NCBI GenBank assembly: GCA_016648135.1
Contig: JADDOH010023150.1
Coordinates: 1-64,000, forward strand
DNA length: 64,000 nt
Direction of reading: 5' to 3'
DNA from: Agrypnia vestita
Lineage: Eukaryota; Arthropoda; Insecta; Trichoptera; Phryganeidae
This document shows, piece after piece, positions 1-64,000 of this stretch. Positions within the stretch are counted from its first letter, which is position 1, and each line of letters starts with the position of its first letter. A program made the position numbers and the translations under genes. The notes beneath the pieces were generated by a model that was not told the DNA's origin, did not search any database, and saw nothing but the letters and a program-made list of their open reading frames with translations.

Positions 1-164
1 ATCGAGACCGATCGCTATTGTTCACAGTATATCTGTAAAACGTATGGTTACCGCCACGTAACGTAACGTAAGAACATCACAAAAATAAACGTGGTACTAT
101 CTCAAATATATTTTTTAAGTCGTTTAAAAGTTCTTCGTAACAATAAGTTAGTTCATTAAAAAAA
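1..164. other. AT-rich edge, nothing recognised
   Basis: No coding sequence, RNA or repeat boundary is visible here. It leads into the first copy of the AGGGAGTA repeat family. Confidence 0.5.
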
Positions 165-860
165 TAACCCATAAAAAACAAGTTTGCACAATACTCCCAT
201 TCTCATTTTCAAGTTCCGTGTCTACCATATGCGTCGGAATCTCCATACAACTGACTGGTTTGTATGAAAAACCATTAAAAAATTTTGAAAAATCCAAAAT
301 TATACTATAATAATTATGATTTTTTAACGAAAATTTGATAGATCTTCTTGATCGTCGCCACGAGTCTGCTCGGAAAGTTTCAGCTCGATTGGATCACGGG
401 AAAACGGTCAAAAATCGATCCAAATTTTTTTTGACAGCGAGCAGTGGCCACGATTTAATATAAAGGGAGTAAAAAACTAACCCATAAAAACCAAGTTTTT
501 ACTTTACTCCCTTTCTTTGTAAATTAAGTTTACCATCATGTAATTAAATAATTGATTGACTGAAAATGAAACATGTCTAGACAAATATCTTTGTCAAAAA
601 TCTCTAAAAAGATCTCTTTATTATTTGATTTCTTCCCAAAAAACCGAAGTGTGCTGTCATCTGTGAATCAATTGTCATAAATTTTCGAAATTCGTAGTGA
701 TGTACCTATTATACCTACCGACGGAGAAATTCAAATTTTAAATATTCCGTGACGTTATCCACCGGCGCCGTTGGTAGTAATCAAACTTTTGTAATGATTC
801 CAATTTGAAAAAACCGTCGAAGTATGACAGCCTTATTGGTGGGAGACTTTCATGTCACCC
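165..860 (+). repeat. AGGGAGTA-family interspersed repeat, copy A
   Basis: An unclassified repeat in two blocks. The first (165-474) is bounded by AACCCATAAAAA and AAAGGGAGTAAAA. The second (478-860) begins with TAACCCATAAAAACCAAG. Both blocks recur inverted at 17.79-19.01 kb, and the first recurs at 38.40-38.70 kb. The unit ends ACTCCCTTTCTT and AAAGGGAGT are inverted relative to each other, suggesting a short TIR and a MITE-like origin. No protein is encoded. Confidence 0.65.
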
Positions 861-901
861 GCGAACAAGTACGGCTAGTCCGTAATTTTTGAGGCCTTTT
901 T

Positions 902-943
902 AGCCTTGACAATGACACGTGATACCGTGTCGAAACGTCGGCT
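902..943 (+). ncRNA. degenerate hammerhead ribozyme (HHR1)
   Basis: Stem I is AGCC (902-905) with GGCT (940-943). The first core box reads TTGACAA where CTGANGA is expected, so C3 and G8 are changed. Stem II is a perfect GACACG/CGTGTC hairpin with loop TGATAC. GAAACGTC follows and would place cleavage after 939. All helices survive but the catalytic box is mutated, so this is probably an inactive relic of a Penelope-like element. Confidence 0.55.
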
Positions 944-1470
944 TCTCAGGGAGACCATCTACCGAAAATGCGAGATATTCCAGAATCTACTTTTGTTACA
1001 TATATATACATACTAGGATTAAGATAAAAATAAGTTTGTGGAGGGAAAACAAAGATTCAATTATTTTGCAAAGCCTCTAATAAAATGCTGGGAGTGTCCA
1101 AGAAGGAAATGTGACTTGTTACCTGCTGGGTCCTAAAGAATAAGTTTGCAAAATTTTGGTCAGATCAGACAAACGGTGTAGATTTATACAGAAAATATAT
1201 TAGAAGAGGAAGTAAGGTAAAGGAAGAGGAGAGAAATGTCGCTTATGTTACCCGCCAAGTCCTAAAGAATAAGTATGCAAAATTTGAGTCAGATCGGTCG
1301 AACGATACAGATTTGCATGGAAAATATATCACTTGATGGGGGAGGGGATAGAGGAGAAGGGTGAAAATGTTGCCTCTGTTACCCGCCGGATCCTAAAGAA
1401 TAAGTATGCTAAACTTGGGTCAGATCGGACAGACGGTGTGGATTTGTATAGAGAACAGGCAGTCATTAAG

Positions 1471-3814
1471 TTTTATAGGTATAGATAGACAGCGTGTGTT
1501 GCTTTTACGTCCGCTGATGGCGCTTTTTTGGTATTCTTATAAATATTTTGTCTCATACCAATATAAAGGTAGTTAAGTTTTTAAACAACTGCCGCATGGC
1601 ATAGGGAATACAATGATTAACGAACTGGCTCAATCTACTTGATGATCTTTTCAGAAATTATAACGATATCAAAAAAATGTTTTTTTGGTATCGTTATAAA
1701 TATATTAACTAACAGAATATTTCTATATTGTATGAGATTGTATCGTAATACATTTCATACACAAAATATTTAATAGAAGTAAGTTTTTTATAGGTTTTCT
1801 GATCATCATCGAAGAAATATTTCGTAAAATTATTATATTACTGGAAATTTTTTTCAGAAAAGGCTTTCCTGTGAAATCAAAAAAAGTCAATTTTCATGAC
1901 ATCCTTAACAAAAGACGGAGTTTCTGTCGAAATTAACCACTTTAACTGATCACTTCTGAATTTTAAGAATACACTTAATATAAATAAACATCAGCCATTT
2001 TTGTCATTGGTAAAAGGTTAATCATTTAAAACGTCGCTCACTATTTTTTATTTAGCAATTTTGATTTTTGCGCCTCGGAATTCATTCTGAATTTGAGAAC
2101 CAAAAAGTGTATTTTATAAATTAATAATTAAAATGCCAACTACTTACTGTGTTTCTACAATGAACCCACTTTATTTTAAAATCGTAGAAGGATATTGTTT
2201 TGTGTTTAATGTTTCAATGAAGAATATTTAAGGTGTGAATCAAAGATATCTCGGAATAATGTCGTTTAAAACGATAAGCTCGGAAGTTCACCGAATGTAA
2301 TCAAAAAATTTGAAGTCCGAAAATGTTAGGTACCTATCTATACCTTGCAACGTGAGAACTTTCTCTGAAAGAATTTCACTTTACCGACTGGCTCAGCAGA
2401 ATCACATGAACTCCAGACGAATTCTTTACTACCTTATTCGCTGTACCATGTCTTTCTAGTTTAGATTTTACAGTTATCTGCAGGTGGGAAAGGTTGATTA
2501 GTTAAAAGAAATTTCAGTTAACAATTTCGTATATTACAGTAAAATAGACAAGGTTACACAACAGGTTGTCAAATTCATTCAAAAAAATATCAAGTATTCA
2601 CTGATTATTTGAGATATAATGAATCAATAAAATAGTAAAATGAAATGTTATATAAAAGCAGTATCAAATGAAATACTAAATTCACTGATAATCTTCTGTA
2701 TTACCTATTCAGGAAATAAATTGTGAAATGTAAATGTGATAGAATTTACTTCAACTACAAAATATAAATAAAAAGCAATATTTCCATATTTGGTTTCATA
2801 ATGGGTAGGATTTACACTGTGAAACTGAGAAAAAGAGTTTTAATCATTACTCCCATACTGGGTTTTGCAAAAGGTAGAATTTACACCATTAAATATAAAA
2901 AAATGATTTACCTTCTGAAATATCACATTCACCGCAATTGACATGTCAAAATTTAGTACTTTGAGGTTATCTGTACGCAATTAGCAAGTTCCTCGATCTT
3001 TCAGAAGATAAATTTGTATTAAATATCACGTGGACAAAATAGAATGTTGGAACAATAAGGCACAATTTTAGCATACAATCACATTCAAAAAGTTTAAAGT
3101 CTGTTTGGTGGCTCCGAAGAAGCGTCAACTTTAGATTACGTCGTCAATATCCCGTCCAAATGCAACTTCAATATGGAATTTCAGTATGACATCAGAGTTT
3201 AGAAAGGATAATTAGAGATAACCGTTGCATCTGGATATATCCTTTGGCGTGAATCGTACTTGGGTGCATCTATTTGAACATCAGACTTGAATAGACATCA
3301 GAAATTGATACTCTGCGGCCTCAATGTAACCCAGAGATAATGGTTTTTATTGTGATGGATCCATTCACATGTAAAAGAGATTGTACGCGCCCTACAAGGG
3401 TAGCGTGTAAATTAGCATTGTCCTATGCATGACTAATTTTATCAAGCATGAATGATATCATGCGTAGCAGTATAAAGGTCCTGTTTATATAAAATTTGAC
3501 TTAAAAAGTTAGAATCCTAACAATACGTGTAAAATCTGTACTTACCGGTACGCCAAATAATCTCGGACGCAAACCGGACCCTTTTAATGATCACATTTTG
3601 AAGAATGAAATAAAAATACCTGCGCAAGGCGTCTGCTGTCACTTTTATAAGCTTAGATAACGACGCGTCGCAACCACAGATTACGGCTACACCTGGGCAC
3701 GGGCAGTGCTGTCGTCCACCACGCGAGCGATAGCTTAAGTACCTACTTCGCATTACAATTATTTTCATGGCGCGTATTTCACTGAATTTTACTACGTAAC
3801 AATCTATAAAACTC
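1471..3814. other. AT-rich interior of the inverted-repeat element
   Basis: About 2.3 kb between the two arms. The longest open stretch (3517-3816, minus, 99 codons) matches nothing I recognise and has no coding-like composition. I see no transposase or helicase motif. Confidence 0.5.
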
Positions 3815-4345
3815 AATTCTGTCTGTCTGTCTGTTCTCTAATCAAATCCACACCGTTTGTCTGATTCGATTCAAATTTTGCATATTATACTTTGAGACCC
3901 GGCGGGTAACATAGGCAACATTTCCCCCTATTCTCATACCCCTTCCCCTCCCCCTGACATATTTTCGATGCAAATCTGTACCGTTTGACCGATCGGACTC
4001 AAAATTTGGAAACATATTATTTGAGACCCGGCGGGTAACAAATGCAACATTTCCCTCTATTCTCATACCCCTTCCCCTCCACCTGACACGTTTTCGATGC
4101 AAATCTGTATCGTTTGATCGATCGGACTCAAAATTTGGAAACCTTCCTTTCCCCCTTCCTCCCCCCCTATTTACTTGGGAGCAAATATAGGCCACATTTG
4201 CCCCTCTGGAAATCCTATACTTCCCTGCCTAGATTAACTGAGAACATTTTTTTTACAGAACAGTTTTTTTAGAAGCTTTTCGGAACAAAGGAACCTTTGT
4301 TTTACCTCACAAACTTATTTTTAACTTAATCCTTGACCCGTGTAA

Positions 4346-4365
4346 CGCCGGGTACAAACAGCTAG
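4346..4365 (+). repeat. Helitron-like 3' terminus
   Basis: A short ACCCG/CGGGT hairpin is followed by AAACAG and CTAG, with T as the next base. A hairpin close to a terminal CTRR followed by T is the standard Helitron 3' signature. The same ending, with different hairpins, occurs in the composite repeats at 24.96, 53.29, 54.19 and 61.06 kb. Confidence 0.5.
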
Positions 4366-4366
4366 T

Positions 4367-6350
4367 TATACATAGAATATACTTTTACAATTTGTGATAT
4401 CTACACCTATTACATGTCGAGAAATATGTTTAATACATTTCATTATCATAATTATTTTTTTGTTATTTTTCTACGATAAATTGAATTTTATGACTTAAAT
4501 GGGGGATCGTTAAATTGTTTTCACAACTAAGTATTCTGTAAAGCATTAATAAAGTGAATTTACTTTAGAAGCAAATTATCTCTTCATTAGTCCTCTTAGT
4601 GAAGAGATAAATCGCTTCCCTTGACCCACTTGTATTTGTTTGCTTGGTTATTGTTGGTATTATTAGTAAAAAATATAGGAGCGCTCACTTCTTTATGATA
4701 TCACAATATAGGGAATAAATAAATACAACCTAAGCATCTAAATATTAATCAGTTTTACCATTTCAAAAAAATCTTACATCGCCATCGGGTAAAAAGCATA
4801 TTTTGTAATATAAATAACCTTTGAAATATAAATAACTACGGTAATAACGTGGGTCTTTAACAACATCTTTGTAATATAAATAACTACGATAATAACGTAA
4901 GGCTTTAATAAAATAAATTTATATTTTAATTGACAATTTTTTTGGTTTAGAATCACGAAATATAATATTTTTAAATATTATATTTATCTATTAATAAAAT
5001 AAATACATATTATATTTATAAATATTATATCAATCTCTGTCAGTGATTGTGTGACTTACTAACTAAAAATTTATGATTATGATGAAAATCATAAATTTCG
5101 AGTTCAACACTAAAGCCTGTGATCTATTTCGGAAACCTCCGCTTCCTTCTTCATTTTATTTCATAATTTTTTTTTAATGATAGTAAATTTTAAACATTAC
5201 CTTTTTACGTTCTTATAATTTCGATGACTGACATGCATAAATACATATTTTCCATCAAAATAATAAGAAAAACTTCTTCATGTAATTAGTAAGTAGGTAA
5301 AATATTTAATTTTGTATTTAAGCCATGACCAAGTTATTCTATGAAGGCTTTCATTGCAAGGATTTACAGCTTATTCCTTTACCCTTGAGCATGGCGGACT
5401 GAAAACCTTTAATTTGCTTAAAATATTGGCAACCTTATAAGGGCAGAATAGTTAAGTAATTGAAAAGTCCTTTTCTTTATAAAAAAGAACGGTGTTTTCT
5501 GTATCACTTGGCAATGTAAGGCAAGACGTCTAAATACAAAAGGTCAAACGAGGCTTTCAAAGATGCCTTTTTGAGGAACCCAAAGACCAAGGCACAAGGA
5601 AAATCTCATAAATTTGTGAAAGCTCCCCCGGCGGAAGCTATTATTGTTTTACAGGGTTTAAGCTGTAATTGCGTTAACATTTACTTCTAAGGGATATATT
5701 GTGATTACCCCCTTACATGGGAAACTAAGCCTTATCTGAGCTGTTTTACAACATACGTAAAAAAGAAGATTCATATATGCGTAGGTTATAAAAATCTCGT
5801 CATTTAAATAATTTAATAATATCACATATTATATATATGAACTTTGATAAAATAAATGTAATGATGAACAAGCGTATACTTATATACATATGTAACAATT
5901 TTGATAGAAGACAATCCTGTGGAAAGAGCGAAGGAGTATGATTATTTCGGTCCATTTACCACGAACCATAACAGCTACAACTGAGATTTCTAAAAATAAT
6001 TGCAAACAAAAGATTGATTGAAATAAGTAGGGGACGACCTAAACAAATTATTTAAATTACGTACAATTTAACATGTCGGTAATTAATAAGTTAATTTTTT
6101 AATACAGCAATATATTCAATCATAATTGTTGTTTTTCTTATTACAACATATATCGTGTGTCTGTAGCCGAGCGTTCGTTCACGTTTGAACTCCGGATGTA
6201 CGCCGCGTCAAGTGTGTTCATGTATACCTAACATTACGTACGCGCAGCGAGTTCAGCAGGGGTAATACCAAAATTAAATGTCATCGAATAACCGACAGAA
6301 ATATGCGATGGTTTGTGAATTGTGAATCAATTTGTTCATTTTTATTTATT
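4367..6350. other. non-coding AT-rich stretch
   Basis: No protein, RNA or transposon is recognised. A local tandem duplication of about 48 bp (ATATAAATAACTACG units) lies at roughly 4803-4912. A slightly GC-richer patch at 6160-6300 has several CpGs but no defined promoter. Confidence 0.4.
4803..4912. repeat. short tandem duplication, about 48-bp unit
   Basis: AATATAAATAACTACG followed by GTAATAACGT or ATAATAACGT occurs twice, with a third partial copy upstream. This repeat keeps a 60-codon minus-strand frame open; it is not a gene. Confidence 0.6.
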
Positions 6351-6354
6351 GCGG

Positions 6355-6402
6355 CTTTTTAGCATGGGAGCAGGCAGAGAGGATAGAACGCTACGTTTTA
6401 GA
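6355..6402 (-). mobile_element. possible RTE-like LINE 3'-end scrap
   Basis: GCAGAGAGGATAGAACGC on the plus strand matches the reverse complement of the last codons of the RTE-like element ending near 31.10 kb (GCAGAGAGGATAGAGCGC). Only about 30 bp align, so this is a scrap. Confidence 0.35.
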
Positions 6403-6865
6403 TTGTACATGTGTGGCCAAATATTTTGCCTAATATATTATCTTTACAATCGTCTTCTCGTTAGTACGTTGCTCAAGCTTCTCAACAAAATGTCCACGGA
6501 CATTTGGACCAACGACAAAAGGCCCACGCGACAATAGATGGACGAAATATCAATAAAATAAATAATGAAAGAGCTTTAAGTAAATTAGTGACGAAATTAT
6601 TGAATATATTCATTCACAAATTCTTAAAAAAAAATAGGCGATCAAATCAACGTACGAAAATATTAAGTTGTTAACAACTCGGCAACAGATAGTTGTAATA
6701 AGAAAAACAAATAATTTTTATGGCGAACTAAAGGTACCGAAAATACCGAGTCTCCTAAGCAAGCTGTTAAAAAATGAAACTAACAAAAATAAAGTGAATA
6801 AAATACTTATGAGTTTACTATTGTGAAATTTAAATAACTTTGTATTGGCCACTTGGAGTAACTCT

Positions 6866-6903
6866 GTCTACCGGTTTCGGTACCACTATATCTTCGTCAG
6901 GAC
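6866..6903 (-). ncRNA. hammerhead ribozyme, left inverted copy (HHR2)
   Basis: On the minus strand: GTC, CTGACGA, stem II GATAT/GTACC with loop AGTG (one mismatch and one wobble), GAAACCGGTA, then GAC. Stem I is GTC/GAC. Stem III is the palindrome ACCGGT, which cannot close a loop alone but can pair in a dimer. Core boxes are intact. HHR5 is the inverted partner. Confidence 0.7.
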
Positions 6904-6995
6904 GGACGCATACTAACTATCCATTACTTATTCATGTAAAAATCATTAAAATAAAACACAAATCACTTTGTTTTCACCACTTTATTAGATTATAC

Positions 6996-7036
6996 AATCT
7001 ACATGTCTCGAGAACAATGTTCTCTTCATCAGGATT
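6996..7036 (-). ncRNA. hammerhead ribozyme, one core change (HHR3)
   Basis: Minus strand: AATC, CTGATGA, stem II GAGAAC/GTTCTC with loop ATT, then GAGAC where GAAAC is expected, ACATGT and GATT. Stem I AATC/GATT and stem II are perfect. One core A to G change probably kills it. It is a duplicate of HHR4. Confidence 0.72.
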
Positions 7037-7346
7037 GTTTGAGTACTAAAAATTGAAAAAGTTAAACCATGCAAGTGTGTTACGGTGAAGAGGAGGATGA
7101 TGGGTGGATGAAGGTAGGGGGGTGGGGTCGGAGGTGTTAATTATTAGGAATGTCATCTGAAGGGGATGGAATCTTAAGTGGAAAAATATTCAATATTGGG
7201 TTGTGCACAAATTTTGTCTGAATGTTTATTATAACTGTTCGAAGAATATTTTTTCTTCTTCTGTATGAAGGCTTGAACTTTGTGGTGACATTATTATTAA
7301 AATAAAACACAAATTACTTTGTTTTCACCACTATATTAGATTAAAA

Positions 7347-7387
7347 AATCTACATGTTTCGAGAACAATGTTCTCTTCATCAGGATT
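7347..7387 (-). ncRNA. intact hammerhead ribozyme (HHR4)
   Basis: Minus strand: stem I AATC/GATT, core CTGATGA, stem II GAGAAC/GTTCTC with loop ATT, core GAAAC, palindromic stem III ACATGT, cleavage predicted after the following A. All invariant positions I can check are present. The GIY-YIG fragment upstream is on the same strand. Confidence 0.82.
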
Positions 7388-7493
7388 ATTGTGTATTATA
7401 TTTAATTAATATTAACATTTCCTTATTTCAAGTATTTCTAAATTATTTATTTGTGGGATCTTATAACTAATATGTAAAATTTTTTAAACGTGT

Positions 7494-7692
7494 ATTAATT
7501 TTAAATGGTCATATTCAATTAAGTGTTTTGCAAAATCCGACTCAACATTGCTAGTTAAAACTTTGATGTGTTCTTTAAACCTAGTTTCATTTTTTTTTTG
7601 TTTTACCAATATATAAATGATCACAATCGTTACAATTAAGTTTATAAAATCCTGATTTCATGATAGGATCATCGCTGTCTTTGTCACTTAAT
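7494..7692 (-). pseudogene. Penelope-like GIY-YIG endonuclease fragment
   Basis: Read on the minus strand, a cysteine pair (CNDCDHLYIGKT) precedes the YIG motif. After a poly-A frameshift the frame continues TRFKEHIKVLTS and then FAKHLIEYDH. This is the layout of the C-terminal GIY-YIG nuclease of Penelope-like retroelements, which nicks target DNA for integration. No reverse transcriptase domain is present. The 1-nt shift in an A run marks it as a pseudogene. HHR3 and HHR4 lie downstream on the same strand. Confidence 0.72.
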
Positions 7693-7844
7693 AAAGTGGT
7701 GAAAACATAGTGATTTGTGTTTTATTTTAATAATAATGTCACCACAAAGTTCAAGCCTTCTTTTAGAAGAAAAAATATTCTTCGAACAATTAAAAAAATC
7801 AATTTTTGTCTGCTAGAATAAGTAATGAATAGTTTGAATGCGTC

Positions 7845-7884
7845 CGTCCTGACGAAGATACAGTGGTATCTAAACCGGTAGACG
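7845..7884 (+). ncRNA. hammerhead ribozyme, right inverted copy (HHR5)
   Basis: Stem I CGTC/GACG; core CTGACGA; perfect stem II GATAC/GTATC with loop AGTG; then TAAAC instead of GAAAC; palindromic ACCGGT. The single G to T change in the second box probably inactivates it. Inverted partner of HHR2. Confidence 0.68.
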
Positions 7885-8254
7885 TGGAGTTACTCCAAGT
7901 GGTCAATACAAAGTTATTTAATTAATTAATAATTATGTCTAACGATTAGGTTAACGCTATAAACACCAGAAATATATTTAATACCTATGTTAAAAATATT
8001 TTTATTTTTATTTTATCTAGGTATTTATTTTCCATATAATTTTTTTTTTGGACATCATTAGCCCCACAAAACGTCTTAAAGAGACGTTTGTCTGCAGGAT
8101 TCATTTTTAAAATTAATGTTACAATGTGATTACATTTTAAATTAACATTTTCATAATTAATATTACAATATTATTACATTTCATTTTTGAACATCACATA
8201 TAATAACATGATTCACATAAATTTCACTGATATACTTATATTCATACATTTGTT

Positions 8255-8696
8255 TGAAATATAAAACAAGAGAATGGCTGCTCACGGCAGAAATACAAGA
8301 CGTGCTAAAAATCAAGCTTGGATTGTTTCGAGAGTAACAAACAAGTATGGAATGAAAACACTAGAATATTTGGTGCCCGTGCTATTGAATGAACTGCAAG
8401 GCCCCTTTCCAGCATGCCTCGGTGGTGGAATTCAGAAGGTGGTTGATGTCAAACGACATGGCATATCTATATATGCATATCTATATATGCCATGTCGTTT
8501 GACATCAACCACCTTCTGAATTCCACCACCGAGGCATGCTGGAAAGGGGCCTTGCAGTTCATTCAATAGCACGCGCACCAAATATTCTAGTGTTCTCATT
8601 CCATACTTGTTTGTTACTCTCGAAACAATCCAAGCTCGATTTTTAGCACGTCTTGTATTTCTGCCGTGAGCAGCCATTCTCTTGTTTTATATTTCA
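8255..8696. repeat. 442-bp near-perfect palindrome of a LINE tail
   Basis: Two arms of 221 bp meet at 8475/8476 without a spacer. I count about five mismatched pairs, two of them near the centre. Each arm reads the same peptide from its outer end: MAAHGRNTRR, then a VTNKYGMKTLEYLV-like stretch ending VLLNEL. That pattern (NTR, YG, SL/TL, Y, P, LWN/LLN) resembles the extreme C-terminus of CR1/L2-type reverse transcriptases. So this is probably an inverted duplication of a LINE fragment rather than two genes. A transcript would form a long hairpin. Confidence 0.85.
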
Positions 8697-8726
8697 CTTT
8701 CGTGATTTTCTTTAATCAGTAGATAC

Positions 8727-8858
8727 AGTATTAAGCTATGAACTGGCAGAATATTGACCGATGTAGAAATAGTATTAAGCTATGAACTGGCAGAATATTG
8801 ACCGATGTAGAAATAGTATTAAGCTATGAACTGGCAGAATATTGACCGATGTATAAAC
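8727..8858. repeat. three tandem 44-bp units
   Basis: AGTATTAAGCTATGAACTGG begins at 8727, 8771 and 8815, an exact 44-bp period. The copies are almost identical; only the end of the third differs (GTATAAACT). It adjoins the 442-bp palindrome. Confidence 0.93.
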
Positions 8859-9663
8859 TAATGTAATATACCTATTGTGTTTGTTTATGAATTTGTGGGG
8901 TTACGATGTTTTGTACAATTTGTAGATTGAAGTTTTTGTATTGGTTTTATATTTGATTTACTAGAGAGGCCCCACGATCTTATAATATATGTTAATGTTG
9001 ATGAAATGAAATATTTTTTTATATGAGAACAATCGCACAATTGCAGTTTAGTGCATTTATTTGACATCATATTATCTATATATACCTAATATAAGAAATT
9101 AAAAAAATCAGTGTGTTAGACATAACCTTAAAAAATAAATTTAGAGCGACAAACTATATGTTGGAGTAGGTTTGGCAGCTTTTTGGTAATTAAAATGAAT
9201 ATTTATTACAAACATGCTACAATGCTTTAAAACTAAAGTATCCAACCAACGTGTTCTCACGACGATATTAAAACATAGATGCATAAGTAGTACGGCGAGC
9301 CAAACTACTTATGCAATAGTGGTATACTAATGTTAGCAATGTCGGCATTTCCTTCAGCAATCCCATAAGGAATGAAATGATTCGCCAAAGAACCAAAGTC
9401 GTCAAGAATACTCAGTGAGCAAGCTGAAATAGCTATGAGCCGGAAGCCCTTGTCTATTGAAGTGTAGACCCTGAAGAAGAATAGGAAGTGTGGATTGCCC
9501 ACCAGCGGCATGGTCCGATTACGTAACATGGGTAAGCGAGAGCAACTGGATGCGCAGAACGAGAGACAGAATATGGAAGAACTTCAGGACATGCCTGTGA
9601 ATGGACAAGAGGTAATGATGAATTATTTACCGATTCGTAAGTACCTGACCAAATGACTACTTA
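8859..9663. other. mostly unannotated, with one exon-like stretch
   Basis: AT-rich DNA with no recognised element. A plus-strand run at about 9460-9611 (start TLKKNRKCGLP) lies between a TGTAG acceptor-like and an AGAG/GTAATG donor-like site and is rich in charged residues. I do not recognise the protein. Confidence 0.3.
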
Positions 9664-9808
9664 GGCCCGGTTGTTTCAAGTTCGATCAAAGTAAGCGGTC
9701 GATCAAAGCATAGATTTTTACGAAAACGGATCGTATGATTGGTGGAGAACGTAAAAATCTATGCTTTAAAAGAACGCCTACATTAATCCAATTTGAAACA
9801 ACCGGCCC
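9664..9808. mobile_element. Harbinger-like MITE with TTA target duplication
   Basis: A 145-bp element with TIRs GGCCCGGTTGTTTCAA and TTGAAACAACCGGCCC, flanked by TTA on both sides (9661-9663, 9809-9811). The inner arms also pair: GCATAGATTTTTACG against CGTAAAAATCTATGC. A 3-bp TTA/TAA duplication and GGGCC-type ends are typical of PIF/Harbinger. The 35.03-kb copy shares the inner sequence. Confidence 0.85.
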
Positions 9809-9811
9809 TTA

Positions 9812-12660
9812 AGCGTTTCACAGCAGGCATAGGCAGAAGGATAGAGTACCACTAATTTATGACACACAAATCTAGCTTAATCCAAATTCACACATTATTA
9901 AGGCTTCTAATATGACCATCGTCCAATATCAAGCTTATTTAGTCATGCCTAGTCTTCTACGAACGTTCTCTGGCACCTGTTTTTTATGGTACATTCAATA
10001 TTCGCATAATATATCTTCCTTACCAATCTTTTTTCACTCATTATTTCCACATAAAGCCACCCAAACAACCCTTTCGTTTTTACTATGATGTGATCAACTA
10101 TGATTTGTGAGTATTCTCTTAATAATGCAAGAGTAGATTTTGATTTTAAAATATGTTTTATGTTTTTTTAAAAATAAAGACCCATAATTTATCCAGTTAA
10201 CGTAAACACTTTTGTCATCTAATGAAGAACATTAGTGAAATTCGTGAAAAATCTAACAAATACTTACCTGGTGTAATCTATTACGCTCGAATCACAAAAT
10301 ATTATGCGAGAGGAATAATGTCAGGTACCTTTATGCAAAACGGTGAGCCCAAATTTATGGCATCCCTTACCCTCTTAGGGGTTGAAGGAAATGATCCTGG
10401 AAGAGGGGATGAGATGGCTATATATTTACGAAAACAGCCTACAATAAGAATATCAATTGTCCTAATAGGACACCTAACCCATATTTCTGGACAATAAAAT
10501 ATCTTCTTATTATGAATATTATATTTTTCAACAGCCCTCCCATAAATCTGGGCGGAGCAATAGTTTATTTTATTTCTTAGGTATATTTCGTAGGTATAGT
10601 TTAGATAAATTATCAAATATTATTGTATTAAGGTAACCAAGAGGATAATAATTACTACGAATAATTTTCTCTTGTTGGATAATTAGAAGATATGTTGGCT
10701 GTCGATTACCACGTTAGATTATATAAAAAAAAACTTTGTATAACTATTCTTTTCTTCGAGCGCTTGTCCAGTTATCGAACGTCAGCGTTCATACTTTTTG
10801 TTTTCAGCAGCTCGTCTTAGATTTTTTAACCAGGATCTCCTTAGTCTTCAGGGCCTCTTCTGCTCCCAATTTCGCATTGAATAATGAGATGCAAGATTAA
10901 GTATCTTTGTGAATGTCTCATGATATCGGCTAAATGTTGCACATTCAGGGTTTTTATTGTTTGAAGGATTTATTTTCCTTTCGCATCCGGCTTATCGCAT
11001 TGCCATTGATTGACCCTATCCATCAAAGTACACGACTTTGATTAATTTAACGAAGGTCAGCTTGATGACATCGGTAAAATGGTACACAACCTCAATGAAA
11101 TATATAATATATATATATATAATATATATCTATAATATTATATCTATATATATATATATACGAGTTCCCACTGTCATTCACAGATATATGTATAGGAGAA
11201 GTGACTTATCACATATGTCAGTTATTCATATTTTCTCGATATTGACTCAGTTATGTTTTGTATATTCACAATTTGAACCACTGTGATCTCAATGACCTAC
11301 AATTAAAATTTAAAATGACAATTTCAGGAAATAAGAAATATACACATTTCACGTAGTATGAAACATTATTGGTGAAACAGAAAAACCATCAATGAAACGA
11401 AATCTTGTGTACAGAATACTTTACAGAAATTACAAAAAATGTTTACAGAAATCACCTCTCACCAATCGCGATACTCATATTTCACTCACGTATAGTTCTA
11501 GTATTTTCTGACCGCTTTTAAAAAATGTGGTAAATAAATTTAGAAATTAAAGGAGTCTCACAGAGACTATTTATATGAGAAACATGTATGGAAGTATTTT
11601 TAACAAGATGTCCCAAGGCTAATGACCTGTATGAGCTGGCTTACTTGTCACTCTACACAAAGCAACGTTCACCAATTCCATCGTAAGAACATCCACATAT
11701 TATCAATTTTTGAAAAGTTTATCCTGTTTGAAATCTGAAAACCTTTTATTTATTTGAAGGGATTATGCTAGAGACAACTGTGGTCCTTTCTCATGAACTA
11801 TGGATTTTGCAGCTGGTAGTAATACCTCTATATTTTAAAGTGGAGTATGTATATGACTCAATTAAAATCTGACAGGAAAAATGGATGTATCGAAATTTTT
11901 GTAACTTTATTTTATCGTTATATACATTAATGAACCGTACTTTGTCGTCAATAATGAACACTCCTTGTATAAATAGATACCACAGTACCAAAAATTTCTA
12001 CCTCAAGTCAATAAAATTGTCGCAACAGTGAAAAACGTACTAAAGTAAGCAGCATTAAAAAATGTTGGATTGAAGAAGAAATTATATAAATAACTGTATT
12101 CCGTACAATATAATTTTATTATTTGTCATTATGATAAAAAAATTTCGATAAAAAAATACTGTGATGTTATATAAATATTATCTATACAGATACCTTTTAT
12201 TTTATATGGTTTTTCGTTAGTAAGTATTACATATTTTTTTCAAAATTAGAAAGATTTATTGAATCGTTATCCATTATCTATTTACGTAATTAATGTTGTC
12301 TGCACTCTATTACCATTCATGATTTTCTTATTAATTCTGTATAAATAAGTCGTTTGGGCCTGTCCCAAATCCCTGTTCTATTCTTTGCCTGATACCCCTG
12401 AAAGATAGTCCGTTTTGAGCGAAACGCCGAAGTAATTTCCCTCCCCCATGTTACTGTTAGAAAGATAATGATGCAATAAATGTTAACGATTTTCCAGAAG
12501 GAGAACGTGGTCCAGTTTTTCAATGAATCAGATGTAAAGCGAAAAAAGAAATATTGGAGAACCGTGTACTCATGTACGCATGGTAGAAGTTATGCTTCTT
12601 TGGCGTGATTGTGATAATTGATATCATTGAAAGATTTGGCAGATACTTCGTGGTGCAACA
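9812..12660. other. AT-rich DNA without recognised genes
   Basis: Overlapping frames on both strands near 10.22-10.62 kb (91 and 104 codons) have no familiar domain and probably arise by chance. A (TA)n block lies at 11.10-11.16 kb. No transposon ends identified. Confidence 0.4.
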
Positions 12661-12721
12661 TTATAATTTCAAATATGTTTTATTATACTTTGTAATACAC
12701 ACACAATATGAGTTATTAAAT

Positions 12722-12766
12722 TACAACTATAGTTTCGAGAGGAGCAGACCCTCTCATCATCAGGTA
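12722..12766 (-). ncRNA. intact hammerhead ribozyme (HHR6)
   Basis: Minus strand: short stem I TAC/GTA, core CTGATGA, stem II GAGAGG/CCTCTC with 7-nt loop, core GAAAC, and the self-complementary ACTATAGT as stem III. Invariant core bases are all present. The short stem I makes solo activity uncertain. Confidence 0.75.
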
Positions 12767-12865
12767 TAGATAATAACTAACTTAAATACAAAATTTATCA
12801 ATCTAATTGGGTAGGTCAGGGGGTCAGGGGGGCGCGCGGCAGGGAAGGGTATTTTTTTAGTAGGC

Positions 12866-13124
12866 CAGACCACTAGAAACACGCATAAAAGAACATCGCC
12901 GCTGCTTAAAAAATAACAATTTCTCCGAATTTGCCAATCATATAATTAACACCAATCATTCTTTCGATAGTCACAAATTAAAATTACTCCACTCGGTTCC
13001 TCATAGACGATGGATAATGAATAGTTTGGAAACCGTTGAAATCCTAAAAAATTTAAATTCTGGAAACACATTAATAAATAATATCACATTTCAGTCCAGT
13101 TCACCACTAATAAAACATATTTGA
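12866..13124 (+). pseudogene. Penelope-like GIY-YIG C-terminal fragment
   Basis: The frame reads RPLETRIKEHRRCLKNNN, then SEFANHIINTNHSF, and later RRWIMNSLETVEI, ending at a TGA. These are landmarks of the PLE GIY-YIG domain after the catalytic tyrosines (TRxKEH, a later H, then the glutamate region). A GQT-coding triplet set lies just upstream in another frame, so the join is frameshifted. The N-terminal part and the reverse transcriptase are missing. Confidence 0.75.
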
Positions 13125-15480
13125 AAAAAAGTGAATTGAAAAAAAGATAATTGATATTTACATGTTAAAATTGGTTAAAAATGTATACCTTTCAATGCAA
13201 TAACACCTACAATGTCTAAGGAGATGATAAATATAATTAACTTGAATTGAATTGACTAACACTTAAATGTAGTTGATTTATTAATATTTTTTTTTGAAAC
13301 AGTACAAATGTAACTATTGGTTTGTGATTGCTAAAATAAGAGATAAAGTTCTTCAAATCCACGTCTCACAATTCGAAGACATTTATCGCCGCAGCATCGC
13401 AGACATATGATGCGACGAATAAAAAAACTTGTGTACATATTAAAAAAAAAGTCCAAATGCCTACCCACTTTCTTGAAAATTCATACTTCAATAAAATACT
13501 TGAGTTTATTTTTAATTTTAATTGGAAATATATGTTTAATATTGGGAACAGTATTAAGCAACGAGTTCGATATACATACATCATATAGAGTACGACCATC
13601 GAGAGAGTAAATATGCTTTGGGTCAAAATATATATTATTTTTTTGTTTTGTTTAGTGACAAATCACCAACCGTGTATAGATTTGAGTATTTGAACGTTCG
13701 TAACATTGATTATATTTAAAAAAAAAGAAAAGAATTTTGTTCAAAATTACAGTTTAATTGTCCATCCTAGCTTATGGTTATGTACGATATTAATACATAA
13801 GATAAAAATTAAAAAGTTTTAGGGATTCCTTATTTTTGACATCTTTTTAGCTAGTAGCATTTTGCATTTTGCAGTAAGCACTCAACAATGTAACGTCATT
13901 CAAACATCGCCCTCGCCGATTTTAAATAATTATTTCTGCTATTGGTGAGAAAGCGTAGTTAGCATACATTTACTTTTTTTTGTAAAGCGCCCTTGTGGTG
14001 AAATTTATACGAAAATGGCGCTATATAAATTATCCATTTTCATTTTTTATTTTATTATAAACATAATTAAATTACCTAAACTCTTATGAATCGATAAATT
14101 TCATCTTAGAATAAAAATGAATAAAATATAAGAATTTAAATCCGATTTATTCTGCTTTAAAGTAAAGTAACAAAATTTGTTTTATAATACTTATTATTAT
14201 TTTTAGAACTACCCTTAAAACTCCGGCTATTTGACATCTTGTTTCACCCTCAGGAAGAAGAGCACTACCCCTGTAGCCAACTAAACCGTTTTGGATAATG
14301 GTCGGCATAAATAATATTTATGCACCGCGATACTTTTACATGTGTTAACGAGTAGGAGAAAACATAAAACTTCTAGTCTAAATGGAAATCGATTCTTTTT
14401 TATGCGCATCTTAAATAATGTATCCGCCCTAGAATACAAGAGCTAAAAAATGTACAAGATATATTATAAAGCCGTCGATTTCAAATAATGTTTTAGGAAA
14501 GAAAATGTTACCATTAGATTTTGGTAGAAATTGTCACTTCCTGTCGGTTCTCCACATAATTCATGAAAGCCTGATTTGCCAATTGGCGTACTTCTAAATT
14601 TTGATGAAAATGATATTATTATTAGATCTCATTATTTTATTGAAATCAAAGAAATACTAATATTCATAATATTACCTTTTATATTTACCTGTACAGTCAG
14701 AGTTACCTTATTATTGAATTATTTTTAATATTATTAAAGAAAGGAGTGAACAAAAGACAACAATTTTACCTTTTGGATAAATTTTATATTACCTTAATAA
14801 AGAAATGACGGTTGCTGAAACCGGTTGATAATCTTAATATATAAACTCAATCGGTCGCAAACAAAGTTGGCACTTAGCAATGATTTAATATTTATAAATC
14901 AGGCCGACAGATATAACGTACACATATTTACTAGCTAAATGGTATTTACATTAATTATTCTGGTTGTTTGTGACTGCCATTTGGTCCTGAGTTATATTTC
15001 AAAATAATTTTGAATTAAATAGTTTTTATTGTGCTTGGACACATGTTCTCCATTTGTATTTTATAGACAATTTATTTTTGACTGTTATTATACACTATTT
15101 ATTTGAGTGTTAAGATAAATCCGCCAAACCAGAGATACCTGACCACCAAAATACGAATACAGTGATATTGGATAGCAGAGACGAATTGGGAGAAAGAGTG
15201 GACAGCATCTGAACGTAATAGATTAACTAGATCGTAGTAGTTACATCGACAATCAATTTTTGTCTGAGATCCAGTTCAATAAATTAATATTATATATTTT
15301 AATTTATTGTACAGTAAGATAAATTTAAAACTGCTATTAAAGGACACAAATAATTAACGATAATTTTTCAACATGAGCATTCTTAACTCCAGAAAACTCT
15401 CATGATTTATCGTATTGTATTTAAAATAACGTCATTAAAAATATTCCAGAATATCTGAATATAATAATTTAGTATAATAC
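13125..15480. other. AT-rich DNA without recognised genes
   Basis: The 13.37-13.63-kb frames are complementary to each other and look accidental. Near 14817 TGACGG...GAAACCGGTTGAT is a possible hammerhead relic without stem II. Nothing else recognised. Confidence 0.35.
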
Positions 15481-15483
15481 GTA

Positions 15484-15600
15484 AACAGCGCGAGGTTCAT
15501 GTTGCGCGGTCACGTAAGGGTTGTTATTAATTATTATTATTTTCCGTGATTATTCACGGGTGTATGGCTAATTAATAAAATAAAAACATTTTTTTCTGTA
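15484..15600 (-). repeat. partial repeat related to 16.8-16.9 kb
   Basis: GCGCGAGGTTCATGTTGCGC, then AAGGGTTGTTATTAATTATT, resembles the reverse complement of about 16830-16905 inside the ACAACAACAA-ended element. Probably a fragment of that family. Confidence 0.45.
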
Positions 15601-15975
15601 TGAATACAGATTTAGATTCAGAATTCAAGATAAATAATTAGACATACCCTACTTAAATACTAAAAAACACATTGATGTCTTTACACTTTCAAAATATTAA
15701 CATATATAAATATCATTGTTACAATATATATTTTCAAAAGTTCAAAAAGTAATTTGTCTCAACAGTATTTTTCGAGTATTTATCTAAGTATTTAGAAAAA
15801 GTATTCTGAAATACTGGTTGAGTTTTCTTAGTTGGTAAAGCATTTATCATACAAAAAATAGTACCTACATTAATATAAAAGTACGTAAGTTTATACAACA
15901 TATATGTAAAGGACTTTAGTTTAGAAAACAAAATCATCACAATCAAAAGCAATAATATTGAAATAGTAGATGAAT

Positions 15976-16566
15976 GAAGATAAACTCGGGACACAAGATA
16001 AAATGAACAAAGAAAACCAAACAGCAGAATTGCCAAGACGAATAGGAATGAGCTGGGCCGCTTTTGGCAAACCGAAACAAATTTTCGAGAACAAGGAGAT
16101 CCCAATTATCCTAAAAAGAAAAGCCTTTAAATCGTGCATACTGCCAATGATCACGTATGGAGTGGGGACAATGACCCTTACAAAGAAAAGTGTAGAAAAG
16201 CTCAAATGCACGCAACGATCCATGGAGAGATCCATGCTTGGAGTAAGCCTAAGAGAATAAGAAATGATGAAATTAGGTGCAGAACTAGACTAATGGATAT
16301 CATGAATTGTGTAGCGAAGCTAAAATCGCAATGGGCAGGGCATGTTGCAAGGCAGGATGCTACAAGACGGATTCCTAGGGTTCTGAAGTGGAGTCCTCGG
16401 GAGAATAAAAGAGGAGTCGGAAGACCTTCAAATAAATAGGCCGACGATGTAATCGCTGTGGGGGGAAAGAAATGGCTGCAATTAGCAAATACCAAAGAAG
16501 GATGGAAGGGTATGGAAGAGGCCTATATGCAGCAGTGGAGAGATGAAGACTGAAGAAGAAGAAGAA
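15976..16566 (+). pseudogene. RTE-type LINE reverse transcriptase C-terminus
   Basis: The first frame has ELPRRIGMSWAAFG, then KRKAFKSCILPMITYGVGT; it shifts near 16250 to RIRNDEIRCRT, SQWAGHVARQD and KRGVGRPSNK, then a stop and a WLQLANT...YMQQWRDED tail. This is the region after the palm of RTE-class LINEs (thumb and zinc-knuckle-like end). It ends in a (GAA)n microsatellite at 16549-16566, as RTE elements commonly do. The catalytic core is absent, with at least one frameshift and one stop. Confidence 0.85.
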
Positions 16567-16700
16567 GATATGTAAAGGAATGTTAAAAATATCTGAAACA
16601 ATAAATTAATTTAAACGTAACGGAACCGAAACGAACGCCCCAAGAATCTATAGCGTTAACAACTGGTTTTGTTGTTTGTATACAATCAGCTATCTTAATT

Positions 16701-17000
16701 TCTAGTGTTCGTCCGTTACTTGCTGGAATTACAACAACAACACTGATTAGTCGCTAATGAGGCGCGGGCAGCTGAGTGTGACACTTCAAATAGCGCGCGC
16801 CTCAGGCTGTGCAATTATTAACTCCCTTGATTTCTCAAGGGTTTAAGGCGTGAAAATATAATAATCAATTAATAACGACCCTTGCGCGTAACCTGAGCCG
16901 CGTGTTTATTTACTCACTTGGGCACCCGGGTAATATAAGGGGCTAGTCATCTAAGTGTTGTTGTTGTGATTTCAACCTAATTCCAGTGGACAAACATTCG
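16701..17000. mobile_element. MITE-like element with ACAACAACAA inverted ends
   Basis: ACAACAACAACACT (16731-16744) and AGTGTTGTTGTTGT (16954-16967) are exact inverses. The similarity extends outward (GTTCGTCC...CTGGAATT against AATTCCAG...GGACAAAC). The interior is CpG-rich (GCGCGGGCAGC, GCGCGCGCC). I cannot define a target duplication. Confidence 0.55.
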
Positions 17001-17578
17001 AAATTGTACAGAAATATTTTATCGAATGAAGTTATAAAATTGAAAGATTTAGTGTAAATTTGTATTCTAGTATTTAATTGATTATTCAACGATATTATGG
17101 ATACACACAAAACTGATCGCGGACCCGGACCTATCTATGTGTTCTTTGAAGTTCATAAAAAGCGAAACTCTTCCTGAAGTTCCCTTTGATATCGACTTCA
17201 AGAAAGTTTCTAAGCCTCTTATCGACTGAAACTTTCACATGAATAAATTAAAGAGACTGCTAATAATTTTATCAATTTGATTAAGATGGCTGTCGAGGCA
17301 AATATAATATTGCTTTGTTTTAAATGAAAACTGTTTCAGAATTTGTATTTTGTAGATAAAGGAAATTTAAAATTTTATACACTTTTGTGGTAATTTCGTT
17401 TCAAAGAAAATGCTAATTTTTAAAGGCTGGAATATGCGCTAATTAATTGATTTGATAATTCACGAATTATTTCGCATTCAAAATTAATAATTGTCAAATG
17501 GCATAAATTTAAATTTTAACACCTTTATTTGTAAAAATACGATATATAAAATATACAACTATCCTACCATTACGCTAT
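17001..17578. other. no feature recognised
   Basis: AT-rich sequence between a MITE-like element and a LINE scrap. I see nothing coding. Confidence 0.35.
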
Positions 17579-17582
17579 TTCT

Positions 17583-17790
17583 CCGCGGGGGTAGGTAGAG
17601 TTGCAACGTCACACTCTCTGTCCCGACACACAAATCTCGCTCACAACACACAACACTCATATACCTTCTCACGCAAGCTCGCCAATTGTTGAGGCTTCAA
17701 ATAACTCGAGTATATCTGGTTTACCTGATATTGCCGAGTCTTCCTCTATTTCTGGTACCATCAGCACTCGCGTCATATATCTCTATTCCT
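17583..17790 (-). mobile_element. RTE-like LINE 3' fragment
   Basis: The six-frame pattern matches the 3' end of the element at 29.57-31.11 kb. Both antisense translations have HASS or SHASS, ...SI/SR, SG and CIIYL/RVIYL at the same spacing, and CTACC-ACCCCCGCGGAGAAA resembles the terminal CTACCCCCTCGGGGAAA. It is adjacent to an AGGGAGTA-family repeat. Confidence 0.6.
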
Positions 17791-19015
17791 TTTTTACTCC
17801 CTTTCTTTTAACTCGTAGCGTCTGTTTGCTTGTCTGGCGAAAAAACTTTGGATCGATTTTTAACCCTTTTCCCGTGATCCAATCGATCTGAAACTTTGTA
17901 AGCAGACTCGTGGTGACGAAAAAAATGATCTATCAAATTTTTGTTAAAAAAATTAATAATTGTAGCAAAATTTTAATGTTTTTTTTTCAAATTAGAATCA
18001 TTACAGAAAAGTTTGATTACTAGGTACCAACGGCGGCCTGATGACGTCACGGAATATTCAAAATTTGAATTACTCCATCAGTATAATAGGTAGGTACTTT
18101 ACTACGAATTTCGAAAATTTATGACAATTGGTTCACAGATGACAGCAAAATTCGATTTTTTGGGAAGAAATCAAATAATAATTTATTTATTTTAGATTTC
18201 TGCTTAGTTTTGAATAATTCTATATTACTCAAATCTGATTCAGACTATTTTAAATCATTTGACGCTGGATATTCATTAGGTACGATATTGCTGATAATTG
18301 AATCTATCAAAATCTTGATTAAATTGACTAACAAATGTTTTTAGAATTTAATCTTCAAAGCATGAAGTGTCTTATCAAATCTCAAAACATCTGACATTTT
18401 AGAAATATATTAAATTCCTGTAAGTTTAGTGTTATGTTATATGTTTAAATTCGTCTTAAATTATTAAGATTTTCATTCGCCAAAAGGAATGTAAGAGGAA
18501 ATAAAACGAAAAGAAAATTCAAATGGAGATAAAGAGATACTTTTAGAGATTTTTGACATAGATATTTTTCTAGACTTTTTTTATTTTCAGTCAATCAATT
18601 ATTTAATTACATGATGGTAAACTTAATTTACAAAGAAAGGGAGTAAAATAAAAACTCGTTTTTTATGGGTTAGTTATTTACTCTTTTACCTTTTTTTTTA
18701 ACTCGTAGCGTCTGCTTGCTTGTCTGACGAAAAAACTTTGGATCGATTTTTAATCCTTTTCCCGTAATCCAATCGAGCTGAAACTTTGCAAGCAGAGTCG
18801 TGACGATGATAAAAAATGATCTAACAAATTTTCGTTAAATTTTTTTAAATAAATATAGTATTATTTTTGATTTTTCGAAATTTAAATGGTTTTTTCAAAT
18901 TGGAATCAATACAAATGAGTAATTAGCCCGACGCGTGTATAGGCACGAAACCTGATACAATGAGAAAGGGAGTATAATAAAAACTTGGTTTTTATGGGTT
19001 AGATTTTTTTTTCTC
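17791..19015 (-). repeat. AGGGAGTA-family repeat, copy B (longest)
   Basis: The reverse-complement counterpart of 165-860. Two copies of the AACTCGTAGCGTCTG...CTTGTCTG end lie at about 17812 and 18702. Between them (17960-18600) is the second block. The right end reads TTTTTATGGGTTAG. This is the most complete copy in the window. No protein-coding capacity. Confidence 0.65.
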
Positions 19016-19084
19016 TTTCATTTATGAATAGACCAAACCACCTAAGCGATATTTATTGAATACTGTTCGTGAGATTAATAGCAA

Positions 19085-19440
19085 CAAATAGAAAGAGCCA
19101 CGCAATATAAGTACTTAGGTGCACGGGTGAATGAGAACTGGGATCCATCTCAAGAAGTAAAAGCTCGAACAGAGATGGCGTTTCTCAGGATGAGACCGTT
19201 ATTTCCTAACCATGACCTTAGCCTACAATTAAGAATGCGTATGGTTCGGTGTTATATTTTTGCCATTCTCTTATACGGCGTGGAGGCTTGGATAATAAAG
19301 CAACTAATACGAGACTTTTGAGATGTGGATCTGTAGACGCATATTGAAAGTTTCCTGGGTGGATAGAGTGACGAATGATGAAGTCATCCGGGATATGGAA
19401 GGAGACCGAGAAGTGCTGTGAACTATCAAGATTATGAGAG
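19085..19440 (+). pseudogene. LINE reverse transcriptase fragment
   Basis: ATQYKYLGARVNENWD, then RTEMAFLRMRPLF, LRMRMVRCYIFAILLYGVEAW and, after a short gap or shift, RILKVSWVDRVTNDEVI. The order (YLG, R...LL YGxEAW, RRxLxxSWxDRxTNxEV) is the segment after the YADD palm of RTE/Jockey-type LINEs. Stops and frame changes interrupt it. Confidence 0.82.
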
Positions 19441-20090
19441 GAATTGTTCCGTACGACGGTAAATAAAATCGTAGTCGACAGAATTATCGCCGACCTCCGA
19501 TAGGAGATGGTACCATAAGAGGAAATGAATATTTAACCTTCTACCTAAAGGATTTTCTACAGAATCTTCGTTATACTGGCAAGAAGTTGTTCTTTAACAC
19601 AAAATAAGGACAATAATCAATTTGCCTGTTAACGGTTGGGAGCACCCTCAATAAAAAATGTGAATATATACAAGTACATCTTAATGCTTCAGCCATCATT
19701 CCTCGTCTCCGCCTTTACGATCACGGTCTACAAAAGAATTGCACACTTCGCTTTCCCGTGTAAACTTATTGAGCCTGATGAGAATCGTTTAAATTGAAGA
19801 GCCTCTAAAGTTTGAAGTGATTTTACTGAGTTATCAACGTTTCTATTGCATATGAATATTGAGATCTGTATTGGGTAAAATAGTCTCGCAAACGAGCGTT
19901 TATATTTGCACAAATATAGATATACTAATCTAAATATACAAAATAATCAATACTACTAACATACATATATATATATATATAGATATATATAATAAAATCG
20001 TGTTACCCTACCAGTCACTACCACCCACCGGTAGTCATGTGTTTATGGTGGTAGATCTTGGTGTCCCCTGGTAGAGTGCCACCACTATAA
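19441..20090. other. no gene recognised
   Basis: AT-rich, with a (TA)n tract at about 19965-19990 and short TACCAC/GGTAG inverted words at 20.00-20.09 kb. Confidence 0.35.
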
Positions 20091-20518
20091 CTTGGAGTGC
20101 GAGGGAGGGCGCCCCTATCGCGAAACAGAAGTTGCCAGGTTGTAAATTTATTACACAATACATAATGTACTGAATGTCCGGTGACCAGTGTCAGGGCCTT
20201 CAATATAAATTTGGTCGGGTAACAGCGCGCTCCGCGGCGGCCGATCCTTCTGTCAAACTGTCAGACGGTAATATCGGTCCATTATTTGCTTTTTCAGCTT
20301 CGCAAAACTTTAATACTTCATTGTCAATTGTTCTTGCACCACCCCGGACAGTTTTGGTTGTTTTGGACATAATAATTCAGTGTATATTGGTAATCAAGAT
20401 GTCACAGCTCCCGAGCAAATACAAAATTGTACTGAATTACAGGGCGAGGGGTTACCGCCGGGTGCGGGCGGGGCGGGTTTTAGTTCCAATCCTGCCGCAC
20501 GCCAAGCTATGTTGGGCA
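20091..20518 (+). mobile_element. TIR element pair, copy X
   Basis: Homologous in inverted orientation to 47676-48120. The ends carry an imperfect TIR, TA(A/G)CTTGG(C/A)GTGCG. The GC-rich interior (CGCCGGGTGCGGGCGGGGCG) matches copy Y. Frames up to 139 codons exist but are shared with a non-coding inverted copy, so I do not call them genes. Superfamily unknown. Confidence 0.65.
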
Positions 20519-20869
20519 GGCAATAGCCCTTGGTGTCACATCGAAAGTATGCGAGTTTGGTGGGGGTGGCTGAGCGTGGGTGGGAGTGGGTGACGAAAAT
20601 GTGCTTTCTAGCACATTGCTTTGTTGTGTGTTGTTTTGTTATACATTATTTTGGTTGTATTTTATTTTGTTGAATAGTGTTATATTTATGAATGACTATT
20701 TTTTTTCACAGTTTTGTACTGTTTTCTCATGAAAAGTGAAATTCACCCAAATTCATCAATTTTTAGGCATCAAAAAAAATTTTGGCCCTAAATACTAATA
20801 TTATATTAAGATATAATATCCATTCTTTATTTAAATATTTGTACATGATCGTACCGCATTGATAGGTAC

Positions 20870-21782
20870 TAGGGATGGGCGTTGAATGGACGGACTAGTT
20901 GAAATCAACTGTTTACGTTGCGTCGAAGGTTTATGTTTATCGCATGGACTAGTTGAATTCGTAGACGGTGGACGGCGGATGCCGTAGACGGTGGACGATT
21001 CGAGATTCAACGTAGTGCAAAGCAACGAGCGAGAGCAAGACAAAACCTTTCCGTTTATTTCTATCTCATCTCTCGCTGAGGACTTGTAGACGCCATAGAC
21101 GTCATAGACGGCTCGACGGGTAATTTCATTTCAACTCTAAAGTACACGACCATAGAGTGCAGATCTGTGTACACGAACTATGACAGAGACTTGAATGCAT
21201 GCGTAGGGTGAGATAGGCTTAATAAGCTATTATCTATTATTTTTTACTTGATTTGTGCGATGTGCACGTGCCACTTTTCGGTGAATTCCCAATTTTGCGC
21301 TGTATAAAATAAAACAATTCTGTTAAATTATTTTATTTTTTATTGTACTAATATTTTACTGCTTACACCTGATATTGTTGTGTATACCCACTTCTTTCTT
21401 TATTATATATAGAAAGAAGTATATAAAACAATATGTAAAAGCCTATAATGTGCGTAAACAAATAAATAATAAAATATTTCTTTTTACATATAAGCACAAG
21501 TAGTGGTTTTACTTTCCCCGAAACTATATTCCTCCGAACTTCTTTAAATTTTAAAAATTAACGTAATTAAAACAGCCATCGGTTGAGCCGTCGAGCAGCG
21601 TCGCGTCGAACCGTAGACAGTTGACCATCGTCCCGATGTTTAGATAGAACGTCCGCGACGTCCGCGTAACGAAGTTGACGCGTCAACTAGTTGACAAATT
21701 CAACTAGTTGATCGTCTCGTCGATGGACGGACGTGGACGGTCTCGTTTCGTCGACGGCAAATACGTCGACGACCCATCACTA
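20870..21782. mobile_element. non-autonomous hAT-like element with 8-bp target duplication
   Basis: TIRs are TAGGGATGGGCGTTGA and, inverted at the other end, TAGTGATGGGTCGTCGA. Both sides are flanked by the identical 8-mer ATAGGTAC (20862-20869 and 21783-21790). The subterminal regions are packed with GTCGAC/GTAGACGG/CTAGTTGA motifs, as expected for transposase-binding repeats of hAT elements. At 913 bp with no transposase frame, it is non-autonomous. Confidence 0.88.
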
Positions 21783-21995
21783 ATAGGTACATTAAATATA
21801 TTGTAATTGGGATTTAATAAAAAAAGCGTTATGATATTTTAAAATTTAAAACAGTTGCCATTTTGATGCCTATTGCTAGCTAAAAACTTACTCAAGATAT
21901 TTAATAGGTCAATTATACAGGAAAAAATCATCGAAATTAAATAACCAAGGGAATTATGGCGCCCTAAAATTAAAGATATTCCTATTTATAAATAT

Positions 21996-22112
21996 ATATA
22001 TGAGATTATAGTGTGTGTTAGTGTGTTAGCGAAAGTGTGCTTATTTTATCTCTTCCGTTGTTTCGGATCAACTGTTTTATTTTGTATTTTATGATAGGGT
22101 TGTAAATAGTGG
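21996..22112. repeat. direct repeat, left copy (LINE 3' UTR)
   Basis: About 113 bp, nearly identical to 22328-22441 (GAGATTATAGTGTGTGTTAG onwards). The two copies flank a (TA)n-rich stretch. The right copy is continuous with the LINE fragment at 22440-22590, so this is duplicated LINE 3' sequence. Confidence 0.85.
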
Positions 22113-22189
22113 TAAAAGTCGCTATAATCAGGTGTGGAAATTTTTTATTTTATTTATATGTCTTTATTAATTAATTGTTTATCATTAGC

Positions 22190-22327
22190 TAATATTAAAA
22201 ATATTATTATACATATATATAAATATATATATATAATATAATATATATATTACTACATATACATAGATATATATATATATATATAATATATATATTTATA
22301 TATTATATATAATATATATACCTATAT
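22190..22327. repeat. (TA)n-rich low-complexity tract
   Basis: Alternating TA with short interruptions between the two copies of the 113-bp direct repeat. Confidence 0.9.
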
Positions 22328-22590
22328 ATATGAGATTATAGTGTGTGTTAGTGTGTTAGCGAAAGTGTGCATATTTTATCTCTCCCGTTGTTTCGGATCA
22401 ACTGTTTTATTTTGTATTTTATGTTAGGGTTGTAAATTGTGTTTAGCCCAGGTTGCTTTAATTCATCAAGCATGCAATTAAGTAATTTGGGGCCAAAATA
22501 GTTAAAGCTCCTTTGCCCATACGTGGTATGTAACCTTGTGATTTGTGGATTGAGTTTGTTTGAGCATGTGGTAATTATTTTTTGAGTTGG
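22328..22590 (-). pseudogene. LINE reverse transcriptase C-terminal tail
   Basis: The minus strand reads NPQITRLHTTYGQRSFNYFG, then PKLLNCMLDELKQ, then a lysine- and asparagine-rich end. TxYGQxSxxYxGPxLLN is a hallmark of the extreme C-terminus of CR1/L2-type LINE reverse transcriptases. Only the tail and the 3' UTR (which includes the duplicated 113-bp segment) remain. Confidence 0.7.
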
Positions 22591-23400
22591 TTTAAACTAT
22601 GTATTTTTGTGTTTGTATATGTATTTAAGAGTAGTATTTTAATAAACTTGTTTTATATCGAATACATCGAATTTGTCGAATATTTCATCTGTACTTGTTA
22701 AAATTGAGGTTTTGAGGATTACTTTTTTGAAATTTTCTGAGTTGCAATAGTTGGGTTGAGTGCACTCATAGTTGCTCCTACCAATGCAATTATGACGTGT
22801 TTCATAATCCTCCATTACAGCTGTCCCGCCCACCTCAGTCAGAGAATTTTCACGTATGTTGAAAGTCTGGCCTCCTTAAACGAGTTGAGACTGAAGAACT
22901 CTAAAAGTAATTTTACCGGATTCTCCACGCTCACCCAACATTTACTAGTTCTTAGGTGTTCCGATTTAGTATTAATATTGGTGTAATAATGAAAGATATA
23001 AAAGCTTTCAACGATTTATATAAATTGGTGAATCGCGCGTTGTTAGGTGTACTTATGTAGATTGAAAAATTCGCCTGGAAAGAAGAACATGATGAGATTT
23101 TGAATAATATACAAGAGAAAAGTACAGATGCCAGTTGTATTTTTACTTCTTTTTTTAAAAATCGTTAAAGATATTCGCATTTGATATGCGAGGGATGAAT
23201 TCCAAGAAATACTGCAGAGATTGCGGAAGTAATAATAAATAGGTTTTTATTCCCGGGGTGACTGAGCGGAATATAATATATTAAGAAACAAAAGAAAAAT
23301 CGGCGTACGTCAGGGTAATTTGAAAAAAAATGGAGATCGTTCGCGCACTGTTGTAGGGAAACTTATTTACCTCAGAATATAGATAAATATAAAACGGATA
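22591..23400. other. no gene recognised
   Basis: The 22.64-22.99-kb frames on the two strands overlap and show no recognised domain. The rest is AT-rich. Confidence 0.35.
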
Positions 23401-23435
23401 CTTTATACGAACCCTATATTTTATTCTGAAGCAAA

Positions 23436-23477
23436 TCTCGACGTTTCGCTGATGTTTTATTCAGCATCATCAGGAGA
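23436..23477 (-). ncRNA. complete hammerhead ribozyme (HHR7)
   Basis: Minus strand: TCTC, CTGATGA, T, stem II GCTGA/TCAGC with an 8-nt loop, GAAACGTC, then GAGA. Stem I TCTC/GAGA pairs perfectly across the predicted cleavage after GTC. Core boxes are intact. Flanks (TACGAACCCTATATTTT) resemble those of HHR12, so both come from one Penelope-like family. No protein fragment lies alongside. Confidence 0.85.
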
Positions 23478-23514
23478 ACGCCCTATCATGGTAGAGGTGT
23501 TGGCCGAACCCGTA

Positions 23515-23640
23515 TATATATATATATATATATTAATATATATATATATTATACATGTGTGTGTGTGTGTGTGTGGTGTGGGTGTGTGTGTGTGGGGTGT
23601 GTGTGTGTGTGTGTGTGGTGGTGTGTGTGTTTAAGGTGTG
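23515..23640. repeat. (TA)n then (TG)n microsatellite
   Basis: TATATA at 23515-23550 followed by GTGTGT with interruptions to about 23635. It generates a spurious 60-codon frame. Confidence 0.95.
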
Positions 23641-23845
23641 TGCAGTGGGAACAAGAAGCATAACTTTTGTATATTTGGGAAAAAATATCGAAATATTGAT
23701 CTGGCAGAATATTATGAAATATTAAAATCTAAATAAGATTTTAATTATTGTGATAGGAATATTACGAGATATATTTCTTATTTCGGTTTCTTTTCAAAAT
23801 ATATGCTTAGGAAAAAGTCATACTCCTTGTTCCCACTGCACGCCC
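23635..23845. repeat. inverted repeat with GTGCAGTGGGAACAAG arms
   Basis: GTGCAGTGGGAACAAG near 23640 is inverted as CTTGTTCCCACTGCAC near 23828. Both arms abut TG microsatellites, so this may be a small palindromic element inserted in a repeat or an inverted microsatellite duplication. Confidence 0.6.
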
Positions 23846-24147
23846 TTGGTGTGTGTGTGTGTGTGTATGTTATGTTTGTATAAATTGCAAATATGCATAT
23901 GCATAAATGCAGTATAGCTTTTATAATTATATCTGCTAGGAAAATCAATTTCTATAACTGGAGTACTGGAGGCATATTCGACGAAACTGTTTACAAAGCA
24001 ACGTTGTGGTGAAGTGCACTCGGACGCCTGCACATGATTTTCATGGGCCCTCAACAATGGAGAGGTCCAAATATTATAAGTCCCTAACGTAGTAGATGTG
24101 ATAGAAATTATTAAAAATGCGGAAATTCGTGGCAGCGAATAATAATG

Positions 24148-24546
24148 AACCGAACAAATGGGGGTACATGTATGTACAAATATAACACGATCCTGGTCGA
24201 CAGTAATCGAACAAATGGGGGTACATGTATATACAAATATAACACGATCCTGGTCGACAGTAACCGAACAAATGGGGGTATATGTATGTACAAATATAAC
24301 ACGATCCTGGTCGACAGTAACCGAACAAATGGGGGTACATGTATGTACAAATATAACACGATCCTGGTCGACAGTAACCGAACAAATGGGGGTACATGTA
24401 TATACAAATATAACACGATCCTGGTCGACAGTAACCGAACAAATGGGGGTACATGTATATACAAATATAACACGTTCCTGGTCGACAGTAACCGAACAAA
24501 TGGGGGTACATGTATATACAAATATAACACGATCCTGGTCGACAGT
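24148..24546. repeat. minisatellite, seven 57-bp units
   Basis: Exactly 399 bp, seven copies of a 57-bp unit beginning AACCGAACAAATGGGGGTAC. Copies differ at a few positions (TATG/TATA; CGATCC/CGTTCC). Because 57 is divisible by 3 and the unit lacks stops in several frames, long frames appear on both strands (up to 252 codons). They encode 19-residue periodic peptides such as ICSVTVDQDRVIFVYTCTP. I regard them as non-coding. Confidence 0.95.
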
Positions 24547-24599
24547 AACTTGCGTTTGACGAAGACTGTCCTTCAAAATTGCGGCTCCTCGGGTGACTG

Positions 24600-24955
24600 A
24601 AGAAGCGAATCTAAGTTCTGATAAAAATCTTAGGCGTGGGAAGACAGCGGCTGCGTGTTATTTTCGTTCTTATTTCTTTCTTCTTCCTATTATGACTTCT
24701 TCCTACCTACATATTTTACCTTCCATTCTAATTTCTTGCGTCTTCTGCCCTATTTTCAGCCTTCTGTTTGCATCTCGCTCGGTCTCCTGGAGGTAGTTTC
24801 CAAATATCGCACTTAAATATTGACCTATCGAAGGTTTGCTTTCTTTGAAGTCTTTTTTAGGCCCTATATAAGCGTTTGCCCTGGTATAACTGATTATACT
24901 TCTGTGGTCTGATTTCAAGCATACTGACCACATGGCTAATCCATGAAATAATACA
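24600..24955. other. no gene recognised
   Basis: Slightly pyrimidine-rich sequence after the minisatellite. Opposed short frames at 24.59-24.93 kb have no recognisable domain. Confidence 0.35.
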
Positions 24956-24957
24956 TA

Positions 24958-25272
24958 ATTTTAAAAAGTTTTTTTATATACATCAAACATAATAATTTCG
25001 TTGCCTGTCCGTCTGCTCGTTTGTCTGTCTGTTTGTTTGTCCGTCCGTACTTTCGTGTAACGTCCGTAATTCGAATATGTAATGTTCGAATTCACGGCTA
25101 AAATAACCAAATAAAATGGCCGGAGATGGGGCTTGAACCCCGGGCCAGCAAACCCGAAACGGCCATTCAACGCATACTGCTATCGCCGCCTCTCCGTGGA
25201 CCACCAAAAATATACTAGGGCTTAGCAAATACGCGAACTAATGTTCCGTCATTATTGACAGTTTACAGCTAG
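24958..25272 (+). mobile_element. composite repeat: Helitron-like end with tRNA-like core, copy 1
   Basis: The right end has a CCGTCA/TGACAG hairpin (25246-25261), then TTTACAGCTAG followed by T, a Helitron-type 3' end. On the minus strand the middle (about 25125-25200) looks tRNA-derived: GGAGA...TCTCC can pair as an acceptor stem, ATAGCAGTATGCG resembles an A box, and GGGGTTCAAGCCCC is a clear T arm and B box. Left of it are CTGTCTG/GTCCGTC microsatellite words. Related copies lie at 53.29, 54.19 and 60.90 kb. Confidence 0.65.
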
Positions 25273-25275
25273 TAC

Positions 25276-25790
25276 AAACATAATAGTATATCCTCAGGAT
25301 ATACATATTATGTATACAGTATAACGGAAAAGCAAAAATAGCTAGCGAAACGGTACTGACCATTATCCATTTAGCTGTGCGGTTCTGCACCATGAAACAT
25401 TACCATATTTAGTGTTAGATGAATCCATACATCGGTTTGACTTCGGTGACACACCCGAGTGAAGGCGGGGCTGAACAAGTCGAGTTGACTTCTGCCACAC
25501 AAACGTGCTGTTTGTGACCAAATCTGAACAATCCATTATTCCTTTTTTATCTTCTTTTTCTTTATCTTCTTTCAAATAAATAACAGATTCATCGATGAAT
25601 CAGTGTTTTCCATTTGCACAAAAGCCCATATAAATAAATAAAAATAATAAAATAATGATTAGATGAGTAAACTAAATTAATATCCAAACGTTTGCGGTTT
25701 TTTGGGATTTTATGCGTAATCGTAAGGATTAAGATGTGAAAGTATGATTGTTTCCAAGATCAACCATAAACGCGTGCCTCGAGTATCGCG
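25276..25790. other. no gene recognised
   Basis: No recognised element. A lysine-rich minus-strand frame at 25363-25575 has no identifiable domain. Confidence 0.35.
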
Positions 25791-25799
25791 AAATGTGTT

Positions 25800-26940
25800 T
25801 ATTAATTCAATTTAATTCAATTCAATTCAATTTATTTCACGATAATATGTACATGACAAACAAAATGTTTAAGGCATACATATTAGGAAGTATATATCAA
25901 AAATGAAAGTATTTAATAAATTAAAAATAACATAAAATCTGGTCAAAGGTGTAGGAGAATCCCGCTTCGGAAAACCCCCTCAGACACATGGAATATATCA
26001 ATACCCAAAGCAATTTTGTTCAGCATAGCTGTGGCTCTTCCAACAGGCATAACCATCGGCAGGTTGGTCCTGTATATTGGAATGTGAAACAATCTATGCT
26101 GACGATGTCTAGTGTAATTATCAGGAACATACAAACCAATGCTCTGCATAATTTCAGGATTATCGATCATACCGCGCAACAATCGATAAAAATGTGTAAT
26201 CAAATACACATTCCTTCTAGTCTCTAAATACCTTGCCTTCCTCCTAACCCCTCTGTGTTTTCATTCTTTCCGCACCAATTGTTCTTGTCCGTCATCTCTC
26301 CAATGTCTTTCAACCATTATTTTCATGTTTTCGACTATTGTAGCCCAGCATACCCTGGAGAAACTCGGTTGGGTAAAGCCAAGGATAATGCCCGTACTCT
26401 CTCATGTAGAGATATCTCAGAAACTTCTTTTGGACTTTCTCCACCATAAGAGAGTACTTGCCCTCATGTGGCCCCCAGATCATCGAGCCACTCTCGAGTC
26501 TACTCAGCACCAAGGAGTTGTAAAGAGTTCTGAGTACGCGGGTATTCTCGAAAACCCTGGCAGTACGCAGAACAAATCCTAACATTCTCAAAGCATTACC
26601 ACTGATCGTCTCTATGTGATCGTGAAATGTTAGGTTGCTTACAAATCTAACACCTAGATCTTTAACATTTGATGTTCTTGTCAGATTTTGATCGTTCATT
26701 TTGTAGCGAAAAAATAGAGTTTTTTGGGCCCTAGTGAAGGATGTAACCGAACACTTGGAAACATTAAACAAAAGTTTATTTCGTCTTCCCCATTCACATA
26801 TATTTGATATATCTGCTTGGAGAAGACGAAAATCGTCCAAAGTTGATACCTTTAAGAAAAGCTTTAAGTCATCCGCAAATAACAGAAAGCGCGAGTTTAA
26901 GATTACATTTTTTATATTATTAATAAAAATCGAAAATTAA
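25800..26940 (-). pseudogene. Jockey-like LINE reverse transcriptase, 3' half
   Basis: On the minus strand the frame enters as FINNIKNVILNSRFLLFADD (the palm motif with catalytic aspartates), continues through SKCSVTSFTR, a DLGVRF thumb start, NSLVLSRLESGSMIWGP, then after a frame break LLRGMIDNPEIM and LGRATAMLNK. That order is typical of Jockey/CR1-type LINEs. The fingers and endonuclease are missing. At the 3' side (25800-25845) is an AATAAA-like site and a (TTGAA)n tail. At least one frameshift near 26.2-26.3 kb. Confidence 0.85.
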
Positions 26941-26944
26941 TGAC

Positions 26945-27213
26945 ATATTTGATAAATTTTTGTCTGTTCAAATCTATAAAGAACTTGTGTGATAGATATA
27001 GACTCTAGTAAGGCGCTGAATAGAATATTTCACGCTAAACAAACTTTTTCTAGCCTAGTGTACTATCGCGAGGAAAGACGGGGAACGCAGCTGCCTGAGA
27101 TGGGTGTCGGACGCGGCGTGGTACTCAGCCAGTGCCGGGTAAATCTTCCGACATTGTATGCAATTAGCAACGCGATGGGAGGCATCATCGTAATATTAAT
27201 GATAACCAGAAAA
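26945..27213. other. no gene recognised
   Basis: Mixed-composition stretch between the LINE and the foldback-like element. No domain seen. Confidence 0.35.
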
Positions 27214-28108
27214 TTGCTCGCCAACAATTGATCGCCCATAATTGTTTGCCAGGAAAGTTGCTCGACAACGATTGATCGCCCACAGTTGCTAGCCCATATT
27301 TGTTCGCCAGGAAAGTTGCTCGCCACCGATTGCTCGCCAGCAGATATTAATTTCAAATTTTATGAAAAATTATATTACATATAGGGTTTTGAAGGTTTTT
27401 TATAGACGACTAAGAAACCATCAAACATTGTAAATGTTGGCATTATTCCCTCACTGAACTAATTGGTGCACAGCATTCAGCGATGCGGACGTTCATCACC
27501 GCATTAAAAAGTGAACAAAGCGTGATGTTCGGATAAATAGAACAAACAATACATAAGCGGCCGTGATCCTAATATGTCATTCACTGTGCCGTAATCACCT
27601 ATTAATGTTTTTAATTGGAGGTAAGACACACTATGCTCATACATTATAATGTTTAAAAAGTGTTAAGATTCCTTATTAAATAAATAAAAATAAAAATAAT
27701 ATAAATAAATGCCAAGAAAAAATATCGTGACTGTGTGAAAAGGATATAAATAATTATTGTTAACGATTACCCAAATAGAACATTGATCGAATTTCTGCGT
27801 GGCATAGCTCAAAGTATCACCCTGACATGCAATTGGTGAGCAATTTTCCTGGCTAGCGATGTGGGCGAGCAACTATGGGTGAGCAATCTTCCTGGCTAGC
27901 GATGTGGGCGAGCAACTATGGGTGAGCAATGTTCCTGGCTAGCGATGTGGGCGAGCAACTATGGGTGAGCAATGTTCCTGGCTAGCGATGTGGGCGAGCA
28001 ACTATGGGTGAGCAATGTTCCTGGCTAGCGATGTGGGCGAGCAACTATGGGTGAGCAATTTTCCTGGCTAGCGATGTGGGCGAGCAACTATGGGTGAGCA
28101 ATTTTCCT
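27214..28108. mobile_element. foldback-like element with tandem-repeat inverted ends
   Basis: The left end (27214-27343) holds imperfect repeats of TTGCTCGCC, GATCGCCC and GCCAGGAAAGTTGCTCG. The right end (27834-28108) is about 6.4 copies of a 43-bp unit (GGGTGAGCAA...GGCGAGCAACTAT), roughly inverted relative to the left. The middle (about 490 bp) is AT-rich and non-coding. TIRs made of direct repeats are the hallmark of foldback (FB) transposons. The right array is much more homogeneous than the left. Confidence 0.75.
27834..28108. repeat. 43-bp tandem array
   Basis: Unit starts at 27877, 27920, 27963, 28006, 28049 and 28092 (last partial), with a first copy from 27835. Units vary mainly at the base after GAGCAAT (T, C or G). 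Right arm of the foldback-like element. Confidence 0.95.
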
Positions 28109-28109
28109 C

Positions 28110-28620
28110 ACACTAATAATAATAGTTTAACACATTTGGTATATATATTTCTGATAAATCTTTTCTAATATGACCAGACATTGAGGTACCTAAAGGAGTG
28201 ATATTATTATGCCATACCTTAATAGTGATGGTCATACTGTTACATTAAGCGATTACACACAGTAAAGTAGTTTGAGTAAAGTTATTTCTGATTGTGTTGA
28301 TTATTGCTAAATAAGATATAAGTGTTGTCTAGTACCGATGGTTATCCATCGAATTAAGAAAAATCTATTATCGATCTTTGATACAATCAGATACAAATAT
28401 CAAATAACGGTTAGTGTGTCACCGGTTAAATATCTCAATAACCACCACCATACCTTAATAGCGATTCTCGTTTAGCCTAGAATTGTAATTTCTTTCAAGT
28501 ATTCGCGAAAAATTAAATATCATCAAATACTGAAATATATAATTTATGAGTGCTTGACAAAGAATTCTACTCATATGTACAAGAAGTAATTACCAAATAC
28601 GTACTTAAGGATTTTACCAA
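28110..28620. other. no gene recognised
   Basis: AT-rich spacer. TAGTGATGGTC-like words recur but no transposon ends can be defined. Confidence 0.35.
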
Positions 28621-29575
28621 GTATGTGGTCTTATATACAGCCTTGGCCAAATGTATTACGTAAAAAGAAAAATTAGGCACCCCTAATTTTTCTTTTTACG
28701 GTAGGATTTAAAAAATAATAACAATTGTTTAGTAATATTTGCTCATTTATGAGCTACATTCTACGCAATTCTTTTGCTTGTGTAACGGCAGATATTCTTT
28801 TTTGCATAACGCCTACTAATTTTCTAAAAACTTTAGACTATTACTTTGGACCATTCTTCAAAAACGCATTGTTTCAACTCCTCTTTAGATGATAATTTTA
28901 TTAAACTAACATTTTTTTAAATATTGACCACAAATTTTCTATCCAATTTAGGTCTGGTTACTGTCCAGGTCAAATAATTAGATTGACGCTGATTTTTTAA
29001 ATAACTCAATACTTTTTTAGAAGCCTGTCGTAGAGCATTGTCCTGCTGAGATTAAACGTTCTGTTGAGACTGGATGTTGAATAATTAAATGATGGAGGGT
29101 GCAAAACATTATCCAACATGGCTTTATCAGGATTAATTCGTTCCTCCCACACGAAAAGTTTCCCCACACCTGTGGATGTCATAAACCCCCGTACCATAAT
29201 GCTTCTTCCGCCATCTATTATTGTTGGGAGGATTTATTAATTATCAGGATGATGTTCTTCTCCAATCTCTGACAGGTGTCTACGGAACCGGAGTCTTTAA
29301 ATAAAGAGAAGAAAATATTATGACCACCTTATGTATTTATATTTAAATATCTAAAATTATTTTCTGAAAATATTGTTATATTGGTATATTTGTTTCTGTA
29401 TACTTACTGCAATATTTGTTCGATTGGACAAAGTATTTTAGCCCGGTCTTCTGTAAATTTTCACGGTGCGTGGTGAAATTTTAATACTTCATTCACGTTG
29501 CAACTCTGCAGATAGTTTGAAAATCGTGTTTTGGCTATTTTTTGGATTTTATAGGGATGAATTTATCAGCATATG
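28621..29575 (-). pseudogene. Tc1/mariner transposase pseudogene
   Basis: Read on the minus strand from about 29570: an HTH-like ELQR...VKISPRTVKIYRRPGL, later GGRSIMVRGFMTSTGVGKL (family: GGGSIMVWGxxSxxGVGxL), SQQDNALRQASKKVLSYLK containing a DDE aspartate, and GQ*PDLNWIENLWSIFKK carrying the last catalytic region. These lie in different frames with several stops, so it is dead. The 3' end (28621-28690) contains CAGCCTTGGCCAAATGTATT and a CGTAAAAAGAAAAATTAGG palindrome like Tc1 TIRs. The 5' end is cut by the LINE at 29.57 kb. Confidence 0.85.
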
Positions 29576-31114
29576 AAGAATGGTAAGGCTGTGTGGGGTA
29601 TGATAACGTTGCTGCCGAATATATCAAGGCTGGTGGCCCATCAGTGATTTCGTGGCTTTATACTCTATTTAATAAATGTTTGAAGGAGAGCCACACCCCT
29701 TTGGTTTGGAGGAGAGCAGTAATCATGCCTCTCTACAAAGGTAAAGGGTCGAGATTGGAATGCGGGAACTACAGGGCAATCAGCCTTTTAAGCTCGGTTG
29801 GCAAACTTTATGGAAGAATTTTGATAGAAAGAGTAAGGTCGATGACGAAAGAAAAGGTATGGGACGTGCAAGGAGCATTTGTGGGTGGAAGAGGATGCAT
29901 GGATCAGATATTCTCTCTACGAGTGTTGACGGAAAAGTTTTTAGCGAAAAACCAAAAACTTTTCTGTGCATTTGTAGATCTGCAAAAGGCTTATGATAGG
30001 GTTATTAGAGGAAGGTTATGGAAGGTACTCTCTGATTACAAGGTGAACAGTAAACTTATAGACGCAGTTGCATCCCTTTACGAGGGGAGTACTGCGTGTG
30101 TAAGAATCAATGGATCTTTCACACCGTGGTTTGATATAACAAAAGGTGTCAAACAGGGTTGTGTAATGTCTCCATGGCTGTTCAACTTGTATATGGATAA
30201 TTGTGTGAAAGAACTGGAATGTATGAATATAGGAGCGAAAATGAGTGATTTGATTGTATGCTGTTTACTGTACGCGGATGATGCGGTATTAATGGCAAAT
30301 AGCGAACAAGACCTACAAAGTCTAGTTAGCAGGATGTATGATGTATGCAAGGAAAGTGACCTTATTATGAATGGAAAGAAGTCAAAAGTAATGGTATTCG
30401 AGAAGGAGGAAAGTAAGACAACGTGTGAAATACTAGTAGGCAATGAATGTTTGGAACAAGTAGATGAGTTTGTGTACTTGGGAAGTATGTTCGATAGAAG
30501 AGGGAATGTTGAGAAAGATATCGAGAGGAGAGTGACTGCCGGGAATAGGGTGAACGGTGCTTTGAATGCAATAATTTCTAATAGAAATATGTCTACCGAG
30601 GCAAAACTAGCGGTACATAATGGAGTTCTGGTACCGACACTAATGTATGAAAGTGAAGCCTGGAGCTGGCAGAAGAGGAACGAAAGTAGATTGAATGCAG
30701 TGGAGATGAGGTCCCTTAGACGTATGTGTGGTAAATCCATGTATGATAGAGTAAAGAATGAAGAGATTAGGAATGAATGTAAAGCTGATCGTAGCATAAT
30801 ACAGAGAATAAAAATAGGGTCGCTCAGGTGGTTTGGGCATGTTGAGCGAATGAATGAGGAAAGAATGGTAAGAAAGATATATGATGCAAGTGTTAACGGC
30901 GCCAGAAAAAGAGGGCGACCACGGAAGACGTGGCATGACCAGATTAACCAGATACTGGAAGATGGTCCTGTTAGAAGTCTGAACAACCGTCGAGCTTGCA
31001 TGCGAAGATGTATGAATGTAGACGAAGCGAAAGTTGTATGTCAGGACAGAAGAGCATGGCGCTCTATCCTCTCTGCCTACCCCCTCGGGGAAACGGCGTG
31101 ATGGTAAGTAAGTA
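29565..31114 (+). CDS. RTE-like non-LTR reverse transcriptase, 5'-truncated
   Basis: A 502-codon open frame (29593-31101) encodes the reverse transcriptase that copies LINE RNA at a nicked target. Counting from MGYDNV, motifs are: GNYRAISLLS near 58-67 (fingers), DQIFSLR 104-110, FVDLQKAYD 127-135 with catalytic D129, GVKQGCVMSPWLF 185-197, and LLYADDAVLMA 225-235 with D229/D230. A thumb-like EFVYLGSMFD, YESEAW, WFGHVERM and a basic ARKRGRPRKTW follow. The first Met is not native: the frame continues upstream as MKNGKAV after a 1-nt shift near 29598. The endonuclease domain is absent. It ends in GTAAGTAAGTAAG, a tail usual for RTE-type LINEs. The antisense frames are shadows. Confidence 0.9.
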
Positions 31115-31560
31115 AGCACTAACACATTACTCTCTACAGACACTTAGACAAACCAAACTCAAAGAGATGGCGCTTATGCTAGTTGAATTAGATTTTTATT
31201 TTTATCAACAAAAATATAAATAAATCAAATCGAAAGATGTGCAGGAAAAAAATCTATCTGATGAGAAAATATTTCATAACCAAATATTTTTGATAGATCC
31301 AGGAAATATTCACTGATCTGTTGAGAACTATTTTGTTCATCTATTTGTTTTAAAATAGTGACTAGGATATGAAGACAAAATTTATGTTTGTATGAAAAAT
31401 TGTGTTATAAATTTTTAGCGCGATATTTTACATAAACCTCACAAATTATCTGTATTTTCGATAAAGGGCCCCTGAGCGTTCGTTACTTTGTAAGCTATCG
31501 TGTAACGCTTGTTTCGTCCGAATGGGACTTATGGTTCACAAGCCCTGCCGTCCCTCAATT
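31115..31560. other. no gene recognised
   Basis: AT-rich flank of the LINE. Confidence 0.35.
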
Positions 31561-31631
31561 GACTGAGCGCGTCCTTTCATGCGAATCTTACATTTGCCAG
31601 ATTGATACCATTACTCAATCCATTGATACCA

Positions 31632-31752
31632 TTTACTTCCACCTGGATCACTTTCTGAGATGTGAATGTCTAAATTCTGACCAATATCTCAAAAGCAATT
31701 GTAAAAACATATTCACGTCGAAAAATTTTTTTTGCACTGTTTGGATGGGGGG
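31632..31752 (+). repeat. dispersed direct repeat, copy 1
   Basis: TTTCTGAGATGTGAATGTCTAAATTCTGACC recurs in diverged form at 32106-32240 (TTTCTGAGATGTAAGTGTTTAAATTCTGACC), and the likeness continues to a CAGGTC/CACGTC-AAAAATT section. Class unknown. Confidence 0.7.
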
Positions 31753-31914
31753 TTATAACAAACATCTGTCCTAATCCATTGTCATTTTAGGGAAGGTTGA
31801 TATCGTGGAATGAATGTATGATTATTGATTGATATCTATTTCTCAACCAGAGATATGCTCCGGGAGCAATCGAAGATTAAATTCATTAAGTAAAATAAGG
31901 AATAACTAAACTAT

Positions 31915-32100
31915 TGGCGCATAGCTCAGGTCCACTAGATGCTGCGGCCGAAACCCGATTGTCGTGGAGTCGCGTGTCTCCTTAGCACGGTTTTCTTTGT
32001 TCCCGTTTATTTACGGGCGCTTTGTTTAGGTTAACATTAACTAAGCCGCGATGGCTGGGTAGGCCTGCAGTTACACGGCGGAGGGTTGAACAGGTACCGC
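31915..32100 (+). other. GC-richer stretch, possible tRNA-like words
   Basis: GGCGCATAGCTCAGGTCC resembles a pol III A box, but I cannot pair it with a well-placed B box. No fold or gene can be supported. Confidence 0.2.
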
Positions 32101-32105
32101 CACAT

Positions 32106-32240
32106 CGGATTAATTTCCACCTGTATTTTATCCTTTCTGAGATGTAAGTGTTTAAATTCTGACCTATTTATGCACCCCGAACCGATTTCAAACAAGTATT
32201 CAGGTCAAAAATTATTTTGTTACGCTGTTTTGGCTGAGGG
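32106..32240 (+). repeat. dispersed direct repeat, copy 2
   Basis: Diverged partner of 31632-31752, in the same orientation about 470 bp downstream. Confidence 0.65.
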
Positions 32241-32418
32241 GATTTTTCGCTTACATGTCAAAATGTCATTGCGCGTAATAGCGGCGTGGCCAATTACAAA
32301 CACGCATAAAAACACTTTCCATTGTGGACCATCCGATTGGCGTGGGATCCACAATGGAGTGCGACGAACGTGGACCTCAGCCAGCTCCCAGGTTCACAAT
32401 GACAAGTAATTTGACTAA

Positions 32419-32921
32419 AGGCTGGTTGTGTCAACTCAGATTATAGTTATCAACGATAGTTTGAGGCTTGAATCTCGTTCAAGCCGGTGCGCGAGATTTT
32501 TGAAGTCTGTTATCAAAATCGTTTTTATTCAAATTATCGACATTTTAATGTCTATGTACAATATTATGTAGGATATCATAGATTTTTCTGGCAAATAACT
32601 GATACTTATGTATATTATTAACAGGAAAAGTAATTAGGCATTGTTGACAAATTTGCTTTCTATATCTCATCATATTCTCAACAGGTTTTGATAACATTAT
32701 CTACAATTATATGCATCAAGTTAGATGAAAAGGTGAGTAGGTGATGTATCTGGAGAACTGTTTCTTGGATTACGGACAGAATAAGCCACTATTTACACAA
32801 AAATGTCTAAAAATTTATTAAAAACGATTTTTATGACAGACGTCAATAATCGCGCAAACCAATTTAATTCATAGTTTAAACTATTGTCGCCAAGTACAAT
32901 CCAAGGTGATACAACCGGCCC
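32419..32921. mobile_element. Harbinger-like MITE, 503 bp
   Basis: The ends AGGCTGGTTGTGTCA and (inverted) GGGCCGGTTGTATCA are bounded by TAA on each side (32416-32418; 32922-32924). The outer 45 bp or so are inverted repeats with substitutions. Same ends as the MITEs at 9.66 and 35.03 kb, but with a different, longer non-coding interior. Confidence 0.75.
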
Positions 32922-32944
32922 TAATAATTCGAAATACGCAAGAA

Positions 32945-33193
32945 TGAGCTAACCCGAGAAGAAAGGCTTCCGGGCGAGAGGCGCAATTGTCGTGTGACGT
33001 CAGCACGCCCACGTGCCTTATGCGCCGTCTGTGAGGCTTGGAACTTGACTTGCGTTCAAGGTCCTCCCCGCCCGCGCGATCCAGATTAATCTTAACCCTG
33101 CGGTGGTCTGCAATATTCAGTCAGAAAATAATTTTTAAACCCTTAAACCACTAAACACTCAGTGGATGTTCTCACGGCTAGACAACGTCCCTC
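32945..33193 (+). promoter_or_regulatory. candidate CpG-rich promoter with CRE and E-box
   Basis: An island of higher GC with TGACGTCA (32995-33002, a CRE palindrome) and CACGTG (33010-33015, an E-box), CCCCGCCCGCGCG and CAGTCAG, about 180 bp before a putative first exon. Composition and motif placement suggest a promoter; no TATA box is evident. Inferred only. Confidence 0.3.
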
Positions 33194-33371
33194 ATGGCCA
33201 GGGTTCAAGGATACAGTACCTACACTAGACTAAGCCAATTGGGAAAAGATCGCTGGGAAAACCCGGATGTACTGGCTGATCTGGAGAAGCTAGGGGAGAA
33301 GTGGATGGGAGACGAAGCCACTGCATCGGAAGAAGTGGAAAGGCGTCATCCAGGAGTCTATATTGTAACCG
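33194..33371 (+). CDS. candidate first coding exon, unknown protein
   Basis: Starting at an ATG in CCCTCATGGCC, 59 codons read MARVQGYSTYTRLSQLGKDR, then a WENPDVLADLEKLGEKW segment and an acidic GDEATASEEVERRHPGVYIV end. GC content and codon choice look coding, unlike neighbouring DNA. It ends at G/GTGAGAG, a good splice donor. If unspliced, the frame runs to a stop at 33413. The minus strand is also open here. I do not recognise the family and see no second exon; it could be part of a transposon. Confidence 0.3.
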
Positions 33372-33419
33372 GTGAGAGCTTTTGGATGACAAAAAATATA
33401 TTTCACTCTGATTAGCACT

Positions 33420-34280
33420 ACCATTTGCACCATATAAAAAAGAAAATAGAATGAGGTTACCTACCATACCAAAGTTAATCCCGGTTATACAATAGAACTC
33501 TACAAGACTTATGCGGCCATCAGAAGTAAGAAATAAGTGCAAGGACCAGAAAAATTCAAATATTTTATGCAGGACTGGCATTCTACACTAGCATCAAGTT
33601 TTTTGGACATGTAAATCATCTGTTTCCATACATATAATACCAAAATTAGTCTTATGAACATAATCGGTCTATCAATGACACATTTAAGACTATAATCTAC
33701 GTAATGATTGCGCTAGGTTTGCCGTCAGTATTGCGTTTCCTTTCACTGCCAGCTTAAAAAAACAACAAATCGTTTGCTTTCTTTAAGAAACGAGGAGTAC
33801 CGATTATTTGAAAATACATTTAGATATTATTTAACGTGTAGAAATATTATATATACATTATTTAATATTCAAATCGCTTTACAGTGAGATACATAGAAAT
33901 TTTAATTTTCTAACATCAATTTTTTTTTTCTGAAGGCAATTATATTTTGATTTTTTTTAGAATAAAAAATACGTTTTTTTTTTAATGTGTCGTGTTGAAA
34001 TGAAAAGCATCTACAGTGATAGATCGTCTATATAATGATTGCTCCAAAAACGCAGTATGCAGTGCGTGGTATTGCCAATACCAGTTTAAAAAAATAACCA
34101 AATTTTAATAATATGAAAATATGACGAGATCGATTTATAGTCAAGTTTACCAAAAATGTATTGGGAAGAAAAATAACCACTTACCTGTCGGAGTTGGTGA
34201 TGTTTGTTCTTTTATGTGATCTTAATTGAATATCGCACTTACCTGGAAGAAAGAAAAACAATTGTTAAAATAGATTATCA
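33420..34280. other. no gene recognised
   Basis: AT-rich sequence. If 33194-33371 is an exon, this would be intronic. Confidence 0.35.
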
Positions 34281-34284
34281 TCGT

Positions 34285-34440
34285 AAGCAAGCGTCCATAA
34301 ACCACGTTGTTCAATTTCGAACCCTTCCCTCTCCCTAATTAGCCCTAACGTGGCTTTTGCTTTGACCCCCCCCCCCCCCCAACCTCACGTAGCCCAGGGT
34401 GGCATTCTACCCCCCACAAAGCACAAAGAAGTCACCGTGG
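34285..34440 (+). repeat. GCGTCCATAAACCACG-type repeat, deleted copy
   Basis: GCGTCCATAAACCACG, CTTCCCTCTCCC, TTTTGCTTTGACC, then a poly-C run, ACGTAGCCCAGGGTGGCATTC. It matches the two ends of the copies at 54.48 and 57.89 kb but lacks their central 200 bp. Confidence 0.7.
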
Positions 34441-35022
34441 TTAGTGGTCGGTTTAGATAGTAGGGGGCAATTATTAATTATTAACCTGTTGCTTCCTTCA
34501 CCGCATTTGCCGACACACGAGCGTGTACAACAATGATGAACACTTTGACATTATAATAAATACCCGTGTGGTTCATTTGAGGGTTAAGTTGTTTTAAAAA
34601 ATGACGGGTACAAAAATGTTTCAAGTCTGGCGGGGATTAATTTAAGTAATAGGTTTGGCATTATAGAACCGGGACGAGATTTTTTTATATACATATTTAG
34701 GTGCAGGAATACAAACATCACGTGACCTCCGGCAAAAATTGAGCGTCAGAGCGCTAGGCATAAGTCCTATCGATGTGGGTTGCAATCAACGTCGAGGATA
34801 GAACGCCGCTCGGTATTCATGGGACGTTTATTCGGAAGCATTCGTTACTTATTTTCGCAAATATCATTATCACTGAATGACATCTGATGCACCGAACTAT
34901 AATGTACCGCTTTATTCTGGACTAATCGTTATTTATTCTCGCAAATATCATCATCATCGTCGTTATTCATCGTTTTTTACCATACATAAAGACACATTAA
35001 CCATTATCAGTAACATGTTGAC
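34441..35022. other. no gene recognised
   Basis: Non-coding spacer before the second small MITE. Confidence 0.35.
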
Positions 35023-35025
35023 TAA

Positions 35026-35171
35026 GGGCTTGTTGTTTGATCAGAAGTAAGAGTAATAGTTAAGAAAATGCATAGATTTTTGCATTCTCCACCAATCAAA
35101 ACACCCGTTTTCGTAAAAATCTATGCATTTTGCTTAACTTTTACTCTAACTTCTGATCAAACAACAGGCCC
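35026..35171. mobile_element. Harbinger-like MITE with TAA target duplication
   Basis: A 146-bp element with TIRs GGGCTTGTTGTTTGATCAGA and TCTGATCAAACAACAGGCCC, flanked by TAA (35023-35025; 35172-35174). The inner GCATAGATTTTT...AAAAATCTATGC block matches the 9.66-kb element in opposite orientation. Nearly whole, so fairly young. Confidence 0.88.
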
Positions 35172-35582
35172 TAAATTTACATAAAACATTTGTATGTGAT
35201 GCGTGGTTATAGGTTCTTGCATAAATTAGGTGTTATAATGAAAAAGAGGAAGGAACCTTACCAAAGAAACCAATAAGGCGACTTGGGTAATTTGAGATCT
35301 GGATCTATGCAAGAATGCTCAAAAGGAGCTTAATGGATAGAATTACCAAAGGGGTGAATTTAAATCTCCCCGGTGGTAATTTCCTTTATCTATATTTTTA
35401 GAATAAACAGTAGTAGCTATCTTTGGTTCTAGGTACTGTTTATTCGTACATATAAAGTCGTGTATAAATGATTACGTTTTTGATTTTATTATTAATATTA
35501 TTAATATTTAAAGCATTAACTTTGTGGTTAGACATTATAACAGAATGTTAGTTAACTTAATAAAAACCACTACCAGATTTAA

Positions 35583-35624
35583 GGTCTACCGGTTTCGAGA
35601 CGTACCCGTCTCTTCGTCAGGACC
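35583..35624 (-). ncRNA. complete hammerhead ribozyme (HHR8)
   Basis: Minus strand: GGTC, CTGACGA, stem II GAGACG/CGTCTC with loop GGTA, GAAACCGGTA, GACC. Stem I GGTC/GACC is perfect and stem III is the palindrome ACCGGT; predicted cleavage after the A preceding GACC. All core positions intact. Confidence 0.87.
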
Positions 35625-35983
35625 AACACTACACTACTATATTCACAACACTATACACCCCAACCATAGTATTGTTAAACTTTCACCAATATTGATCACA
35701 TGCGTGTTAATCTTGTCAGAGACAAACATGCACTGTTCATGTTTGTGTTTCTATCATCACAGTGCACTTTTGTGTCTGACAAGATTAACACGCATGTGAT
35801 CAATATTGGTGAAAGTTTATGTTCATGTTTGTGTTTCTGTCATAACAGTGCACGTTTGTGTTTCTGCCATAACAGTGCACGTTTGTCTCTGACAAGATTA
35901 ACACGCATGTGATCAATATTGGTGAAAGTTTAACAATACTATGGTTGGGGTGTATAGTGTTGTGATTATAGTAGTGTAGTGTT

Positions 35984-36025
35984 GGTCCGGACGAAGAGAC
36001 GGGTACGTCTCAAAACCGGTACATC
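35984..36025 (+). ncRNA. mutated inverted copy of HHR8 (HHR9)
   Basis: GGTC, then CGGACGA (one change from CTGACGA), perfect stem II GAGACG/CGTCTC with loop GGTA, then AAAAC for GAAAC, ACCGGT. Two core substitutions suggest it is inactive. It lies in the opposite arm of the palindrome. Confidence 0.7.
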
Positions 36026-36074
36026 TTAAATCTGGTAGTGGTTTTTACTAAGTTAACTAACATTCTGTTATGTT

Positions 36075-36499
36075 TTTGATTCTTTTTAGCAATCTCAATT
36101 AATCTCTAAATCGAAATTGCAATACATGTACATTGTATAGATACTTACCTCGACTAAATATTTGAAATTTATCTCATCGTATTTCATCTCGTGGCAATAG
36201 CAACGAGTTTCAAAAGATATTCATCGTATGTTCAACAACCCCTATTCCTAATGAAATGACCCGTTTCAACTGATGTAAAATATTAACATCAAAATTTTAA
36301 ATTAAATATGTGGCTCTTATAACATATTTAGGCTTACCTATAATTCTCTAATGAAACTCTAACTGAGACAAATATTAAATCTTCCGTATTTATTAATATT
36401 CACTTTCATGTATTTATAAATAGAAAACACTGTGTATAAAACCACTATTTATTGAATAAAAGGATACAACACAAATTTTTTTCCAACTGTCGGTCTATC
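36075..36499. other. no gene recognised
   Basis: AT-rich spacer. Confidence 0.35.
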
Positions 36500-36812
36500 G
36501 GTCGTATTCTGAGCTAAGTAATATTGCTATTTTATATCTTAACAGTTATGTATAATATTGTGATGCCACCAATTTTGACGTTTTAAGTTTGACAAGTTTT
36601 AAATTAATGAATTCAATCAATCAGAAAGCTCTAAAACGTAAATAAAAGTTAAGTTATTCACAATTATAAATAATGAGCTTTCTAATGGATTACCTAAATT
36701 TATTAATTTAAAACTTGTCAAACTTAAAACGTCAAAATTGGCAATATTACAATGTTATACAATAACTGTCAACATATAGATTTAGCAATATTGCTTAGTT
36801 CAGAATACGGCC
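36500..36812. mobile_element. palindromic MITE, 313 bp (GGTCGTATTC ends)
   Basis: GGTCGTATTCTGAGCTAAGT at the left is inverted at the right (CTTAGTTCAGAATACGGCC). A second pair, GACGTTTTAAGTTTGACAAG and CTTGTCAAACTTAAAACGTC, is perfect. Similar end sequence occurs at 43.90 kb. No target duplication identified. Confidence 0.8.
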
Positions 36813-36860
36813 AAATATAAATGATAAAAATATTGTTGTAAAACTAAATGAGAGTTTATA

Positions 36861-37325
36861 CAGGGTTATTTTGAAAACATTTAAAACCTCGCAGGATAAT
36901 ATTCCCGTCTTGATTATGAGTCGATGATAAATGTTGAAACAGCCATGACCTAATATCAATAGTTATTGAATTATGAATATCAAAGATTGCATTTGTTTTC
37001 AATATTTCTGACTTATTTTTTACGAACGTTGAAATATCACTACAACAACTTATATAGGATGTGAAAAATTCATTCCCTTTAGTACAAATCAAATAAAATA
37101 ATAAAAACCTTCCAATTCCAATTAGTAAACATTCCAATTAGAATTTTACTTAACTTGTATTGAAACTAATAAATTTTTCGTAATCGTTATAAGTTACTAT
37201 AATGATAGTACAACGTTTTTTAAAAAATAAGAAATATTAAAACTTTTATATTGCATATGCATATGAACATAATCAAGGCAGGAATATAGTCCTGCGAGGT
37301 AATTAATGTTTTCCAAATAACCCTG
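36861..37325. mobile_element. CAGGG-ended palindromic MITE, copy 1
   Basis: CAGGGTTATTTTG at the left and CAAATAACCCTG (inverse) at the right, flanked by TA. The arms are inverted copies over most of 465 bp (ACCTCGCAGGA...AATATTTCTGACTTA). Homologous to 45.08 and 49.92 kb. Arms match imperfectly, indicating age. Confidence 0.8.
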
Positions 37326-37795
37326 TAATAAACCTGCAGACAAACGCCCAGTAAGAAGCTTTTGGGTACAATTGTGGTTTAAAAAATAAAAATAAGCATT
37401 CTCAAATGGAATATATTCGTGTATTCTATAAAACAACCTTGAGGCGGACTGCTGTTGCTTAGTTATGCATTTACATGTTTTTAATTAATTTATTTATATA
37501 ATTATAAATCGTGTTTCTTACGCCTTAAAATTTCATCCGCCCGTCCCATTTCTGTGAACTAATTCACCAGACACGATGCGCGGCTTTACATGCAGAAGAT
37601 AGAGACGCGCGGTGGCACGAAACCTGTTTTGGACAGGAACTTCAACACGGACACGACTCTGTCTCGTATAAAAAAGTGAAAACGTACCATTTCATGTCTA
37701 CCTGTGTATCAGAGCTGCAAGATAATATTAAAAGTACATTAAAATATTCTTCTACCAAACGCATTTAATAATTTAATAAATATAACATTGTGAGT
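37326..37795. other. AT-rich spacer with a small coding-like patch
   Basis: Between about 37553 and 37671 a plus-strand frame reads MQKIETRGGTKPVLDRNFNT and ends TLSRIKK at a stop. Codon use is GC-richer than the surroundings. I recognise no family; possibly an exon scrap. Confidence 0.25.
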
Positions 37796-37796
37796 A

Positions 37797-37972
37797 GCTT
37801 TTTGGTCTTGTGGTTAGGACTCTCGACTCGTGATCCAAAGGTAGCGGGTTCGAACCTCACTCCAGAATATCTAGTTAGTCCTATTTTCATAGCTTAGTTT
37901 GAAAATAGTAAGAATATTGATGTGGCTTGTCTTCCGTGCTCGCATCTCTATTTAATAAAAATATAATAATCA
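37797..37972 (+). mobile_element. tRNA-derived SINE, better copy
   Basis: The head has TTGGTCTTGTGGTTAGGAC (A-box region) and GCGGGTTCGAACCTC (B box/T arm) with tRNA-like spacing. The body ends CTTCCGTGCTCGCATCTCTA, then an AT-rich tail. The copy at about 42.08 kb shares the tail motif. The head resembles a His- or Glu-type tRNA but its stems are degenerate, so it is not a functional tRNA. Confidence 0.75.
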
Positions 37973-38396
37973 CTTTTCAAGATGTGTTTTAGATGTCTCG
38001 TTATTAGAATATCTCATCGACCGGTGAAGTATTAAACTGGATACAAATAATAAGGTGATTAGGTACTGAAAAAATGAGCCAGATTTATCGTTGTAAAGGA
38101 GGTTACAGCGGGATTGTTGAGAGGAGAAGAGTTAGTGAAAGTAATATTGTGAAGCAAATTTAAAATTTCAACGTTATTTTAATATCTAAGCTTACAAAAT
38201 TATTAATTTTATCACCTATACGCGCGATGGGATATGAATAATTAAATATAATATCCAGAAAACAAATACGGTAATTATTGTCCTATCAACCTAGTATTAT
38301 AAATGTCTTCACTTAATAATCAAATTGTCTCTCCTTTTCTGTATTCATAAATTCTATGTAAATAATAACATCCATAACATTACATGGAGGAAAAAA

Positions 38397-38698
38397 CTAA
38401 CCCATAAAAACCAAGTTTTTATTATACTCCCTTTCTTATTTAATCAGGTTTCGTATCTACAGCACGCGTCGGAGTCATTACTCAGTTGTATGGAAAAACC
38501 ATTAAAAATTTTAAAAATCCATAATTATACTATAATTATTTTTTTTAACAAAAATATATTAAATCATTTTTATCGTCGCCACGAGTCTGTCTGCAAAGTT
38601 TCAGCTCGATTGGATCACGTGAAAAGGGTTAAAAATCGATCCAAAGTTTTTGCGTCAAGCAAGCAGACGCTACGAGTTAAAAGAAAGGAAGTAAAAAT
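38397..38698 (+). repeat. AGGGAGTA-family repeat, copy C
   Basis: A single first block bounded by TAACCCATAAAAACCAAG with ACTCCCTTTCTT at the left and AGAAAGGAAGTAAAAA at the right. It contains TTGGATCACGTGAAAAGGGT and AAAAATCGATCCAAA as in copies A and B. Confidence 0.7.
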
Positions 38699-38835
38699 AC
38701 TATATACATACTAACACCTACTAAAATAATAATTTCTCCCTCCCAATATTAGGCCAGCGTATTACACTAATATTAACATAGGTGCATTAACCCTCAATTC
38801 ATTGTCAAAATATAAATAATTTAGAACAAAACAGA

Positions 38836-39033
38836 GTTTATGAAATTTCATGCGGAGTTTGTAATATTAAATACATCGGTCAATCTTTCAGAAATCTCAA
38901 CATGAGATTTATAGTCAAACTAACTAATCAGTTTTCTGAATTCGCGAACCACATCATGGAAAATAATCATTATGTTCATTCTCTCCATCCCGTCGCACGT
39001 AAAGGTAATAAAATTAATCTTTTTGTAAGTTAA
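38836..39033 (+). pseudogene. Penelope-like GIY-YIG endonuclease fragment
   Basis: The frame reads VYEISCGVCNIKYIGQSFRN, an LNMRF segment, then QFSEFANHIMENNHYVH, ending at TAA. CGVCxxKYIGQ is the cysteine-containing GIY-YIG entry of Penelope-like proteins, and FANHxxxxxH is the next conserved block. About 65 codons without a stop, but no RT upstream and the right part of the domain is short. Confidence 0.8.
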
Positions 39034-39233
39034 GAAATGAAAGGAATTTGAAATTTGAAATCGGGTATTAATTTGCTTCACAATATTATTTTCATTAACT
39101 CATCTCCTCCCCTCTCAATAATCCCATTACAACCACTTTTGCACCAGTAACTCAGGTTCATTTTTTCAGTATCTAATCACATCATATTTGTAGCCAGTTT
39201 AATACTTCACCTGTCAATGAAATTTTCTAATAC

Positions 39234-39980
39234 TCACGAAACTCGCGTAATAAAACATAATATTATCATTAACACTCCCGTTTCGGAACGGGGTTACAAC
39301 TTAACCCCAAAAATCTTATTTTTAAAACTATTTAATAATTATTAATGATATTGAGCTGGTATTCTATTACTTTTGTAATTTTTGCATTATGTACTTTTAT
39401 CAAAATAAATATTAGATATCGATCTAAGGTGGTAAAATAATAAATAAAGCTACCTACGTCAGAACAGGTATTACTATATATCTAGCTAGACAGGCAGTGG
39501 CTTTCTATATATTTATATGTATTATGTGTGTAGGTATCAATCAAGCAATAAAATATCTTTCGTCCAATAAACGCCGATTTATCGGTAATGAAATGAAAGA
39601 GTTTGTGATCCTTATAAATATCCCATAAAATCCCATAAAATAAAAAAAAGTGGTGTGTCATGGTGGATTACTAACTTATAATGTACTGAACTCGAGATTT
39701 TATAGGAAACGTATAAATTTGTAGGAAACATAATTTTGGAAGGGACAGATACATAAAATCTAGAATACAGTGCATTTGAAATTAGCAATCCTCGGTGACT
39801 GCATTCGAAACAATTTTTTTAATTTCTTTGGTTAATGCTGCCTTTGCTTTTATACCCTACATGTGTAGTAAGACGGTCGAAAGTAGAAAAAAAATGCTTT
39901 TCCATAGACAATCGTCAATATTCTATAGGATACGATTACTTCATTCTGTTTGCACGGCTTCTGTCAGTCAGACAAAATTT
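39234..39980. other. no gene recognised
   Basis: AT-rich. A 39.80-40.26-kb frame is explained by the palindromic hammerhead insertion and has no known domain. Confidence 0.35.
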
Positions 39981-39983
39981 AGT

Positions 39984-40125
39984 AGAATCTTCAAGTTTGT
40001 GTTTACTGGGGTATTATGCCGTGTTGTTACGACCTTTCGGGCCGACGTTTCGGATCCCATTGCAGGGTCCATCATCAGGGTTGATGTGTCACACATCCCA
40101 GTAAACACAAACTTGAAGACGTCCC
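39984..40125. repeat. palindrome flanking a hammerhead
   Basis: TCTTCAAGTTTGTGTTTACT (39986 on) and its inverse AGTAAACACAAACTTGAAGA (40104 on) bracket the hammerhead HHR10. Arms are about 25 bp and match exactly. Confidence 0.85.
40042..40080 (-). ncRNA. hammerhead ribozyme (HHR10)
   Basis: Minus strand: core CTGATGA, stem II GGACCC/GGG-A-TCC with one bulged A and loop TGCAAT, then GAAACGTC and GGCC. Stem I is only CC/GG. Core boxes intact; weak stem I and bulge make activity uncertain. Confidence 0.68.
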
Positions 40126-40334
40126 GTGGTAATACTGTTACTAGTATGGATTTTTTTCATAACACTAATATAGACTTCCATATGGAGAGATTCAGCCATG
40201 TAAAGAGTTGCAGTGATGTAGTAGACGGCATGTATATGCGAGGTAGACGCGGTGTTCGCTAAATGTCTGTACGTCTGTCGCTGTTTAGTTATCCAAGCGT
40301 TTAATGAGGCTCAGACGTTATATTGTTGCGGCGA

Positions 40335-40490
40335 AGAGGATCTGGACCATCTAGAATACTCCGGAGCGTTACTGATCAATCTAGAAAATACTAGAAACGT
40401 CCAGAAGGGCTGAGATGGGACGCGCACTTTCGAGCTCTTAAGAGTGGCCGTGAAAACCTAAGAACATTCTTAGTAGAATCTTGTTCGCAT
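40335..40490. promoter_or_regulatory. cluster of heat-shock-element-like motifs
   Basis: ATCTAGAA occurs at about 40351 and 40380; AGAA repeats at 10-bp steps follow (AGAAAATACTAGAAACGTCC, then AGAAGG). AGAACATTCT at 40461-40470 is a perfect nGAAnnTTCn inverted unit. No TATA box or gene is attached. It resembles the 56.57-kb block. Confidence 0.35.
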
Positions 40491-40494
40491 TGTA

Positions 40495-41300
40495 TAAGAA
40501 ATGTAATATTAAATATTATAGGACATTTTCAAACCATTATACATACTTCATTAAAACGCAAATTTGACTGGGGTTATTTTGTTACACTACTCCAGCCCCC
40601 GATTTATTTTCGATCTTCGGTACTCACGTAGAGATAACAAAGTTTAAATTTTTCACAATTTAATAATCATGAATAATTTCTACATTGTAAATGCCAAATC
40701 CATAAATAGTTTCCTCTTCAGTCGCATCTTCAAACCTGATACCGATAGCGTATTCACCTGTGAAAGACGTCTTCTTGTGTGGGGAGTAAAAAAAATGTAT
40801 ATTATCTCGTGTCCATCTGTTTGGTCCATGATCCCAGCCACTCTACCTGGGGCCGGAAGCGGACCTGTAGCGAGATAAAAACTGTAGCGCGTTTGTTACA
40901 CAGCGAAGCAGATTATTAGAATAATTAATAGGGCCGGTGGCTTAATTGTATATATAACGCCTACCGAACATCCTATGCTTCTGTTCTTGTGTGGGGAATA
41001 ATGAATATGTTTAACTATCAAAGTATTTGAATACAGAACATACGTTTTAATTTGAATTAGGTAGGAAAAAATAAAGAGACGGTTTCAAATTTTTTGCAGT
41101 ATTTTGTAGAACCACATCTCAAATGCTTCAAGACGCTCATCGTTTCTTCGGTAAAATAATAATGAGAACTCGTAGCCGTATCGTTATTATAATATAACAT
41201 TGCACACTTCGTAAACTTTGACGTATTGACACTTGTTTTTTGTCCCGTTTATTTTGTAATGCAATAACAATCTCCAATTATAACAATTTACTAACCAAAA
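40495..41300. other. no gene recognised
   Basis: Contains TTAATAGGGCCGGTGGC near 40928, like a lone Harbinger-type end, but no partner end is seen. Confidence 0.3.
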
Positions 41301-41306
41301 AAGATA

Positions 41307-41365
41307 TATTTAAATTGAACCTTTGTGAATGGTCAGATATCATTCAAAAAGGTTCAATTTAAATA
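41307..41365. ncRNA. 59-nt hairpin of unknown type
   Basis: TATTTAAATTGAACCTTTGTGAATG pairs with its inverse at 41341-41365 with a single mismatch and a 9-nt loop. The size suits a pre-miRNA or a small MITE relic. No transcription evidence can be seen. Confidence 0.4.
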
Positions 41366-41369
41366 AATA

Positions 41370-42045
41370 CTATGTAGGAACAGATATGTTTACATCCCCA
41401 CCGGGACGAATTTAATTTTCGAACACAGAGGCATCTCGAATAGTGTCTGAATTTTCAAAAAAGTGTCCGATGCGAATCGCCTACTCATGCAGGATGGGGA
41501 AAAATTTAACAGTTAAGAATGGTAAATGGGAATAATTCTAGTGGATTGTATTACGAAAATTGGGAGTAAAAGGGAAGCTCGACTCCCTTATGTTATTTTC
41601 CTTCCAATAAACCCAAAACGAAGACCGAACTTCACAATCGACGAAACGTCGACACACCTTCAAATGCCTGTGCACCCGATGGTGCCCTTATCCAACAATA
41701 ACGAATATCACCCGATGACGATAACCCTTTTACGGAGGTGGCGGTCAATTTTACGCCTCTTGCACTCTCAACCTATAAATTTTGATTAATGAAAAGGTAC
41801 ATAAGACAAAGTAGTGAGGGGTCTAGACGTAAATGCCGACTTATCAAGAACAAAATGTATTTCGACGTTTATAGATACTGAATAAAATGTGTTGTAATGA
41901 GTATAACGTACTTGTATGGTCATTTTCGTTACATATTTTGTTAAGATGACGAATTTCTTTGTAAAATTATTTAGCTACCATTGAATATAATATTTTGTAA
42001 TAGTTAATAGTGTAACTTATTACATTATTATTACTTATTAACTTA
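41370..42045. other. no gene recognised
   Basis: Near 41650 CGACGAAACGTCGAC is palindromic but lacks the hammerhead CTGATGA box. Nothing else seen. Confidence 0.35.
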
Positions 42046-42047
42046 TT

Positions 42048-42240
42048 ACCATTAAGCTACATAATGCCAATCTTAGTTGGCATTATATAGCTTAATGGTT
42101 TAGCAGCTAAGACTCTTTTGCCTAATGATTCAGTAGTCGCGTGTTTTAGCCCCATTTCAGACCAGCAAGTTAGTGCTTTCATAGCACAGGCGTCTTCCAG
42201 ATATTCCGTGTACGCATCTCTATTAAAAAAAAAACAGAGT
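42048..42240 (+). mobile_element. degenerate tRNA-derived SINE with inverted head
   Basis: TAGCTTAATGGTTTAGC is an A-box-like head, and ATTCCGTGTACGCATCTCTATT with an A-rich tail matches the 37.80-kb SINE end. The B box is decayed. The head is preceded by its own inverted copy (42048-42099, ACCATTAAGCT...AGCTTAATGGT), a small foldback like that at 55.79 kb. Confidence 0.6.
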
Positions 42241-43890
42241 GAATCTTAAACTAGCGTTTCATTATTAAATTTAAATGATTATACACGACCATTGGCGCAT
42301 GCTTCTAAAAAACGTTTTAAAACAATATAAATAATATGATTCAATTTAAGTGTCGGCAATTAGATTCATTAGCTGCACCATTATCTCAAACTGAGCGCCA
42401 TTTCTTCAACCATTATTATCTACATTCTCTTCCTCTCGAAGCGCTGCTCCACTTTGCCGCCCGCTGACCTACTGAAGAGACCCAACCTGCCAGAACGGAG
42501 CCCGCGCTCCGTGTCACCCGCAGCGGATGTGGGAGGGGTGAGAAATCGGCAAAACGACAAGAGATTAATCTTAAATTTTATCGTTATTATCATCATCGTT
42601 CTTCGGAAACTTTGCATCCAATATGCCTCCTTGTATACTGGATCCACTATCTGCCAGATACTTCCTGTACGTCATTAACTTCCGTCTCCACTCGGTTAAT
42701 ATTTCTGCCCATCTGTTAGCCTCTCAAACATCAGATGCACTACCATTCCAGGCTTGCCATCTGGTATCCCACGCCCAGCGATGTACAAGATACCCTATAC
42801 AAGTATTTCAGATACCAGATACAAATAACTTTCTGGAATGGTATCTGAAATACTAGATACAAAATACGTATCTTTTTAAAGACAATTTTTTTTTGTAAGA
42901 AAACATTTTATTGAATGCAAGTTTATTATTTTACGTGAATTATTTACGAATAAATCGCGCAAATGTGACAAGATAAAATATTATATTTTTAATGTTTTAA
43001 TTGAGACTTGAGAAAAACCAGTTCTTCAAACATTTTGTCGCTCATTTTTCTTCGATGAGGTCTTATTACAGGTACATCATTGGAAAAAAGTATCTTAGCC
43101 AAGTATCAAGCCTGGGTGTTTTGTGTTTGTTGTGTTTCGCTTCTGTGATTGGGCCACTTGGCCTGTTGAAGCGTAAAATTAAAAAATAATAATAGTAAGT
43201 AATCATTGTGTGAAATAAATATCAATACGTACTATTTTTTTTCAATTTGTTGTTTTAAATCATAATACAATGCCACAATATTAATTTTTTGCCGACTTCA
43301 TAATCATAGGTAATTTACTGGTAAACCAATATTTAATTGAGAGTTTTATCGTTTTACTATTTATTCATCGATTTAATTAATGTAATTTTTCTGTAAATTT
43401 GCATGCCCTAGTTTGTTCGTCTTTTTGGTGTTATCGTGGGTTCATCAATCCAGCAGGCCTTTGGTATGCCAACATTAATTTCTGTCTCCGCTCAGTCACC
43501 GATTTAGCCCATCTGTTATCCTCTCGTCTCGTTAGATGCTCTAATCGCTTTACCACCTGGCGTACTACACCTGTGAGCAAAGGAAACTTGACAGCCTTCA
43601 ATGCTTGGAATTCCTTTGACTGTAACTAACGCCTCAATTTCAAAGCCACTAAAGATTCAATATTGATTTTCTACGATTTGTCACATCACCGCAGAGAAGA
43701 TGATAACATAGAAAATCTGGTGGTGACTGGAAAGATGCAAGATCAGGAGAAGACGAGGACTAACTAGATTATAGACACTACTGGTTATGAGGACTGCAAG
43801 CTGCAGAGAAAGGTGGAAGAACATCGTCAAAAGAGGAAACTGACTGGACTCACGATACCAGCAAATCTTCTGCGGACCCTGGTATCAATT
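42241..43890. other. no gene recognised
   Basis: A palindromic GTATTTCAGATACC...GGTATCTGAAATAC block lies at about 42806-42855. Short frames near 42.42-42.86 kb overlap on both strands. A GC-richer patch at 42.44-42.55 kb is unexplained. Confidence 0.3.
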
Positions 43891-43896
43891 CAATTG

Positions 43897-44712
43897 GTCG
43901 TATTCCGAAAATAGCAATATAGGATTTTAAGATTGTTATCCCAACTCTTAATAGACGAGAATAGAAAGAAAAAATAAATAAGACGTAGAATCGGTGTTCG
44001 GTGTTAGTCGTACTGAAATAAGGAGATCGGTATATTTTTACATAACTCTCTCAAAGTAAATACCTTACATTATTATACTTAATACATACATAGTATACTT
44101 AATACAAAATTAAGTATACCCTGACGAAGGAACGTCGTTTCCAAAACCGGTTGGTTTTACCAAATAAATTTTAGTGGTGTAAACAAAGTTAATTAGTTTA
44201 ATTATATTCATAATGAATAACCACAAAGTTATAGCAAAATACAACAGTGTAAATACCTTTATTTACGGTGTCCGATGTCTGCAATGCCTTGGGAAAAGGG
44301 AATGATTTCTCCGATACCTTCTTATCTAGGCGGTCTCGTCTGATAGAGATTCAAACGGATTATCGAAGTACCTATCGCAACCGCACAATTCTCATATTTC
44401 GATTAAAATTATTTAGTCGAAATATGAGAAATGAAATAAGTAGTAATGCTGTATTTAAAGCTTATAGAAAAAAGATTATTTCATATGCACTTATGAATTT
44501 CTTCTCCCACAGTGTCCTGATGTAAAATTATGGAAAAACTGTCATTGTCGCGTCGGATTCCTATTTATATTTTGACGTTTGACGGATAACCGTCATGTAT
44601 TTCTTTCTCGCTCTCTCTTTCAAATAGAAACCGAAAGAACCAAACACCGACGTATTCCTCCTTCTCGTTAATTTTTATTCTCATCTATTAAGTGTTGGGA
44701 TAACAATGAGCC
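43897..44712. mobile_element. composite repeat with inverted ends around HHR11
   Basis: TTGTTATCCCAACTCTTAAT near 43935 is inverted at 44693 (TAAGTGTTGGGATAACAA). The left end GGTCGTATTCCG resembles the palindromic MITE at 36.50 kb. HHR11 sits inside. Probably a PLE scrap and a MITE fragment joined. Confidence 0.5.
44118..44155 (+). ncRNA. degenerate hammerhead ribozyme (HHR11)
   Basis: ACC, CTGACGA, stem II GGAAC/GTTTCC (one bulge, loop GTC), then AAAAC for GAAAC, ACCGGTT, GGT. First box intact, second box changed; stem I ACC/GGT. Probably inactive. Confidence 0.62.
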
Positions 44713-45075
44713 TTTGGCCTGCCCACACTTATATCCGAAGTTTCAACTTAGTCCCTTTTAGCCCAGTGCCTTTTAGCTCCTCTGCTACAACAGTTTTTCA
44801 CTAGGATAGATGTTTTCATAGCTTTTTAGACCACTATAAGTATAGTGGTTTCGGGTATATATATCGGGTACGAAACATATAATATGTTTCGTTTTGAAAG
44901 CAAGGGCTTTCTTATTGATCATCTTGGGATGTTTAATTTCTAATTAGATATTGACAATAAAATTAATTCTTGTCCATCTTGTTTAAGATACAATGATATC
45001 GAAAGTGGTTAACCTCAATTCAATCAAATAATTCGTAAAAAAATGTGTCATTTATATTATTGTGTTAGTTATATA

Positions 45076-45613
45076 CAGGGTTATTTGTGAAACATTAATA
45101 ACCTCGCAGTACTATATTCCTTCCTTGATTCTGAGTCGAAAATGTTCAAGCCATTATGACCTAATATCAACAGTTAAGGAGATATGCGACATCAAAGTTT
45201 GCATTTTTTTTTCAATATTTCTGACTTATTTTTTGTACAACGTTGGACTATCATTACAGTAACATATATCGAATATGAAAAATTCATTCTCTTTAATACA
45301 AGTCAAATAAAAAAATAAAAACCTTCGAATTCCAATTGGAAAACATTCCAATTGGAATTTTTTCAGGTTTTTTATCATTTAATTTAACGTGTATTGAAAC
45401 AAATAAATTTTTCGTAATCGATATGAGTTACTGTAATGATAGTCCAACGTTTTACAAAAAATAAGTCAGAAATATTGAAAAAAAATGCAAACTTTGATGT
45501 CGCATATCTCCATAACTATTGATATTAGGTCACAATAGCTTGAACATTTTCGACTCATAATCAAGGGAGGAATAAAGTCCTGCGAGGTTATTAATGTTGT
45601 ACAAATAACCCTG
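45076..45613. mobile_element. CAGGG-ended palindromic MITE, copy 2 (best)
   Basis: CAGGGTTATTTGTG at the left is inverted at the right (CAAATAACCCTG) with TATA flanking both sides. Nearly the whole 538 bp is two inverted arms (for example AAGTTTGCATTTTTTTTCAA against its inverse), centred on AATTCCAATTGGAA. Non-coding; a TA-type duplication suggests a Tc1/mariner-like driver, but this is inference. Confidence 0.85.
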
Positions 45614-45619
45614 TATATG

Positions 45620-46510
45620 TTCTATTTACTTAAGAATAGAAAATTGAGAGAAATTTGAAATTTTATTAACAAGACAAATATTCAGTTTGTGAAAGAACAA
45701 AGAACCACGAAACTGGTTGATCCAACCACCAGCCCACCACTTCATATGTCCCAAAAGACGACCGCACTATTCTCACACTCACCTACTAACTATTATGTCA
45801 TATAACACAATAAATATAAAACAAATTAGAATATGTAACAAACTATTACACTGCGGGTAATAATGGCTCATGAGGTCTGAGCTCCATTCGGCCAAAGTAG
45901 TCGTAAATATGGTAAAATCTCTCCTCCGAAGCATCTTGAAACAGCAAATCGTGGGAACCGTCCGCCTGATTGAGGCTTCGCATTGTTACCACCATTGTTG
46001 CAGGAGTTATGTAAAATTGCGAGGTAAATCAAGACGAAACATATTTTCCTATTTCGTAATACATTATAATGGTAACAGCATGAAGCCTGTGGAAATTTGA
46101 TTATTCAAATGAGGGGACATTGGCTAAGAAATAAACCGTTTTCTCGGCATCACGCAGACCTGATGACTGTCAAGAGAGAAGTAACTGGTGTTTTTTTCCA
46201 TTTGATTAGTCCAGCGAGTGGGGTTCTTCTTCTTTGTAGTGTCACTAAGGTGAATTCAATGTAATCGTGAATACAATTGGTATAATAATAAGGCTTCGTG
46301 ACGGATACGACATTTAATTGTATTAATGCAACCGACTACACGGCAAGGCGGTTGGCGAACGAGTGCATCGTCTCGCCCGTAGCATCCGCGTTGTTGCCGC
46401 GCTTTGTAAGTCACATACTTTTTCTCCGTCTTCCGACGTGGCTCACCATTATTAGCTTCTCCAAACTATCATCCCCACTCACAAGATTTATAGAGAGATT
46501 GTTTTTTTTT
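45620..46510. other. no gene recognised
   Basis: Spacer with several short frames and no recognised domain. Confidence 0.35.
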
Positions 46511-46513
46511 TGG

Positions 46514-46785
46514 GTCCAATCCTAGGATTGGTCTGCAACACGCACTCGCTTTCTCCACTCCTCTCTGTCACCTGCCAGCCTCTTCATTTCTTGGTAGGTG
46601 CTACAGCGCGCATCTCCGATAATCTGATCTACGTAGCTTAATCTCAGGCGGCCTCTACGATTGTTGCCTTCAACATTTCGCTCGACGATGGTTAGAAGCA
46701 GGCCTGGATGCCTTATATTATGGCGTATCCAAATTGCTCGCTGTTGGGCGATTCTGTTAAGGAGCCGTGTCTTTTAGCCCACCCT
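46514..46785 (-). pseudogene. LINE reverse transcriptase C-terminus, twin A
   Basis: Minus strand: LNRIAQQRAIWIRHNIRHPG, then LLLTIVERNVEGNNRRGRLR, LSYVDQIIGDAR and EMKRLAGDREEWRKR, ending ADQS. This is the C-terminal tail of an RTE/CR1-type LINE (RGRxRxSYxDQ...MKRLAxDREEWR). It ends at ATCCTAGGATTGG, as does the 48.25-kb copy. Confidence 0.83.
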
Positions 46786-46789
46786 AATT

Positions 46790-47670
46790 TGGTGGGGTGA
46801 AAGAAGAAGACAGATTTGAATGATGATGTTAACATTATTGTCCAAGTCGGTCTCTCATTACTCAGGAACGTGGTCTTCATCTCCCACCCTCTTGACTATG
46901 GCCTTGTGCTTCTAGCTTTTTCAACATGGTCGGTCCAACGAGTGGAGTATCTTCCTGTTCTCTTCTGGCGATGTCTAAAAATTTGATGGATTCGTCTCAG
47001 ACAAGGGTATTTTGAGTTCTTGTAATATGGAGACATTTGTGCGTCTCGCCACATCTCAAAAACATCGATTCTCCGTCTCTTTTAAGCTTTTGTAAGCATT
47101 TTACCGGACATAAATTGCCTTTCAAATTGATCTACCCAGAACTATTTTCACCAGTGCAGTAAATCCATCGGTTGCTAAATCAGTGCACTTTTTACACGAC
47201 TCGTCTGATGTCTCGAGCCAGATTCGTGTGCTGACTGCGGCTGACTCTGCGCTCAAATAGATAAGAACATCTAGCCCAGTCGTGATGCTCAACGACTAGA
47301 AGTTTAACATTAATAAGACCGTTCATGTATTCTTTCATTTTAGTTTGGACATTTTTTTAAATATAAAAAATGCCTACATCATGAAATACTCCTTTGAAAT
47401 GTTATCTAGTTCCTATCAACAATTCCTCTATTTTTTTTTAATACATGTGCGAACTACAAACATATTTTTAAAAAGATAAGTGATAAATGAATCAGGAATA
47501 ATGTGTAACATTTGGTGCATGTATAATAATAATAATGTATTGGCTAAGGGATACTTGATATTTTGTTTCTTCATATTTCTTTCTACGTTCAGGGGTAGGG
47601 AACATGACTGTTGATAAAATTTATAAATGTGCGGCCGCACACCCGCACACCTTAGAGGGAACAATGCTTA
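46790..47670. other. no gene recognised
   Basis: AT-rich spacer. TTAGAGGGAACAATG near 47651 resembles GACCAATGTTCCCTCTA near 59223, a possible shared element end. Confidence 0.35.
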
Positions 47671-47675
47671 TTGGT

Positions 47676-48120
47676 GCCCAACGTAACTTGGCGTGCGGCG
47701 AATTTTGAACTAAAACCCGCCCCGCCCGCACCCGGCGGTAACCCCTCGCCCTGTCATTCAGTTCAATTTTGTATTTGGTCGGGAGCTGTGACATCTTGAT
47801 TACCAATATACACCGAATTATTATGTCCAAAACATGCTAAACAGTCCGGGATGGTGCAAGACAATTGCCAATGAAGTTTTAAAGTTTTGCAAAGCTGAAA
47901 AAGCGAATAATGGACCTATATTACCGTCTAACAGTTTGACAGACAGAACGGCCGCCATTACTGCACGGTTTCTTTAGTGCTGCCCGACCAAATTTGTGTA
48001 TTTAATACGACACCGGTCACCGGACATTCTGTACATTATGTATTGTGTAATAAATTTACACCCTGGCAAGTTCTGTTAGGCGATAGGGACGCCCTCCCTC
48101 GCACGCCAAGTTATAGTGGT
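47676..48120 (-). mobile_element. TIR element pair, copy Y
   Basis: Inverted homologue of 20091-20518. The left end GCCCAACGTAACTTGGCGTG and the inverse of the right end ACCACTATAACTTGGCGTGC share TAACTTGGCGTGCG, defining the TIR. The interior TGTGACATCTTGATTACCAA matches copy X. Non-coding. Confidence 0.68.
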
Positions 48121-48249
48121 ATCTATTCATCATTTTCACGGTGGTAATTCTATCCGCCATATTCTGAAATTTAGCCAATAAATCCAGCTGCGTAATTCGC
48201 AATCGTTATAATTATTAGCGATTATTTTTAGTTAGGAAGAATTTGGTTA

Positions 48250-48645
48250 AAACTCTTGTCTGGAGTGTGGCAAAGAAACATGAACCATCGGCCAGAGCAT
48301 GTCCGGGAGGTGTGGTGCTACAGGCGCCTGGCGAGGATCCATTACATGAATATCCGAATCGACGAGGTGATGAGCAGCGTGGGCGAAAAGAGGCGGCCCC
48401 TGAACAGAATTGTCCAACAACGGGATAATTGGATAAGCCATAACATAAGGCATCCAGGCCTGCTTTTTACCATCGTCGAGGGAAAGATTGAAGGTAATAA
48501 TCGTAGAGGCCGCCCGAGATCAAGCTATATAGAACAGGTTATCGGAGATGTGCGCTAACGAGAAATGAAGAGGCTGGCAGGTGACAGAGAGGAGTGGAGA
48601 GATCGAGATGCAGACCAATCCTAGGATCAATGAGTCAAGGTTGTA
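48250..48645 (+). pseudogene. LINE reverse transcriptase C-terminus, twin B
   Basis: Frames in order: EKRRPLNRIVQQRDNWISHN, IRHPGLLFTIVEGKIEGNN, RRGRPRSSYIEQVIGDVR, a stop, then EMKRLAGDREEWRDRDADQS. Same family as 46514-46785 but on the opposite strand, ending CCAATCCTAGGATC. One stop and an upstream frame change; palm motifs absent. Confidence 0.85.
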
Positions 48646-48722
48646 TTACGGTCGTTAGACATATTTAACTGTAAATGGTTTCGGATATTTTGTACGAACC
48701 ATATGTTTTTCCGAGAAACGAT

Positions 48723-48764
48723 TCTCGATGTTTCGTTGAATTCGTATTCAACGTCATCAGGAGG
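48723..48764 (-). ncRNA. hammerhead ribozyme (HHR12)
   Basis: Minus strand: CTC, CTGATGA, stem II GTTGAA/TTCAAC with loop TACGAA, GAAACATC, then GAG. Core boxes intact; stem I CTC/GAG. Its downstream flank matches that of HHR7 (TACGAACC). Confidence 0.82.
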
Positions 48765-48835
48765 ACGGCCTGTACCCGCGGAGGTATAGGGCGGACTGAT
48801 TAATGCTTCCGTGGGCGTAAATTATACGCACTTTG

Positions 48836-49260
48836 TTATGGAGTGTTCACTTCTTCTACGATAGAGGTCGCCAGTGTGCAATATGTACTAGTTACGTCGG
48901 CGGACTTTTCTGCGACGTCTCTCAAAGGTTGAATCAAAGTCGTAAGAACAGGTCGCCAAATACTTGATAGTTTGTAACTGTCATCTCTATTGAAATTGGG
49001 ATGTTTGTATATTTCAATGGACTCCCTCACTAATCTGGGTATAAGGTGCGGTTAAATCTTATCTGTTGATAAGATTGTCTTGTCAAATCTGATGAAGTGA
49101 CAGAGATTCCCCTTTAATGCATGTTCGCAGATTGCCGATATATTGGAGTTGTTGTTTTTAATTGCTCCAATATGTTCCTTCAAACGTGTGGCGATATTGC
49201 GTTTGGTTTGGCCTGTGTAGAATTTTCGGTCACAGTCCTAGGATTGCATATTAAAATAAT
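48836..49260 (-). pseudogene. Penelope-like GIY-YIG endonuclease fragment
   Basis: Minus strand: CDRKFYTGQTKRNIATRLKE, then HIGAIKNNNSNISAICEHAL and GNLCHFIRFDKTILS; after a stop, LVRESIEIYKHPNFNRDD and YKLSSIWRPVL. These are successive PLE nuclease motifs: Y-x-G-Q-T, TRLKEH, the H block, and the RESxEIxKHP segment containing the catalytic glutamate. A stop interrupts it near 49055. Confidence 0.85.
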
Positions 49261-49265
49261 GTAAT

Positions 49266-49910
49266 CATAATAACACAATGAAGAATATACGATTGCTCTA
49301 TCATCCGCCTAACAAGCAAAATGCCCGTCCACCATTCAGTTTCGAAACGTTACTTATTAATGGATACCAGCTTCTTAAGAAAACATTTGTACTATTCATT
49401 CTCTTGCCATTAAAAATAGACTATGCCGCTGGTCTCCGGGTGGAGGACCGAAGGCTTCTCAGTCATTAGTGCCAGCTTGCCAAATACAAGCATTCAGTCT
49501 ACATCAAAATCTACATAATTGCGGCACAATTCAGATATTAAACTGTCATTAAACATTTAGATACACATTTCATCTCTTTTTAGAAAGTAACCTCAAAACA
49601 AATTTGGCGGCTTACTGGGTTTAATTCTCCCAATGAATGAAGGAAAAAAAATTACGAGACTATGTGCAGGAGAATCTACGAAATACCATACGCATACCGC
49701 AGGTTTATTTGGATGGCAAGCCGAGCAGCCAAGGACTTGCCTGAACTGTGGCAGACATAAGAAGTTGGAAATTTTACCGAATTCTTAGATCACCAGCGGC
49801 ATATCTACTTTGGGACTTGGGCCTGAATTACCGATTTTACGGTAAATAAATTTCTGAATAAATTAAGTACCGATAATTTCGGTAGGTTATTTTTTTCACT
49901 TTTTAATGTA
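49266..49910. other. no gene recognised
   Basis: A short frame at 49278-49469 has no known domain. Rest AT-rich. Confidence 0.35.
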
Positions 49911-49915
49911 TTATT

Positions 49916-50386
49916 CAGGGTGTCCCATAGCCAGTAGCAAAAATTTTACAGGTGGATTCCTGCCTTGATAATGAGTCGTAAATGTTCAATCAACCATGAC
50001 CTAACATCGAAACTTATGGAGGTATGCAATACCAAAGTTTGCATATTTTTTTAAATATTTCTTCTTTCATTATAGTAACTTATATCGATTATGAAAAATT
50101 CGTTATCTTTAATACAAGTCGAATAAGATGATAACAACTTTGCAAAATTTTAATAAAAATTTTTTAGAAAGGTTTTTATCGTTTTATTTGAGTTGTATGA
50201 ATGAATTTTTGAAGTTACTGTAATAAGAGTTTAATTTTTTGCAAAAAATAAGTCAGAAACATTGGAAAAAATGCACACTTTGATATTGCATACCTACTGA
50301 TATGGTCATGGTTGATTGAACATTTTCGGCTCATCATCAAGGCAGGAATCTTGTGAAGTTTTTGCTACTAGTTACGAGACACCCTG
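49916..50386. mobile_element. CAGGG-ended palindromic MITE, copy 3
   Basis: CAGGGTGTCCCATAGCCAGT and the inverse of ACGAGACACCCTG bound inverted arms sharing GATTCCTGCCTTGAT/ATCAAGGCAGGAATC and AGTAACTTATATCGATTATG-type blocks with copies 1 and 2. 471 bp, non-coding. Confidence 0.8.
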
Positions 50387-50479
50387 CATAATATGATGTT
50401 TCACTTTTTAACACCTTCATTATCATTATTAAATTAAATTCAGAGATTTACCTTTAGCGTCAACGCCGATTTCACACGC

Positions 50480-50828
50480 CATTTCAGCTTCAGAGGAGCG
50501 CCAAAGAGATTCACAGTTGACCCTGTCACATCTGCGATACTCGGAGAGTTTAGGATTGCTCTCGTGTATTGGCCTCGCGTGGTTAGTTCAGCCTTTTTAT
50601 TACCGAACCCTCGGCTGCTGCTCCGCATCAGAGCTGTCTGTGCGTGCGCAGTGGCGTGTGCGCGTGATCGTGGCGGAGATAAATGGGAATACTCGCTGCG
50701 AAAGTGTATTAGAAACGGCCGTCGAGATATGCGCGCGATCGGTCAGCGCCGAGATCGACCATTTTGGATTTCAGAGGCGGGAAAATTGATACCAGATCGC
50801 GTTTGCAGCGGCCGCGTTCATATTGTCA
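50480..50828. promoter_or_regulatory. CpG-rich stretch, possible promoter or 5' UTR
   Basis: Many CpGs (GTGCGTGCGCAGTGGCG, GATATGCGCGCGATCGG, GCGGCCGCG) in AT-rich surroundings, with overlapping frames of 90 and 93 codons that do not resemble known proteins. Cut on the right by a Harbinger transposon. It may be a host promoter or an unclassified GC-rich repeat. Confidence 0.25.
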
Positions 50829-51095
50829 TAGGGCCGGTCTTATAAACGTCCGTTAGTTAAATATCAGACCAAATAAACCGAAATTTGATACAAACGTCAT
50901 TATTTTCGTCTTATAACAATCCGTTAGTCAAATTTTAGTAAAATTATACCGACGGCCGATACCGACAGTCGAACCACCAGTTTACCGTCCGTTGGTTGAA
51001 ATTGACAGCAGTATGACATATTGACGTATTACTTTTTAAGGTTAGGTCCGTTGTCAATTTGCATTTTATGTTGTTTGTTTAACATGTACACATAT

Positions 51096-51350
51096 ACTTT
51101 TTTTTTATTTTTTTTTTTTATTTTTTTTTATTTATTTCTTTTAAATTTATTTATACATATAAATGAAGGTAGTTGCTTCACTAGACAATGTCTGTTCTGA
51201 AGCAACTACCTGTACAGTTTTTTTTTTTAAGTTTGAACATTAGCAAGATATAATATATATAAAACACATATATACACACATACGTAGAAATATACACTCA
51301 TATACATATACATACACACACACACATATATATATATATAATATTAGAAA
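51096..51350. repeat. T-rich tracts and (CA)n/(TA)n low complexity
   Basis: Poly-T with A interruptions at 51096-51132, a small ACTACCT/AGGTAGT inverted word at 51168-51212, and CATATACACACA to TATATA at 51290-51345. Inside the Harbinger element. Confidence 0.8.
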
Positions 51351-51469
51351 TAAGATTTATATATTGTCTGTAAGAAATAAAAAACATACTGTACTGACTG
51401 TTGCTACATTTCCAAGGATTTTTCAAATAGCGATGTCCAGCTATTATTATATTCAAGTTCGTCGGATGA

Positions 51470-51760
51470 AGAACAAACTCGACGACAAAGAATGTTCAAT
51501 ATACGAGTGGATAATTTTAATATTTTAGATGACGCAGATTTTATCAACCATTTTCGTTTGTCGAAAAGGTCTGCTTGACAGCTTTTAGAAGATGTTGGGC
51601 AAAATGTAAAAAGGCGCACGCGTAGGAATCTGACATTGTCATCAACCACAAAATTGCATGTTGCCTTGAGATTCTATGCTCTTGGATCAATATTATTAGC
51701 TGCTGCAGACTTTGTTGGGGTTTCAAAGGACTGCCATTGTGTGTAGTATTGTGGGAAGTA
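51470..51760 (+). pseudogene. Harbinger transposase N-terminal fragment
   Basis: The frame reads NILDDADFINHFRLSKRSA, a stop, QLLEDVGQNVKRRTRRNLTL, then TTKLHVALRFYALGSILLAA and DFVGVSKDCHCV, then a stop. This matches the family pattern FRLSKxxxxxLL...LxxxLRFYAxGSF...VGVSKSTV before the DDE domain. Two stops and loss of the nuclease half make it non-functional. The antisense frames are shadows. Confidence 0.85.
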
Positions 51761-52047
51761 TCCCAAAAATCCGGTGCAAGCGGGAAATTTTATATGTTTA
51801 TAGAAGTTATGTTTCGTTTCCATAGAAAAGAGATATAATTCGCCTCTGACAGCTCTAAAATCATAGACAAGAGCAGTACGATATTGCGATACTTACGGAC
51901 GGTAAAAAAAGTTTTATAAGACGAGTGTCGGTAACATTTATAAACGAACGGCCAGCCGTTAGTAAATTGTCAATTTACTAACGGAAATTTGGTCTTTCGT
52001 TTATAAGACCGGCCCTTAACGTGCTGACACCCTCTTTGTGGTGATAA

Positions 52048-52090
52048 CCAGCTGGGACGGAACATGGCGTCTTTGCTTGGGCCGGCCAAA
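52048..52090 (+). repeat. scrap of the CTAG-ended composite repeat
   Basis: TGGTGATAACCAGCTGGGACGGAACATGGCGTCTTTGCT parallels TGGTGATAACTAGCTG...GCGTCTTTGCT at 53280-53331. Only about 45 bp. Confidence 0.45.
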
Positions 52091-52159
52091 CTTTGGATAC
52101 GAATTATTACGACTACTTTCGTAAGTATTGGAGCGCGCACACTGATTGCGTCTTGCGTT

Positions 52160-52862
52160 GTCACCATCAGTTACTTTGCGTATTTCTCCAATGACGTTTG
52201 TGCCAAATGAATAATCTGTATCTTATATCTCGTCGAAGAAACATAGCTGACGCGGTGATGCTATTCAAAATAACACACAATCTAGTTGATAGTCCGGAAC
52301 TTCTTCAACGAATATCTTACCACATCCCAACTCGCAATAACAGACATTCACCTACTTTTCATCTCCCCTTTTGTAAGACCAACTCAAAACAAAACTCCTT
52401 TATGTACAGATCCACAAATTCATTTAACATAAACTATCACCACATTGACATTTTCAACGCAACAATAAGAAACATAAAACAAACAATATCTACACTACCG
52501 CACCCAAACTAATTTGTACATTATATCTACCCTTCTACTCCCGTCCCACATTCCCCTCCACCCTCTCCATTCGCTATTTATGTATGTTAAAGTAAATTTT
52601 TAAATTCAGTGGAAAATTTTTAAGATTGTTTTGCTGTTAACTTTTCCCAAAACAAAATAAATAAATAAACACACAAATACACACACTCACACAAACTCAC
52701 TATTGGATATGTTTTTTCTTATTTTTTATCGATTCTATATATGTGTTTTCTTGTAATTGGCCCAAAACTCTGTACATCAATTATTGTTTTTTTCAAGATT
52801 GATTAATTATATGGCTGTAAGAAAACCAATAAATGAAAATAAAATAAAATAAAAAATATAAA
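52160..52862 (+). pseudogene. Jockey-like LINE, C-terminal tail and 3' UTR
   Basis: The frame 52198-52512 reads LISRRRNIADAVMLFKITHN, LVDSPELLQRISYHIPTRNN, then LPFCKTNSKQNSFMYRSTNS and a FNATIRNIKQT end. This matches the extreme C-terminus of Jockey-group reverse transcriptases (RRxxxDxxxLYKIxxGxxDSPELL...PxxRTNxxxNSxxYR). A non-coding 3' region with CA-rich DNA follows, ending in (AAAAT)n at 52830-52860. Confidence 0.82.
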
Positions 52863-53285
52863 ACTCTATTATGGCAGACTTAAATAATGACAAATTTCAT
52901 GACTATTTATCTAATAGACTCACAAATGCTGGGGAGAATCGAAGTGCAACGTAACATCGGAGATATATTTAAAAGTTTTTTTGTTCGAAGTACACAACCT
53001 CACCTTCATTAAACCAAATTATTTAACTTACAGGTATTTTTTTAGTCCTTTAGAGATTCTCCGCCATGATCTGCGCTGATGGTAGGTGAATCACTTTGGT
53101 CCCACAAACATTTGTGGTCATGTGTCAAATTGACGAATTTTTCAATATTCACCGGACGTCGCATCTATACGTGTGTACACGCACTACTAAATCGTGCACA
53201 GTGTGCGATGTTCAATACTACTTCGAAGGTCAGGAATGTATTTCATACGAAAACGCATCCACTGTGCGACCGGCATTATGGTGAT
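52863..53285. other. no gene recognised
   Basis: Two overlapping plus frames at 53079-53291 encode Cys/His-containing peptides without a recognisable domain. Confidence 0.3.
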
Positions 53286-53287
53286 AA

Positions 53288-53495
53288 CTAGCTGTGACGA
53301 AGCATTGGTTGGCGTCTTTGCTAAGCCCTAGTATACATATTTTCTGCATCTTTTTGGCGGTCTGCAGAGAGGCGGCCGTAGCCGCATGCGTTCATCGGCC
53401 GGTTCGGGTTTGGTGGCCCGGGGTTCAAGCCTCATCTCTCGTCGTCTTTTTAGCCGTAAATTCGAATGAAATTACGCGAAATGTGCAAAATTTAA
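53288..53495 (-). mobile_element. composite CTAG-ended repeat with tRNA-like core, copy 2
   Basis: Begins CTAGCTGTGACG (the inverse of a Helitron-like 3' end). The plus strand then has GAGGCGGCCGTAGCCGCATG, with an A-box-like GTAGCCGCATGCG, and CCCGGGGTTCAAGCCTC, a B-box match. Followed by TAGCCGTAAATTCGAATGAA as in the other copies. Confidence 0.6.
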
Positions 53496-53499
53496 GCTA

Positions 53500-54184
53500 G
53501 ATTGGACTTTGAGAAGCAGGTGAAATATCGATTATAAGATTCCATCCAGAGAGACAAACAGTTGAAACTAATATAAGCGTGGTAAAAAAACATACGACTA
53601 AGTGTAATCGGCATCAGAAATAGGAAATTTAACATCACTAGTCACTAGGGGTGGCTCTGTTAGAAGCCTCAACAAGGGGATGAAACAAGAATTGTGTGAC
53701 AGAAGAGTGTTGGTCTGCATTGTTTGGATGATGGCAAGTTAGTTGTTAATGTATGATTATATAAATCTTGCATAAGGAAATGTAAACACAAACATGTTTT
53801 ACTTTAGTGAAATAAAAATTGCAATAAATCTAATAGACCAGAAAAAAAAACGACTGACTGGACATTTGGGTCTTTTTATTATTAAGTCATGCACTTTTGT
53901 ATGAGCAGTGAAAGAATTCTTATATGTTTGCGCTACTTTCAAATATTCAATTCAAAGCCATGTTTTTGAAGCACTCTTCCCTTACTCCAAATAACACACC
54001 TGAGTGCAAAAATAAGTAAGACCTTTTCAAAAACAACTTTTTGAGTCAAGAATGTCATATTTTTGTACATAATTTGCTCTACTCCGCACCAAATTTTCAC
54101 GTTTGTGTGACTTTCCATTAGATATCGTTTTGCAACCTAAAGTGTATTTTTAGTTTGTTTTTGTTTATTAATGGGTATTAATAG
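53500..54184. other. no gene recognised
   Basis: AT-rich spacer between two copies of the composite repeat. Confidence 0.35.
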
Positions 54185-54185
54185 A

Positions 54186-54405
54186 CTAGCTGTAACCCAT
54201 CAAAAATGAGGTAACGTTGGTTCGCATGTTCGCTAAGCCCTAGCATGCATTTATAGTATCTTTTTGGCGGCCAGTTCGGGTTTGATGGCCCGGGGCTAAA
54301 GCCCCATCTCCGGTCGTTTAATTTTTTTTAGCCGTGAATTCGAATGAAATTACGGACGGACAGACAACGAAATTGTCTGTTTGATGTAAAAGGAATCTTG
54401 AAAAA
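54186..54405 (-). mobile_element. composite CTAG-ended repeat, copy 3 (tRNA head deleted)
   Basis: CTAGCTGTAACCCATCAAAA, TTCGCTAAGCCCTAGCATG, then GGCCAGTTCGGGTTTGATGG and CCGGGGCTAAAGCCCC. The 5' half of the tRNA-like segment present in copies 1 and 2 is missing and the B box has lost TTC. Ends with GGACGGACAGACAACGAAAT. Confidence 0.6.
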
Positions 54406-54484
54406 CTACGCAGTTTGTATTCAAAAATATATTTCAGAATACGTTACACATTATAATATATTATATTTTTACTTTGTTAAGGGA

Positions 54485-54830
54485 GCGTCCTTAAGCCACG
54501 AGGTTCCATTTTGAACCCATTTAAACCCTTCCCTCCCCCCATGTAGCCCCAACGTGCTTTTGCTTTGACCCCTCCCCTTCTCCCATTAAGTGGAACGTAG
54601 TTTTTTCCTATTAATTCCAGAAGACATTTAATGCTGTTTTCTTTACCTAAACTATTTTAAAATGATTGATTATGTCCAAACTTATCTCTGCACAGATTTA
54701 TCGATCACATATTCTGTACCGTTTCAATTGTGCCAAATAAAATAAATGAAGGAATTGGGTAGCTCGACCGTCCCCCTCCCCTCATGTTGCCCAGCGTAGC
54801 ATTCTGCCTAACACGGGGGGTGTTTAATTT
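54485..54830 (+). repeat. GCGTCC-type repeat, copy in inverted pair (left)
   Basis: GGGAGCGTCCTTAAGCCACG to GCCCAGCGTAGCATTCTGCC. The reverse complement of 57890-58232 aligns along the whole length (GCCAAATAAAATAAATGAA shared exactly). Deleted copy at 34.29 kb. Possibly a non-autonomous DNA transposon; TIRs not clear. Confidence 0.75.
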
Positions 54831-55057
54831 AATGGTTGCTTAATCAGGTCTCGTGGTTTATAACATACACGGCCATAAAGCCTTTGAAAATAGGTACACA
54901 TTAAAAATAAATAATAAATTCACAGATAAAAAGGAGAAAATGTAGCGTTGGTTTACAGAATATACATTTTATATGGCATTATTATTTGGTCAGTGTAATT
55001 CACGGGTTAACACTTTAAACACAGCCCTTAAAATAATCTTCAACCTAAATCACCGGC

Positions 55058-55345
55058 ATGCTTAACTTAGAAGATCTGATATATGTGGAAAAGATATATT
55101 ATAAAAAGAAAAATAAATTATTAAAAACGAATAACATCCTTTACCAGAACAGTGACGTACATAGACAACACACAAGAACAAGAGACTATATAAGAAGTGA
55201 TATACCGCGTACTAATAGAAAGAGATATGGTTTCCTATACACTGCGATCGATTTTTATAGTGGAATCCCCAATTGCATAAAGGAATTAAATTGTGCAAAA
55301 CTATTCAATAAACAGCTGAAGGGACTTGTGTTGGGGAGGAGATAA
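55058..55345 (+). pseudogene. CR1/L2-like LINE C-terminal tail, copy 1
   Basis: MLNLEDLIYVEKIYYKKKNK, later VHRQHTRTRDYIRSDIPRTN and AIDFYSGIPNCIKELNCAKL, ending KQLKGLVLGRR. The (N/H)TRxxxxxxxPxTxxxxxxFxYxAIxxxxxIPxxIKE pattern is the extreme C-terminus of CR1/L2-class LINEs. A second copy ends at 62797. The 3' UTR resumes at about 56340 (CCCCCTTATACCAG), so a SINE foldback has inserted into it. Confidence 0.7.
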
Positions 55346-55445
55346 CTGTTTAACAAATCATTTAACTAGACATTTTTATTGACAGTTTTCTTTTATTTAA
55401 AATGAAACTCCGTAATCTCATTTAAGATTATTGAAATAAATTTAA

Positions 55446-55589
55446 TATTTAATAACCAAATTAATTAATCAATTAGAAAGACATACAGAAAAATCTAATT
55501 CACGAAAAAATATTAGGTTACTACTGGGATTCGAACCCAGGTCACCTCCTTTCCGGGGCCGGTGCTCTGACCACTAAGCTATAGCAACC
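55446..55589 (-). mobile_element. tRNA-derived SINE, copy with complete tRNA-like head
   Basis: Minus strand 55589-55516 folds partly as tRNA: acceptor GTTGCTA/TAGTAAC (7 pairs, one wobble), D arm GCTT...GAGC with TAGCTTAGTGGTC as A box, and T arm CTGGG TTCGAAT CCCAG with a perfect B box. The anticodon arm (CCGGC...) does not pair, so it is not a working tRNA. A body with TTTCTGTATGTCTTTCTAAT follows, identical to the copy at 55.9 kb. Confidence 0.78.
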
Positions 55590-55786
55590 CTCTATGTTTC
55601 CGTGAATATATCGACCTTATATGTAGTTCTTATTTTTATTAATTGATTAATTTTTATTTTTGTCCATAGAGCAATCCACTTTTTTGATACGGTAGTTGAA
55701 ATTACTTTGCAATGCCACCGCTAGATGGACGCCATGATTAATTGAATAATTCATTTTTATTTGGACATACATTTATACAACAGATA

Positions 55787-56108
55787 TTATATATTCAAGA
55801 ACACATTCATATTTGTGAAGTTGTAATTTTTCAGAACAAAGTTCTGTGAAATATTTAATAACCAAATTAATTAATCAATTAGAAAGACATACAGAAAAAT
55901 CTAATCATAGCTTAGTGGTCAGAGCACCGGCCCCGGAAAGGAGGTGACCTGGGTTCGAATCCCAGTAGTAACCTAATATTTTTTGGTGAATTAGATTTTT
56001 CTGTATGTCTTTCTAATTGATTAATTAATTTGGTTATTAAATATTTCACAGAACTTTGTTCTGAAAAATTACAACTTCACAAATATGAATGTGTTCTTGA
56101 ATATATAA
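55787..56108. repeat. perfect 119-bp inverted repeat around a tRNA-like SINE head
   Basis: Left arm 55787-55905 and right arm 55990-56108 are exact inverses over all 119 bp. The 84-bp loop (55906-55989) holds the tRNA-like head in plus orientation, CATAGCTTAGTGGTC to GTTCGAATCCCAGTAGTAACC, but lacks the 5' acceptor strand. The right arm is the normal SINE body; the left arm is an inverted extra copy of it. Confidence 0.95.
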
Positions 56109-56339
56109 ATTTAATACTTTAATTGAATCCCATTCCCTCCCTCTTTCCACCATTCCCATTTTATGAATTATCATAATTTAAATCTTTGAAATGATTACCT
56201 ATCATAATTTAAACTTTTATCACATATTCTTTGTCATTTTTTTACTTAGTTTTTTTTTGCTAAATGAATATTTTTTCGAAATTATATAATTTTTTTTTAT
56301 TACTTTGTACTGCATGTTTCCCAAATTAAAATAAAATTA

Positions 56340-56500
56340 ATGTGCTGATATTTATTTTCTGCCCCCTTATACCAGCTACAATTGATGTTTGGGGACATGC
56401 TATTTAATTTTAATTAAAACAAATAATTAATTCATGTAGTAATCATATAAGAATATGTAAATAAAATATATATTCTTATATTGTTATTATACAATTATTA
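56340..56500 (+). mobile_element. LINE 3' UTR remnant
   Basis: TTATTTTCTGCCCCCTTATACCAG, then GCTATTTAATTTTAATTAA, parallels 62.84-62.91 kb, downstream of the second LINE copy. This places 55058-56500 as one LINE split by the SINE insertion. Confidence 0.6.
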
Positions 56501-56554
56501 TATAAAACAGTGTACAGTGGAACACACTACCGCGCTCTGGAATTAGATACAACA

Positions 56555-56652
56555 TTCGAGGAACATCTAGAAAACTTAGAAGCGAAGTGAATCTTCTCCT
56601 GAACACTAGAATAATCTAGGAGGTTCAATTATGCAGTTTTTGGGTATAAATA
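56555..56652 (+). promoter_or_regulatory. heat-shock promoter-like block (HSE and TATA)
   Basis: AGAAG CGAAG TGAAT CTTCT at 56578-56597 is four contiguous 5-bp heat-shock modules (nGAAn three times, then nTTCn). Upstream are ATTCGAGGAAC and ATCTAGAAA; downstream TGAAC and TAGAAT. A TATA box, TATAAATA, lies at 56645-56652. HSE arrays before TATAAATA match insect hsp70-type promoters. No heat-shock protein frame follows within the window; a MITE half-copy interrupts at 57.0 kb. Confidence 0.5.
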
Positions 56653-57000
56653 TACAGAATTACGCCGCGGCGCAAGAGAAGCGTAGTTGTCGTGTTTTGG
56701 CAGCTCGTTCGGTACGAAGTAGGCCGCCCAGGGTGGCCAGTCATGAGATAATCAAAGCGATAAATAAAGCGAAATAATCGAGCGGAGTACCTTAGTGGCG
56801 AAATATACCAGTCCTACTTCTATGTGCGAGAATTGAATATTTTACAATCGATAAATAGGTGTCACCCAGCGATAAAAACGAGTTCATACATGAGTTATAT
56901 ATTGCAGAATAGTGTAGTTTAAAAAATAGCGTTAAGTTTAATTCGTGTTAAGTAAATTGAATAATTAATTAATAAATCACCAATTCATTTCCAATGTTTT
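56653..57000 (+). other. putative leader after the heat-shock-like block
   Basis: A GC-richer first 100 bp (CGCCGCGGCGCAAGAG) then A-rich sequence with no long frame, as expected of an hsp-like 5' UTR. Inferred only. Confidence 0.25.
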
Positions 57001-57125
57001 GAAAAAATGCAAACTTTGATTTTGCATATCTCCATAAATATTGGTATTAGGTCATGGTTGCTTAAACATTATATACTGATTATCAAAGCAAGAATCTACC
57101 TGTAAGGTTTTTGCTATTATCCTTT
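57001..57125. mobile_element. CAGGG-family half copy
   Basis: TTTGAAAAAATGCAAACTTTG, CATATCTCCATAAATATTGG and AGGTCATGGTTGCTTAAACA match one arm of the palindromic MITE family at 45.08 kb. The CAGGG end is lost. Confidence 0.7.
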
Positions 57126-57885
57126 TCAAAACATCATTGTTTTTTTCTAAGAAATGTGAAATAAAATGATATTTTGTCATGTCGGTATGCAAAAGTCATT
57201 CAATGTTTGCAGTATTATTTGGATTAAGACAACGAAAAATTTTAAACTCAGACTACATATTTTGGAACGATAATTATAGTCTTGTATTCGGGGTGTGATA
57301 CGCCACTGATTATAAAAAATATAAATTTCTACTTTTTTATCGGATGTTATCCGTTCTGTATCATTAATCATTTTCTCTCATTTACGATGAAGCGTTAAGT
57401 TATTTATTCGTCTGCGCTCATTAGACGATAGGTCGTGTAAGATGGTACGTGGACAGTGGCGTCCCTGAGTAAAGCGCCACCCTATTTTTTTTTTTTTCCC
57501 CCAACATGCTCCTCTATATCGTCGCTGTATATATAATTAATCCCATATGACGTTTTAGTTCATTTAAATCATTAAAGATCTATAAAAAAAATGTTTAAAA
57601 ATTACCAGGCAGACTTTCCAGATGAACGGCAATGTTTTTTAGTATATCTCCATTATTTATATAAAAAATTGACAAATTGATTCGTTAATCTCAGAATGTA
57701 CTAAAGGGCACGTATGATTTATTATATATACAGCGACGATATGTCATAAATTAATTGCATAAATAAACACATCCACAAACACCTTCTTAATAATTTTAGT
57801 GGATGCATTTAGCAACATCGTTAACATCTAGCATTTGAATCATGCTGTTCTCTGAAATTGTATTGTTTTATAAGGGAACAAGTAG
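57126..57885. other. no gene recognised
   Basis: AT-rich; a poly-T/C run at 57.48 kb. No domain. Confidence 0.35.
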
Positions 57886-57889
57886 TCTG

Positions 57890-58232
57890 ACCAAGGGGGA
57901 GGGGGAGATATGTAGAATGCTATGCTGGGCTACGTCAGGGGAAGGGCCAGAGTCGAGCTATGTAATTCGTTCATTTATTTTATTTGGCATAATTAAAACA
58001 GTACACCATATGCGATCGATAAATCAGTTTGCACATAATCAATAATTTTAAAGTAGTTAAGGTAACAGAAAACAGCACAAAATGTCTACTGGAATTATTG
58101 TAGAAAAATTATCTTCCACTCGGGGGAGAGGGAGGGTTAAAGCAAATGCATCGTTAGGGGTACATGGGGGACGGAAACCCTTCAAAAGGATTAAAAATGG
58201 AACCACGTGGTATATGGACGCCCACTAACCTG
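57890..58232 (-). repeat. GCGTCC-type repeat, copy in inverted pair (right)
   Basis: On the minus strand GGGCGTCCATATACCACGTG to GACGTAGCCCAGCATAGC. Full-length inverted partner of 54485-54830, about 3.1 kb apart. Confidence 0.75.
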
Positions 58233-58550
58233 TTCCATTTCAATCTGGGTTAAAAAAGCAATGCTGCAATCTATGCCGAATTTTCACAACATAATTTAGC
58301 TGTCCTCTCCCGTTGTTATTTTCCCAAGACATTCTTTGGTTAAAATGTCTTGGCATAATTTTGAAAAATGGACCCTTTTTTCAGGATACAAAGATTGTCA
58401 ATTGTTATCCCAGCATAAAACGGACTTGACTTTTCACTTTTCTATGAGAAATGTCAAAACATGTATCAAATAGAAATATTTCTACCATTACATATATTTT
58501 AAATATTTGCTCTAATTTAATATTTGGAAACATTGGATAAATAAATTAGT
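58233..58550. other. no gene recognised
   Basis: Spacer before a possible hAT-like element. Confidence 0.35.
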
Positions 58551-58554
58551 AGTA

Positions 58555-59022
58555 TGTGATGCAATGAATAGTGAAATACTGATGGAACGGATACTAATAC
58601 GAATATTCGTATCTATTCGCTGAATATCATCGCGAATATTAAAAACAAACTATTTATAACTGAAAGCAATGCAAATAACGGTTTGCTTTGCACCGTGTAT
58701 CCGAACACACTTACGTACTCTATCATCGGGTATTCCCTTAACACTAGACGACTGGATTTGTTGAATTCTCCAGTTGTCAATTGTTACTTGTTTCACAGCA
58801 TAACATGATTCGACCACTGGGAATGTACAAACAGATAGAAGAAATATTGTGCTTTTTGAACAAAAATTTGCCGATGGTAAATATTAATTATTAAATCTCT
58901 TAGTAAAAAAGAACAGTGGAATATTATTTATTACCTTGTTGAATTATTCGTATTCGTATTCGCCGAATAGTAGGCTTGATATTCGTATTCCTATTCGTGA
59001 AAGTAATATTCATTGCATCACT
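58555..59022. mobile_element. possible hAT-like element with ATTCG-rich ends
   Basis: GTGATGCAATGAATA at the left is inverted at the right (TATTCATTGCATCAC). Subterminal ATTCGTATTCG words are numerous at both sides, as in hAT elements. I cannot find a matching 8-bp duplication. Confidence 0.5.
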
Positions 59023-60890
59023 AGTTTGAAACTGATTTCTCCTTACTTTTTAAAATAATACAAGTATTTATTTTACATATCATTCAACACGTGATAACAT
59101 AAGCCAATGGGGAGATACTTAAATAAAAGCCTCTGAAATGTTAATATTTAAGATCAATAAATTATAGAAATATGTATTAGAGTGGCATTATTTAGCTTGC
59201 CTAAGGGCAACACAATCTCTAGGGACCAATGTTCCCTCTAGGCTACGCACGTGTGCGCACGCGATTGATTTGCCGACATGACGCAAAAATTAATACAAAT
59301 ACAATAACATACAAACTTAAACAAAGTACATACAATATCGCTAAAAATTCTTCACAATTGTCTGTTACACATATGGAATGTGAACATCAAGTTGTACCGC
59401 CGACAGGCCGCCCTAAAACCCACTGGACTAAAAAAAATCATTAAATTATGCGGATATAGCGCCTACCTACGTAGTTGTTTTATAGAGTAGGAGTCAGCGA
59501 CCGCCAGATTTACGTTATAGTGTCAAATCTGATACCTTCTGTAGATGTACACTATAGGAGGCAAGAAGGTCTGTATATTATGGCATTTGAGTTCAGGGGA
59601 TTTCGGCAGATAACAGGTAATACAGATACAAAAAAATGTGTTCAACGCTCTCCTAACTTTACATCAACAATTAGCGCTTACCCTATGTTGAAGATGTGAA
59701 AAACCTGGACGTCCTAATTATAACACTCATTATATTCTCTCATAGAACTCATGTAGATGGAACTCACATAGATATAACTCATATACCTACCCTCACCACA
59801 CACCAGAAACTTAATTCTTTTTGGTGAAATGAACTAAACATATAATAATAATTTGATTGTTAATATTTGCTAGTTATCATTGCTTTAAAAGAAATCATAT
59901 GTATTATCTATTATTTATTTATCTATTTATCTTCATCTTGTTACATGACATAGGAGATGGAGCCGCTCGTCTCACTAGGAAGAACCTGTGCCGAGATGAG
60001 CAGCTGATCAATATAGTGAGAACAAAAAATAATAAAGATATACAACAATATGCTATATGACTATAAGATTAATTAATTAATTAATTGAGTATATAAATAT
60101 AAAATGTGGATAAGAAGAACAGTATATATTGTATAATACAAAAGCTATAAAGAAAATAAAGTAAAATAATATATATAAAAAATCATATGCATGGATAGTA
60201 AAAATATATATATATAATAGCACGGTTAAAAAGTATATTTATTAAATAAATAAAATAAAATAAAACTCATATGTATAACTCTCATAACTCATATAGTCTC
60301 CCAAGGACTCAAACAGTAGCCACAACAGATCAAACGGCCTAAACAGAGACGAAGAAGAAGAAGCTGTATAGTAATGTAGTAAGGTAACGTAATTTACTTA
60401 ATGCTTAAAATTACACAAAATACATTTTTGCGCACCCATGGGTGGTATGCTACACGTGTATGAGACGCGTTTTCATTGCAAGCCTGGATAAATAAGATAT
60501 TATTTATGTTTTAAAAAATTCATTTATTAAAACATAAATATACTTTTTTAAGTATAGTGATAAAAACGCTAAGCAGCCGCGATCATTTTCATTTATGTAA
60601 ATATTTTTCGAAAGTTTTTCATAATTTATGGCTTATAGTAATAATATAAGAGTGTTAAATATTTTTAAATTCAAATTAGTGTCATTAATTACGGCGCACT
60701 GATTGGATAGTTGGGTGCATAAATTGTTTAACCCAAATTATTACTAAAAATGTTAGCTATGTTTATTTAGAGAAATATTGTAAATGGGTTGATTTTTTTT
60801 TTGTTATTTTTATACTGTTTCTGTTATTCTAGAACAGAAAAGTCAAGCAAAGTTGACAAATATATCCCACACAAAAAAAATAATAACTTC
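59023..60890. other. no gene recognised
   Basis: Several short frames without a known domain. CAATGTTCCCTCTAGGCTACG at 59228 looks like a transposon end shared with 47.65 kb. (GAA)n near 60346 may mark a lost LINE tail. Confidence 0.3.
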
Positions 60891-60894
60891 ATAT

Positions 60895-61061
60895 TATTGT
60901 CTGTCTGTCTGTCCCCGTAACTTTGTGTAACGTCCGTAACTTTTTTATAGTATTTTTTTCCCCAAAAATTGTTATTACGATTTTTTTTTTAAATAAATAC
61001 ATACTTATTCCTTAGTAACCGACATGCGAATGTACCGTCATTTTTGACGGGTCACAGCAAG
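60895..61061 (+). mobile_element. composite CTAG-type repeat, copy 4 (no tRNA core)
   Basis: CTGTCTGTCTGTCCCCGTAA, GTGTAACGTCCGTAAC, then a perfect CCGTCA/TGACGG hairpin (61035-61050) and TCACAGCAAG before T. The terminal tetramer reads CAAG where others have CTAG. The tRNA-like section is absent, so the Helitron-like ends move or decay independently of it. Confidence 0.6.
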
Positions 61062-61106
61062 TTTTATAATATAATTTTCATTATATTATACTAGTCATCT
61101 TTCGTT

Positions 61107-61411
61107 TAAAAACGTTGTAAAATATTTTTCAAAAATACTTTTTTAAATTTTTGCAAAGTTTTTATCATTTTATTTGACTTGTATTAAATCGAATGAATTT
61201 TTCATAATCAACATTAGTTACTGTAATGATAGTTCAACTTTTTGCAAAAAATATGTCAGAAATATTGGAAAAAGGCGAAATTTGATATTGCATATCTCCA
61301 TAACTATCGATATTAGGTCATGGTTGCTTGAACATTTTAGACTCATAACACAGACAGGAATCTACCGGCCATGTTTTAGCTGCTAGCTCTGGTATACCTA
61401 TGTTCACCCTG
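61107..61411. mobile_element. CAGGG-family half copy
   Basis: TTTTTATCATTTTATTTGACTTG to TTCACCCTG aligns with the right arm of the palindromic MITE at 49.92 kb, including ATTAGGTCATGGTTGCTTGA. Left arm missing. Confidence 0.75.
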
Positions 61412-62035
61412 AAAGTCTATTTTAAATATTGGTGAAAGAATTTTTGAAATCGGATAAGTAGGTCTATATATTAGTATAGATTAAAAGTTAGCTTATGTTA
61501 ATTACAAATGTATTGTTAATTACCTTAATAAAATTTTAAATAGCCGATTAATGACATATAATATTTTCTCCTTTTCAATTTTTAATAAAAATGTGTCCAT
61601 CTGTTAAGGCTATACAATAAAATTTTGATGAATACAAGAGGATAGTTTTTTAATGATAAATTTTGTAGTAGTTTTTCTATTCAACGCTTTAATTTACTTT
61701 GTATTCTTACGTTTTTTATTTTCGCATTTAATCGATGAAAAACGTCTACACTCATAACATTGTCATTATTTGTAATCCACTAATGAAAGATAAAATAAAA
61801 TAAAATGTATAAATTATGGCGAATTCATTACCTTATTAACAAGTGTCCACCGTCTTTCGAAACGCCGCTATCCTGAGGTTTCCAAAAGCACTCCAACAGT
61901 CTCAAAACACAACAGCAATTTTTTTTAAATGCTACTAAATAAAATTACAAAGCTCCCGTAAAACCTTCGGCCTTTTGAAGCACTGGAAAATGACCGCACA
62001 TGGTGAAAGAATCCAAATTAAAAATCGCACTTCGC
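61412..62035. other. no gene recognised
   Basis: AT-rich spacer. Confidence 0.35.
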
Positions 62036-62039
62036 GCTG

Positions 62040-62365
62040 TCCTCTCCCGACAAAGAGCGTCTTGAACCAGTTCGCTGCGACGCTCTGTTGCTACTACTAC
62101 TCCCCGTTCGACTGTGGTTAACTGGGGAAACGAAAGGCCCGCGCGGTTAGGTTAGGTTGTAGGCGAGGAGTTGGAGTAGGTCTGCCCGCGACGCTCGACT
62201 GCGAGAAAGTGATTCGACTGGTCGCTCTGGGGCCGCAGGTACCTACGCGGCAGGTAGGCCTGTGGAGGAGGAGGGCTGCGTGCCACCGACAGAAGCCAAG
62301 AAACACCACCAGCTCCAAGGGTGAGGCGGCAGCGTTGCCGAGCAAAAGTGAGATTGGCGCATTTT
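62040..62365. promoter_or_regulatory. CpG-rich stretch, possible promoter region
   Basis: GC-rich and CpG-rich against an AT-rich background, with GGTTAGGTTAGGTT (two and a half TTAGG units), CGCGACGCTCGACTGCG and GCGGCAGCGTTGCC. Opposed short frames show no domain. It could be a host promoter/first exon on either strand; the TTAGG words are too few to be telomeric. Confidence 0.3.
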
Positions 62366-62369
62366 GAGC

Positions 62370-62690
62370 GTGGGATTTAAAAAAAATAAATTATTGTAAT
62401 TTTTTTTACTTATTTGGAAATTTAGTAGACTAGGGCCCGAATACAGAGTCAATACTTATACGATTTTAAGGTTTAAGGGACCACTCAAAAATGTAATTTG
62501 TAGTCAAAGTGAAATCTATATTCGTTATGACGTCACACATCTCGACAAACGAAAGGACAGTGTCCACCTTACAATTGTGTATGAAATTTCTATGGTTCTT
62601 CATTCCACAGTCAATGCTTGAGACCTATTAAAATAATTAGAAGGAAACTAGAGATCATGAAAAACTTGGAGACTAATTGTAACAAAAATG
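62370..62690. other. no gene recognised
   Basis: Non-coding spacer before the second LINE tail. Confidence 0.35.
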
Positions 62691-62694
62691 TAAT

Positions 62695-62930
62695 TTATAT
62701 ACAAACATATAATGGGATCACCAATTCCATAAAGGAATTAAATAATACAGAACTGGTCAATAAACGACTGAAGGGACTCGTGTTGGAGAGGAGATAACTG
62801 TTTGACAAGTCAATGTGATTATATTTAATATGTGTACCTACTTATTTTACTGTATTTCTTGTCCCCTTATACCAGTATACAATTGCTATTTAATTTTTAT
62901 GTTAATTAATACAAACTGTTATATTCATTT
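62695..62930 (+). pseudogene. CR1/L2-like LINE C-terminal tail, copy 2
   Basis: NGITNSIKELNNTELVNKRL, then KGLVLERR and a stop, corresponds to the end of 55058-55345 (IPNCIKELNCAKLFNKQL). The 3' UTR motif CCCCTTATACCAG follows at 62861. Only about 35 codons survive. Confidence 0.7.
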
Positions 62931-64000
62931 TTCATTACAACTTTTCATTTTCTTTTTTGATACTTTATGTATTGTTAATTTATTTTCATTTTGTTATTTT
63001 CTCTACCTATTTTTAATTTTTGTTATGTTTTAATTTGCTAATTTTATTCCATTATTTGTTTAATCCCAAGAAACTTCACAGATCATATTCTTTATAATAT
63101 GTATCTATGTTTTCGCTATACTTTGTTTTTTTATACTTTTGTTTATAATTATTTCTTTGTTTTGGTTGCTTTTATTATTATTATATTCTTTATAATATGT
63201 TTCAATATATAATACCATCTCTGATATTGTTATACATACATGATAAATTACGATGTACAAAACTACATAAACTTTAAAAAAAACATCTACTACGTTCCCT
63301 CTTCTATGCTTATTGACGCCACTCCTACACCCACCCGACTTCCCCTAATCCTCAACTTTAAGTAGTACCTACGTAGTCATTTAATCTTAAGTTTAGTATT
63401 AGTAATATTACTTAAGTTGTTGAGTCGCCATTGAAAACGCTATAATAATTATTATTAATAACGTATAGTGAATGTAAACAGTGTTGTCATTTTTTTTAAA
63501 TATAAAGACGATAAACATTTTTTTTTGAAAGAGCTTTAAACAAATTAATGAATTGATAATGGTAATGAAATCATTGACTGTACCTACTCTTAAAAAATAC
63601 TAATTAAACATTTAAAGTTACAAAAGCCAAATTCAAAATATTCGATAGACGTGGGATATAAAATTATTATAATTTTGACCAATTTTAATTGTAATTAAAT
63701 TATTTTTAATACAGAGGATATTAACGACACATTGATCAAATTTGAAAATGAATAAAAAAGATTAATTAATTATTTATGGAAGACCTTTAATTATTTATCG
63801 AAGACCTTTACCTTTAAATAGTTTTAATTATTTTTGGCATTTGGTTATTACAGTCAGAGTCCAAACTAGGATATTTACTTTTCAGTTGCCTTTTATATGG
63901 AATTTTTTGTGGAATTATGTGGAATACATTAATTAAAACTATCATATCTTACATACACGGTGTCTCGTAATTGAAAAAATTCTTAATTTAATTAGTCTTA
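62931..64000. other. AT-rich right edge, nothing recognised
   Basis: T-rich LINE 3' sequence to about 63230, then unannotated DNA. The last bases contain ACGGTGTCTCGTAATTGAAA, which may begin another terminal-repeat element running out of the window. Confidence 0.35.

What the first reader, a model, noticed from the sequence alone, without database searches (positions are those of the whole stretch)
902..48764. Twelve hammerhead ribozyme motifs in one 48-kb stretch
CTGANGA, a hairpin and GAAA(C) recur in order at twelve places, with stem I pairing across the predicted cleavage site in most. Six have fully intact core boxes with good helices (HHR4, 6, 7, 8, 10, 12) and HHR2 has intact boxes with a weaker stem II. 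Stem II sequences differ completely between families but each pairs with itself, which is covariation, not chance. Hammerheads are known in Penelope-like retroelements, and four GIY-YIG fragments of that class lie in this window. This layer leaves no open reading frame and would be missed by protein-based annotation.
Basis: partly seen in the sequence, partly recalled or inferred. Interest (0 to 1): 0.9.

Follow-up and report, generated by a model that had tools for sequence, protein, structure and literature searches.

The report
Dimer-type ribozymes of Penelope retroelements
This stretch holds twelve hammerhead ribozyme motifs, seven with intact core letters, that likely all belong to Penelope-type jumping genes and are predicted to cut RNA in pairs; the same genome holds about 58,000 matches to this form of the motif, which has one extra core letter and which the standard ribozyme models did not find in this stretch.

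Summary
All twelve motifs are where stated (8 minus strand, 4 plus); a covariance model built without window sequences finds exactly these twelve at E <= 5.1e-4. Seven have intact core boxes, five are decayed. Four Penelope-like (PLE) GIY-YIG fragments are present. Rfam's hammerhead models report nothing even at E <= 10. The intact copies carry one extra nucleotide between A9 and stem II, and 40 of 49 exact-core copies have a self-complementary stem III: dimer-type type I hammerheads. Genome-wide, 58,243 matches have the extra nucleotide (control 176); 795 lack it (control 131). Eight different stem II sequences sit just 3' of PLE gene ends. PLE-borne dimeric hammerheads are known, so the kind is not new. 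New, as far as my searches show: an extra core nucleotide in nearly all matches of one genome, and integration evidence. PLE copies lie head-to-head with ribozymes facing outwards; 7 of 8 units carry one 12-17 bp target duplication around the whole unit, and the two arms are no more alike than random copies. That points to two RNAs per insertion. Whether the ribozyme pairs them is untested.

The parts
902..943 (+). HHR1, decayed type I hammerhead (first core box reads TTGACAA: C3 and G8 changed); stem III ACGU, H17 C
   Evidence: R2 E 1.4e-5; sequence
6865..6904 (-). HHR2, intact core boxes, weak stem II, stem III ACCGGU; a diverged relative of HHR5
6996..7036 (-). HHR3, GAAA changed to GAGA, otherwise near-identical to HHR4
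7347..7387 (-). HHR4, intact, stem III ACAUGU; 35 bp 3' of the PLE fragment 7418-7718
   Evidence: E 2.1e-13
7845..7884 (+). HHR5, GAAA changed to TAAA; stem III ACCGGU
12721..12767 (-). HHR6, intact, stem III ACUAUAGU; lies in the inverted 5' arm of a PLE copy of the L020/L041 family
23436..23477 (-). HHR7, intact, stem III ACGU
35583..35624 (-). HHR8, intact, stem III ACCGGU; clearest predicted double hammerhead as a dimer
   Evidence: E 3.6e-13
35984..36025 (+). HHR9, decayed inverted partner of HHR8 (core boxes CGGACGA and AAAA)
   Evidence: (E 5.1e-4)
40040..40082 (-). HHR10, intact boxes, stem III ACGU; largest stem II family in the typed genome sample
44117..44156 (+). HHR11, GAAA changed to AAAA; stem III ACCGGU
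48723..48764 (-). HHR12, intact boxes, extra nucleotide C, stem III ACAU (not self-complementary); 346 bp 3' of the end of the PLE fragment 49106-49237
7418..7718 (-). PLE linker and GIY-YIG fragment, broken
   Evidence: tblastn with the L020 PLE protein, E 3e-9
12821..13112 (+). PLE GIY-YIG fragment, 95% identical to the L020 protein, internally deleted (piece 12821-12859 alone is weak, E 0.32)
   Evidence: E 2e-45; sequence
38736..39120 (+). PLE GIY-YIG fragment; no ribozyme found on the same strand within 3 kb
   Evidence: E 7e-19
49106..49237 (-). PLE GIY-YIG fragment
   Evidence: E 2e-5
35486..36071 (.). Head-to-head palindromic unit holding HHR8 (-) and HHR9 (+) facing outwards, no coding part found; likely non-autonomous PLE derivative
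   Evidence: inverted repeat 35537-36071; edges and flanking repeat
35476..35485 (.). Left copy of the 10-bp direct repeat GTTTTTGATT (likely target-site duplication)
36072..36081 (.). Right copy of GTTTTTGATT, abutting the right edge of the unit

Best explanation
The twelve motifs (seven with intact core boxes, five decayed) are copies of a type I hammerhead ribozyme with one extra core nucleotide and mostly a self-complementary stem III; it sits just 3' of Penelope-like retroelement genes in several families and is predicted to self-cleave as a dimer. SHOWN by sequence and calls: (1) the core order CTGANGA-N-stem II-GAA-A...U-H-stem I, with stems I and II changing together between families; (2) the extra nucleotide in the intact window copies and in nearly all genome matches; (3) a self-complementary stem III in most exact-core copies; (4) the ribozyme 35-363 bp downstream of PLE gene ends on the same strand in 8 of 12 PLE fragments, with eight different stem II sequences; (5) in the best-sampled family, copies arranged head-to-head with ribozymes outwards, mostly with one target duplication per unit, and with arms that match different source copies. 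INFERRED: two PLE RNAs pair through stem III, two hammerhead cores form across the pair, and each can cut at H17. The protein likely brings two RNAs to one target and primes a cDNA on each DNA strand (twin target-primed reverse transcription), which gives the head-to-head units. In the sampled units the cDNAs start about 20-105 nt 3' of the predicted cleavage site, so those templates were uncleaved there; cleavage would then trim or regulate other transcripts rather than make the integration template.
For: Model without window sequences finds the twelve. Covariation: score 0.765 against 0.187 shuffled and at most 0.159 slid (rows pre-filtered for pairing); 99 unfiltered matches pair best in the one-insert register, 3.39 of 4 against 2.23 and 1.69. 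58,243 matches with the insert, control 176; 795 without, control 131. Self-complementary stem III in 40 of 49 against 95 of 575 control sites. Same-strand ribozyme downstream in 8 of 12 PLE fragments. PLE frames with RT and GIY-YIG. Head-to-head: 11 of 13 same-family neighbours and 10 of 12 neighbouring PLE copies (hand count). Single 12-17 bp duplication in 7 of 8 units, at most 10 bp in 56 controls. Arm divergence within and between pairs both 0.57%; partner strictly nearest for 0 of 18 arms. A PLE in vitro cleaves and extends both strands, starts inside the RNA, and does not need ribozyme cleavage (PMC11167929, passages).
Against: No cleavage was tested. Rfam models do not match. The in vitro PLE hammerhead cut only with protein, and no RNA-seq reads began or ended at its cut site (PMC11167929). 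In RNAcofold only 5 of 18 best dimers pair stem III between strands with stem II intact, 3 of them with stem I too (my reading). HHR12 has a non-palindromic stem III and C as extra nucleotide, which is harmful in a viroid hammerhead. 9 of 49 exact-core copies lack a self-complementary stem III. HHR families of 35620 and 44121 were not seen beside a PLE gene in what I held. Four of 12 PLE fragments have no ribozyme downstream; eight of the 12 lie in loci fetched because they hold ribozymes. One of 8 units has no target duplication.
Confidence: 0.8

Rival explanations
1. Chance hairpins: CTGANGA and GAAA are short, and AT-rich DNA full of inverted repeats yields hammerhead look-alikes to the eye.
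For: The loose motif alone is only twice the shuffled number, and 8 of 100 shuffles reach it. Rfam is silent.
Against: Full motif 4 against 0.013; twelve hits with a model from other loci; 58,243 genome matches against 176.
Confidence: 0.01
2. The motifs are a conserved RNA-pairing or protein-binding structure that no longer cuts: the hammerhead fold is kept as a landing or dimer site, not as an enzyme.
For: Integrated templates were uncut at this site (positions). In vitro, the ribozyme mutants inserted as well as wild type (PMC11167929). The extra nucleotide lowers the rate in a viroid hammerhead (PMC3705267).
Against: The catalytic letters are the same in the aligned families while stem letters differ, more than a mere pairing site needs; alignment rows were chosen for exact cores, which weakens this.
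Confidence: 0.2
3. They are metazoan retrozymes: small non-autonomous tandem-repeat elements that make circular RNAs.
For: Type I hammerheads in non-coding units such as 35486-36071; one same-strand pair 351 bp apart (HHR3/HHR4).
Against: No tandem array overlaps any of the twelve; eight stem II sequences sit beside PLE genes.
Confidence: 0.07
4. Head-to-head units arise from one template, by self-priming on an antisense RNA, as inferred for rotifer Penelope elements.
For: Published inference from palindromes at the inverted junctions (PMC3846280, passage). A jump between a sense RNA and an antisense RNA of another copy would also give two unlike arms and is not excluded here.
Against: Partner strictly nearest for 0 of 18 arms, tied for 1; divergence 0.57% within and between pairs; discordance at shared sites 16 against 16.24 for random re-pairing. 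In the 7 units with a duplication both outer edges fall at preferred positions, 177-187 and 219-235.
Confidence: 0.15

Closest known systems
Small hammerhead variants of Penelope-like retrotransposons that cleave as dimers (Lunse, Weinberg and Breaker 2017; Cervera and De la Pena 2014). Neither paper is held; seen only as citations and descriptions in PMC7761336 and reference lists of PMC11014351 and PMC10085705
   Same: Type I, reduced stem III, in PLE pseudo-LTRs, thousands of copies in animal genomes, said to act as dimers.
   Different: The extra nucleotide after A9 in nearly all matches; I could not check whether those papers report it.
Hammerhead of the Anolis PLE Poseidon (PAc), PMC11167929 (passages)
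   Same: PLE hammerhead without a stem III in the description; element inserts from uncut RNA; both target strands cut and extended.
   Different: There it overlaps the start of the ORF in tandem copies; in the copies read here it lies 3' of the ORF and copies are mostly head-to-head.
Plus-strand hammerhead of chrysanthemum chlorotic mottle viroid, PMC3705267 (passages)
   Same: One extra nucleotide between A9 and G10.1; U faster and G or C harmful fits the rarity of G here.
   Different: A viroid, unrelated context; C is common in one family here.
Endonuclease-bearing Penelope elements of the rotifer Adineta vaga, PMC3846280 (passages)
   Same: Head-to-head inverted pseudo-LTRs, 8-10 bp duplications, a tail on one arm.
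   Different: No hammerhead is named in that text (0 occurrences), and one self-primed template is inferred; arms here fit two templates.
Metazoan retrozymes, PMC7229834 (passages)
   Same: Type I hammerheads in animal retroelements; some need dimers.
   Different: Those are short tandem repeats; no ribozyme here lies in a tandem array.

Membership tests
Type I hammerhead ribozyme | Conserved boxes CUGANGA and GAAA with A15.1-U16.1 and H17 | tested here: met
   7 of 12 window copies have both boxes exact; alignment of 18 exact-core representatives
Type I hammerhead ribozyme | Stems I and II around the core, stem I open | tested here: met
   Covariation
Type I hammerhead ribozyme | Stem II directly after A9 (no insert) | tested here: not met
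   One extra nucleotide; inserts of one or two nucleotides are known in hammerhead alignments (PMC10085705), so this marks a variant, not an exclusion
Type I hammerhead ribozyme | Match to Rfam hammerhead models | tested here: not met
   No hit at E <= 10
Type I hammerhead ribozyme | Self-cleavage at H17 | not testable with these tools
   Needs bench work
PLE-borne minimal (dimer-type) hammerhead | Reduced, self-complementary stem III | tested here: met
   40 of 49 exact-core copies; 95 of 575 control sites
PLE-borne minimal (dimer-type) hammerhead | Location next to PLE genes | tested here: met
   8 of 12 PLE fragments; 2 of 4 in the window
PLE-borne minimal (dimer-type) hammerhead | Faster cleavage as a dimer | not testable with these tools
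   RNAcofold is only a hint: 5 of 18
Penelope-like element (EN-bearing) | One ORF with RT and C-terminal GIY-YIG | tested here: met
   L041: RVT_1 1.3e-10, GIY-YIG 1.6e-5
Penelope-like element (EN-bearing) | Inverted pseudo-LTRs, short target duplication, tail on one arm | tested here: met
   7 of 8 units, compared with PMC3846280
Metazoan retrozyme | Ribozyme inside short tandem repeats (about 170-400 nt) | tested here: not met
   No array overlaps any of the twelve; HHR3/HHR4 are one same-strand pair 351 bp apart

The most novel reading that the evidence does not exclude
Penelope retroelements are functionally diploid: each insertion event copies two different RNAs, one from each strand of the break, and the hammerhead's palindromic stem III is the dimer linkage that brings the two RNAs together, the ribozyme working as a pairing device and check rather than as a plain cutter.
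Probability: 0.3. Interest if true: 0.88.

Novelty: new variant of a known kind. Interest (0 to 1): 0.62.

Why it matters
The role of PLE hammerheads is called still a mystery (PMC7761336, passage). This genome offers tens of thousands of natural copies in many stem II families that share an unusual core, which Rfam's models missed wherever I ran them, so counts based on those models may be too low. The head-to-head units with unlike arms and single target duplications make a concrete question testable: does a PLE particle carry two RNAs, and does the ribozyme pair them?

Tried and rejected
Rfam at gathering and relaxed thresholds gave no hammerhead, so I built my own models. The loose motif alone is weak (7 against 3.44) and was dropped for full-motif and model tests. 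The first impression that all copies lie on one strand was wrong: four are on the plus strand once decayed cores are allowed. Genome-wide counts by identity of the extra nucleotide could not be run because the genome search stayed busy; I used 99 typed matches and the bound. The PDB sequence search with the PLE protein found nothing. Target-duplication search on nine ribozyme pairs of mixed families gave 4 of 9 at 10 bp or more against 1 of 72 controls, that one being 14 bp; the other 5 of 9 gave 8 bp or less. In the template test, 13 columns had a minor allele in two or more sequences; I dropped 7 of them (columns 96-118, at the ragged alignment start) and used 6. All 9 pairs differ at one of the six at least, but L044/L045 only by a base seen in no other copy. 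Unit C3429 has no duplication and C4071 has no left flank; both stay in the template test.
Full report
OBSERVATION. The loose motif CTGANGA-N4..30-GAAA occurs seven times, all on the minus strand, against 3.44 expected. Asking for stem I, stem II and stem III pairing together gives 4 places against a mean of 0.013 in 300 first-order Markov shuffles. Rfam 15 reports no hammerhead in the window at gathering score or at E <= 10, nor in three genome loci that hold the motif. I therefore built covariance models from aligned family representatives. R2, made from 14 sequences outside the window (some of them of the window's own stem II families), finds exactly twelve places in the window at E 2.1e-13 to 5.1e-4, the same twelve as R1; a thirteenth at 5121-5153 is borderline.

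ANATOMY. Each intact copy reads stem I - CTGANGA - one extra nucleotide - stem II - GAA - A...U - H17 - stem I. For HHR2, whose stem II is weak, the register follows its relative HHR5. Across 20 representatives the paired positions of stems I and II change together; on 18 of the 20 (two near-duplicates of the HHR8 family left out) the covariation score is 0.765 against 0.187 in shuffles and at most 0.159 in slid controls. These rows had been filtered for at least two stem I pairs and a stem II score of at least four, so I also tested 99 matches typed from the listing, which fixes only the first stem II pair: mean pairing of the next four is 3.39 in the one-insert register, 2.23 with no insert and 1.69 with two. 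They fall into about 26 rough clusters, and cluster heads pair 85 of 104 times against a shuffled mean of 45 and maximum of 68. Stem III is short and usually self-complementary (ACGU, ACCGGU, ACAUGU, ACUAGU, ACUAUAGU): 40 of 49 exact-core copies against 95 of 575 control GAAAC sites; HHR12 is an exception. In RNAcofold all 18 representatives gain from dimerising (1.9 to 11.5 kcal/mol), but by my reading only 5 of the 18 best dimers pair stem III between strands with stem II intact, and 3 of these form stem I as well; HHR8 is the clearest.

EXTRA NUCLEOTIDE. In the window's 1.32-Gb assembly the pattern with the insert, CTGANGANG-N8..20-CGAAAC, has 58,243 matches, its reversed control 176. Without the insert there are 795, control 131, and several of the listed ones pair only in the one-insert register (the extra nucleotide being G). 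In held sequence 49 of 50 exact-core copies with a good stem II have one extra nucleotide and one was scored with two, but most of that sequence was fetched with the one-insert pattern. The insert is A 47, T 40, C 10, G 2 in the 99 typed matches. A viroid hammerhead with an extra A at this place is known; there U is faster and C or G strongly harmful (PMC3705267, passages). Rarity of G fits that; the C family does not. Known hammerhead alignments hold inserts of at most one or two nucleotides beside the CUGAnGA box (PMC10085705, passage).

HOST ELEMENT. L020 holds an open PLE frame from the RT motif YVDD to GIY-YIG (PF01541 7.2e-6), with a ribozyme of HHR6's family 68 bp after it and an inverted copy of the same 3' end, ribozyme included, at its 5' truncation. 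L041 holds a 718-aa open frame with RVT_1 and GIY-YIG and the ribozyme 43 nt after it. Where a source names an organism among its listed relatives it is an insect, such as Euphydryas, Parnassius, Phthorimaea, Cacopsylla and Diabrotica. With the L020 protein, four PLE fragments are found in the window and eight more in held loci, some weak (E up to 0.007). 8 of these 12 have a ribozyme 35-363 bp downstream on the same strand, with eight different stem II sequences; the exceptions are L012, L023 and two in the window (12821-13112, 38736-39120). The genome loci were fetched because they hold ribozymes, so only the window's 2 of 4 is unselected. The L020 PLE family is young: 120 matches from 119 scored of 33,903 first-look candidates, nearly all listed above 90% identity, with open frames up to 777 aa.

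HEAD-TO-HEAD UNITS. Among neighbouring R2 hits (the 56 plus HHR9) of one family within 2 kb, 11 of 13 are minus-then-plus, ribozymes outwards; for unlike families 3 of 12. Regions were not chosen blind. Among PLE copies, counted by hand from the list, neighbours within 5 kb are minus-plus 10, minus-minus 1, plus-plus 1, plus-minus 0 (the two rows of C6390 taken as one copy). For eight such units I fetched both outer flanks: 7 of 8 have a 12-17 bp direct repeat around the whole unit, against a maximum of 10 bp in 56 cross-pairings; in each of the 7 one arm ends short (outward position 177-187) and the other long (219-235). The window unit 35486-36071 has the 10-bp repeat GTTTTTGATT abutting its right edge and ending 52 bp left of the shared left edge. 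Such a unit is most simply one integration event. Yet the arms are unlike: over nine units the partner is the strictly nearest of 20 other copies for 0 of 18 arms and tied for 1; mean divergence is 0.57% within and 0.57% between pairs; at six sites where variants are shared between copies, discordances are 16 against 16.24 for random re-pairing. The sites were chosen on the same sequences, seven edge columns were dropped, and the set is small.

MECHANISM. Shown: structure, abundance, PLE linkage, head-to-head units, unlike arms. Inferred: two RNAs per event and twin priming. This fits an in vitro PLE that cleaves and extends both strands, starts reverse transcription inside the RNA, is predicted to be a protein dimer, and does not need ribozyme cleavage (PMC11167929, passages). 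Against plain self-cleavage, that ribozyme cut only with protein, and its authors found no reads at the cut site. Head-to-head order, short target duplications and the one-armed tail are known for rotifer Penelope elements, where self-priming on an antisense template was inferred (PMC3846280, passages); unlike arms speak against a single template, but a jump between a sense and an antisense RNA of different copies is not excluded. The further step, that stem III pairs the two RNAs, rests on geometry alone. In L020 and the seven units the cDNA starts lie about 20-105 nt 3' of the predicted cut (worked out by hand), so the integrated templates were uncut there.

COMPARISON AND NOVELTY. PLE-borne minimal type I hammerheads acting as dimers are described (Cervera and De la Pena 2014; Lunse et al. 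2017; neither held; seen through PMC7761336, and reference lists). I could not check whether the extra nucleotide is reported there. My paper searches listed nothing that by title or start of abstract reports two RNA templates per PLE insertion or stem III as a dimer linkage; that library holds only openly licensed papers. Motif numbering and the canonical spacing (stem II directly after A9) are recalled, supported. I file the finding as a new variant of a known kind.

Noticed in passing
window 29593-31098 (+) and 26316-26936 (-): An open 502-aa LINE reverse transcriptase (RVT_1 5.4e-34) whose best named relatives are mostly Lepidoptera (about 55-59% identity), and a fragment of a second RT (RVT_1 below its cut-off).
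   Followed up: partly
window 5121-5153 (-): Borderline thirteenth hammerhead-like place (E 0.014 and 0.045), with a self-pairing stem II but a changed first core box.
   Followed up: partly
window 55444-56108: tRNA-like sequences (RF00005, 55516-55588 minus and 55901-55973 plus) inside repeats 99-100% alike: likely a young tRNA-derived SINE that is itself palindromic.
   Followed up: no
window 8255-8696 and 45071-45618: Long near-perfect inverted repeats (97.7% over 442 bp and 87.5% over 552 bp); the second family recurs near 36850, 49950, 57000 and 61150.
   Followed up: no
window 1106-1435 and 3891-4142: Arrays of a 129-bp unit in opposite orientations; they hold no ribozyme.
   Followed up: no
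window 24148-24549 and 27835-28108: Tandem arrays of 57 bp (7.1 copies) and 43 bp (6.4 copies).
   Followed up: no
L025 (G000:C4:444000-453999): Matching motif places in mirrored order across about 9 kb (hits near 379/2060 plus, 8619 minus and further places in the list), suggesting a large inverted duplication.
   Followed up: no
L061-L076: In all 7 units with a target duplication one arm ends short and the other long; why the two strands start at different sites is unexplained.
   Followed up: partly
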